The translations under genes and the position numbers were made by a program. A DNA stretch of 43,595 bases from an uncultured Woeseiaceae bacterium (GTDB taxonomy: Bacteria; Pseudomonadota; Gammaproteobacteria; Steroidobacterales; Woeseiaceae), in NCBI GenBank assembly GCA_902512585.1, contig CABXJW010000010.1, positions 1 through 43,595 of the forward strand, written 5' to 3'. Shown one piece after another: positions 1 to 43,595 of this stretch. Under the pieces are notes generated by a model that did not search any database, was not told the origin of the DNA, and saw only the letters and a program-made list of their open reading frames with translations. Position 1 is the stretch's first letter. Each line of letters begins with the position of its first letter.

Positions 1-1533
1 TACAATCAACCATGTACTCAGATTGGATCAACATTCGGTGATCCTACAGCAGAAGTTGGTTCTGTTCATGGGTCTGAGGATTGTCTTTATCTAAATATCT
101 TTGCCCCAAAAGAGATACCCGAAAATGAAAAGCTACCTGTTATGTTTTGGATACATGGAGGCTCAAATACAATTGGCACTTCTAGTTTGTATGACCCAAG
201 CGTTTTAGCAGCTTCTCAAAAAGTGATTGTGGTAACGCTAAATTACCGACTTGGTTTATTTGGATGGTTCTTGCATCCAAGTTTTATAACTGGAGCCACT
301 AATTTTGAGGATCAGTCGGGCAACTATGGCACTCTTGATCAAATAGCGGCACTCAAATGGGTACAGGGAAATATAAGTCAGTTTGGAGGTGATAGCAGCA
401 ATGTGACAATCTTTGGTGAATCTGCCGGCGGTCATAATACTTATGCATTAATGTTTTCTTCACTTGCAGATGGGCTGTTCCATAAAGCTATTGCTCAAAG
501 TGGCAGCACAAAAACATCAAGTTTAAGTGAGTCCATAAATTATTTTGATAATAATCTTCAACCGGGTAATAAGAATAGCTCCAAAGAGTTATTTAATCAG
601 TTGTTGATTGCTGATGGAATGGCGGAAGATCGTCAATCAGCAATAATCGTACAAGATACTTTATCTAATAAGGAACAGTATGATTTTTTGATTGACAGAA
701 CAACAGAAGAAATCATCCAGACTTACTATAATAATTTAGATAATAAAGATTACATGCATCAGGTGATAAATGATGGTTATGTGATACCTGAAAACGGTAT
801 GGATTTTCAAAATACACAAAAACTTAAAGATATTCCCGTAATTATGGGAACAAATAGGGATGAGATGAAATTATTTTTGGCTTTTGATCCTGAGTTTGCC
901 TCACAGAGATTCTCTTTAACATTTATCAAGGATCAGGATTTTTATGACATTTCTTCTGAATATGGCTCGATGGGATGGAAAGTTGCAGCTGTCGATAAGC
1001 CAGCAACGGAGTTAGCTTCATTAGGTAATAAAAATGTCTATGGCTATAGATTTGACTGGGATGAAGAGCCAAAAGTACTCTTAATGGACTTATCTCGTAT
1101 ATTAGGAGCAGCTCATGCTATCGAAATTCCATTTGTGATGGGAGGGATGAAACTTGGTGGCTTGGAGGATTATATGTTTGATAAGAAAAACATCAAAACG
1201 GCAACGCAATTGTCAAAATCGATGATGTCCTATTGGTCAGAATTTGCATATAACGGGGATCCAGGTAAAGGGAGAAATGCCGAGCAAATAAAATGGCATG
1301 CATGGGACAACAATAATCAGCAAGAAAAATTTATTATTCTTGATACTAAGGCTGATGGAGGTATAAGAATGAGTTTGGAGGCTATGTCTTATGCATCATT
1401 AGTTGAAGGATTGCTATTAGATCCAAGAATACCAAATGATCAAATGCGCTGTGAATTTCTGTATAAGGCTATAGATGCGAATTGGGTTATCGATGAACGA
1501 ATAATAAATAGTGGATTATGTAATGTTAACTGA
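1..1533 (+). CDS. Type-B carboxylesterase, 5' end outside window
   Basis: Alpha/beta-hydrolase esterase of the carboxylesterase/cholinesterase family, hydrolysing carboxylic esters. The reading frame is open from base 1, so the true start lies before the window. The family signature SEDCLYLNIFAP lies in the part before the first in-frame ATG (142), so that ATG is not the start. Visible parts are the oxyanion stretch WIHGGS, the nucleophile elbow GESAGG (Ser codon at 421-423), an acid candidate in GTNRDE, and the His of AAHAIEIPF, so the catalytic triad looks complete. The substrate cannot be told from sequence. The next gene starts 20 bases downstream on the same strand, so the two may be co-transcribed. 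Family assignment is secure and specificity is unknown. Confidence 0.92.
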   Translation, partial: YNQPCTQIGSTFGDPTAEVGSVHGSEDCLYLNIFAPKEIPENEKLPVMFWIHGGSNTIGTSSLYDPSVLAASQKVIVVTLNYRLGLFGWFLHPSFITGATNFEDQSGNYGTLDQIAALKWVQGNISQFGGDSSNVTIFGESAGGHNTYALMFSSLADGLFHKAIAQSGSTKTSSLSESINYFDNNLQPGNKNSSKELFNQLLIADGMAEDRQSAIIVQDTLSNKEQYDFLIDRTTEEIIQTYYNNLDNKDYMHQVINDGYVIPENGMDFQNTQKLKDIPVIMGTNRDEMKLFLAFDPEFASQRFSLTFIKDQDFYDISSEYGSMGWKVAAVDKPATELASLGNKNVYGYRFDWDEEPKVLLMDLSRILGAAHAIEIPFVMGGMKLGGLEDYMFDKKNIKTATQLSKSMMSYWSEFAYNGDPGKGRNAEQIKWHAWDNNNQQEKFIILDTKADGGIRMSLEAMSYASLVEGLLLDPRIPNDQMRCEFLYKAIDANWVIDERIINSGLCNVN

Positions 1534-1553
1534 TAGACACTTATTTTAATTCT

Positions 1554-2483
1554 ATGCAATTTATTGATGCCAAAACGGTAGCTGGGAATTTACCTTATAA
1601 ACAATTAATTAAAACTTTAAGAGAAGCTTTTAAGCAAGATATTAATTCACCTGAAAGAACACAACATAAAATTGATGCTACTAATACTCTCCTATTAATG
1701 CCAGCATGGAGTAAAGTTAGAGATATTGGAATCAAAATCGTTTCTGTTTTTCCTGAGAACGCACAGGATAACTTAAGTTCGGTTAACGCAAATTATTTTT
1801 TATTAGATGGTAAAAACGGTTCACCTAAAGCAATTTTAGATGGAACTGAGTTGACACTTCGCAGAACGGCATGCGCATCAGCACTGGCTGCTGATTATTT
1901 GGCTAATGATGATGCTAATTCCTTGTTAATGGTAGGTACTGGAAATTTAGCGCCACATCTGATTGAGGCGCACATGCAAGTCCGTGAAATCAAACGTGTA
2001 ATAATCTGGGGAAGAGATTATCAAAAATCGAAATTACTCGCTCAAAACTTATCATTTAAGAATGTTGATATTATTGCTGTTGAAAGATTGTTTGAGGGTG
2101 TGAGTGACGCTGATATCATTTCATGTGCTACTCTAAGTAAATCTCCTTTGATAAAGGGTGCATGGCTCAAGCCTGGTCAACATCTTGATTTAGTTGGTTC
2201 TTTCACACCTGAAATGCAAGAGGTTGACAGTGAAGCTGTCGCTATCGCCAACGTGATAGTTGATACTTATGCAGGGGCATTATCAGAATCAGGTGAATTA
2301 ATTAATGCAATAAACAATGGCGTGATAGGTAAAGAACATATATTGGGAGAATTAGCGGAAATTGTGAAAAGTGAAAAATTAGGCAGAAATGATAAAAATG
2401 AAATAACTTTATTTAAATCGGTTGGTGCTTCATTGGAAGATTTAGCAGCAGCAGAATTAGTGTTAAGGAATCTATCCAATTAA
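1554..2483 (+). CDS. Ornithine cyclodeaminase/mu-crystallin family NAD(P)-dependent reductase
   Basis: A 309-residue member of the ornithine cyclodeaminase/mu-crystallin family, which includes ornithine cyclodeaminase, alanine dehydrogenase and cyclic-ketimine reductases. The substrate-site Lys of IGIKIVSVFPEN and the Arg of LTLRRTA are present, as is a nucleotide-binding turn in MVGTGNLAPHLIEAH. Where genuine ornithine cyclodeaminases have the catalytic Asp of the GDCPGK-type loop, this protein reads GSFTPEM, so the Asp is missing. I therefore infer a reductase of cyclic imines (delta-1-pyrroline-2-carboxylate or a related ketimine) rather than an ornithine cyclodeaminase. It sits between an esterase and a sodium symporter, 33 bases before the latter, probably in one operon. 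Confidence 0.85.
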   Translation: MQFIDAKTVAGNLPYKQLIKTLREAFKQDINSPERTQHKIDATNTLLLMPAWSKVRDIGIKIVSVFPENAQDNLSSVNANYFLLDGKNGSPKAILDGTELTLRRTACASALAADYLANDDANSLLMVGTGNLAPHLIEAHMQVREIKRVIIWGRDYQKSKLLAQNLSFKNVDIIAVERLFEGVSDADIISCATLSKSPLIKGAWLKPGQHLDLVGSFTPEMQEVDSEAVAIANVIVDTYAGALSESGELINAINNGVIGKEHILGELAEIVKSEKLGRNDKNEITLFKSVGASLEDLAAAELVLRNLSN

Positions 2484-2516
2484 TGCAAATGAATGAAAAA
2501 ATTATGGAGATATTAA

Positions 2517-3899
2517 ATGACTGAGTCAGTACAAACCAAACTTGAGTGGTCTTCAAGATTCGTTTTTATTATGGCCTGTGTTGGAGGCGCTGTTGGCCTT
2601 GGAAACATATGGATGTTTCCATACAAGGCAGGTACAAACGGTGGTGGTGCTTTCGTATTGATTTATATTGCTGCAGTAATGCTTTTAGCATTACCAGTTT
2701 GCATAGCAGAATTAATGATTGGAAGGCGCGGCGGAGGAGGTCCACCTAACGCGATTGCTAGAGTAGCAATAGAATCAGGACATACAAAACATTGGCGTTG
2801 GATGGGAGTTATTCTCGCCGGTGTTGGTGCAGTGTTCGCACTTTCATTTTACTCAGTAGTGGGAGGTTGGACGGTTGCTTTTGCTGCTAAAACAGTCACA
2901 GGTCAAATATCAGGACTTGAGGCCAACCAAATAATCAATCTCTTTGATGAGTTGAATGGTAACCCGGTAGAGCTATATACCTGGTTTTGCGTATTTATAG
3001 GAATGACTGTTTATATATCATCTAGAGGGTTGCATAAAGGGTTGGAGCAAGCTGTTAGATTAATGATGCCAGCATTATTTGTTATGTTAATCATGACAGT
3101 TTTTTATGCTGCCATTATTGGTGATTTTGCCGCAGCTTTAAGTTTTTTGTTCACGCCAGACTTTTCTAAAGTAGATACACAGATAGTGATGACTGCTTTC
3201 GGACAAGCTTTTTTTTCAGTAAGTGTGGGGTTGACTAATCTTGTGGCATATGGAGCTTACCTTAAAAAGGAGGTTAATATTCCTGAATCAGCAACTATTA
3301 TATGTGGTGCTGATAGTTTAGTTGCTATTTTGGCAGGATTAGCTGTATTTCCTATAATTTTTGCTAATGGCATTGAACCAAGTTCAGGTCCAGGCTTGGT
3401 ATTTCAAGCTTTGCCATTAGCTTTTGCACAAACTTCTGGCGGGCTAATTTTTGGAGCTTTATTCTTTATTTTACTATTCTTTGCAGCTTTAACATCATCT
3501 ATTGCAATGATTGAAGCACCAGTATCCTGGTTATGTGATGAGACAAAATTATCACGCCGAATGTCTGCACTAACTGTTGGTGCAGTGGGCTTTATTTTGG
3601 GTTCCATGGCCGCACTATCTTTTAATGTGTTTTCTGACATAAGACCTCTTGGTGGCATTGCAATGTTCAGTGATAAAGGTTTCTTTGATATGTTCGCGAC
3701 CATCGCTTCAGATATTATTATGCCTCTTGGTGGATTAATGATTGCGTTATTTTCTGGGTGGATTGTGAAAAGAAAGTACAGTCTGGAAGAACTCTTTGAA
3801 AATAAAAACAGTCATATTCATGCTATTTGGTTATTCTTAGTTAGATATTTTGCACCATTTTTATTAATTTTGCTTTTCTATCAGATTATTAGTGCTTAG
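2517..3899 (+). CDS. Sodium-dependent transporter, neurotransmitter:sodium symporter (NSS/SNF) family
   Basis: Integral membrane symporter of the LeuT/TnaT fold, importing an amino acid or related amine with Na+. The first membrane segment carries the family motif GGAVGLGNIWMFPY (residues about 19-32), including the unwound Gly-Leu-Gly-Asn region that forms the sodium and substrate sites. About eleven hydrophobic segments follow over 460 residues, normal for bacterial members. A GGAG motif lies nine bases before the ATG. The downstream neighbours are a formamidase and a tryptophan dioxygenase homologue. Since characterised NSS members include tryptophan transporters (TnaT), tryptophan or a related indole is a reasonable but unproven substrate. 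Confidence 0.93.
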   Translation: MTESVQTKLEWSSRFVFIMACVGGAVGLGNIWMFPYKAGTNGGGAFVLIYIAAVMLLALPVCIAELMIGRRGGGGPPNAIARVAIESGHTKHWRWMGVILAGVGAVFALSFYSVVGGWTVAFAAKTVTGQISGLEANQIINLFDELNGNPVELYTWFCVFIGMTVYISSRGLHKGLEQAVRLMMPALFVMLIMTVFYAAIIGDFAAALSFLFTPDFSKVDTQIVMTAFGQAFFSVSVGLTNLVAYGAYLKKEVNIPESATIICGADSLVAILAGLAVFPIIFANGIEPSSGPGLVFQALPLAFAQTSGGLIFGALFFILLFFAALTSSIAMIEAPVSWLCDETKLSRRMSALTVGAVGFILGSMAALSFNVFSDIRPLGGIAMFSDKGFFDMFATIASDIIMPLGGLMIALFSGWIVKRKYSLEELFENKNSHIHAIWLFLVRYFAPFLLILLFYQIISA

Positions 3900-3914
3900 T
3901 AATTTCAAAATAAA

Positions 3915-4790
3915 ATGAATGTGAATAAAGCACTTTGGGAAACTTTGGATATCTCTATTCTTGAGAGAGAATATTCACCTAGTTCATGCGTTCCTAACTA
4001 TGAAGAGCTCGTGGCTCGATACACCTCTGAATCTGAAATAATAGAGGATCAGATAAATATTACGAAAGATTTAATTTATGATCCTAGCTCAGGAGAATGC
4101 TTAGATCTCTCTACGACAGGGGATGCTAGTGCCCCAATATGCGTTTTTTTTCATGGCGGTTATTGGCAATTACTGAGTAAAAATGATGCTTTATTTCCAG
4201 CCAAAACATTCAATGATAATGGAATTGCGTTTAGTACAGTAGACTATACGCTAGCCCCAGCAGCTAGCCTTGGTGAAATGATTGAGCAGTGCAGAAAATC
4301 TATCCAATGGATTTACAATAATGCAAGCCAGTATGGTTATGATGCAGATCAAATTTATGTTGCTGGAAGTTCTGCTGGAGCCCATCTAGCTGCTATGGTT
4401 ATCCTCACGGATTGGACAGAATATAATCTTCCATTAGATATTATCAAAGGCGGTACATTGTTGAGTGGAATATATGATGTTCGTCCTATTGTTAAAACCT
4501 ATATTAATGAGCCATTAAAACTCAACTTACAGGATGCAAAAGACTTAAGCCCCTTATTTAATGTAAAAGAAAATAAGACACAATTAATAGTAACTTGGGG
4601 TGAGAACGAAACTACTGAATTTAAAAGGCAAAGCATTGAATTTGAAAATAAGTGGAAAGAAATAGGTAATAGAAGTATTTTACTAGAAGTCCAATATGCT
4701 AATCATTTCGATATACTTTTTTATATGTTGAATAAAGATTGTTCATTGAGGAGGCTCATGATGCGACAAATACTGGGAGAAAAAGAATGA
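3915..4790 (+). CDS. Alpha/beta hydrolase, probable N-formylkynurenine formamidase (AFMID type)
   Basis: A 291-residue alpha/beta hydrolase. The HGGYW motif (residues 80-84) is the oxyanion hallmark of the animal/yeast-type arylformamidases, which turn N-formylkynurenine into kynurenine. The nucleophile elbow GSSAG places Ser at 153, and the catalytic His is likely H264 in YANHFD. The acid region reads WGENETTEF (228-236), where many homologues have Asp. Here Glu232 would have to serve. It overlaps the downstream tryptophan dioxygenase homologue by four bases (ATGA), which strongly supports a joint function in tryptophan breakdown. It is not the unrelated metal-dependent KynB fold. A related carbamoyl or ester hydrolase remains possible. 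Confidence 0.8.
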   Translation: MNVNKALWETLDISILEREYSPSSCVPNYEELVARYTSESEIIEDQINITKDLIYDPSSGECLDLSTTGDASAPICVFFHGGYWQLLSKNDALFPAKTFNDNGIAFSTVDYTLAPAASLGEMIEQCRKSIQWIYNNASQYGYDADQIYVAGSSAGAHLAAMVILTDWTEYNLPLDIIKGGTLLSGIYDVRPIVKTYINEPLKLNLQDAKDLSPLFNVKENKTQLIVTWGENETTEFKRQSIEFENKWKEIGNRSILLEVQYANHFDILFYMLNKDCSLRRLMMRQILGEKE

Positions 4791-5722
4791 CTTTTGAATT
4801 TAAAAATCCAGAGATCATTGATATTGAGAAAGTAGATAGTTCGCCAAAACCACGACCGATGCAGGTTGGTTCAGAAGCTGCGAGACAGGAAAAAGTGAAA
4901 ACTACTTCTGGTCAACCAATAACTGAGTTTGAAGGAAATGCTAATCCATATATTGATTACGAAAGTGTTGATCTGCTTCTCAGCCTTCAGCATCCTCGAT
5001 CACAGGGTTATGACGAAATGTGTTTTATCATAATGGGTCAAGCGAAAGAGCTTCTTTTTAAATCAGTTTATTATGAATTATATAATGCAAGAATAAGAGT
5101 AAGTGTGGACGATTTGCCTAATGCATCACAAATAATAAATAGAACAAAAGAAATGCTGCTATTACTTACCAAATTTTGGGATGTACTTGCCACAATTCGT
5201 CCTGAGGGTTTTAAATCCTTTAGAGATCATTTAAATGTGGCTTCCGGGCAACAATCTTTTATGTTCAGACATGTGGAGTTCATTCTGGGTAATAAAAATA
5301 AAGCAATGGCATCGGTGCATAAGAATGTGGAGCATGTATACCCAGCCATTCAAGAGAACCTTGAGTCTCCCAGTTTTTACGATGAAGTTATTAGATTATT
5401 AAAAAAAAGAGGATTTGACATAGCACCTGAATGCCTTGATCGTAATTGGGCTGAGCCATACAAGAGTCATGAGAGTATTGAAAAGGCATGGCTCGATATA
5501 TACAAAGATCCGCAACCAAGTAATGATTTGTATTTATTTGGGGAGTTATTAACTGAGTTAGCTGATATCTTTGCAAGATATCGTTTTCAGCATTATACAA
5601 CAGTTGAACGAATTCTTGGCTTTAAGCCTGGAACAGGAGGTTCAGCTGGAGTGAATTGGTTAAAAACAATGGCTGCACATAGATTTTTTCCTGAATTATG
5701 GACTATGCGAACAGATTTATGA
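4787..5722 (+). CDS. Tryptophan 2,3-dioxygenase family haem protein, divergent
   Basis: Haem dioxygenase of the TDO family, which opens the indole ring of L-tryptophan to N-formylkynurenine. I start it at the ATG overlapping the previous stop (ATGA) with GGGAGA just upstream, giving 311 residues. An earlier in-frame ATG at 4739 lies inside the previous gene. Conserved features are the substrate-carboxylate Arg (R161 in FMFRHVE), the haem-ligand His (H269 in RFQHYTTVER), the GTGGS loop (282-286) and the C-terminal RFFPELW. Differences are Gly84 where the Xanthomonas enzyme has the distal His55 (FIIMGQ against FIIQHQ) and Gln155 where SGFQS is usual. An N-terminal extension of about 35 residues is present relative to that enzyme. 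Family membership is firm, but activity on plain tryptophan is an inference. Confidence 0.85.
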   Translation: MTFEFKNPEIIDIEKVDSSPKPRPMQVGSEAARQEKVKTTSGQPITEFEGNANPYIDYESVDLLLSLQHPRSQGYDEMCFIIMGQAKELLFKSVYYELYNARIRVSVDDLPNASQIINRTKEMLLLLTKFWDVLATIRPEGFKSFRDHLNVASGQQSFMFRHVEFILGNKNKAMASVHKNVEHVYPAIQENLESPSFYDEVIRLLKKRGFDIAPECLDRNWAEPYKSHESIEKAWLDIYKDPQPSNDLYLFGELLTELADIFARYRFQHYTTVERILGFKPGTGGSAGVNWLKTMAAHRFFPELWTMRTDL

Positions 5723-5764
5723 TGGGACGAAAAGGTTAACTGAAATTATTAAATCAAAAATACC

Positions 5765-7477
5765 ATGAACTTAAATTATATTAATAAAATGAGTATATTA
5801 GTTTTGTTGTTTCTCACAACAACAGGCTGTTATAAGCAATCTAAAGATGAAGTAACCTCGAATCAAGATAAAACGAGACCAAATATCCTCTTAATTGTTG
5901 TTGATGATCTTGGATATACTGATCTTGGTGCATTTGGTAGTGAAATAGATACGCCAAACTTAGATGCTTTAGCAAAGACAGGAATGACTTTAACAAATTA
6001 TTATGTTGCCCCAACTTGCTCTCCAACTCGCGCGATGTTGCTATCTGGGATTGACAACCATCTTGCTGGAATGGGTACAATGTACAACGAGCAAGCTGAT
6101 AATCAAAAAAATAAAGTAGGATATGAAGGTTTTCTAAATTTTCAGGTAGCTGCCTTACCAAACATTTTAAAAGACAGTGGTTATCATACATACATGTCTG
6201 GTAAGTGGCATTTAGGATATGACGAAGATACCAGCCCTAAAGCCAGAGGTTTCGAACGTTCTTTCGCACTCTTGGCAGGTGGTGCCGGTCATTTTAGTAA
6301 TATGATGTCTATTTTAGGGTCAAAAAAAGCCCCTTATAGGAATGATGATGTATTGATTGACTCACTCCCAGAAGATTTTTATTCGACAGAATTTTATACT
6401 AATAAATTAATCGAATATATTGACAGTAACCATCAAGATGAGAAACCATTCTTTGCCTATCTTGCATATACTGCACCGCATTGGCCATTACAAGCTCCTA
6501 TCAAATCTATCGAAAAACATTTGGGAAATTATGATGATGGTTATGAAGTTCTCTATAAAAATAGAATGACTAAATTAAAATCTCTAAATTTATTAGAGCA
6601 TGAAATAGTAAATTCGCAACCATTATTGGAGGATAAATCCTGGAATTCTCTCAATGATGAAGAAAAGAAAAGGTCCAGTAAATTGATGGAAATCTACGCT
6701 GCGATGGTTAGTGACTTAGATCAATATGTTGGTAATTTAGTAAGTTATTTAAAAGATATTGGTGAATATGAAAATACTTTTATTTTCTTTATGTCGGATA
6801 ATGGTGCTGAAGGACATCCGTTAGATAAAAGTTTTTCAGAATACGGCATTGCAAATAAATTAGATACATGTTGCGACCATAGTTATGAAAATATGGGGGC
6901 TGCAGATTCATACCTTTGGTATGGGCCAGAATGGGCTAGAGCCGGGGTAGGACCATGGCGACGCTTCAAAGGCTTTACCTCTGAAGGTGGAATACGTGCA
7001 CCTGCTTTCGCACATTTTGCTCCATTGAATGATGCAAGCGTTAAAAGCAGTTTGATTCATGTTAAAGATATAATGCCCACCCTATTGGAATTGGCGAATG
7101 TAAAGCACCCTGGAACACACTACAAAGAAAGGGAAATTTTGGCCATGCAGGGCACTTCAATATTACCTCTTTTATTAAATAAAGTAGATCGCGTGCATGA
7201 TCAGAATCACATCGAAGGCTGGGAATTATTTGGCAAAACAGCCGTTCGAAAAGGTGACTGGAAAATTATACAAGAGCCGGAAGATGATTATTTTTCATGG
7301 CAAACTCCGCTAGCTGACAATTATAAATGGCAATTATTTAATTTATCAGATGATCCTTCTGAATTGAATGATATTGCAGAAGACAATCCAACAAAGATGT
7401 TAGAAATGTTGGATGCTTGGCAAAACTATAAAGACGAAAATGGAATAATCATTCCAGAAAGTGTTATGGGCTTTTAA
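5765..7477 (+). CDS. Sulfatase (arylsulfatase type), probable lipoprotein
   Basis: Type I sulfatase of the alkaline-phosphatase superfamily, cleaving sulfate esters. The N-terminus has a hydrophobic stretch ending in TTTGC (Cys22), which resembles a lipobox although the -3 position is Thr rather than Leu. A surface or periplasmic lipoprotein is therefore likely. Metal-binding Asp47-Asp48 lie in IVVDDLGYTD. The signature CSPTR (85-89) carries the Cys that is converted to formylglycine. MSDNGAEGH gives the later metal Asp-Asn pair, and KGDWKI is typical of the C-terminal domain. At 570 residues it resembles bacterial AtsA-like enzymes. A second possible start is nine codons in (5789). No formylglycine-generating enzyme is encoded in the window, so the maturase must be elsewhere. 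The sugar or aryl substrate is unknown. Confidence 0.9.
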   Translation: MNLNYINKMSILVLLFLTTTGCYKQSKDEVTSNQDKTRPNILLIVVDDLGYTDLGAFGSEIDTPNLDALAKTGMTLTNYYVAPTCSPTRAMLLSGIDNHLAGMGTMYNEQADNQKNKVGYEGFLNFQVAALPNILKDSGYHTYMSGKWHLGYDEDTSPKARGFERSFALLAGGAGHFSNMMSILGSKKAPYRNDDVLIDSLPEDFYSTEFYTNKLIEYIDSNHQDEKPFFAYLAYTAPHWPLQAPIKSIEKHLGNYDDGYEVLYKNRMTKLKSLNLLEHEIVNSQPLLEDKSWNSLNDEEKKRSSKLMEIYAAMVSDLDQYVGNLVSYLKDIGEYENTFIFFMSDNGAEGHPLDKSFSEYGIANKLDTCCDHSYENMGAADSYLWYGPEWARAGVGPWRRFKGFTSEGGIRAPAFAHFAPLNDASVKSSLIHVKDIMPTLLELANVKHPGTHYKEREILAMQGTSILPLLLNKVDRVHDQNHIEGWELFGKTAVRKGDWKIIQEPEDDYFSWQTPLADNYKWQLFNLSDDPSELNDIAEDNPTKMLEMLDAWQNYKDENGIIIPESVMGF

Positions 7478-7488
7478 AAAAATTACCG

Positions 7489-8001
7489 ATGGCTTTTGAT
7501 CCAATTAAAGCAGGTAGATATCTGCATGAAGAGCAGTCATATAGACATGGTTTATACAGTGCATTAATAACTGTAATTATTTTAAATATTTTATGGATTT
7601 TAATTTCGATGTTTTTTGATCGTTTTTTCCCATGGATTTCAATCATACAGGGTGTTTTAATAGGTAAGTCAGTAAGAAAGTACGGTCATGGTTTGGATTG
7701 GTATCTCCCTACTATGGCAGCAGTATTTGCAATCATCGCATCTATGACAGGCAGTTTTTTTAGTGCATTAAATTTAACTGGACGTGAATTTAATACTGGT
7801 GCATGGGCGCTGTTAGACGAAATAACATGGCACACGCTAAGTACATTTATGGTGAATGAATTCGGTATAGTTGGCTGTATATACGCTTGTTGTGCTGCAT
7901 TACTTGCTACTTATTATGCCAAAAGGCAATTAAATAGAGATCAATCAATTGCTTTTAGGAAGTATCAAGAAAGGAAACGGTTAAGTGAAAAAAATAACTA
8001 G
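7489..8001 (+). CDS. Small integral membrane protein of unknown function
   Basis: I do not recognise this 170-residue protein. It has a polar N-terminus (about 20 residues), then hydrophobic stretches at roughly 22-42, 45-60, 68-90 and 115-140, suggesting three or four membrane segments. The C-terminus is strongly basic and charged, about 30 residues, and probably cytoplasmic. The start is 11 bases after the sulfatase stop, and its own stop overlaps the next gene's GTG start by 17 bases, so it is almost certainly translated with them. Two adjacent Cys (CC) in the last membrane segment are visible, but no catalytic motif is. Context does not define a role. Confidence 0.7.
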   Translation: MAFDPIKAGRYLHEEQSYRHGLYSALITVIILNILWILISMFFDRFFPWISIIQGVLIGKSVRKYGHGLDWYLPTMAAVFAIIASMTGSFFSALNLTGREFNTGAWALLDEITWHTLSTFMVNEFGIVGCIYACCAALLATYYAKRQLNRDQSIAFRKYQERKRLSEKNN

Positions 8002-8575
8002 AAATATTGAATTTTTCTATGATTATGTCAGCCCATATTCATATTTAGCGAATCATAAACTTGCTTCATTTGCTAATTTTAAGATTATTTACAGGCCTAT
8101 ACTGTTAGGCGCAGTTATGCAGGCAACTAATAACAAACCTCCTGGCTTTATACCTGAAAAGGGCAGATATATTATGAAAGACATTCAGAGGTGGGCAAAA
8201 CATTATCAAATCCCTCTTAAGATGAATTCAATTTTTCCCCAAAATACATTAAATGCTCTCAGACTTGCGATTGTTTGCCAGCACGAAGATTGTTTTGAAT
8301 TAGTTCATCAATCATTATTTGATGCAATGTTTATTAATAATAAGAATTTAAGCAAATTAAAAGTTTTATCTGAAATAATTCATCAGCATTCACTCGATTT
8401 AGAGTATTTCATGTCAAAAATAATGGAAGATTCTATTAAAGACGAGCTAAAGAGAAACACAGATGATGCTATTTCACGAGGTGTCTTTGGAGCACCTACT
8501 TTTTTTATCGAAGATGAAATGTTTTTTGGAAATGATCGTTTAGATTTTATTTTAGATGTTACAGGTGGCCCTTAG
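7985..8575 (+). CDS. DsbA-fold isomerase of the 2-hydroxychromene-2-carboxylate isomerase / GST-kappa family
   Basis: A 196-residue thioredoxin-fold protein. The N-terminal motif FYDYVSPYSYLA (S16-P17-Y18-S19) matches the DFxSPxSYLA active-site strand of 2-hydroxychromene-2-carboxylate isomerase (NahD), where the first Ser binds glutathione. It has no CxxC, so it is not a disulfide oxidase. The cis-Pro loop GVFGAPTFF near residue 167 is typical of the fold. The GTG start (7985) lies inside the end of the membrane-protein gene behind an AGGAAA motif. Family members handle glutathione-dependent isomerisation of aromatic breakdown products. The true substrate here is unknown. Its stop overlaps that of exonuclease III, on the other strand, by four bases. 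Confidence 0.85.
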   Translation: MKKITRNIEFFYDYVSPYSYLANHKLASFANFKIIYRPILLGAVMQATNNKPPGFIPEKGRYIMKDIQRWAKHYQIPLKMNSIFPQNTLNALRLAIVCQHEDCFELVHQSLFDAMFINNKNLSKLKVLSEIIHQHSLDLEYFMSKIMEDSIKDELKRNTDDAISRGVFGAPTFFIEDEMFFGNDRLDFILDVTGGP

Positions 8576-9339
8576 ATATCAAATTCTGCAATAACAGGTG
8601 TGTGATCTGATGGACGCTCCCAAGTTCTTGGTTCTTTGTCAATTGAACTACCAATACAGTTCTTAGCTAAATCTTTGCTGGCTAATATTAAATCTATTCG
8701 GACGCCAGCATTACGTCTAAATCCTGCTGCACGATAATCCCACCAACTAAATGATTTTTCTACTTGTTCGAATTGACGAAAAACATCACAAAAACCTAGA
8801 TCTATTATATCGGATAAAGCAGCCCTTTCTTTTGGGCTACAAAGCACTTCTTCGCCCCATTTTTCAGCATCATAAACATCCCTATCTTCAGGAGCAATAT
8901 TAAAATCTCCTAATATAATGATATTTTTATGCTTGGCTTGCTCTTGCTTGAGAAATTTTATTAAAGCCTCAAGCCAAGATAATTTATAAATATACTTATC
9001 AGAATCAACTGTCTGGCCATTAGGTACATAGAGATTAATTATACGATTATTATTAATTGTGGCTGTCAGTATTCTTCGCTGGGGATCTTCCAAATCGGGA
9101 AAATCCGTCACAATATCGCTGGGCTTGTCTTTAGTAATTATTGCCACCCCATTATATGTTTTTTGGCCACTTGATATAGCATGATAACCGAGCTCCTTGA
9201 AAGCATCAGCTGGGAATGCTTCATCAAGCTGTTTGATTTCTTGGAGGGTTAGAATATCTGGATTGGCAATATCAAGCCATTCTAGTACATGACCTATCCG
9301 AACATTTAGAGAGTTCACATTCCAAGTAGCAATTTTCAC
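8572..9339 (-). CDS. xthA: Exodeoxyribonuclease III
   Basis: Class II AP endonuclease and 3'-5' exonuclease that cleaves abasic sites in base-excision repair. The motifs of the family run in order over 255 residues: WNVNSLNVR at the N-terminus, LQEIK (metal Glu), YNGVAIITK, GDFNIAPEDRDV (catalytic Asp and Asn), WWDYR and the terminal SDHTPV (catalytic His). Length is close to the E. coli enzyme. The start codon is GTG, overlapping the stop of the oligopeptidase gene upstream by four bases (GTGA), so the two are translationally coupled. It meets the isomerase gene tail to tail with a four-base overlap, leaving no room for a terminator. Confidence 0.95.
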   Translation of the reverse strand: MKIATWNVNSLNVRIGHVLEWLDIANPDILTLQEIKQLDEAFPADAFKELGYHAISSGQKTYNGVAIITKDKPSDIVTDFPDLEDPQRRILTATINNNRIINLYVPNGQTVDSDKYIYKLSWLEALIKFLKQEQAKHKNIIILGDFNIAPEDRDVYDAEKWGEEVLCSPKERAALSDIIDLGFCDVFRQFEQVEKSFSWWDYRAAGFRRNAGVRIDLILASKDLAKNCIGSSIDKEPRTWERPSDHTPVIAEFDI

Positions 9340-11360
9340 TCAGTCTCTCCCGCAATACCATTTTGCCTCAATAATGGCTCAAGTGATGGCGCTCTTCCTC
9401 TAAAATTTATGAAGGCTTGCATAATATCTTTACTGCCACCAATCTCGAGAATTTCTGTTTTAAATTTTGTCGCTAATTTCTTGTTGTATATCTCACTATT
9501 CTCAAATGCTGAAAATGCGTCTGCAGCCAGGACTTCAGCCCATTTATAGCTGTAATAACCAGCTGCATATCCACCAGAAAAAATATGAGAAAAACTCATA
9601 GGAAATCGATTATATGCAGGAGTATTTATGAGTGAAATCTTCTTTCGAATCTGTTTTAGTATATCTAAAGTATTACTGATTTCCTTATTATTGTGGTCAA
9701 GATGAACATTGATATCGTATAGCGCGAACTCAATTTGCCTGAGCATCGCCAAACCTGATCCAAAATTTCTACTTTCTAACAGTTTTGTGAATGTATTTTT
9801 GGGGAGAGATTTTCCGGTTTTAAAATGTTTAGAGCAGCTTTTTAAGACTTTATAATTCCAAGCAAAATTCTCCATAAACTGACTAGGCAATTCAACTGCA
9901 TCCCAGGGCACCCCATTAATTCCTGAGATACTTGGCAAGTCAACTTTCGTTAACAAGTGATGAAGCATGTGACCAAATTCATGAAACCATGTGACAACAT
10001 CATCATGAGTTAAAAGAGAAATACCTTGTTTATCAGGTGGAGTAAAATTACATACGAGGTAGCCAATTGGCAAGATCTCCTCTCCATTAAGATTCTTTCT
10101 AATCACACATTCATCCATCCAGGCGCCACTTCGTTTTCCATTACGTGCGAATAAATCAATGTAAAAACCACCTATTATGCGGTTTTTTTGATCTACCACT
10201 TCAATAAATTCAACACTCTCATGCCAGACTCTTATATTTGGATTTTTCCTGAGGCTTATGCCATAAAGTTTTTTTGCTAGATCAAAAATTCCACGCTGAA
10301 CATTTTCTTTTGGAAAAAACTGTTTAAGTTCTTCATCAGATATGGCGTATGTATCTTGTTTGTATTTTTCCACATAATAAGACATATCCCAGGCTTCTAA
10401 TGGCTCATTTGCGAAATTTTTTAATACATTGATTTCCTTAATTGCAGTTGATCGTGTTTTCTGTGCCAGATCTTCAAGAAAATTAATTACTTCATCAGTA
10501 GTGCCCGCCATTTTTTTCGCTAGAGAATATTTAGCGAAATTTGAATAGCCCACTAAATTAGCTAATTTATGCCTTAATGATAGAATAATTTTAATATTTT
10601 CTTCGTTATCCCATTGCCTATCTTCCGCTTGATCAGAAGCTCGAGTTGACCATGCCTTATAAAATTTTTCACGAATTGGACGATTTTCTGCATGAGTAAT
10701 TACGCTGTGATACGTTGGATAGTCAAGTATAAAGATCCAGCCAGTTAACCCATTCTCTTGGGCTCTATTTTTTGCTTGTTCTAATATTGAAACTGAAATG
10801 CCTTTCACTTCGTCTTCATTGATAATATTTAATTTCCAAGTGTCAGTTGAATCCTGAACATTTTGACTAAATTTAGCTTCTATTGAACTCAAGCGCGTTC
10901 TTAATTGAATGAATTGTTGTTTTTTAGATTTCGGTAAATTTACTCCATTTAGTGTAAAATTTTGAAGTTCTTGTTTTAGTAGATTGAATTTTGGATCTTG
11001 TGGATCATCAAGCTTATTTAAAATTTTTCGGTATGCTTTCTCTAGTTCTGTATTTTGTGATAATTCAGTATTATATTCAGTTAGCAATGGTAAACAGGAA
11101 TTGAAGGTATTTCGCCATTCAGGTTTATCGAGGACATTTTGCAAATGACTGATTGGCGAAAAAGTTCGACTCAACTCATGTTGCATGTCTTCAATTGGTG
11201 AAACTAGCGATGAGAAGGTTATGTGATCAGAGCTTTTTAACAGGCTATTAATAGTTTTGCGATGTTCTTGCACCATATCTTGAATGGTTATTTGAACATT
11301 CTTAGCAGTCAGATTTGAAAAATCTGGAAGTGTTTTTCGATAAGAGTCTTGTTGCTTCAT
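9336..11360 (-). CDS. prlC: Oligopeptidase A (M3 family zinc metallopeptidase)
   Basis: Cytoplasmic zinc peptidase that degrades short peptides, including cleaved signal peptides. The zinc site HEFGH is at residues 460-464, and the third ligand Glu sits in the downstream ELPSQFMEN. Long stretches match E. coli OpdA/PrlC, for example YSTRASDQ-like (here AWSTRASDQ), GAWMDECV and FSHIFSGGYAAGYYS. The length of 674 residues is normal (680 in E. coli). It starts with ATG and precedes xthA with a four-base overlap. The divergent neighbour glutathione reductase begins 81 bases away, so promoters for both must lie in that short gap. Confidence 0.95.
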   Translation of the reverse strand: MKQQDSYRKTLPDFSNLTAKNVQITIQDMVQEHRKTINSLLKSSDHITFSSLVSPIEDMQHELSRTFSPISHLQNVLDKPEWRNTFNSCLPLLTEYNTELSQNTELEKAYRKILNKLDDPQDPKFNLLKQELQNFTLNGVNLPKSKKQQFIQLRTRLSSIEAKFSQNVQDSTDTWKLNIINEDEVKGISVSILEQAKNRAQENGLTGWIFILDYPTYHSVITHAENRPIREKFYKAWSTRASDQAEDRQWDNEENIKIILSLRHKLANLVGYSNFAKYSLAKKMAGTTDEVINFLEDLAQKTRSTAIKEINVLKNFANEPLEAWDMSYYVEKYKQDTYAISDEELKQFFPKENVQRGIFDLAKKLYGISLRKNPNIRVWHESVEFIEVVDQKNRIIGGFYIDLFARNGKRSGAWMDECVIRKNLNGEEILPIGYLVCNFTPPDKQGISLLTHDDVVTWFHEFGHMLHHLLTKVDLPSISGINGVPWDAVELPSQFMENFAWNYKVLKSCSKHFKTGKSLPKNTFTKLLESRNFGSGLAMLRQIEFALYDINVHLDHNNKEISNTLDILKQIRKKISLINTPAYNRFPMSFSHIFSGGYAAGYYSYKWAEVLAADAFSAFENSEIYNKKLATKFKTEILEIGGSKDIMQAFINFRGRAPSLEPLLRQNGIAGETE

Positions 11361-11441
11361 TTAGTTATAAATTTTTATTAAAGATAATGAATATTAGCAA
11401 AGACTCATCAAGGCAGACACTAAAATTTTAAGGAAATATAA

Positions 11442-12794
11442 GTGAAAAATGATTTTGATTTGATGGTTATCGGAGGAGGCAGTGGAGGGCTGGCATCTGC
11501 GCAGCGTGCGGCAGAATATGGAGCAAATGTTGCTGTCATTGAGCAAGCCCCATTGGGTGGAACTTGCGTAAATGTTGGTTGTGTTCCTAAAAAAGTTATG
11601 TGGTATGCAGCTCAGCATACTTCTTTTCATAAATTAGCTGCTGATTATGGGTTTGATATCAAAATTAAATCTCATGACTGGGCTCAACTCAAGAAAAAGA
11701 GAGATGCATATATAAAGCGGCTTAATGGAATTTATGAGCGTAACTTGAAAGCTCGAAATATCCAACTAATAAGAGGCCATGCAAAATTTAAAAATCAATC
11801 CACAGTGACGGTCAATGATATCGATTATTCGTCTCAAAAAATTGTTATAGCAACTGGAGGTAAACCTATTGTTCCAGAGATCTCAGGTGGTAAATTAGGT
11901 ATAGATTCAGATGGTTTTTTTGCACTCGATAGATGCCCTTCAAAAGTGGCTATTATTGGCAGTGGGTACATCGCTGTCGAGCTGGCAGGAGTATTGGCCG
12001 CCCTCGGAGCTAAGGTCTCACTTTTCATAAGAACCAAATCATTAATTCGATCATTTGATGCAATGTTGAGTGAAAAGTTAAAATCAGCGATGCAGCACCA
12101 AGGGATTAAGGTGATTGAAAATGTAACTCCATATTCTCTAGAAGGTTTAAAAAACAATCTTTTTCTTAGGTCGGAAGATCATGAACAGTTTGGTTCCTTT
12201 GAAGAGATTATATGGGCAGTTGGACGAAGTCCAAATACTGATAATATTAATCTGTCTGCCACTGCAGTTGCTGTTGATAAAAATGCTTTTATCACAACTG
12301 ACAAATTCCAAGAAACTAATATAACGAATATTTTTGCTATTGGAGATGTTACTGGCAGGGAAGCTCTTACGCCTGTTGCTATTGCAGCAGGTCGCAGACT
12401 CTCTGATCGTCTTTTTGGGGGAATGTCGGATAGATATCTTGAATATCACACCATTCCAACGGTGGTGTTTAGTCATCCACCGATTGGGACTGTTGGGATA
12501 ACAGAAACAATGGCGCGTAAGAAATTTGGCGATAAAATCAAAATTTTTACTTCTTCTTTCACGCCTATGTTTTATGCTCTGAGTGATGAAGAGGATAAAA
12601 TACCAACGACAATGAAACTTATTACATTAGGTGATGAACAGAAAGTGATTGGCTGTCACATTATAGGCGATGGAGCGGATGAGATGTTACAGGGGTTTGC
12701 AGTTGCAATTAGAAAAGGCCTAACCAAAAAAGATTTTGACGATACAATCGCAATTCATCCTACAAGCGCCGAAGAACTTGTGACGATGCGTTAA
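11442..12794 (+). CDS. gor: Glutathione-disulfide reductase
   Basis: FAD enzyme that reduces oxidised glutathione with NADPH. It has the N-terminal FAD turn GGGSGG, the redox-active disulfide in GGTCVNVGCVPKK (C42, C47), and a second nucleotide fold GSGYIAVELAG. This is followed by RTKSLIRSFD, whose two Arg residues mark NADPH preference. The C-terminal HPTSAEEL supplies the active-site His-Glu pair. The 450 residues equal the E. coli length. The start is GTG at 11442 with AGGAA six bases upstream. The 3' end overlaps the convergent aroE gene by 35 bases. Trypanothione or mycothione reductases have the same fold, but this context and motif set fit glutathione. Confidence 0.93.
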   Translation: MKNDFDLMVIGGGSGGLASAQRAAEYGANVAVIEQAPLGGTCVNVGCVPKKVMWYAAQHTSFHKLAADYGFDIKIKSHDWAQLKKKRDAYIKRLNGIYERNLKARNIQLIRGHAKFKNQSTVTVNDIDYSSQKIVIATGGKPIVPEISGGKLGIDSDGFFALDRCPSKVAIIGSGYIAVELAGVLAALGAKVSLFIRTKSLIRSFDAMLSEKLKSAMQHQGIKVIENVTPYSLEGLKNNLFLRSEDHEQFGSFEEIIWAVGRSPNTDNINLSATAVAVDKNAFITTDKFQETNITNIFAIGDVTGREALTPVAIAAGRRLSDRLFGGMSDRYLEYHTIPTVVFSHPPIGTVGITETMARKKFGDKIKIFTSSFTPMFYALSDEEDKIPTTMKLITLGDEQKVIGCHIIGDGADEMLQGFAVAIRKGLTKKDFDDTIAIHPTSAEELVTMR

Positions 12795-13620
12795 TATTTA
12801 ACTGTTTAAGGATAGAGCTGGTATTGGGTTTTTTGTCCCGCCATAAGCAATAAGATGCAGCAGCTTGTTCAATGAGCATACCCCATCCTTGAATGGCTAA
12901 TTTTGCTTTATTTTCCACGCTCCATCGCATAAATAGAGTAGGTTCATAACTATATGATAAGTCATAGCAAACAGTATTTTCAGTAATAATAAAACTGGGG
13001 AAGTTAATTGATTGTTTCGTAATTCCGATAGATGTTGCATTAATTATTATGTCAAATATTTGCTCAGAATCTAATTCATTAATGCCACATGCATCCAAAC
13101 TAAAATTTGATTTAAATTTAGAAGTGACGATTTTGGCTTTAGATGCTGTTCGATTTGCAACTAGAATATTCTTCGGCTCTCTTTTGAGTAAAGGGCTTAA
13201 TATTCCAAGTGTAGCTCCACCGGCACCTAATATGAGTATTCGTTTATTTTTAAGTGATTGATTGAAGTTAATCTCTAGATCGTTAATTAAACCAATACCA
13301 TCGGTATTATCACCAATAATTTTCTCTTCATCAATTATTAGAGTATTTATAGCATCAGCTTCTTTCGCCCTAGGATTAATTATATCAACATATTTAAGAG
13401 CAGTGGTTTTATGCGGTAGGGTAATGTTTAAACCCCTCCCACCTTTTTTTCGAAATTCGTAAATAAAGCTTTCTAATTGATTTTCTGACACATGATAGGC
13501 TTTATAATCAATACTATGACCTAATTGTTGAGCAAAGAGTTTATGTATACTTGGCGACTGACTATGTGAGATCGGATCACCAATGACACCATATTGATCT
13601 GCTGAAATAAGTTGTACCAT
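12760..13620 (-). CDS. aroE: Shikimate dehydrogenase (NADP+)
   Basis: Fourth step of aromatic amino-acid synthesis, converting 3-dehydroshikimate to shikimate. Substrate residues are visible in SHSQSPSIH (about 18-26), the catalytic Lys71 in NITLPHK, and Asp107 in NTDGIG. The NADP site is GAGGATLGI, with ANRTASK giving the Arg for the 2'-phosphate. It has 286 residues, slightly longer than E. coli AroE. It is the last gene of the minus-strand run from topA and starts 19 bases after the hemB stop. Its final 11 codons and stop overlap the 3' end of gor on the other strand, an unusually long tail-to-tail overlap. Confidence 0.94.
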   Translation of the reverse strand: MVQLISADQYGVIGDPISHSQSPSIHKLFAQQLGHSIDYKAYHVSENQLESFIYEFRKKGGRGLNITLPHKTTALKYVDIINPRAKEADAINTLIIDEEKIIGDNTDGIGLINDLEINFNQSLKNKRILILGAGGATLGILSPLLKREPKNILVANRTASKAKIVTSKFKSNFSLDACGINELDSEQIFDIIINATSIGITKQSINFPSFIITENTVCYDLSYSYEPTLFMRWSVENKAKLAIQGWGMLIEQAAASYCLWRDKKPNTSSILKQLNINASSQVLRRL

Positions 13621-13639
13621 ATTTGAAAATTAATCTTCT

Positions 13640-14647
13640 TTATTCATTTAACCACTCAGCTATTTCTAGAGCATGGTAGGTTAGGATAGCTGATGCTCCA
13701 GCCCGCTTAATTGCGGTTATAGATTCTAACGTACTCATCTTATAATCAAGATAGCCGGCATTACCTGCAGCTTTCAACATGGCATATTCTCCACTTACTT
13801 GATATGCAAAAATAGGTATTGAAAACTCTTTTTGCACTCTAGAAATTATATCAAGATAGGGCATTGCAGGTTTAACCATAATTATATCAGCACCTTCATT
13901 GATATCTAATGCCACTTCTCTCAGGCTCTCAAGTGCATTTCTTGGATTCATTTGATAGCTATATTTATTACCAGTTGAAAGATTTGCATCGGAACCAATA
14001 GCGTCTCGAAATGGACCATAAAACGAAGAGGCATACTTTACAGCATAAGAGAGTATTAATGTATTAGGAAAATCATTTAATTCTAACGCGTTTCTTATTG
14101 AGCCAACTCTGCCATCCATCATATCTGAGGGAGCAATAATATCAGCACCTGCCTCTGCATGAGAGAGTGCTTGTTTAGTCAATGTATCAACAGTAACGTC
14201 ATTAATTACATAGTTATCAATGTCAATAATCCCATCTTGGCCATGAGTTGTATAAGGGTCTAAGGCGACGTCTGAAATAATTAGTAAATCTGGGAATTCA
14301 GATTTAATTTTTTTAATACTTCTTTGAATCAGTCCCTCTGAATTAAATGCTTCCTCAGCTAGTAAACTTTTATCACTGGTTTTAATTACGGGGAATAAAG
14401 CCATAGCCGGAATACCTAAATCCATCATTTTTTCAGCAGTTTTTAAAATACCTTCGATACTCTGACGATTAATACCAGGCATCGATTTGATTGGACTTGA
14501 TTTATTATGACCATCCAGGAGAAAGGCCGGATAAATCAGATCATTCGTACTAATTGAAGTCTCTTCTACCAAGCTTCTAAGTGCATTTGTACGCCTTGTT
14601 CTTCTTAAGCGTGTTGCTGGAAACGAAATTCCTTTATTTTTATTCAT
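13640..14647 (-). CDS. hemB: Delta-aminolevulinic acid dehydratase (porphobilinogen synthase)
   Basis: Joins two 5-aminolevulinate molecules into porphobilinogen, the second common step of haem synthesis. The two Schiff-base lysines are K204 (AVKYASSFYGPFRDA) and K259 (IIMVKPAMPY). The metal region reads ISDVALDPYTTHGQDG, with Asp where zinc-dependent enzymes have Cys. This matches the magnesium-dependent Pseudomonas type. The 335 residues are normal. The ATG is clear. An 88-base gap separates it from the gene upstream, and that gap has a perfect TATAAT on this strand, so hemB and aroE may have their own promoter as well as read-through from hemF. Confidence 0.95.
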   Translation of the reverse strand: MNKNKGISFPATRLRRTRRTNALRSLVEETSISTNDLIYPAFLLDGHNKSSPIKSMPGINRQSIEGILKTAEKMMDLGIPAMALFPVIKTSDKSLLAEEAFNSEGLIQRSIKKIKSEFPDLLIISDVALDPYTTHGQDGIIDIDNYVINDVTVDTLTKQALSHAEAGADIIAPSDMMDGRVGSIRNALELNDFPNTLILSYAVKYASSFYGPFRDAIGSDANLSTGNKYSYQMNPRNALESLREVALDINEGADIIMVKPAMPYLDIISRVQKEFSIPIFAYQVSGEYAMLKAAGNAGYLDYKMSTLESITAIKRAGASAILTYHALEIAEWLNE

Positions 14648-14694
14648 AGCAATACTTTCAAAAATGATATGTCATTATTTGTATTTTACATTAC

Positions 14695-14700
14695 ATTATA
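14695..14700 (-). promoter_or_regulatory. Possible -10 box for hemB
   Basis: On the minus strand this reads TATAAT, about 47 bases before the hemB ATG, in the only sizeable gap of the hemF-hemB stretch. I see no good -35 box at 16-18 bases spacing, so this is a weak call based on the exact hexamer and position. A short inverted repeat (AATGA-4-TCATT, about 14672-14685) lies between it and the start codon. Confidence 0.3.
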
Positions 14701-14735
14701 TACATTTAATGAGAAAACTGGACGAACTCGTTGTT

Positions 14736-15659
14736 TTATTGGTTTTTTGTACCAAGAGTGAAATTGATGGATGTCAATTCGGTGATTAATTTCTTAGAAT
14801 CTGAGTGATTCAAGCTCGTCAGTGGCGGTCTTAGAATATTCCAATTTTGGTCTTCATGAAAATGACTAATTATGCATTTTAGGGCTGGTATCAATGGATA
14901 ATTTTGCACTATAGATCGAACTGCATTTATTTTTTCTTGCATTTTAGGTGCATCCGATAACTGCCAGTTTTTATAAACATCAAATATATTTTTTGGATTG
15001 ATATTTGCTGTTGCTGAGATGCATCCGGATCCTCCTGCCTGCATTGTTTTTAGAAGAAATGATTCACTACCTGCAAAAATACTGAAATCATCCCAGTTTT
15101 CATCCAGCATTCTTTGGGTATTACTCCAGTCACCGGAGCTATCTTTAATTCCAGCAATATGTTGAGGATATTTTGTTAGTAAAGTTTCTATTAGATTTAA
15201 ACTTACTCCCACCATAGCAATAGGTGGGATATGATATAAATATATCCTGAGCCTATCATCATTAACTGATTCAATTACATTAGAGAAATAATTAAACAAA
15301 CCAGCATCATCAACTGTTTTGTAATAAAATGGGGGCAACATCAAGACACCAGAGCAACCAAGTTTTACAGCGTGTTTTGTTAGTTTTATGGTATCAGTTA
15401 TTGCACAGCATCCGGTTCCTGGCATAAGTTTATCTGGAGCAACCCCATGATCAATCAACTTGTCTAAAAGGAATATTTTTTCATCTACTGATAAGGAGTT
15501 TGCTTCACTGTTTGTTCCAAAAATTGCTAAACCAACATTTTGTGAGAGTAACCATTTGCATTGGTTGATTAATTTATCTGAATTAACAGTTAAATCATCA
15601 TTAAAGGGAGTGACCACTGGGCTATATACACCAAGTGGTTGTGATCTATTATCTTGCAT
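14736..15659 (-). CDS. DapA/NanA-fold aldolase or lyase, substrate unknown
   Basis: A 307-residue member of the dihydrodipicolinate synthase/N-acetylneuraminate lyase superfamily of Schiff-base TIM barrels. The catalytic Lys172 lies in GIKDSSGDW and the Tyr in YLYHIPP. It is unlikely to be true DapA. The GTTGE loop reads GTNSE, replacing the second Thr, and the Arg that binds the dicarboxylate after YNVPSR is absent (YHIPPIAM). Other members cleave keto-sugar acids or related pyruvate adducts, which fits better. It is placed seven bases after hemF and before hemB on the same strand, an unexpected guest in a haem gene run. Pyruvate use is an inference from the family. Confidence 0.8.
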   Translation of the reverse strand: MQDNRSQPLGVYSPVVTPFNDDLTVNSDKLINQCKWLLSQNVGLAIFGTNSEANSLSVDEKIFLLDKLIDHGVAPDKLMPGTGCCAITDTIKLTKHAVKLGCSGVLMLPPFYYKTVDDAGLFNYFSNVIESVNDDRLRIYLYHIPPIAMVGVSLNLIETLLTKYPQHIAGIKDSSGDWSNTQRMLDENWDDFSIFAGSESFLLKTMQAGGSGCISATANINPKNIFDVYKNWQLSDAPKMQEKINAVRSIVQNYPLIPALKCIISHFHEDQNWNILRPPLTSLNHSDSKKLITELTSINFTLGTKNQ

Positions 15660-15666
15660 TACCGAT

Positions 15667-16593
15667 TTACTCCGTTAGATTCAACCAATCATTTGGTTTT
15701 AAATATTTTGTATAAAGTAATTCCTCGGGTGACCCAGGCTCAGGTTTCCAATTATATTCCCATCGAACTTTTGGTGGTAGTGACATTAATATTGATTCTG
15801 TCCTTCCACCAGATTGTAGACCAAACAATGTGCCTCTATCATAGAGTAAATTAAATTCTACATATCTTCCACGACGGTATTGCTGAAATTTTTGTTCACG
15901 TTCTCCATAAGGATGATTTTTACGAGAATTAACAATAGGTATATAAGCTTCAAGAAATTGATTACCTACAGCTTTAATGAAATTAAAAGATTTTTCAAAA
16001 CCTAATTCATTGAGATCATCAAAAAATAAGCCGCCTACCCCTCGAGTTTCCCCCCTATGCTTTAAATAAAAATAATCATCACACCATTTTTTATATCGGG
16101 GATACAATTCATCGCCAAATTGAATGCAGGCATCGTAGGCATTTTGATGCCAAGTGACTACATCCTCAAGAAAGGGGTAGTATGGCGTTAAATCAAACCC
16201 ACCGCCAAACCACCATATAGCCTTGCCTTTATTATTCTTTGCTAAAAAAAACCTCAGATTTGCATGTGTAGTAGGAATATATGGATTTAATGGATGAATA
16301 ACTAAAGAGATGCCCATTGCTTGGAATTGTTTGCCAGCAAGTTCTGGTCGCGCTTTAGTTGCTGATGGAGGTAACTCTGAACCATGAATATGCGAAAAAC
16401 CTACACCAGCTTGTTCAAAAATAGCCCCATCTTTCAGAATCATACTTTCTCCACCCCCACCTTCCGGTCGGTCCCAGACATCACTCGTAAAATTCTCTTT
16501 ACCGTCAATTATTGCAAGGGTTGAGGTAATTGTGGTTTGTAAATTTATTAGAAATGTTTTTACTGAATTTAAGTTGTAATTTTGATCGCTCAT
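15667..16593 (-). CDS. hemF: Oxygen-dependent coproporphyrinogen III oxidase
   Basis: Oxidatively decarboxylates coproporphyrinogen III to protoporphyrinogen IX using O2. The strongly conserved segments are present: [23 protein letters not shown] near the first third, [28 protein letters not shown] and [21 protein letters not shown]. The 308 residues match the family (299 in E. coli). The ATG start lies 72 bases after the tsaC stop. Its presence means that at least this haem route needs oxygen. Its position next to tsaC and near aroE is the ancestral gammaproteobacterial arrangement also known from Pseudomonas. Confidence 0.96.
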
Positions 16594-16665
16594 GACTGTG
16601 TGAGTATTATCTTTTGTATTTGCTTAATACTTGATGTTTAGCAATAATTTTAAAAAAGATTGTTA

Positions 16666-17211
16666 CTAGCGAAGCACTTCTCCGGTTTTAATATTCTTTA
16701 TCGTTGATACGCTTGTATTCTTAAAGCAATGACCAGGAACGATATAGTCTACAATATTTCTAAATACTCTTCGCAAGATAAGTGAATTTTTTGGAGGCTG
16801 TTTACCAGTTATATTTGCACTGGTGGAGATCAATGCCGAATTTAATTGATCGCATAGTGCTTTTACTGTGGGATGTTTGGTTAATCGAATGGCTATAGTA
16901 GGGTGTTGTCCTGATAGCCAATAAGGAGTATTTTTATTTTTATTAACTAACCAAGTAATGTGTCTTTTCTCTGCTTTAATTTTTTTAATTTCCGCATTAT
17001 TAAGAGATACCCATGTTTGAATTTGGCTTAATTCAGAAGCAATAATTATAAGGCCCATATCAGGATTACGATTTTTAATGCTTAAAATCCGAAAAACAGC
17101 TTCAGGATTATTAGGTAGGCAGCCAAATCCAAAAACACCCTCGGTTGGGTAAGCTATAACGCCACCTTTTTTTATTACTCGACACGCTTTTTTTATATTT
17201 TCAGACGAAAT
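16666..17211 (-). CDS. tsaC: Threonylcarbamoyl-AMP synthase TsaC (YrdC/Sua5), no canonical start codon
   Basis: Makes threonylcarbamoyl-AMP for the t6A37 modification of tRNAs that read ANN codons. The first in-frame ATG (17058) would give only 130 residues and would cut off the active core. Upstream, the same frame encodes GGVIAYPTEGVFGFGC and IKNRNPDMG, the start and KxR region of the family, back to a TAA at 17245-17247. Within that open stretch there is no ATG, GTG, TTG or CTG. I place the start provisionally at ATT 17211, giving 181 residues. ATC 17214 and ATA 17229 or 17232 are alternatives. The KxR and SxN (STSAN) tetrad is intact, but the second Lys of the E. coli RPVDKG segment is Met. 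It begins about 40 bases behind the topA stop. Confidence 0.85.
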   Translation of the reverse strand: MSSENIKKACRVIKKGGVIAYPTEGVFGFGCLPNNPEAVFRILSIKNRNPDMGLIIIASELSQIQTWVSLNNAEIKKIKAEKRHITWLVNKNKNTPYWLSGQHPTIAIRLTKHPTVKALCDQLNSALISTSANITGKQPPKNSLILRRVFRNIVDYIVPGHCFKNTSVSTIKNIKTGEVLR

Positions 17212-17252
17212 GATTAGGTACCAATTTATTATCTTTGAATTAGATTAAATGT

Positions 17253-19880
17253 TTAGTTTTTGAGTTTTTGTTCCCATACATTATTTTCATACACAGCAGT
17301 CCATTTTGTTTTCTTGCCGTTTTTTTCGGAGGCTAGGTAATGTACATCATCAGTTTTATTGTATCTAATAACAAAAGGATTACCGTCTTTATCATATTCA
17401 GGAGCACCCATAAGATAGTTATGTTTTTTAGTGTTTGGCAGGTATTTACATGCTTGTATAAACTGATCTTGTAGATGATTTATTTCAGATACTTTGGGCG
17501 CTCTTGTTTCTCTATTTTTTGGAAACTTGCTAGCTGCGAGAAATAAACCCTTCATACTATCTCTAAGCAAATAATGATCATCGCACTTCAAGCATAACAA
17601 TTCAGGCAATGCTATTGGCTCCATACTCAATGGTTTTGGTTCTCCATTTCGCTGTAATTGTCTTGTCGTGCCACAATCTTCATTAGAGCAGGCAAAGTAT
17701 TTTCCGAACCTTCCAGTTTTAAGTTGCATCTCGACTGTGCATTTATGACACTGAATAGTCGGACCGTCATAACCTCTTATTTTGAATTTTCCTGATTCTA
17801 CTTTGAACCCCTCACAGTCTGGATTTTTACCGCAAACATGTAGTTTGCGTGTTTCATCAATTAGGAAATTATCCATGCTCGTGGAGCAGAGCTCACATCT
17901 TTCCTTAATCAAAAGATTTTCTGCTTCCTCTTGATCATCAACACTGACTGCCTCGTCTCCTGAGGTTAAATTTAATGTTTTTTTGCATTTTTCATCTCCA
18001 TTATTTTCGTACCCAGAGCAACCTAAGAAAACACCATTAGAGGCATTTCGTATGACCATATGATATTTTTCACATTCTGGGCAGGTAATATCAGTTTTAA
18101 CTGGATTATTTGCTCGCATACCATTTTCATCATTTGATGCGGAATTTAGATCATTTTTAAATGCATGATAAAAGTTATCCAGAACTTCCTTCCAGTCCAT
18201 TTCTCCATTTGCAACTTTGTCCAAATTATCTTCAAAATTAGCTGTAAAATCATAATCCATTATGTCATCGAAGTTTTCTAATAGTCGTTCAGTTACTATA
18301 TGCCCAATTTTCTTTACAAAAAATCTTCTATTTTGAATTTCAACATAACCCCTATCTTGAATTGTAGAGATAATTGATGCGTAGGTAGAGGGTCTCCCAA
18401 TGCCTTTTTTTTCCAGCTCCTTAACTAAGGCTGCTTCTGAAAATCTAGCCGGTGGCTTTGTATATTTCTTTTCTAGGTTTAATTTTTGTAGTACTAGCTC
18501 ATCACCTTTCGAGAGTGATGGTAATATTTCATTACTAGGATCTTTAGTATTATCTTTGGCAATTTTTGTGTAACCATCAAACACTACTTCTCTACCTCTC
18601 GCGGTAAATACGTAATCATCGAGAACTATCTTTGCTGATGTTGATAGATATTGAGCATCAGGCATTTGCGATGCTATATATTGTTGCCATATTAGTTGAT
18701 ATAAGCGAGTTTCTTCTTCGCTTACATTGCTTAATGTATTTGAAGTCAAGAAAGCATTCGTTGGTCTAATTGCTTCATGAGCTTCTTGAGCATTCTCAGT
18801 ACTAGAATATATTCTTGGACTATCCGTCAGATAATTACTACCAACTTTGTCGTTTATATAGTTTCTTGCATCTTGAATCGACTCTTGACTGAGGCTGGGG
18901 GCGTCGGTTCTCATATAAGTAATATATCCTGCTTCATATAATTTTTGCGCTACTCGCATAGTTCTTTTTACATTAAAGCTGAGTTTTGTTGATGCCGCTT
19001 GCTGGAGGGTTGAGGTAATAAATGGGGGCCTGGGTTTTATTTTTATTGGTTTTTTTATTATCTCATTAATTCGCAGTGGATTATTTTCTATCAGACGTTC
19101 TATATTTTTTGCTTCCACCTCTGAGAGTAATGGGTCTGATTTTTTTCTTAATAATGTGAATAATATGGAGGTTTGATCTTCATTGAGAAGGCTCATTGAG
19201 ATTGCCCAAAATTCCTTAGGAACGAACTCTTGAATTAATCGTTCTCTTTCATCTAATAATCTTAGAGCGACTGATTGGACTCTACCTGCTGATAATCCTC
19301 TGGCAATCTTTTTCCATAATAATGGTGAGAGCTCAAATCCAACCACTCGGTCTAAGAATCGTCTCGCCTGTTGAGCTTGCACTAAATCTATGTCTATTTC
19401 CTTTGGATCAGAGAATGACGCTAATATTGATGATTTAGTTATTTGGTTAAATCTTACACGAGAAAATTCATACTTTTTGGGGCCCAAAGCTTCTTTTAGA
19501 TGCCACGCAATTGCTTCACCTTCTCTGTCTAAATCTGTCGCTAAATAAATGTGGTCAACATTTTTAGATGCTTTTTTTAATTCCTTTATTACTTTTTCTT
19601 TTTCAGGAATTATTTCATATTCTACTGCCCAGCCATTATCTGGATCAATACCCATTCTTCTTATCAATCGAGATCTGTCATTAATAGCTTTGAGTTTGAT
19701 TTTTTCTTCTTCACTGATATTTTTTGGTATTTCAGTTCTTTTTGCTGAAGCTCGTGACTTACCTTTTGGCAGATCTCGAATATGACCTACGCTAGATTTA
19801 ACAATATATTCATCACCCAAATATTTTGAGATAGTTCTTGCTTTCGCGGGAGACTCAACAATTACTAGATTATTAGCCAT
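17253..19880 (-). CDS. topA: DNA topoisomerase I
   Basis: Type IA topoisomerase relaxing negative supercoils. The N-terminal Toprim domain begins with LVIVESPAKARTI and contains the acidic ATDLDREGEA motif. The active-site Tyr322 is in YITYMRTD, nearly the E. coli position (319). Three C-terminal Cys4-type zinc ribbons are visible (CPEC...CSGYE...C, CELC...CGKNPDC and CHKC...CSNEDC), followed by a degenerate fourth repeat (CLKC...) with only its first Cys pair. The 875 residues match the family. It sits between smg and tsaC, where E. coli retains only a short topA-like zinc-finger gene. It starts at ATG 19880, 21 bases after smg. Confidence 0.96.
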   Translation of the reverse strand: MANNLVIVESPAKARTISKYLGDEYIVKSSVGHIRDLPKGKSRASAKRTEIPKNISEEEKIKLKAINDRSRLIRRMGIDPDNGWAVEYEIIPEKEKVIKELKKASKNVDHIYLATDLDREGEAIAWHLKEALGPKKYEFSRVRFNQITKSSILASFSDPKEIDIDLVQAQQARRFLDRVVGFELSPLLWKKIARGLSAGRVQSVALRLLDERERLIQEFVPKEFWAISMSLLNEDQTSILFTLLRKKSDPLLSEVEAKNIERLIENNPLRINEIIKKPIKIKPRPPFITSTLQQAASTKLSFNVKRTMRVAQKLYEAGYITYMRTDAPSLSQESIQDARNYINDKVGSNYLTDSPRIYSSTENAQEAHEAIRPTNAFLTSNTLSNVSEEETRLYQLIWQQYIASQMPDAQYLSTSAKIVLDDYVFTARGREVVFDGYTKIAKDNTKDPSNEILPSLSKGDELVLQKLNLEKKYTKPPARFSEAALVKELEKKGIGRPSTYASIISTIQDRGYVEIQNRRFFVKKIGHIVTERLLENFDDIMDYDFTANFEDNLDKVANGEMDWKEVLDNFYHAFKNDLNSASNDENGMRANNPVKTDITCPECEKYHMVIRNASNGVFLGCSGYENNGDEKCKKTLNLTSGDEAVSVDDQEEAENLLIKERCELCSTSMDNFLIDETRKLHVCGKNPDCEGFKVESGKFKIRGYDGPTIQCHKCTVEMQLKTGRFGKYFACSNEDCGTTRQLQRNGEPKPLSMEPIALPELLCLKCDDHYLLRDSMKGLFLAASKFPKNRETRAPKVSEINHLQDQFIQACKYLPNTKKHNYLMGAPEYDKDGNPFVIRYNKTDDVHYLASEKNGKKTKWTAVYENNVWEQKLKN

Positions 19881-19901
19881 TATTTTATTTTAAACCTATG
19901 T

Positions 19902-20378
19902 TTAATGTAAAAATTCACTTTTTGTATCAAAGATTAAGTCTTCCATTTGAGAGTATGCTTTTTCTTGGTCAGGCTGACTGAATAAAACCATTAATACAAC
20001 CCATTTAATTTGGTCAACATTTATTTCAACTGATTCTAGAGCAAGTAACCGATCAATCAATAATTCTCTTTGTATTGTTGAAAGTATATTAATCTGTTCA
20101 AGATAACTAATAAAACCCCTGCAATTTGCATCGAGATGATTAGTTTCTATACTATTATAAACTCTGGTGGTGCTATCTTCCTGGTTAGTATCTATGAAAT
20201 GATTGTTATAATCTGCTAATCCATCCAACCAATCTAGAGCCTTGTCAATTTCGTTGTTACTGAAGCCAGCCTTTATTAACTCAATCCTCAGAGTGTTTTG
20301 ATCGGCTTCAGGCTCATCCTCAGTTTCAATATAGGTTTCAAATAAATACATTAAAACATCAAGTACGTTTTCTTTCAT
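19902..20378 (-). CDS. smg: Smg family protein (DUF494)
   Basis: A 158-residue acidic protein of the Smg/DUF494 family, whose biochemical role is not established. The N-terminus KENVLDVLMYLFETYIE and the region ending in ALDWLDGL are typical of the family, as is the C-terminal half with conserved LDLEQxKWVVLMVLF-like sequence (here VDQIKWVVLMVLFSQP). It has no signal peptide or membrane segments, so it is probably cytoplasmic. The start codon is preceded by AGGAAGAG. Neighbours smg-topA-tsaC and divergent def are the usual setting, except that dprA and the LysM-protein gene that normally lie between smg and def are missing. Confidence 0.88.
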   Translation of the reverse strand: MKENVLDVLMYLFETYIETEDEPEADQNTLRIELIKAGFSNNEIDKALDWLDGLADYNNHFIDTNQEDSTTRVYNSIETNHLDANCRGFISYLEQINILSTIQRELLIDRLLALESVEINVDQIKWVVLMVLFSQPDQEKAYSQMEDLIFDTKSEFLH

Positions 20379-20619
20379 TAGCTCATCTCTTCCTGTGAGA
20401 ATTTCTATCGATCGATCATAAATTTTAAAATTATTAATACTTGGATATTAAATATAGTCAAACTTTAAAATATGGAGCATGGATTAATCTGCGTCAATCG
20501 TCAATATTCAATATTAAAAATTACATATAATTAAAAGAAATACGAAACTATTATCTGTATAACTGTTTATATATAATCAATTATTAGATTAATTTAAATG
20601 CAAGGCTAAATTTTTTATT
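20379..20619. promoter_or_regulatory. Divergent promoter region between smg and def
   Basis: This 241-base gap is very AT-rich and must hold promoters for both gene runs. I see no convincing coding frame or RNA gene in it. Visible items are ATCGATCGATC near 20407, a short direct repeat of GTCAAT near 20493-20505, and an exact TATAAT at 20572-20577 upstream of def. Confidence 0.45.
20572..20577 (+). promoter_or_regulatory. Possible -10 box for def
   Basis: Exact TATAAT 42 bases before the def ATG, in the divergent intergenic region. The hexamer 17 bases upstream (TATTAT) is a poor -35 match, so the call rests on the -10 sequence and location only. Confidence 0.3.
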
Positions 20620-21141
20620 ATGACTATATTAAAAATATTAGAATTTCCTGATCCAAAATTAAGGATTAAAGCTGTGCCTGTCGAGACTATTGATGATGCT
20701 TTGCAGGTAATCATCGATAATATGTTAGAAACAATGTATGCGGCTCCTGGAATTGGTTTAGCAGCAACTCAGGTGGATATCCATAGGCGATTTTTAGTAG
20801 CGGATATTACTGCTGAAAAGAATAAACCTTATGTACTTATAAATCCAAAAATTATTAAAAAAAATGGCTTGGAGGTAACCGAGGAAGGTTGTCTCTCAGT
20901 ACCAGGATACTTCGATTCAGTTGAGCGAGCAGATAGTATTTGTGTGAGTTACTTGGATCGGCAGGGTAATCAGCAAGAAGAGGAGATGGGAGGATTATTA
21001 GCGGTGTGTGTCCAGCATGAAATAGATCATCTTGATGGAAAACTATTTGTTGATTATCTTTCTGAGGCGAAAAGGCAAAAAGTTAGAAAAAAATTACATA
21101 AGAGTAGAAAACTTCAATCTGATTCATCAATTATGCTCTAA
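20620..21141 (+). CDS. def: Peptide deformylase
   Basis: Metalloenzyme that removes the formyl group from new protein N-termini. All three family motifs are present: GIGLAATQ (residues 44-51), EGCLSVPG with metal ligand Cys91, and HEIDH with ligands His133 and His137. The 173 residues are normal for the type 1 enzyme. It begins a tight plus-strand operon, with fmt starting 16 bases after its stop. The pairing is functional: Fmt adds the formyl group to initiator methionyl-tRNA and Def removes it after synthesis. Confidence 0.97.
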
Positions 21142-21157
21142 AACCATCATTTAAATT

Positions 21158-22102
21158 ATGAATATTAGTTTAAATGATTTTCGGGTGCTTTTTGCAGGAA
21201 CCCCAACATTTTCAGTGCCATCACTTAACGCTCTTATAGAAATGGGCCTAAACCCGAAGGCTGTGATAACTCAGCCAGACAGAAGGGCAGGGCGAGGAAA
21301 GATATTAAAGAAAAGCCCTGTAAAAATTTTTGCTGAAGATCATGCCATACCAGTATGGCAACCAACATCAATGAGTGATAGTAGTTTACTCCATGAAATC
21401 AAATCAATTAAGCCTGATCTCATAGTGGTCGCTGCATATGGAATGTTGCTACCTAAAATTATCTTAGGTATCCCAAAATATGGTTGTTTGAACGTTCATG
21501 CCTCTTTACTACCAAAATGGAGAGGTGCGTCACCAATACAATCAGCCATTTTATATGGAGACACATATACTGGTATCAGTCTCATGAAAATGGAGGAAGG
21601 TCTCGATTCGGGACCAGTTTTTTCTCAACATCAATTAAAAATAGCACCATATGAAACTGCGGATGAATTAAATAATCGCCTGGCTGAATTGGGCGCTCAT
21701 GCATTACTGGAGAACCTTTCGTCTATCCTAAGTGGTGATATATCATTCGATAAGCAAGATACAAAAACAGTCACAATTGCAAAAAAAATAAAAAAAGCCG
21801 ATGCAAGAATTGATTGGAAACAGAGTGCTGATTATATCGCACGTCATATTAGAGCTTATAATTCATATCCGGGCGCATATTTTTGTTTGGGAGATGAGTG
21901 CATTAAATGTTGGATGGCAGTAAGTTCAAATCATCAATCTCAAATACCAGGTAAGATTATTAAAATTACTAAATCTGGAATAGAAGTTGCATGTGGGCAA
22001 GGTTCATTAATAATGGAAGTGGTTCAGAGGCCAGGTAAAAATAAAGTAACTGCAATCGAGTTTTCTAGGCAAGTTGACTTTGAAGGCCTTGATTTTACAT
22101 AA
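21158..22102 (+). CDS. fmt: Methionyl-tRNA formyltransferase
   Basis: Transfers a formyl group from 10-formyl-tetrahydrofolate to initiator Met-tRNA. The N-terminal domain has VLFAGTPTFSVPSL, the folate-site NVHASLLPKWRGASPIQ (catalytic Asn and His, SLLP loop) and MEEGLDSGPV with the catalytic Asp. The C-terminal OB-fold domain begins near residue 205 and contains RAYNSYPGAY. The 314 residues match E. coli Fmt (315). It lies between def and rsmB with gaps of 16 and 8 bases, certainly co-transcribed. Confidence 0.97.
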   Translation: MNISLNDFRVLFAGTPTFSVPSLNALIEMGLNPKAVITQPDRRAGRGKILKKSPVKIFAEDHAIPVWQPTSMSDSSLLHEIKSIKPDLIVVAAYGMLLPKIILGIPKYGCLNVHASLLPKWRGASPIQSAILYGDTYTGISLMKMEEGLDSGPVFSQHQLKIAPYETADELNNRLAELGAHALLENLSSILSGDISFDKQDTKTVTIAKKIKKADARIDWKQSADYIARHIRAYNSYPGAYFCLGDECIKCWMAVSSNHQSQIPGKIIKITKSGIEVACGQGSLIMEVVQRPGKNKVTAIEFSRQVDFEGLDFT

Positions 22103-22110
22103 GTATTCAT

Positions 22111-23445
22111 ATGAGTAATGGTGTAAAAATAAGAGCTAAAGCTGCTGTAGTAATTGATCAGGTTACGCAAAAAGGTCGCTCATTAGATCGAGCTATCGAA
22201 GTAATTGGCTTAGATAAAAATAGTAAACAAAAATCTCTATTTATGGCGATTTGCTATGGAGCAATACGTCACTATTGGGAACTTCAAGCTGATCTTAATA
22301 GATATATTTCTCGTCCCATTAAGAAAAAAGATAGTGTTATTGAAAATTTAATTGTTAGTGGTTTATTTCAAATAAAATACACACGTATCCCCGCTCATGC
22401 TGTTGTGGTGCAGACTGTAGAGGCGGCAAAGGATTTAAAAAAACATAATTTATCCGCATTTGTGAATGCTGTGTTGAGAAAATATTTACGTACTAGTAAC
22501 AGCGCCAATATGGTTTTGGAAGATCAAGCTATTTATAATCATCCGCAATGGTTATTAGATCAGTTTAGAGAGGATTGGCCAGATCACTGGCAAGAAATTT
22601 GCAAAAATAATAATATTCAAGGACCAATGTGGCTAAGGGTAAATCGAAAGAAGATAGAGACAAAAAAATATCTCAGTAAAATTGCGGAATCTTTGAATAA
22701 ATCATTAGAGGAAACGGGGTATATTGGTGATTTAGACCACTCAATCTGCCTTAATGATCCGATATCTGTAGATTTGTTACCAAATTTTGAAAAAGGCTTT
22801 GTTTCTGTTCAAGATGGAGCGGCCCAGATTGCTGCTGAAATTCTATTGAATGGTCGAAACGGTAAAATACTGGATGCCTGTGCGGCACCTGGCGGAAAAA
22901 CGGGACATCTTTTGGAGATAATAGATAGTAATTCTTCTGTTACAGCAATTGACATAGACCCTAAAAGAACCGAAATTATTAATGATAATCTCATGCGATT
23001 AGATTTATCGGCTAATGTTATTAGTGCTAATATTTTAGATACAAAAAAATGGTGGAATTCAGAATTATATGATTTGATTTTACTAGATGCTCCTTGCTCA
23101 TCGACTGGAGTGATACGAAGACATCCAGATATTAAGCATCTTAAGCGCAAGGAAGATATAGATTCATTGAATAACACGCAAAGTAGAATTTTAAATTCCT
23201 TATGGAATCTCTTGGCACCAGGTGGCTATCTGTTGTATGTGACATGTTCAATTTTGAAAAAAGAAAATGATTTGGTAATTAAATATTTTTTAAATAGAAA
23301 TACGACTGCCATTCAAAAGAATTTGTTGCTAAATAACAACATAAACGATGTAATGCATAAAACAGACTATGGTTGCCAGTTATTACCTGGAACTAAAGGT
23401 ATGGATGGTTTTTATTTTTCTTTGTTAAAAAAGGCTGTGCTTTAA
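22111..23445 (+). CDS. rsmB: 16S rRNA m5C967 methyltransferase
   Basis: SAM-dependent enzyme that methylates C967 of 16S rRNA. The N-terminal NusB-like RNA-binding domain (to about residue 140) ends with NAVLRKYLR. The methyltransferase domain has VQDGAAQ, the SAM loop DACAAPGGKTGHLLE, and two catalytic cysteines: DAPCSSTGVIRRHPD (nucleophile region) and VTCSILKKEN. The 444 residues are close to the E. coli length of 429. It is third in the def-fmt-rsmB operon. In many relatives trkA follows, but here a DUF4390 gene comes next, three bases away. Confidence 0.95.
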   Translation: MSNGVKIRAKAAVVIDQVTQKGRSLDRAIEVIGLDKNSKQKSLFMAICYGAIRHYWELQADLNRYISRPIKKKDSVIENLIVSGLFQIKYTRIPAHAVVVQTVEAAKDLKKHNLSAFVNAVLRKYLRTSNSANMVLEDQAIYNHPQWLLDQFREDWPDHWQEICKNNNIQGPMWLRVNRKKIETKKYLSKIAESLNKSLEETGYIGDLDHSICLNDPISVDLLPNFEKGFVSVQDGAAQIAAEILLNGRNGKILDACAAPGGKTGHLLEIIDSNSSVTAIDIDPKRTEIINDNLMRLDLSANVISANILDTKKWWNSELYDLILLDAPCSSTGVIRRHPDIKHLKRKEDIDSLNNTQSRILNSLWNLLAPGGYLLYVTCSILKKENDLVIKYFLNRNTTAIQKNLLLNNNINDVMHKTDYGCQLLPGTKGMDGFYFSLLKKAVL

Positions 23446-23448
23446 AAA

Positions 23449-24036
23449 ATGAATGTTAGTAATTATAAAATTTTTTTTAATTTTTTAATTGTCTGTTTTT
23501 TAGGCATTGCTCTAAATGTCTCAGCACAAATGAGACCCAATCACGAAGGTTATTTCGATGTGCGCTCAGCAACAACTATTTTGATTGAAGATAATTATAT
23601 GCTGGACTCTCGATTGCAATTATTTTTAAGTAATGAAGCTCTTAATGCGCTTAATAGTGGCGTCCCTTTAACTATTGAACTGAATGTTGAAATAATCAGA
23701 AGTAGACGTTTTTTACCTGATGCAAAAGAAAGTGAGCTTGAATTTCAATTTGAGCTTGAATATCGACCATTAAGCCAACGTTATATCGTTAAGAATGTTC
23801 AAGATGAGACACAAGATTCCTATGCGACTTTATTTTCAGCTTTGAATAAATTAGGGAGAGTTCAAAATTTATTTTTAATGAAAAATAGTTCACTGGAACC
23901 TCGATCTAATTATCGTTTGAGGTTGCAGGCATTATTGAGCACAAAACAATATTCAGCGCCCTTAAGGATGCTATTTTTTTGGCGAGATCAGTGGGATTTA
24001 AAAAGTGAGTGGTACGAATGGCAGCTCCAAAGATAA
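23449..24036 (+). CDS. DUF4390 family exported protein
   Basis: A 195-residue protein with an N-terminal hydrophobic segment (about 7-25) ending in NVSAQ, a likely signal peptide, so it is probably periplasmic. The body resembles the DUF4390 family seen immediately upstream of NtrY-type kinases in many proteobacteria. Features include the recurring strand-rich pattern, RRFLPDAKE, the YRPLSQRYIV segment and a C-terminus rich in Trp (FFWRDQWDLKSEWYEW). The function of the family is unknown. Its conserved position suggests it assists or is sensed by the downstream kinase. It overlaps that gene by 19 bases. Confidence 0.82.
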   Translation: MNVSNYKIFFNFLIVCFLGIALNVSAQMRPNHEGYFDVRSATTILIEDNYMLDSRLQLFLSNEALNALNSGVPLTIELNVEIIRSRRFLPDAKESELEFQFELEYRPLSQRYIVKNVQDETQDSYATLFSALNKLGRVQNLFLMKNSSLEPRSNYRLRLQALLSTKQYSAPLRMLFFWRDQWDLKSEWYEWQLQR

Positions 24037-26249
24037 GACCACTTCTATACGCTATGCTCGGCGCATTTGGCGTTGGTTTATCCTTTATTGCATTAATAAT
24101 GTTGAGTCAAGCAGCAGAAAATTCTGAAAATTTTGATCAACTGGCGAATTCTATATTATGGGTTAATGTGCTTTGTTTATTTGTCTTGCTGCTTCTTTTA
24201 GTTGGTAATCTGAGTAAATTATATCGTGATTATCGACAACATGTTCCTGGCTCCAAATTAAAAGCGAGAATGGTGGGGATGTTTGTTGGTCTAGCAATTA
24301 TTCCACTATTAATTGTATTTTATTTTTCGATGCAGTTTATTAATCGTGGAATTGATACTTGGTTTAATGTTGAAGTTGAAGCGGGTCTAGATGATGCCTT
24401 AACATTAAGTAGAAATGCTCTTGCTATGCAGATGCGGGATCATGTTGCTGCAACTGAGCAAGTCGCTGAACGTCTAAGAACTACGAATAGCTCACAATTT
24501 ATTTATGAGATCGGTTCATTACGCCAAGAAATAGGAGCTAATGAGTTAACATTATTTGGTAAAAATGGCCGAATAATCGCAACGAATTCTGATCAAACTG
24601 CCGGGAGCGCTCCAAAGCGAGTTTCTGAAGAATTACTGATGCAAGTTAGGCAGAATCGTCCTTATGTCAGCCTTGATCCTTTATCTGGTGGTGCTTATGA
24701 AATTAAAACAGGAGTACCATTAGTAGGATCTAGGAGCCCTGAAATTATTGGACTTATAAGATCAAGATTTACAGTCTCTCAACGTATTGGAAGAATGGTT
24801 AATAGTATTGATTCTTCCTATACAGATTATAAAAAAATTGTATATTTACGAACCCCCTTAAAAAGGACATTTTCTTTAACTCTCACAGTGGTTTTAATGA
24901 TCTCATTGTTGGCTTCTATATATGGAGCTTTTGTTCTTTCGAGGAGGCTTGTTTCGCCTATACAGAACTTAGTAGAAGGTACTCAAGCTGTGGCTAAGGG
25001 AGACTTCGATACCCAGTTACCAATACCTACAGGAGATGAAATTGGGTTTCTTGTTAACTCTTTCAATGAAATGACCAGAGGATTATCATCAGCCAGACAA
25101 CAAGCCAGTTTGAGTCAAAACTTAGTTGAAGCTGAAAGAGCTAATCTAGAAATTATATTGGCAAATCTTTCTACTGGGGTTATTTCTCTAGAGGCTGATC
25201 TGAGAATCAGAACGGTAAATAAAGCTGCTGGCGCTATATTAGATGTTGATCTTAAAGATTATTCAGGTGAGTTGCTATCAGATGTTGCTGCCAATAATAC
25301 AGTTGTGCAAGAACTTTACGATGTAGTCAAAAGACAATTAGATAAGGGCATTACAGTTTGGCATGATCAAATCATTGTGCATGCAATTAAAGGACGAAGA
25401 GTTTTAACTTGCGCATGTACTGACCTGTCTAGTGAAGCTGAGGAAAATGTTGGGTATGTTGTTGTATTTGATGATATTACTTTGCAACTTCAATCTCAGC
25501 GTGACGCGGCATGGGGGGAAGTTGCCAGGCGATTAGCTCATGAAATTAAAAATCCTTTAACCCCCATACAATTATCTGCAGAAAGACTACGACAAAAATA
25601 TTTGAAAACTATGACTTCAAAAGATGGAGAGATATTAGATCGATCTACTCACATTATCGTTGAGCAAGTCGCTGCAATGAGAGATATGGTAAATGCGTTT
25701 AGTGATTATGCTCGCGCACCTGATATGGAAATTAGTTCTTTTGACATTAAAATTTTAATTGATGAAGTGATTGATTTATATAAAGAGCAAGAAGCAAGAA
25801 TTAAAATTCTTTTCAGTGTCAACTCAATTATTGAGGATTTTGATGCTGATCCAGGAAGAATCAGACAAATGATGCACAATTTAATTAGAAATTCGATAGA
25901 GGCGATTGATGTAAGAGAGTCTGGCTATATTAACATCAATGTGAACTTACTTGAGATAAAGCAAACTGAAATGATTGAGATTTTAGTAGAAGATAATGGT
26001 GGTGGATTTGAGGCTGAGTCTTTAGGACAGATTTTTGATCCTTATGTAACCTCCAAGCCAAAAGGAACAGGTTTAGGCTTAGCTATTGTGAAAAAATTGG
26101 TAGAGGAGCATATGGGATCAATAACGGCTGAGAACACTAAAAATAATGGTGCATTAATAAGAATATTACTGCCAAAAAATGAGAGATATCGTGAAATTCT
26201 TCTGTCTGAAATAAAAAGTAAACAGGATATTGGGAGGGCTATAGGATGA
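24018..26249 (+). CDS. ntrY: NtrY-like membrane sensor histidine kinase
   Basis: Two-component sensor kinase. I prefer the ATG at 24018 (743 residues). A GTG at 24009 is also in frame. Membrane segments lie near residues 10-35 and 45-62, then 88-110, followed by a periplasmic sensing region (about 115-285) and a last segment near 290-310. A HAMP linker (RRLVSPIQNLVEG) and a PAS domain (about 370-480) come next. The kinase core has the phospho-acceptor His508 in RRLAHEIKNPLTP, N-box HNLIRNSIEA, G1 EDNGGGF and G2 KGTGLGLAI. It overlaps ntrX by four bases (ATGA). In other bacteria NtrYX links nitrogen, redox or envelope signals to transcription. The signal here is unknown. Confidence 0.9.
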   Translation: MAAPKIRPLLYAMLGAFGVGLSFIALIMLSQAAENSENFDQLANSILWVNVLCLFVLLLLLVGNLSKLYRDYRQHVPGSKLKARMVGMFVGLAIIPLLIVFYFSMQFINRGIDTWFNVEVEAGLDDALTLSRNALAMQMRDHVAATEQVAERLRTTNSSQFIYEIGSLRQEIGANELTLFGKNGRIIATNSDQTAGSAPKRVSEELLMQVRQNRPYVSLDPLSGGAYEIKTGVPLVGSRSPEIIGLIRSRFTVSQRIGRMVNSIDSSYTDYKKIVYLRTPLKRTFSLTLTVVLMISLLASIYGAFVLSRRLVSPIQNLVEGTQAVAKGDFDTQLPIPTGDEIGFLVNSFNEMTRGLSSARQQASLSQNLVEAERANLEIILANLSTGVISLEADLRIRTVNKAAGAILDVDLKDYSGELLSDVAANNTVVQELYDVVKRQLDKGITVWHDQIIVHAIKGRRVLTCACTDLSSEAEENVGYVVVFDDITLQLQSQRDAAWGEVARRLAHEIKNPLTPIQLSAERLRQKYLKTMTSKDGEILDRSTHIIVEQVAAMRDMVNAFSDYARAPDMEISSFDIKILIDEVIDLYKEQEARIKILFSVNSIIEDFDADPGRIRQMMHNLIRNSIEAIDVRESGYININVNLLEIKQTEMIEILVEDNGGGFEAESLGQIFDPYVTSKPKGTGLGLAIVKKLVEEHMGSITAENTKNNGALIRILLPKNERYREILLSEIKSKQDIGRAIG

Positions 26250-27631
26250 TTGCCGCAAATGTTCTGGTAGTTGATGATGAATTGGATATTAGGGAGCTGA
26301 TCCAAGAAATTCTTTCTGATGAAGGGTATAACGTTACAACTGCATCCAGTGCGAAAGAGGCAAGGGCAGCTAGAGCTAGTCAGGATTTTGATTTAATACT
26401 ATTGGATATTTGGATGCCTGATACAGATGGAATTACACTTTTAAAAGAATGGTCTGATAATGATCAGTTAAATACCTCAGTTGTTATGATGTCAGGCCAT
26501 GGAACAGTGGACACAGCAATAGAGTCGACCCATTTAGGCGCCAGTAATTTTGTGGAGAAACCACTTTCAATTGCTAAATTATTGCGAACTGTAGAAGAAG
26601 CTCTGACAGAAAAAAAACCTCAATTAAATTATCCAGGTATGAATAATGCTGCTTCTTTTGTTTCGATAGGCCATAGCGATTTACTGAAAACTTTTAGAAA
26701 AGAACTAAGAAGAGTAGCTTCAGTGGATTCAGCAATTATGTTGATTGGGGAGGCTGGAACGGGCAGGTCGGCTTTTGCTCGTTATATTCATGATATAAGC
26801 TTAAGAGCGGTGAATCCTTGTGTAGAGATAGTTTCTGCTCTATTGACAACAACAAATACTGAGGAACAACTTCTCGGAAAAGAGGGCAAGGACGCTATTG
26901 AGCCAGGTTTTATAGAAGAGGCCCAGGAAGGAACAATCATCATAAATGGTTTGGCTGATTTAAATATTAGAGCTCAACAACTCTTTCACAATATCTTAGA
27001 AAATGGAGAATATAAAAGAATAAATGGAAATTTATCTTTACAAATAAAATCACGCGTCATTGCTATCGTTGATGAGAATTACATTAATGATATGCAAGAT
27101 GGAAAACTTAAACGAGAATTAATCTCCAATCTCAGTATACAAACTATAAGAATACCGCCACTCAGAGATCATGCAGAAGATGTCCCTGATTTTATAAAAT
27201 TTTATGTTGATCTTTTTGTGGAGCAGGAGCAATTAATTTTTCGTCGTTTCAGTATTGCCGCACAAAATAGATTGCGTAACTATCCTTGGCCAGATAATTT
27301 ACGTGAACTAAAGAATATTGTAAGACGACTTCTTCTGGAAGGTCGTAATGAGGATGTTTCACTTGAGGAGGTTGAGATTCAACTCAGCATGAAAGAAGCC
27401 TCCATGGAATCTTTTGTGAAACAGGATTTATTATCTTTACCATTACGCGAAGCGCGGGAAAAATTTGAAAGAGCATACTTACAACAGCAGCTAATATTAT
27501 GTGATGGAAAAGTAGGTCTATTAGCCAAAAGAGTAGGGGTTGAGCGAACTCATCTTTATCGAAAATTAAAGGCGCTTAATATTAACCTCGATACCAAAAA
27601 TAATTCAATTACTAAGATTTCAGGAGTTTAA
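26246..27631 (+). CDS. ntrX: NtrX-like response regulator with degenerate sigma-54 AAA+ domain
   Basis: Response regulator partner of the upstream kinase, 461 residues. The receiver domain is complete: acidic D10-D11, phospho-acceptor D54 in LILLDIWMPD, and Lys in VEKPLS. The central domain aligns with sigma-54 activators but has lost what drives them. Walker A reads GEAGTGRS with Arg174 for Lys. The GAFTGA loop is deleted between QLLGKEG and GFIEEA. Walker B reads TIIINGLADL with Asn234-Gly235 for Asp-Glu, and the arginine-finger region KRELISNL lacks the usual YYRL. The C-terminal Fis-type helix-turn-helix (LAKRVGVERTHLYRKLKAL) is intact. I infer a phospho-dependent DNA-binding repressor or activator acting without ATP hydrolysis or sigma-54 contact. 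Confidence 0.9.
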   Translation: MIAANVLVVDDELDIRELIQEILSDEGYNVTTASSAKEARAARASQDFDLILLDIWMPDTDGITLLKEWSDNDQLNTSVVMMSGHGTVDTAIESTHLGASNFVEKPLSIAKLLRTVEEALTEKKPQLNYPGMNNAASFVSIGHSDLLKTFRKELRRVASVDSAIMLIGEAGTGRSAFARYIHDISLRAVNPCVEIVSALLTTTNTEEQLLGKEGKDAIEPGFIEEAQEGTIIINGLADLNIRAQQLFHNILENGEYKRINGNLSLQIKSRVIAIVDENYINDMQDGKLKRELISNLSIQTIRIPPLRDHAEDVPDFIKFYVDLFVEQEQLIFRRFSIAAQNRLRNYPWPDNLRELKNIVRRLLLEGRNEDVSLEEVEIQLSMKEASMESFVKQDLLSLPLREAREKFERAYLQQQLILCDGKVGLLAKRVGVERTHLYRKLKALNINLDTKNNSITKISGV

Positions 27632-27633
27632 TT

Positions 27634-27999
27634 ATGCGAAATTATTTCAATTTAAAGCATTCATTTGATTCGATTATATTGATAATGGTGATTCTAGGAT
27701 TTTGTTCCGTGATTCAAACTTTTATTTTCGGCAAACATTACATTATCCCTACAGCCTTGTTATCAGTCTCAATAATATTTGGTAATTTAACTTACTATGG
27801 ATTTCAAGAGAACAGAATCGCTAAGAAAATTCTATTTTGGTTATTTTTTACTTTAACTGCTCATTTATTTTTTGCATTATTTTTCAGTGTGAAATACAGA
27901 GCAATACTGGGCAGTTATTTTGAGCCAATATGTATTTTAAATATTGTGATTTTTGGGTATCTTTTATTTAAGTACAATGAAGAAAATAAATTATTGTAA
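27634..27999 (+). CDS. Small four-helix membrane protein, unknown
   Basis: A 121-residue hydrophobic protein that I do not recognise. About four membrane segments are visible (near 13-32, 36-54, 67-87 and 93-114), with short polar loops and an acidic tail (KYNEENKLL). It starts two bases after the ntrX stop, so it belongs to the same transcript, in the position where trkA is found in many relatives. It shows no TrkA nucleotide-binding fold and is far too short. The gap to the convergent argS gene is 48 bases. Confidence 0.65.
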   Translation: MRNYFNLKHSFDSIILIMVILGFCSVIQTFIFGKHYIIPTALLSVSIIFGNLTYYGFQENRIAKKILFWLFFTLTAHLFFALFFSVKYRAILGSYFEPICILNIVIFGYLLFKYNEENKLL

Positions 28000-28047
28000 A
28001 TTGGCCAGATTTATTTTTAGTTTCGTTAAACTATTTCCAAGTAAAAT

Positions 28048-29793
28048 TTACATCGCCTCAGGTGCTGACACTCCCAATAATTTTAGGCCATTACCCAGAA
28101 CAATTTGAGTTGATTTAATAAGAACTAATCTGGCATTTCTTATATCGCTCTCGTCTACAATAAAAGTTGAATCATTGTAATATGAGTGAAATTCAGTAGC
28201 TAAATCTCTAAGGTACTGAGCCAAATTATGTGGCGCTCTATTATTTGCAGACAATTCAATTATTTCTGGAAATCGTGAAAGTAGGGACATGATGTTTTTT
28301 TCTTTTGTTGATTTTAATAGAGTGAGATTTCTCTTCCCACTATCTTCTTCAAAAGTTAGGATTTTTTCATCAAGCTGTCTAAAAACGCTAGCGATACGCG
28401 CATGGGCATATTGTATATAGTAGACAGGATTCTCATTTGACTTACTTTTCGCGAGCTCTAAGTCAAAATCTAGATGCTGTTCATTAGAGCGCATGATGTA
28501 GAAGAATCTAGCTGCATCATTGCCTACTTCTTCTCGGAGTTGTCTTAAAGTTATGAATTCACCAGAGCGTGTCGACATTGATTGTTTAATACCAGCTCTG
28601 AAGAGACTAACGAACTGAACTAACTCAACTTCGAGATCGTTTGCCCTATGCCCCATTGCAGTAAGACCTGCTTTTACACGAGCGATATATCCATGATGGT
28701 CAGATCCTAAAATATCAATTAAATGATCAAAACCTCGAATTTTTTTATTATGATGATAAGCAATATCAGAGGTAAAATAGGTATTATTATTATTTTCTCT
28801 GGTGACGACTCGGTCTTTTTCATCGTCAAAATCTGTAGCTTTAAACCAAATTGCTCCATCTTTTTTATATAGTAATTTTTGTTGATCGAGTATTTTAAGA
28901 GCTTTTTCTATGTGACCTCTTTCAGTCAAGCTATCTTCTGAGAACCAAGTATCAAAAACTACACCAAAATCTTGAAGATCTTTTTCAATATCTGATCTTA
29001 TTGTTTCTAAAGCCACAGTTCTTATTGCATTGAATTCTTCTAAACCAAGCACTTCCTTGGCTGCAAAAATTATTTGATCAATATGCTGTTCTTTTTCTTC
29101 ATCTTTATCATGGATAGCGAGTTGAATTATTCTTTCAGCTAGATTTATTTCAGTCTTAAGATCAATGGACTGAGCAATTTCTTTTATATAGTCTCCTTGG
29201 TAACAAGAGGAAGGAAGAGTAACTTTGGGGTTTTTGGATTCTAATTTACGAATTATCACACTTGCACTTAAGATATCCATCTGTCGACCTGCGTCATTTA
29301 CATAATATTCTCGATGTACTTTATATCCTGTTGCTTCAAGAATATTTCCTAGGGTTGCGCCAAAAGCAGCATGCCTTCCATGACCAACATGAAGTGGTCC
29401 TGTTGGATTTGCAGATACAAATTCCAGAAGAATATTCCCCTTTCTCTTGCGTAAGCTTTTGCCATAAAGATGATTATTTTTAATTATTTTAACGATTTCT
29501 CTATGAAAAAAATTTTCACTTAAATGAAAATTAATGAATCCTGGTCCAGCTATATTCACTTCATTAACTAAATTATTATCTGGAATTTGTTCAATTATTT
29601 GCTTGGCAAGCTCTCGCGGATTTTTGTTAGTTCGTTTGGCAAAACGCATGGCTATATTTGAGGTAAAGTGTCCATACTTATTGTCTTTTGTTCGTTCAAC
29701 AGCCTTTTCTATGATTTCATCATTAAGAAATTCTTCAAGCTCTGGAATTTTTTCTAATCCAGATTTAACTAATTTTAGAATATCTTGTTTCAA
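28048..29793 (-). CDS. argS: Arginyl-tRNA synthetase
   Basis: Class I synthetase charging tRNA-Arg. The HIGH motif is in NPTGPLHVGHGRHAA, and the MSTRSGEF segment stands in the KMSKS position, as is common in this family. The N-terminal Add1 domain and the C-terminal DALR domain (YAHARIASVFRQL onward) are both present. The 581 residues match E. coli ArgS (577). The start is TTG at 29793, seven bases after a GGAG motif. An ATG five bases upstream of it is out of frame and stops at once. The gene follows priA with 28 bases between them. Confidence 0.95.
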   Translation of the reverse strand: MKQDILKLVKSGLEKIPELEEFLNDEIIEKAVERTKDNKYGHFTSNIAMRFAKRTNKNPRELAKQIIEQIPDNNLVNEVNIAGPGFINFHLSENFFHREIVKIIKNNHLYGKSLRKRKGNILLEFVSANPTGPLHVGHGRHAAFGATLGNILEATGYKVHREYYVNDAGRQMDILSASVIIRKLESKNPKVTLPSSCYQGDYIKEIAQSIDLKTEINLAERIIQLAIHDKDEEKEQHIDQIIFAAKEVLGLEEFNAIRTVALETIRSDIEKDLQDFGVVFDTWFSEDSLTERGHIEKALKILDQQKLLYKKDGAIWFKATDFDDEKDRVVTRENNNNTYFTSDIAYHHNKKIRGFDHLIDILGSDHHGYIARVKAGLTAMGHRANDLEVELVQFVSLFRAGIKQSMSTRSGEFITLRQLREEVGNDAARFFYIMRSNEQHLDFDLELAKSKSNENPVYYIQYAHARIASVFRQLDEKILTFEEDSGKRNLTLLKSTKEKNIMSLLSRFPEIIELSANNRAPHNLAQYLRDLATEFHSYYNDSTFIVDESDIRNARLVLIKSTQIVLGNGLKLLGVSAPEAM

Positions 29794-29821
29794 TTCATCA
29801 CTCCGTCTTACTAATTAAGTT

Positions 29822-32008
29822 TTAGAACAGTTCGATTGGATCAACATCAATTGACCATTTTACACGGTGAGTACATTTTTTTCTTTCTATCTTTTTGAAT
29901 AATAATGCAATTTGTTGGTGCAATGGCTTGCGATTTTCGCAATGTAATAATAATTGACCACGAAATCTTCCAGCTTTTTTTTCCATCGGTGAACTTACTG
30001 GTCCTAATATGTTTATACCGTCAAATTTATTACTCACAATAATTTCATTAGCAGTATTTAAAAAATCCCATGTAAAATCCTTTCGATGGGAGCTTGCTCG
30101 AATTAAAATTAGATTCGAAAATGGTGGCCAGGATGCCTCTTCGCGCTCTTTTATTGTCTGTTTGGCAACTTCTTTATATCCACCATCGAATAATGCCCCC
30201 CAAAATGGATGATCAGGATATTCTGTTTGAATTAGCACCTGCCCTTTTTGTTCCTCTCTTCCTGCTCTCCCTGACACTTGTATGAGATTTTGAGCTAAGC
30301 GTTCACTTCCCCTAAAATCCATACTAAATAATCCTTGATCCGCATTTATAACAGCAACCAGACTTAAAGATGGAAAATGATGACCTTTTGAAATCATTTG
30401 AGTTCCTACTAATATCTTAGCTTTACCAGTTATTGCTAGAGTTAATGCATCGTCCATGGATCCTTTTAGGCGTGTTGAATCACTATCTATCCGTTTAATT
30501 GAAATATTTGCAAAGTTCTTTTTGAGGGCCTCTTCTATTCTTTGTGTGCCTTGACCTAGTGCTGCATATTCTGCGCCGCACAAATTACATTCATGTGTGT
30601 AAGAGCGAGATGAACCGCAGTGATGACAGGTCAGTAATTTTTTTGATTGATACACGGTCATTCTGGAATCGCATCGGGGGCATTGCGCAACATGATTGCA
30701 TGATTTGCATATTAGCGTAGGTGCGAAACCTCTTCTGTTTATGTATATCAAAACTTGTCCATTATTTTTTAAATGTTTTTTAATGATTTTAATGAGTTTT
30801 TGACTTAATCCATCCGGCATATATTCTTTCGTAACATCAATAAGATGCATTGAAGGTAATTTGGCTCTACCTGCTCTTTTTTCTAGTACGAGACGTTTAT
30901 ATTTTTTTTGTGTACAGCGATATAAACTTTCTATTGATGGTGTTGCAGAACCGAGAACGACAGGAATATTGTGATAACTGCCTTTTGCTATAGCTAAATC
31001 TCTTGCGGAATATCTGAAGCCATCTTGTTGTTTATAAGAAACATCATTTTCTTCATCAACGATAATAATTCCGAGATTTTCTGTGGGTGCGAATATTGCT
31101 GATCTTGTTCCTAATATTAGATTTGATTTAGAATTTTTTATTGCTTGCCATGCAGTAAATCTTTCTCGTTCAGTTAAAGCTGAATGTATCATCGCAGGTT
31201 TGATACCTATTCTTGCAATAATACGCTTTATGAATTGTGAGGTTAATCCAATTTCAGGGACCAATATAAGGCATTGTTTATTCTTTTTTATGACATTTAA
31301 AATAAGCTGTAAGTAAACTTCAGTTTTACCGCTACCAGTTACTCCATCCACCAGAAATGTCTGAAATTCTAGGCTATTATTTATTATATTAACTGCTTTT
31401 TTTTGCTCAGAGTTTAAATTTGGACCTTTAGTAGGTCTAGATAATATTGGAGATTCATCATTTGAACTGAGGGCTTTAGTTACCTTAATCCAACCTTTGT
31501 TACTCAAACTATTTTTTTGGACTCGCCAGTCGATACTTAGATCATCGAGAATATCTACAGTGACAGGACCTTTTTTTTGCAAATAATTAATCAATGCCGC
31601 TTGTTTTGGCGCATTTTTTATAATGCTCTCAGCTTTTATCACTTTACCCTTATTGGTTAAATGCAACTTTTCAATAAAATTGACAGTTGGTTTTCCTTTT
31701 CTTAAGTGACTCGGCATTGCAGCAGCAACAACTCTCCCAATAGGATGAAGATAGTATCTACTAGCGAATGAAACTAGCCAAAGGGTTGCCTCAGAGAAAA
31801 TCGGCTTTTCATCAATGATTTCTGTGCATTTTTTTATTTTTGATTTGGGTATCGTGCTTGTTTTTGTAACTTCGAGAATAAGTCCTATTTTTTGTTGTCT
31901 ACCGAATGGAACTTTTACTCGACAACCAATAACAGATATATCACATACCTCGCTGATCAATAAATAGTCAAATAATTGAAATAAAGGGGCATCTATTGCT
32001 ACTTTAAT
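29822..32008 (-). CDS. priA: Primosomal replication protein PriA, no canonical start codon
   Basis: Superfamily 2 helicase that restarts stalled replication forks. It has Walker A GVTGSGKTEVYL, an eight-Cys zinc region (CKSC, CPRC, CHHC, CNLC) and SGRAGREE. Motif II is DEEN instead of the usual DEEH. The first usual start, TTG 31960, would drop the conserved 3'-DNA-end-binding strand. Upstream the frame encodes IIKVAIDAPLFQLFDYLL, which matches the family N-terminus, and it stays open to a stop at 32063-32065 without any ATG, GTG or TTG. I place the start provisionally at ATT 32008 (728 residues, E. coli 732). ATA 32011 is an alternative. An ATG at 32058 is out of frame (ATG GGA TAG). It begins 65 bases after the pntB stop. 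Confidence 0.9.
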   Translation of the reverse strand: MKVAIDAPLFQLFDYLLISEVCDISVIGCRVKVPFGRQQKIGLILEVTKTSTIPKSKIKKCTEIIDEKPIFSEATLWLVSFASRYYLHPIGRVVAAAMPSHLRKGKPTVNFIEKLHLTNKGKVIKAESIIKNAPKQAALINYLQKKGPVTVDILDDLSIDWRVQKNSLSNKGWIKVTKALSSNDESPILSRPTKGPNLNSEQKKAVNIINNSLEFQTFLVDGVTGSGKTEVYLQLILNVIKKNKQCLILVPEIGLTSQFIKRIIARIGIKPAMIHSALTERERFTAWQAIKNSKSNLILGTRSAIFAPTENLGIIIVDEENDVSYKQQDGFRYSARDLAIAKGSYHNIPVVLGSATPSIESLYRCTQKKYKRLVLEKRAGRAKLPSMHLIDVTKEYMPDGLSQKLIKIIKKHLKNNGQVLIYINRRGFAPTLICKSCNHVAQCPRCDSRMTVYQSKKLLTCHHCGSSRSYTHECNLCGAEYAALGQGTQRIEEALKKNFANISIKRIDSDSTRLKGSMDDALTLAITGKAKILVGTQMISKGHHFPSLSLVAVINADQGLFSMDFRGSERLAQNLIQVSGRAGREEQKGQVLIQTEYPDHPFWGALFDGGYKEVAKQTIKEREEASWPPFSNLILIRASSHRKDFTWDFLNTANEIIVSNKFDGINILGPVSSPMEKKAGRFRGQLLLHCENRKPLHQQIALLFKKIERKKCTHRVKWSIDVDPIELF

Positions 32009-32073
32009 TATGCAATCAGTTTTTTTTACTTGGTTATTTTTGACTTTTACTATCCCATCTTTTTATCAATAAT

Positions 32074-33450
32074 TTATAGTGATTTAACAGCTTGGATTAA
32101 TTCTCCAGCCACCTCTTGCCCATCACCATAAAGCATTCTTGTTTGATCTAAGAAAAATAGTGCATTCTCAATACCAGAAAACCCCGCACCTTGGCCGCGC
32201 TTTACAACAACTACATTTTTTGCATAATCAGCATTTAAAATGGGCATACCATAAATTGGACTGGAAGGATCAGTTCTTGCCACTGGATTAACCACGTCAT
32301 TAGCACCAATAATTAAGGCTACGTCTGCAGATTCAAATTCGGAGTTGATTTCATTTTCATCATAAATAATATCATATGGAACTCCCGCTTCAGCGAGCAA
32401 TACATTCATATGTCCCGGCATACGTCCTGCTACTGGATGAATAGCAAATTTAATATCAACACCACGCTCAATTAGTAGTTGTGTTAATTCCCAAACTTTA
32501 TGTTGCGCTTGGGCAACTGCCATGCCATAACCTGGAATAATTAAAACTTTATTTGCAAATGCCATCATCACACCAACATCTGTAGCATCTATTGGTTTCA
32601 TAGAGCCAGTAACCTCTTGACCTTCAGCTATAGTTTCACCAAATCCTGAAAATAAAACATGAGCCAATGATCTATTCATTGCCTTGGCCATTAATTGTGT
32701 CAAGAGTGATCCTGCCGCGCCCACAACAGTTCCAGCAATAATCATTGCAGGATTTTGTTGCACAAAACCTTCAAAAGCTACAGCTAGTCCGGTAAATGCA
32801 TTGTAGAGTGATATCACAACAGGCATATCTGCACCACCGATTGGCACAGTCATTGTTACACCCAAAACTAACGATAACATGAAAAATATTGAGACTAGGT
32901 TACCCGAAGAGTGCTGAGTAATAATCATCACTGCCACTACAAGTGAACTCAGTAATAAAGCCAAGTTGAGCATTTGCTGGCCTTTAAAACGCAATGTGGT
33001 ATTTTTAAATCCTTGTAATTTTGCAAAAGCGACCAAACTACCACTAAAAGAGACGGCACCAATAAAACCACCTAATACTGCTAATATTCCAAATGTTAAA
33101 CCATGGTCTTTACCGCTAAAAAGTTCGACCGCTGCAATTGCTGCTGCTGCACCACCTCCCATACCATTATATAGAGCTATCATTTGTGGCATATCGGTCA
33201 TAGCAACTTTTTTGCCACTAACCCAGGCTATGACACCGCCCAGACCGATAGCGATTACCATTAACAGGTAATTAGTCATACCTGGAAATAGGAAAGTTAC
33301 TATGGTTGCTAGTCCCATGCCAACTCCAGCCCATACAATACCTCCACGCGCAGTGACAGGGGAGCTCATTCTCTTCAGGCCAAAAATAAAAAGAACTGCT
33401 GCTAAAAAATAACTTAAGTCAATTATTAGCGTCATATTTAGCATATTCAT
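32074..33450 (-). CDS. pntB: Proton-translocating NAD(P) transhydrogenase, beta subunit
   Basis: Beta subunit of the inner-membrane transhydrogenase that makes NADPH from NADH using the proton gradient. The first half has about eight or nine membrane helices. The C-terminal NADP(H)-binding domain has VIIPGYGMAVAQAQHKV, AIHPVAGRMPGHMNVLLAEA and the GANDVVNPVAR segment, all diagnostic. The 458 residues compare with 462 in E. coli. Its ATG overlaps the pntA2 stop by one base (TAATG), so the subunits are translated together. Confidence 0.97.
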   Translation of the reverse strand: MNMLNMTLIIDLSYFLAAVLFIFGLKRMSSPVTARGGIVWAGVGMGLATIVTFLFPGMTNYLLMVIAIGLGGVIAWVSGKKVAMTDMPQMIALYNGMGGGAAAAIAAVELFSGKDHGLTFGILAVLGGFIGAVSFSGSLVAFAKLQGFKNTTLRFKGQQMLNLALLLSSLVVAVMIITQHSSGNLVSIFFMLSLVLGVTMTVPIGGADMPVVISLYNAFTGLAVAFEGFVQQNPAMIIAGTVVGAAGSLLTQLMAKAMNRSLAHVLFSGFGETIAEGQEVTGSMKPIDATDVGVMMAFANKVLIIPGYGMAVAQAQHKVWELTQLLIERGVDIKFAIHPVAGRMPGHMNVLLAEAGVPYDIIYDENEINSEFESADVALIIGANDVVNPVARTDPSSPIYGMPILNADYAKNVVVVKRGQGAGFSGIENALFFLDQTRMLYGDGQEVAGELIQAVKSL

Positions 33451-33755
33451 TATTTTTCACCCTTACTGCTTTTGAACATTTCTAACATTCTTTCTGTTAC
33501 TACATATCCACCAACAGCATTACCAGCACCTAAAAAAACACCAATGAATCCAATTATCTGCTCCAATGGCGTGCTTGCTCGACCTAATGCAACCATGGCA
33601 CCGACTAAAACAATTCCATGAATAAAATTTGATCCAGACATTAGTGGGGTATGCAATATAGCTGGCACTTTTCCTATGATTTCATGGCCGACAAATCCGG
33701 CTAACATAAATATATACAATGCTATAAAACCATCAATCTGCATAATCTGTTCCAT
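33450..33755 (-). CDS. pntA2: NAD(P) transhydrogenase, alpha subunit membrane part
   Basis: Short membrane subunit of 101 residues with three hydrophobic helices, corresponding to the C-terminal third of E. coli PntA. The stretch GHEIIGKVPAILHTPLMSGSN (about residues 23-43) is strongly conserved in the family. In this organism the alpha subunit is split into two genes, as in Rhodospirillum and many marine bacteria. It starts two bases after the pntA1 stop and ends on the pntB start. Confidence 0.95.
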   Translation of the reverse strand: MEQIMQIDGFIALYIFMLAGFVGHEIIGKVPAILHTPLMSGSNFIHGIVLVGAMVALGRASTPLEQIIGFIGVFLGAGNAVGGYVVTERMLEMFKSSKGEK

Positions 33756-33757
33756 TA

Positions 33758-34885
33758 TTATAACCCTCCTTCTATTGCTTCTTTAGATGATTCATGCACA
33801 ATCTTTCCATCACGCGTAAGATTTGATTGAATAAAAACCTCATCTTCCCAATCAATTATTAAATCACCATCTTTGATTGCAGGTGCTAAGAAATTAAATA
33901 AATTTCTCGCATACATTTCACTTGCATGTTTACCAAGTGATGCGGCTAAATTAGTTGGGCCGACAATTTTTACGTTGTTATCTAATACAGTCTCACCGGC
34001 CTTTGTGAGTTCACAATTACCACCTGTTTCTGCTGCCAGATCAACAATAACAGCACCAGGTTTCATCGCTCTAACTGCGGAGGCTCTGATAATTTTAGGA
34101 GCTGGTTTTCCAGGTATAGCTGCTGTTGAGATAACTACATCACAATTTGCAATTTCTTTTTCTAAAGCATCTTGCTGGGCTAATTTTTCTTCATCAGTTA
34201 ACTCTCTGGCATAACCACCTTTACCTTCAGCTGAAACCCCAGTTTCAACGAATTTCGCACCAAGTGACTCTATTTGTTCCTTTGTAGCGCTGCGAACATC
34301 ATAGCCTTTGACGATCGCACCTAACCTTTTTGCCGTAGCAATCGCCTGCAGACCAGCAACGCCAGCACCAATAATGAGGATTTGAGCTGGCCTAATGGTG
34401 CCCGCTGCAGTTGTTAGCATGGGGAAGAATTTATCAAGAGTATTGGCAGCAATCAGAACTGCTTGATAACCCGCAGCCGCCGCCTGAGAAGATAATACAT
34501 CCATACTTTGAGCTCGGGAGATTCTCGGCATTAACTCCATCGCAAAGCTAGTTTGTTCATTTGTTTTAAGTGAGTTAACTGTTTTTTTGTTTAAATGCCC
34601 AAAAATCATACCAACAACATAATTATTTTTACCAAGAAGATTTGATTGTTCTGCAGTTATTGGCTGAACAGCCAATAATAAATTTGATTTTTTGAGAACC
34701 TCGGATGCGGTATCAAAATTAACCCCTTCATATTCTTCATCGAGAAAATTAGAGAGTGACCCTGCCCCTTTTTCCATAATTATATCTACATTAAGTTGTG
34801 TGAGTTTTTTAGCAATTTCAGGTGTAATAGCAACCCGTGTCTCATCTGCGGCTGTTTCTTTGAGCACGCCAATGGTAAATGACAT
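33758..34885 (-). CDS. pntA1: NAD(P) transhydrogenase, alpha subunit NAD-binding part
   Basis: Soluble NAD(H)-binding domain I of the transhydrogenase, 375 residues. The start IGVLKETAADETRVAITP matches the alanine dehydrogenase/PntA family signature. RISRAQSMDVLSSQAAAAGY follows in the middle, with the nucleotide fold GAGVAGLQAIATAKRLGA and YDVRSATKEQIESLGA after it. A GGAGAAAG ribosome site lies directly before the ATG (34889-34896). It leads a minus-strand run pntA1-pntA2-pntB-priA-argS, whose promoter must be in the 317-base gap that follows. Confidence 0.96.
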   Translation of the reverse strand: MSFTIGVLKETAADETRVAITPEIAKKLTQLNVDIIMEKGAGSLSNFLDEEYEGVNFDTASEVLKKSNLLLAVQPITAEQSNLLGKNNYVVGMIFGHLNKKTVNSLKTNEQTSFAMELMPRISRAQSMDVLSSQAAAAGYQAVLIAANTLDKFFPMLTTAAGTIRPAQILIIGAGVAGLQAIATAKRLGAIVKGYDVRSATKEQIESLGAKFVETGVSAEGKGGYARELTDEEKLAQQDALEKEIANCDVVISTAAIPGKPAPKIIRASAVRAMKPGAVIVDLAAETGGNCELTKAGETVLDNNVKIVGPTNLAASLGKHASEMYARNLFNFLAPAIKDGDLIIDWEDEVFIQSNLTRDGKIVHESSKEAIEGGL

Positions 34886-35208
34886 TATCTTTCTCCAAAA
34901 TTATTGTACGAAAATAAATTATCGTTTAGCTGTATATAGGTATATATTATTTAAAAATAGTTTTTTGTTTTTTTAAGGCCATTTAATTAATTAACAAAGT
35001 ATTTGCCTTTTAAGTACATGCCATAATGACATAAGAGCCAATAATTCGAAAACTCTTTTTTTACAATATTTTAAAACTAATTCTAAGCAATTAATGTTAA
35101 AGGATAATCAATTGTTAATAGGTTCAGCCAGAAAATTATCCAAGTGTATTCAGCCCTCAAATATCATAAATAATATAACTGATAGCTTCAATAAAATAGG
35201 GGGTGTAT
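34886..35208. promoter_or_regulatory. Divergent intergenic region between pntA1 and the 5'-3' exonuclease gene
   Basis: About 320 AT-rich bases between divergent genes, expected to hold both promoters. The clear elements are the pntA1 ribosome site (GGAGAAAG on the minus strand at 34889-34896) and, at the other end, an AGGGGG site (35198-35203) for the exonuclease. A 43-codon frame (35094-35225) is present but has no ribosome site or recognisable similarity. I see no RNA gene or terminator hairpin. Confidence 0.5.
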
Positions 35209-36093
35209 GTGCAGTATCTAATTGATGCGAGTGTTTATGTATTTAGAGCTTATTATTCTATGCCAGATGATATTGTCGATAATGATGGTAATCCAATAAA
35301 TGCATTTTATGGGTTCTGTCGATTTATTGGTGATTTTATGGAACAAACTAAACCGGAACACATTGCTATTCTCTTTGATGATAGTTCGGGTTATTCTTTT
35401 AGATCAGAAATATATCCTCCTTATAAAGCAAATCGTGACCCTGCACCTCCTGAACTAAAAAAACAGTTTAGACAGTGTGAGGAATATATTAATTTATTAG
35501 GATTAATGAATTGGAGCCATCCTAATTATGAAGCTGATGACCTAATTGGTACGCTGGCTCGATTAGGCAGACAGGAGGGCAGAGCATCAACTATTGTTTC
35601 TAGAGATAAAGATCTAGCACAATTAGTTGGTCAAGATGATATTTTTTGGGACTACTCCGGTAAGGGAAAGATTACCTATCAACAAATACCCGATGTGTTT
35701 GGAGTTTGGCCTGAACAAATAGCTGACTTCTTAGCCTTAGCTGGAGATAGTGTTGATAACATTCCTGGAGTCCCCGGTGTAGGGAAAAAGACAGCTATAG
35801 CTCTGCTCAAGAATTTTCAGGACTTAAAGAGTATTTATGGGAATTTATCCTTGATTAATAATGTTGATATAAGAGGTGCTAAGACATTAGGGAATAAGCT
35901 CGAGAAACATGAAGATGATGCTTTTTTAGCGAGAAAGTTAACAGGTATTGATTGTTATGCACCATTAGAAAGCACCATGAACCTCAAACCATCTAGACCT
36001 GATTTAGATGGTATTAATCAGTTGTTTGATCAACTCGGAGTGGGAACTGCGTTGAGGCGGCAAGCAGATAGAATTAATCAATTAATTAATTGA
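35209..36093 (+). CDS. Stand-alone 5'-3' exonuclease of the DNA polymerase I N-terminal type
   Basis: Flap-endonuclease-like nuclease of 294 residues, equivalent to the first domain of PolA and not fused to a polymerase. The metal-binding acids are all visible: LIDASVYVFRAYYS, LFDDSS, YEADDLIGT, SRDKDLAQLV, and GDSVDNIPGVPGVGKKTA with the helix-three-turn-helix DNA clamp. I choose GTG 35209, because AGGGGG lies five bases before it. The GTG at 35203 would overlap that site. It is longer and more complete than E. coli Xni (251), which lacks one acid set, so it is probably an active flap nuclease acting beside a separate PolA. It overlaps hemH by eight bases, tail to tail. Confidence 0.9.
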   Translation: MQYLIDASVYVFRAYYSMPDDIVDNDGNPINAFYGFCRFIGDFMEQTKPEHIAILFDDSSGYSFRSEIYPPYKANRDPAPPELKKQFRQCEEYINLLGLMNWSHPNYEADDLIGTLARLGRQEGRASTIVSRDKDLAQLVGQDDIFWDYSGKGKITYQQIPDVFGVWPEQIADFLALAGDSVDNIPGVPGVGKKTAIALLKNFQDLKSIYGNLSLINNVDIRGAKTLGNKLEKHEDDAFLARKLTGIDCYAPLESTMNLKPSRPDLDGINQLFDQLGVGTALRRQADRINQLIN

Positions 36094-37201
36094 GGTTATT
36101 TTCTCTCTCTATAGTTACTTTCGAATACTCATGTGCCGTTTTTTCAGCTTCTAAAGAATTTTGCTGTGATGGCTCAATAAGCCAGTCTGAGATATTTTTA
36201 GTAACTAAGGTATTTAACAAAGATATATGGCTGTCATCAGAATTTAATGCTGGGATATACCGTAGTTCTTTGCCCCCGGCTTCTGTATAAAATTCATTAT
36301 TTTGCATTGCAATTTCTTCTAGTGTTTCTAGACAATCAGCTGCAAAACCTGGGCATATAACATCTACTATGCCGCCTTGATTTTCTCCCCAATTAATTAA
36401 AGTTTGTTCGGTGTATGGTTCAAGCCATTTTGCACGTCCTAAGCGCGATTGAAAACTTACAAACCATTCATCATCTTTAAGTGATAATTTCTCGGTGATT
36501 AATCTAGCTGTCTTTAGGCACTGACAATGATAAGGATCGCCATCGATAAGCATTTTGTGAGGTAGGCCATGGAAAGAAAATAGAAGTTTTTCACCTTTCC
36601 CATTTATTTCCCAAAATGACTTTATACTGTCTGCAAGGATATCTGTATATGAGGGCTCATCATGATAATGATTAATGAAGCGAAATTCAGGTATCCAGCG
36701 TCGCTTTGCCAGTGTTTTCGTGACATTCTCAAATACAGATCCTGTGGTTGTATTTGAATATTGAGGATACAAGGGAAGTAGGAAGATCCTTCTGACTGAG
36801 TTGTCATAAAATTTTTCTAAGGCATAATCAATTGAGGGCTCACCATAGGACATTGCAAGCTCTACCTGAACGTCTTTTTTTCTTTTTTTATTAATTTTTA
36901 ATTTTAACTTTTCAGAAATTTTTTGCGAGTGAAGAAGAAGAGGCGAACCATTTTCCGTCCATATCTTTCGATAAGCTTCAGCTGATTTAAATGGTCTGAA
37001 AGGTAATATGAATAAATATAAAATAAGGAACCAAAGAAATTTTGGGATTTCTATTACTCGATAATCTGACAAGAATTCTCTTAGATAGTTTCGAACTGAA
37101 TTTGCAGTTGGTTTTTCAGGAGTACCCAGATTAACTAAAAGAATACCAACTGAGTCGGTTTCTCCATGCGTATATTCAGGTTTTGAGTTGAAACGTGCCA
37201 T
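36086..37201 (-). CDS. hemH: Ferrochelatase
   Basis: Inserts Fe2+ into protoporphyrin IX, the last step of haem synthesis. It has VGILLVNLGTPEKPT near the N-terminus, GSPLLLHSQ, the active-site His in LFSFHGLPHKML, the SFQSRLGRAKWLEPYT segment and the CPGFAADCLETLEEI Glu-containing motif. The 371 residues are longer than E. coli HemH (320) because of a 16-residue N-terminal lead and a charged C-terminal tail of about 30 residues. With hemB and hemF in the same window, the haem genes are scattered but close. It is followed tail to tail by the exonuclease gene. Confidence 0.95.
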   Translation of the reverse strand: MARFNSKPEYTHGETDSVGILLVNLGTPEKPTANSVRNYLREFLSDYRVIEIPKFLWFLILYLFILPFRPFKSAEAYRKIWTENGSPLLLHSQKISEKLKLKINKKRKKDVQVELAMSYGEPSIDYALEKFYDNSVRRIFLLPLYPQYSNTTTGSVFENVTKTLAKRRWIPEFRFINHYHDEPSYTDILADSIKSFWEINGKGEKLLFSFHGLPHKMLIDGDPYHCQCLKTARLITEKLSLKDDEWFVSFQSRLGRAKWLEPYTEQTLINWGENQGGIVDVICPGFAADCLETLEEIAMQNNEFYTEAGGKELRYIPALNSDDSHISLLNTLVTKNISDWLIEPSQQNSLEAEKTAHEYSKVTIERENNLN

Positions 37202-37261
37202 ATTAATTATCGGATTTTAAAAATTTGCTAATTTACCATAATTGGAATCATGAGAGCTTTA

Positions 37262-38905
37262 TCATACTTCATTTTTTGTAACATATTGTTTATAAGCTTG
37301 GATGGCTTTGTGACCAAATATCCAGCATATAGGTAAATTTGCGTAAATAATGATCCCCAACCCTATACCACTGAGATTATCTAAATCAACACTAGTTTCT
37401 ATGAAGCCCAATGAGGCTATGAAGATTAAAAGACAATAAATGATACGAAAAGGGTTGATGCCATTCTCTCCGAGTATATATATTATTCCTTGTTCTCCAT
37501 AATAACCCCATGCCATTATTGTGGAAATGGCGAAAAACCAAGAAGCAATTGTTATTAACCATTTACCTAGACCGATACTCATGCTGTCAAATGCCTTAGC
37601 GGTGAGCGTTGCTCCAACATAATCAAAAAAATACCCATGTAAATAAATTGTGGGTTTTGTATTTGATTCGAAGTTACTCCAAGTTATCTCTCGATGATCA
37701 CCAATTTTCTTGATGATGCCAGATACTTTATGAATATTTTGATTTGATTCAAAATTCTTGGAAGCTTTGACTAGCATAATAACAGGATCACCAGGTTTCC
37801 CATTCGCATTTGAATGTCTTGTATTTGAAAAAGTCCATATTTTAGAATCATTTCCAATGGTTGGTGTTTTATCGAAACTTACATCAGGAGCTCTATTCCA
37901 TATTCCAGTTGATAAAATAATTAAAGCAGTAAATGTACACACAACTAAGGTATCTATTAATGGCTCGATTCCAGCAACTAATCCCTCACGAACTGGTTCA
38001 TTTGTTTTCACCGCAGAATGAGCGATAGCTGATGATCCTTGACCTGCTTCATTTGAAAAGATAGCGCGTTTCATGCCAAACATAAATGCTGAACCAGCAG
38101 TTCCACCTATAAAAGCTCCAGTTGCCTGTGTTTCTGTAAATGCAGAAACAACTATCAGTTTTAATAAATCAGGAATATCACTTATATTGGCAATAAGAAT
38201 GTAAGATCCAGCAAGTAAATAAAGAAAGACCATGAGCGGAACTATCGTAGCTGTAACAACACCTATTCTCTTTATCCCGCCAATGATAACTGATCCAACA
38301 ATAAGCGATAGAATTAATCCACTTTTCCATCCTTCAATACCGAAATATTCATAAGTAATATCTGCCACGCTCCATGCTTGGAACATGTTTCCTCCAGTAA
38401 TCGCAGAAGTTATTACACTGATAGAAAAAATAATAGCTAGTATTTTTCCAGTACGGGCATAGCTTGGGTAAAATTCTTTAAATGCTCTTTCTGCTACCCA
38501 CATCGGACCACCATATGGTTTTTCTGGATCGTCAACGTTTCGATATATCATAGCTAGGGTAACTTCAATCAATTTTATTGACATACCCAATATTGCAACT
38601 ACCCACATCCAAAATATGGCACCAGGCCCACCCAGTGTAATTGCCAAAGCCACGCCACTAATATTTCCTAATCCAAGAGTTCCAGATAATGCAGCAGAAA
38701 GTGCTTGAAAGTGACTAATTACTCCGCTATCACTAGGATTATTGAAGTCCCCACGAATTATTTTTGGACTATCCATGATAATTCTATATTGAGCAAAACC
38801 GGACCAAATGGTAAAAATCACCCCTGTACCGGCGATGATAAATATCCACGTCTCATTCCATAGAATGCTATTGATGATTGCCAGTATGTCTCTGAAATAT
38901 TCGAT
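37262..38905 (-). CDS. AGCS-family sodium:alanine/glycine symporter, no canonical start codon, large loop insertion
   Basis: Sodium-driven amino-acid importer. Family motifs include ALSGTLGLGNISGVA, GGPGAIFWMW, GGPMWVAERA, MFGMKRAIFSNEAGQGSS and the late WGYYGEQ. The first usual start (GTG 38821) would fall inside the first membrane helix. Upstream the frame encodes RDILAIINSILWNETW and IFIIAGTG, which matches the family N-terminus, and is open to the thiolase stop (38924-38926) with no ATG, GTG or TTG. Candidates are ATC 38905 (used here, 547 residues, AGG seven bases upstream) and CTG 38884 (AGAGA four bases upstream). A soluble insertion of about 95 residues sits between TGIWN and GATLTAKAF, probably outside the membrane. 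Confidence 0.88.
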   Translation of the reverse strand: MEYFRDILAIINSILWNETWIFIIAGTGVIFTIWSGFAQYRIIMDSPKIIRGDFNNPSDSGVISHFQALSAALSGTLGLGNISGVALAITLGGPGAIFWMWVVAILGMSIKLIEVTLAMIYRNVDDPEKPYGGPMWVAERAFKEFYPSYARTGKILAIIFSISVITSAITGGNMFQAWSVADITYEYFGIEGWKSGLILSLIVGSVIIGGIKRIGVVTATIVPLMVFLYLLAGSYILIANISDIPDLLKLIVVSAFTETQATGAFIGGTAGSAFMFGMKRAIFSNEAGQGSSAIAHSAVKTNEPVREGLVAGIEPLIDTLVVCTFTALIILSTGIWNRAPDVSFDKTPTIGNDSKIWTFSNTRHSNANGKPGDPVIMLVKASKNFESNQNIHKVSGIIKKIGDHREITWSNFESNTKPTIYLHGYFFDYVGATLTAKAFDSMSIGLGKWLITIASWFFAISTIMAWGYYGEQGIIYILGENGINPFRIIYCLLIFIASLGFIETSVDLDNLSGIGLGIIIYANLPICWIFGHKAIQAYKQYVTKNEV

Positions 38906-38923
38906 AATAAAACCTAATATAAT

Positions 38924-40207
38924 CTATTTTTCCATTATGGCTGTTATACCCATTCCACCGGCTGTACAGATTGATATAAGACCTCTTCCAGAGCCCCTTT
39001 TATTGAGGAGTTTTGCCATGGTTGCTACTATTCTGGCACCAGTGGCAGCGAATGGGTGACCGATAGCAAGACTTCCACCTTTTATATTCATTTTGTTTGA
39101 ATCAATCGCTCCCATAGCTGACTGTCTATTTAGTTTTGTTCGGCAAAATTCCTCTGATTCCCATACTTTGAGAGTTGCAAGAGTTTGAGCAGCGAATGCT
39201 TCATGTATCTCGTAGAAATCAAAATCTTGTAGATTGAGATCAGCTTTTTTTAGCATATTTGATACTGCATATGCAGGCGCCATGAGTAAGCCTTCATCAT
39301 CAATATAATCTATTGCTGCAATTTCAATATGCGAAAGATACGCTTCAATATCAAGATTATTGTCTTGAGCCCATTCTTCGGAACTAAGTAATACAGCAGC
39401 AGCACCATCGGTAAGAGCGGTACTATTTCCTGGCGTCATTGTCCCTTCATTACTTCTATCAAAGACTGGCTTTAGGGATCCAAGCTTATCAAGTGAGGGA
39501 TTCTTTCTAATTAAATTATCTTGATGGATGCCATTATATGATGCAATTAGATCATCATAGAAACCCTCTTCATATGCACTGGCAGCTTTTGAATGGCTTT
39601 CGAAAGCTAATTGGTCTTGTGATGCACGAGATATAGCATACTTCTTTGCAATAATTTCCGTACTTTCTCCCATTGATAATCCTGTTCGAGGTTCTTTTAC
39701 TCCAGGAAGTTTTGGCTTTAAGTACTTTAATTTCATTCGCAACCAAGGCTTTATTTTATTTGTAAGTGATTTACCACTGGCGCTTGATAGTAGAATTTTT
39801 CTTAATTCATCACTAAAAACAATGGGCGCATCACTAATAGAATCAACACCACCCGCAATACCCGATTCAATCTGCCCTAGTGCTATTTTATTTGCAATAT
39901 TCATTGTGGTTTCTAAACTCGTCCCACAAGCTCTTTGCATATCTACACCTGGTGTTTCTATGGATAATCCTGAATCAATAATGCATTCTCTTGATAAATT
40001 CCAATCACTGGAGTGCTTAATAACCGCACCTAGCGCAACATCACCTAATCTTTTATTTTGGAGGTTAAATTTTTTGACCGTTGCTTGTAACACAGCAGTC
40101 ATCATTTCTTGATTTGAGGAATCTTTGTATCCAGTATTAGCTCTACAAAATGGAATTCTTGAACCGCCAATCACAGCAACTCTTTTGGATTTTCCATCAT
40201 AAGACAT
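38924..40207 (-). CDS. Acetyl-CoA C-acyltransferase (thiolase), FadI-like
   Basis: Thiolase of 427 residues, cleaving 3-ketoacyl-CoA in fatty-acid beta-oxidation (or condensing acetyl-CoA). Nucleophile Cys94 is in MQRACGTS. The other catalytic residues are in EIHEAFAAQ, GHPFAATGAR and SICTAGGMG. Several segments, such as TGLSMGESTEIIAKKY and LNIKGGSLAIGHPFAATGAR-like sequence, resemble FadI, the alpha-partner-dependent form, more than PhaA. No fadJ/fadB partner is encoded in the window. An AAGGAG site lies before the ATG. The AGCS symporter frame begins directly after its stop, in the same reading frame. Confidence 0.92.
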   Translation of the reverse strand: MSYDGKSKRVAVIGGSRIPFCRANTGYKDSSNQEMMTAVLQATVKKFNLQNKRLGDVALGAVIKHSSDWNLSRECIIDSGLSIETPGVDMQRACGTSLETTMNIANKIALGQIESGIAGGVDSISDAPIVFSDELRKILLSSASGKSLTNKIKPWLRMKLKYLKPKLPGVKEPRTGLSMGESTEIIAKKYAISRASQDQLAFESHSKAASAYEEGFYDDLIASYNGIHQDNLIRKNPSLDKLGSLKPVFDRSNEGTMTPGNSTALTDGAAAVLLSSEEWAQDNNLDIEAYLSHIEIAAIDYIDDEGLLMAPAYAVSNMLKKADLNLQDFDFYEIHEAFAAQTLATLKVWESEEFCRTKLNRQSAMGAIDSNKMNIKGGSLAIGHPFAATGARIVATMAKLLNKRGSGRGLISICTAGGMGITAIMEK

Positions 40208-40330
40208 GAGATGTTCTCCTTAAAAATATGTTCAATTTAAAGTATCAACAGTTAACATTACACGAATCCTAACTAATCTTTAGGTATTGATAAATAAAAG
40301 CAATCAAATATATTTGGATTTAAGAATTTT

Positions 40331-41698
40331 GTGATAAAAATAAGATATAAAAATGCTAGCTCTCTTTTAAGATTGGCTGCTCCTCTAATAGTTAATAATT
40401 TAGCAATTGCTGGTATTCAGTTTAGTGATGCTGTTATGTCTGGACGCTTGGGCTCAAGAGAATTAGCAGCCGTAGCTGTTGGTGGCAGTATTTGGTTTCT
40501 TATATTTCAAATATACAATGGCTTGATGATGGCCATTTCACCTATTGCTGCTAGATTGTATGGTGCTAAACAGGCTGCGCTAATTGGCCGTTATACAAGA
40601 CAGGCAATTTGTTTGAGCTTAATTGTTGGAATTCTTGTAATTTTTCTAGCACAAACTTATGTTTTTAAAATAATGGATGTCATCGGTATAGATATTGAAT
40701 TTCGGCATTTAGTCACAGACTATTTAAAGGCTATTGTCTTTGGCGCTCCTGGAATATTTTCATTCCTTGTTTTACGTTATACCACAGAGGGCATTGGCTT
40801 TACTCGACCAGTTATGTATTCGTCATTAATAGCATTGGTATCAAATGTATTTTTTAATTATATGTTTATGTTTGGTAACTTTGGCGCGCCGGCCCTTGGT
40901 GTTTTTGGTTGTGGTGTTGCAAGTGCTTTATCAATGTGGATAGTTTTTTGTTATTTGTCATTTTATATATTTTCAAATGATCGTTATAAAGAATTAGATA
41001 TATTCACTCGAATGACCGCTTTTCGCCTTTCTGTCATGCGGGAAATATTGAAACTAGGCATTCCTATATCAATTACTATAACGGCTGAGGCAGGTTTATT
41101 TTCTGCTGTCTCCATTATGATTGGTACATTAGGTACTCAAATAACTGGCGCACATCAGATTGCACTAAATGTTGTAACTACGATGTTTATGGTCCCCTTG
41201 GGAATTAGTGCTGCAATAACTGTTAAGGTTGGTCAAGCACTGGGTTCCAATGACCCTAAATTAGCTCGCTTATCAGGTTCTACTGGAATAATAGTTTGTG
41301 GTTTTTTTATGCTACTTTCTGCTTGTTCCCTGCTTCTTTTTAGACAGTACATTGTCAACATATATACCACTGATGCACAGATCATGGAGATGGCTATGAG
41401 TCTACTATTGGTAGCTGCAATATTTCAAATTGTTGATGGCATCCAAATAGCTGCAGCTGGAGCATTAAGAGGTTATAAAGATACGAAGATACCGATGATA
41501 ATTAATTTAATCGCATATTGGATGCTGGCATTTCCGCTGTCGTATATGGTTGGCATAGTTTATGAGCTACCTCCAACTTTTATATGGGGCGGTTTTGTAT
41601 TGGGTTTATCCGTGGCGGCAATCCTTTTAACTTGGCGCTTTAGTCTTGTTTCTAAGAAATATTTGGGGCAGCATAATATGCAACCTCGGTGGAATTAA
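40331..41698 (+). CDS. MATE-family multidrug/sodium antiporter (NorM type)
   Basis: Twelve-helix efflux protein of 455 residues exporting cationic compounds in exchange for Na+ or H+. The N-terminal half has LAAPLIVNNLAIAGIQFSDAVMSGRLG, where the Asp-containing first helix is typical of NorM. The second half repeats the pattern (GIPISITITAEAGLFSAVSIMIG), with GALRGYKDTKIPMI late in the protein. The start is GTG with no strong ribosome site. It is divergent from the thiolase gene across 123 bases. The substrate is unknown. Confidence 0.93.
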   Translation: MIKIRYKNASSLLRLAAPLIVNNLAIAGIQFSDAVMSGRLGSRELAAVAVGGSIWFLIFQIYNGLMMAISPIAARLYGAKQAALIGRYTRQAICLSLIVGILVIFLAQTYVFKIMDVIGIDIEFRHLVTDYLKAIVFGAPGIFSFLVLRYTTEGIGFTRPVMYSSLIALVSNVFFNYMFMFGNFGAPALGVFGCGVASALSMWIVFCYLSFYIFSNDRYKELDIFTRMTAFRLSVMREILKLGIPISITITAEAGLFSAVSIMIGTLGTQITGAHQIALNVVTTMFMVPLGISAAITVKVGQALGSNDPKLARLSGSTGIIVCGFFMLLSACSLLLFRQYIVNIYTTDAQIMEMAMSLLLVAAIFQIVDGIQIAAAGALRGYKDTKIPMIINLIAYWMLAFPLSYMVGIVYELPPTFIWGGFVLGLSVAAILLTWRFSLVSKKYLGQHNMQPRWN

Positions 41699-41727
41699 AC
41701 TGTCAAATATCATATTGTTAGAACGAA

Positions 41728-41752
41728 AATAATTAATGTTGCATTAATTATT
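41728..41752. repeat. Perfect 11-base inverted repeat upstream of gltB
   Basis: Arms AATAATTAATG and CATTAATTATT flank a TTG spacer, 30 bases after the MATE stop and about 116 before the gltB ATG. It has no G+C-rich stem and no following T-run, so it does not look like an intrinsic terminator. An operator for a dimeric regulator is more likely. Confidence 0.6.
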
Positions 41753-41774
41753 GCACGCAATCTAAATATTCATT

Positions 41775-41790
41775 TCAGTTGCTCAACTGA
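41775..41790. repeat. Seven-base inverted repeat in gltB leader
   Basis: TCAGTTG and CAACTGA arms around CT. It is the second dyad in the 169-base leader. As RNA it would form a tight hairpin of doubtful stability because the loop is too short, so a DNA-binding site is the likelier reading. Confidence 0.45.
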
Positions 41791-41806
41791 GAAAAATTGC
41801 TTGCAT

Positions 41807-41820
41807 GGTAATTAATTACC
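41807..41820. repeat. 14-base perfect palindrome in gltB leader
   Basis: GGTAATTAATTACC, a perfect palindrome about 48 bases before the gltB start. It shares the core TAATTA with the first inverted repeat (41728-41752), so one regulator could read both. Confidence 0.5.
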
Positions 41821-41834
41821 TTAACTTTTTAATT

Positions 41835-41862
41835 GAAACGTTTTGCAAATAGCGTTTCGGAG
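41835..41862 (+). promoter_or_regulatory. GAAACG/CGTTTC dyad abutting the gltB ribosome-binding site
   Basis: GAAACG (41835-41840) and CGTTTC (41853-41858) are separated by 12 bases. The GGAG ribosome site (41859-41862) follows immediately, five bases before the ATG. The dyad could be an operator, or as RNA a six-base stem that partly hides the ribosome site. Confidence 0.45.
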
Positions 41863-41867
41863 CTTTT

Positions 41868-43595
41868 ATGACTCAGGAAACCAAATTAGGCTTATATGAT
41901 TCATCATTTGATCGTGATAGCTGTGGATTTGGCTTAATTGCAAATATTGATGATCAGCCAAGTCATTGGGTAGTAAAAACCGCCATTGATTCACTAAAAA
42001 GATTGACTCATCGTGGTGCTGTCTCAGCAGATGGAAAGACTGGTGATGGTTGTGGTTTGTTATTAAAGTTTCCCAAAAAATTCTTTTTAGCAAAAGCTCG
42101 AGAACTAAATATCGATGTTTGTGAAGAATTTGCAGTTGGCACAATCTTTCTTGACCCAAGAGAGGCTATTACCAAAAAGGTAAAAAAGAAGATTGAATCT
42201 GCCATAATAAAGGAAGGATTAGAGTGTGCTGGGTGGAGAAAAGTACCAATAAATAGTGAAGTCTGTGGTGAGATGGCATTAAATACACTGCCAAATATTG
42301 AACAAATTTTTGTTAATTGCCCACAGAATATATCCTCAGAGAACTTTAATCGAAGATTGTTTTTGGCCAGAAGAAGAGCTGAGCAAGACATCAAAGAATT
42401 TGATTCCTCAGCCTATATAAATAGCTTATCCTCAGAAACTATAAGCTATAAGGGCATGGTCATGCCAAATGTTTTAGCAACCTTCTATCCAGATCTAACA
42501 GATGCATTAATTGAAACATCGGCTTGTTTGTTTCACCAGCGTTTCTCAACGAACACTCTACCCGAGTGGCGACTTGCACAGCCATTCCGTTTTCTTGCTC
42601 ATAATGGAGAAATCAATACAATTCAAGGTAATCGTAATTGGGCAATAGCACGAAGAAAATATTTTCAATCAGATATCCTTTCAGATATTGAAGATTTAGA
42701 TCCAATTATTTCAATGACTGGCTCTGATTCTTCATCACTGGATAATATGCTTGAAGTCTTGCAAGCAGCTGGTATGAGTATTATTCAAGCAATGCGGATA
42801 TTGATACCGCCAGCTTGGCAAGCCAATGAAATGATGGATTCAGATATAAAAGCTTTTTATGAATTTTATTCATGTCAAATGGAACCTTGGGATGGTCCCG
42901 CTGGCATTGTGATGTTGAATAATCGTTATGCTGTTTGTAGTTTAGATCGAAATGGTTTGCGGCCAGCACGTTATGTGGTCACAAAAGATAGGCATATAAC
43001 AATAGCATCAGAAATAGGCGTTTATGACTACTCACCCGAAAACGTAATTAAAAAAGGCAGATTAGGCCCTGGAGAAATGTTAGCAGTTGACTTATTTAAA
43101 GGTGAATTGCTTAGTGATAAAAAAATCCATGAACAAATTAAAGAGGGTGCGCCATATAAAAAATGGTTAAAAGAAGGACTTAGATATTTAGATTCTGAAC
43201 TTGTGGATAGAAAGACAGCGGCAGAGCCAATGGACAAAGAAACCCTATTATCTTATCAAAAGATGTTCAATATAAGCCGCGAGGAAATAAAAGAAATAAT
43301 TAGTGTACTCGCAACAACAGAATTAGAGGCTGTAGGTTCGATGGGTGATGATACTCCAATGCCGGTGCTCTCTAGAAAAATTAGATCACCATTTGATTAT
43401 TTAAGACAGCAATTCGCTCAGGTAACTAATCCGCCTATTGATTCTTTGAGAGAACGAATAGTAATGTCATTACAGACTAATATTGGAGTAAATGCTGGTT
43501 TATTCGATGTTACTGCGAAACATGCCGAACAAGTTATAATCAATTCACCAATTCTCTCGCAACAGAAACTTAGACAGTTACTGAGTCCGAATATG
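41868..43595 (+). CDS. gltB: Glutamate synthase large subunit, 3' end outside window
   Basis: First 576 codons of the large subunit of NADPH glutamate synthase, which with glutamine synthetase assimilates ammonium. The N-terminal glutamine amidotransferase domain has the nucleophile Cys19 in RDSCGFGLIA, exposed after removal of an 18-residue propeptide. THRGAVSADGKTGDGCG, HQRFSTNTLPEWRLAQPFR, HNGEINTIQGN and LDRNGLRPARY follow, all typical. The frame is open to the last base. The ATG has GGAG five bases upstream. The synthase (FMN/Fe-S) domain and gltD would follow beyond the window. Confidence 0.97.
   Translation, partial: MTQETKLGLYDSSFDRDSCGFGLIANIDDQPSHWVVKTAIDSLKRLTHRGAVSADGKTGDGCGLLLKFPKKFFLAKARELNIDVCEEFAVGTIFLDPREAITKKVKKKIESAIIKEGLECAGWRKVPINSEVCGEMALNTLPNIEQIFVNCPQNISSENFNRRLFLARRRAEQDIKEFDSSAYINSLSSETISYKGMVMPNVLATFYPDLTDALIETSACLFHQRFSTNTLPEWRLAQPFRFLAHNGEINTIQGNRNWAIARRKYFQSDILSDIEDLDPIISMTGSDSSSLDNMLEVLQAAGMSIIQAMRILIPPAWQANEMMDSDIKAFYEFYSCQMEPWDGPAGIVMLNNRYAVCSLDRNGLRPARYVVTKDRHITIASEIGVYDYSPENVIKKGRLGPGEMLAVDLFKGELLSDKKIHEQIKEGAPYKKWLKEGLRYLDSELVDRKTAAEPMDKETLLSYQKMFNISREEIKEIISVLATTELEAVGSMGDDTPMPVLSRKIRSPFDYLRQQFAQVTNPPIDSLRERIVMSLQTNIGVNAGLFDVTAKHAEQVIINSPILSQQKLRQLLSPNM

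Follow-up and report, generated by a model that had tools for sequence, protein, structure and literature searches.

The window, that is, the whole stretch of 43,595 nt analyzed here, is contig C10 of a low-GC draft genome (1.11 Mb, 65.7% complete) of an uncultured Woeseiaceae bacterium, and its GC content is 34 to 38% in 2-kb steps. Its reverse strand carries tsaC, priA, and the gene for an AGCS sodium:amino-acid symporter, each behind another gene (Table 1). A preliminary description of this DNA held that the conserved N termini of the three proteins are encoded in open frames without ATG, GTG, or TTG (here, usual codons), and stop-to-stop frames and profile searches confirmed this. The same description placed a same-strand gene within about 70 bases upstream of each, which is also the case, at the stop-to-start distances given in Table 1.

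Table 1. Coordinates of the frames, genes, and proposed or candidate start sites (window positions unless a genome and contig are named)
Feature	Position	Strand	Remarks
tsaC, stop-to-stop frame	16666-17244	-	First usual codon ATG 17058, 62 codons in
tsaC (threonylcarbamoyl-AMP synthase), read from proposed ATC	16666-17214	-	PF01300, NF007919
Proposed tsaC start, ATC ATT (either codon)	17209-17214	-	ATC ATT also in G004, G005, G008
topA, gene upstream of tsaC	17253-19880	-	TIGR01051; stop 38 nt before ATC
priA, stop-to-stop frame	29822-32062	-	First usual codon TTG 31960, 34 codons in
priA, read from proposed GTC	29822-32044	-	PF17764 from profile position 1
Proposed priA start, GTC	32042-32044	-	GTT in G003, G007; fixed distance from AGG/GGG in 7/7 genomes
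Shine-Dalgarno-like GGG of priA, 9 nt before GTC	32054-32056	-	AGG/GGG at same spacing in 7/7 genomes
pntB, gene upstream of priA	32074-33450	-	Stop 29 nt before GTC; sole NCBIfam match NF006974, below model cut-off
AGCS, stop-to-stop frame	37262-38923	-	First usual codon GTG 38821, 34 codons in
AGCS sodium:amino-acid symporter, read from proposed ATC	37262-38905	-	TIGR00835; structure 6cse
Proposed AGCS start, ATC	38903-38905	-	ATH column across genus; ATG in G013
Possible AGCS Shine-Dalgarno AGG, 7 nt before ATC	38913-38915	-	Window sequence
Thiolase, gene upstream of AGCS	38924-40207	-	NF006740; stop 18 nt before ATC
gpsA, apparent CTG start	G000:C3 near 29463; G008:C3 near 50074; G001:C1 near 111042; G003:C25 near 47275		
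cmk, candidate ATT	G001:C4 32637-33350		TTG in G003
DedA-like, candidate ATA	G003:C27 32791-33375		ATG in G001
DctQ, candidate ATC	G008:C3 60327-60836		ATG in G001, G003
Carboxylesterase family, candidate; frame opens ATT directly after stop	G003:C24 74844-76631		ATG two columns earlier in G001

Read from 17058, TsaC enters profile NF007919 at position 45 and scores 102 bits, compared with position 3 and 164 bits when the upstream part is included; both versions fall below the 175-bit cut-off of that model, and both pass PF01300. PriA read from 31960 begins at position 24 of the 96 in the 3′-DNA-binding domain PF17764, rather than at position 1, and AGCS read from 38821 begins at position 14 of TIGR00835, rather than at position 3, a small loss. 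Solved structures extend into the same upstream parts: residue 17 of the TsaC frame aligns to residue 10 of YrdC, and residue 12 of the AGCS frame aligns to residue 5 of AgcS (6cse), residue 1 of which would by extrapolation lie one residue after the ATC. The alignment of PriA to a solved structure begins at frame residues 18 to 20, and extrapolation from the alignment to 8fak puts the beginning of that structure about nine residues inside the proposed start.

The genus was sampled with nine genomes, the window's own (G000) and eight others. The nearest named records are AG-313-J15 (99% PriA identity), FRAM18_bin273, ANT-115, AG-333-A13, MED-G80, and SP56, all six labeled as MAGs and five of them as Woeseiaceae, with MED-G80 labeled as Gammaproteobacteria; AG- names usually denote single-cell genomes. 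The family sample also includes genomes of other genera, three of 1.4 to 1.5 Mb and most of 2 to 5.4 Mb. Within the genus, priA is full length in seven of the nine genomes, tsaC is present in seven, and AGCS is present in eight, the match in G004 being a paralogue.

No usual codon lies near the AGCS start in any of the eight genomes. The start column reads ATC in G000, G005, G006, and G008, ATT in G001 and G007, and ATA in G003; in G002, whose frame opens TAA-AAA-GCG-ACA-ATA-ATC-ATT and whose first usual codon is the 31st, ATT was placed in the same context by eye, giving ATH in 8/8. Outside the genus this start was compared with G013 only, a member of another genus, which has ATG. Where the window has GTG 38821, no usual codon is found in G001, G002, G005, or G008. 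The preliminary statement that no usual codon precedes the nearest upstream stop holds in the window but not letter for letter across the genus, as the AGCS frame of G003 contains a far-upstream ATG within the 3′ end of the thiolase gene; because this ATG masks the absence, the automatic test called AGCS in 5/6. As to a possible Shine-Dalgarno sequence, G005 and G008 have only GG at 8 nt, and none is evident in G001, G002, G003, or G007.

The tsaC start separates two clades. ATC ATT is found in four of seven genomes, which are all four members of one clade (G000, G004, G005, and G008), and an in-frame TTG stands at about the same place in all three members of the sister clade (G001, G002, and G003). 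Since the frame opens TAA-AGA-ATC-ATT in G004, G005, and G008, the conserved region has no near-cognate codon at its end other than ATC or ATT. No good Shine-Dalgarno sequence was found before the proposed start in the genus alignment; the heptamer ATTGGTA just upstream (17219-17225, reverse strand) is kept in four genomes and would make a poor one. The preliminary description had suggested looking among relatives for usual codons in some and ATH in others at the same site, and this pattern was found for tsaC within the genus and for AGCS in the comparison with G013.

In priA, no usual codon precedes the conserved start in any of the seven genus genomes that have the gene. A GTY codon is kept in all seven, as GTC in G000, G001, G005, G006, and G008 and as GTT in G003 and G007, in each case exactly 9 nt after AGG or GGG, a Shine-Dalgarno-like signal of which the window has a weak version (GATGGG). 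No other conserved codon has a fixed spacing from such a triplet. GUC and GUU have two mismatches from AUG. Codons between GTY and the conserved core change synonymously (e.g., Arg CGC in G001 and AGA in G007), and 16 of the 30 changes in this interval fall on third positions (P = 0.02); the stretch is therefore likely to be translated, which makes a start near the core improbable. A conserved ATH codon three codons before KVA gives no evidence of a start, because it corresponds to Ile or Val in most relatives that start upstream. Beyond the genus, a usual codon is in frame in 57/57 scored PriA records, compared with 0/6 genus records (25 of 88 records were not scored because their best match stopped short of the N terminus, and relatedness among the rest leaves fewer than 63 independent points). 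In 55 of the 57, the usual codon lies no more than 20 codons before the core; the sole one in record L101 is 36 codons upstream of the core, and that in L105 coincides with the core. The comparison shows the lack of a usual priA start to be a property of this genus.

The preliminary description named a shared sequencing or assembly fault as the main alternative. The source genome is an incomplete draft (65.7%), in which errors could have removed ordinary starts, but genomes of several species, assembled separately, show the same absence, and the codon at a given column differs among them. Neither chance nor an assembly fault accounts for the missing codons, since further genus assemblies lack them in the same frames. 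The view that three cases exceed chance oversight was upheld, and we regard the error explanation as refuted by the relatives.

Substitutions between the proposed start and the first usual codon were compared with those in the downstream body for the pairs G005-G008, G001-G007, and G000-G003 (priA and AGCS) or G005-G008 and G000-G004 (tsaC, counted from ATT), by a one-sided binomial test against one-third. Third positions account for 22 of 42 substitutions in priA (P = 0.008; body, 77 of 160), 19 of 35 in AGCS (P = 0.009; body, 78 of 104), and 46 of 79 in tsaC (P = 5e-6; body, 79 of 144). By this measure, the N-terminal stretch is evolving as coding sequence, with a bias like that of the body in priA and tsaC and a weaker one in AGCS. 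This bears on the view that the proteins begin at the later ATG, TTG, or GTG and that upstream conservation is leftover or regulatory. Such codons do exist in the window, and the AGCS that would remain is nearly complete. Against this view stand the coding-like evolution of the upstream stretch, the loss from TsaC of about 50 residues, including the YPTEG region, and the position of the next usual priA codon, at alignment columns 86 to 197 in five genomes versus column 42 for the proposed start. We consider later starts very unlikely.

The conserved frame would also lack a start if translation began at a usual codon in a different frame and then underwent programmed frameshifting of the prfB type. 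The out-of-frame TTG within the ATTGGTA of tsaC, shortly before ATC in all four genomes of the clade, is what suggests this. However, reading from that TTG meets a TGA after seven codons, and conserved Ser-Glu codons account for this TGA. Inspection by eye showed no slippery site in tsaC, and the sister clade has its TTG in frame; for AGCS and priA, nothing of the kind was noticed, in a survey that was not systematic. Frameshifting is, in our judgment, slightly less credible still than later starts. The idea that the three genes are pseudogenes was likewise rejected.

A more serious competitor is strict translational coupling, in which the start is set by nearness to the topA, pntB, or thiolase stop and not by the codon, and nothing is made unless the upstream gene is translated. 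In every genome measured, the stop-to-start distance is short and on the same strand (15 to 31 nt for priA, 18 to 27 nt for AGCS, and 20 to 54 nt for tsaC). Outside the window, the apparent CTG start of gpsA overlaps the stop of secB as CTGA in 4/4 genomes, and in Escherichia coli the loss of RRF is described as giving non-canonical starts after a stop (PMC2268962). Nevertheless, RRF is present in all nine genomes of the genus. In addition, 23 of the 26 tandem pairs in the window, from a list of 35 genes hand-picked from the open reading frames, are no more than 54 nt apart, and all but these three have usual starts in that list, so that spacing does not set tsaC, priA, and AGCS apart. The spacing itself varies (20, 38, or 54 nt for tsaC), whereas priA keeps a Shine-Dalgarno-like triplet at a fixed distance. 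Strict coupling is possible but, on this evidence, rather doubtful. In a milder form, reinitiation likely helps the three starts; roles in reinitiation are ascribed to IF2, IF3, and RRF in PMC2268962.

Those parts of the initiation machinery that were found (IF3, RRF, and initiator tRNA) have a normal appearance. IF3 was found in seven of the nine genus genomes, the exceptions being the drafts G000 (66% complete) and G006 (52%), and RRF was found in all nine, the G007 copy being a fragment at a contig end; loss of either factor was rejected as the cause. A 26-base initiator tRNA motif with the three G-C pairs was matched without mismatch in five of the nine genomes and was not found in four, the 99%-complete G008 among them. 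ARAGORN called tRNA-Met(cat) at four of the five motif loci and none in L270. An altered initiator tRNA was rejected, the motif being normal where found. As to a possibly altered anti-Shine-Dalgarno sequence, a 16S tail was found in one of the nine genomes (G007), with CACCTCCTT intact. With IF3, RRF, and the initiator tRNA motif present, ordinary near-cognate initiation is the simplest account.

We therefore return to near-cognate initiation as the preferred reading: probably, all three genes are undamaged, and the ordinary initiator tRNA begins their translation at near-cognate codons. AGCS would start at AUC, AUU, or AUA, tsaC would use the AUC or the AUU of its AUC-AUU pair, and the most likely codon for priA is GUC or GUU; these exact codons are inferred, that of priA being the least certain. 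A weak Shine-Dalgarno sequence would position the ribosome at priA and some AGCS genes, and ribosomes that have just finished on the gene 15 to 54 nt upstream would probably assist. Because IF3 rejects near-cognate codons, a low output is expected, with an increase under IF3 shortage like that of infC. One base change could give AGCS or tsaC a usual start, yet several species have not acquired it, a sign that initiation that is weak or sensitive to IF3 may be tolerated or even wanted. The preliminary description had listed ATT, ATC, ATA, and CTG as starts. The ATH codons are strongly favored for AGCS and tsaC, and CTG is probable for gpsA, outside the window, but the best candidates for priA, GTC and GTT, were not on that list.

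Several known systems invite comparison. The E. coli pcnB gene has an AUU start; it resembles the present cases in having a near-cognate start on a housekeeping gene and differs in being a single gene in another lineage. Coupling through an overlapping start and stop (ATGA) is matched by the CTGA of gpsA and secB, but the window genes do not overlap their neighbors and start 15 to 54 nt after the stop. The autoregulated infC is a precedent, starting at ATT or ATC (PMC5472188); the likeness is an AUH start kept across species, with ATC in 7/7 genomes of this genus, and the difference is that tsaC and AGCS are unrelated to IF3 and that their third base varies (ATC, ATT, or ATA), whereas infC always has ATC in the genus. 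The Streptomyces sigR gene starts at GTC (at GTT in 2 of 34 species), and IF3 represses it (PMC5472188). The predominance of GTC with GTT in a few is as at priA, but the AGGAGGTG site of sigR is strong and its repression by IF3 has been demonstrated, whereas priA has a weak AGG or GGG. A Shine-Dalgarno sequence as strong as that of sigR, which characterizes that gene and not all IF3-discriminated non-canonical starts, was not present at any of the three genes (weak in priA, partial in AGCS, and absent in tsaC). The best reading is that priA, tsaC, and AGCS would be additions to known non-canonical starts such as those of infC and sigR. We found no report, in the open-licence PMC literature, of non-canonical starts of these genes. 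According to PMC5472188, experiments have characterized hardly any non-canonical starts in bacteria, which makes the conserved priA, tsaC, and AGCS starts good test objects. Gene finders limited to ATG, GTG, and TTG would truncate these proteins; TsaC would lose about 50 residues.

How common such starts are was assessed with orthologue groups from sampled stretches. Flagged groups numbered 30 of 487 in the genus and 40 of 149 in control lineages, many of them antisense or spurious frames; among groups of at least 120 amino acids, 9 of 444 and 9 of 117, respectively, were flagged. On inspection, 6 of 444 were judged clear in the genus (priA, AGCS, tsaC, gpsA, cmk, and a DedA-like gene) and 0 of 117 in the control, where a Dxs-like gene of L113, named by eye, was doubtful. 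The difference is not significant with so small a control (one-sided Fisher P = 0.24), and a lineage-wide excess is at most suggested. The remaining flagged genus groups were prfB, rnpA, and group 50 (a PLP-dependent decarboxylase), the last two not counted as clear; the known frameshift of prfB is what caused it to be flagged, and this shows that the scan works. For 466 groups, a start column was also scored automatically, but the score was too noisy for use; the 98 groups that it picked out were mostly false among those listed.

The scan missed infC, since each of the two sampled genomes has a TTG or GTG upstream by chance. ATC stands at the conserved infC start, behind a GGAG read by eye, in all seven genus genomes in which the gene was found (L055 to L061), and the count of clear cases is accordingly a lower bound. 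In five of the seven frames, TTG or GTG occurs further upstream, so ATC there rests on known infC practice; none was seen in the other two, one of which contains Ns. The CTG of gpsA follows GGAGAC (GGAAAC in G008), and in G001 and G003 no usual codon is available as a fallback; the DNA at this start is also constrained by the SecB C terminus. CTG is likely the gpsA start. A broader proposal would be that the genus keeps infC, AGCS, priA, tsaC, gpsA, in places cmk, and others as a near-cognate regulon that responds to IF3 level and links translation capacity with replication restart, tRNA modification, and uptake, or that initiation is generally relaxed, with AUH an almost normal start; we regard this as unlikely. 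Further candidates from single genomes, in cmk and in DedA-like, DctQ, and carboxylesterase-family genes, are given in Table 1. In rnpA (G000:C3 16000-16392 and G008:C3 36544-36957), the sequence ahead of the conserved region contains neither a usual start nor a clear near-cognate one, and the G000 frame follows the apparent end of rpmH, as judged by eye.
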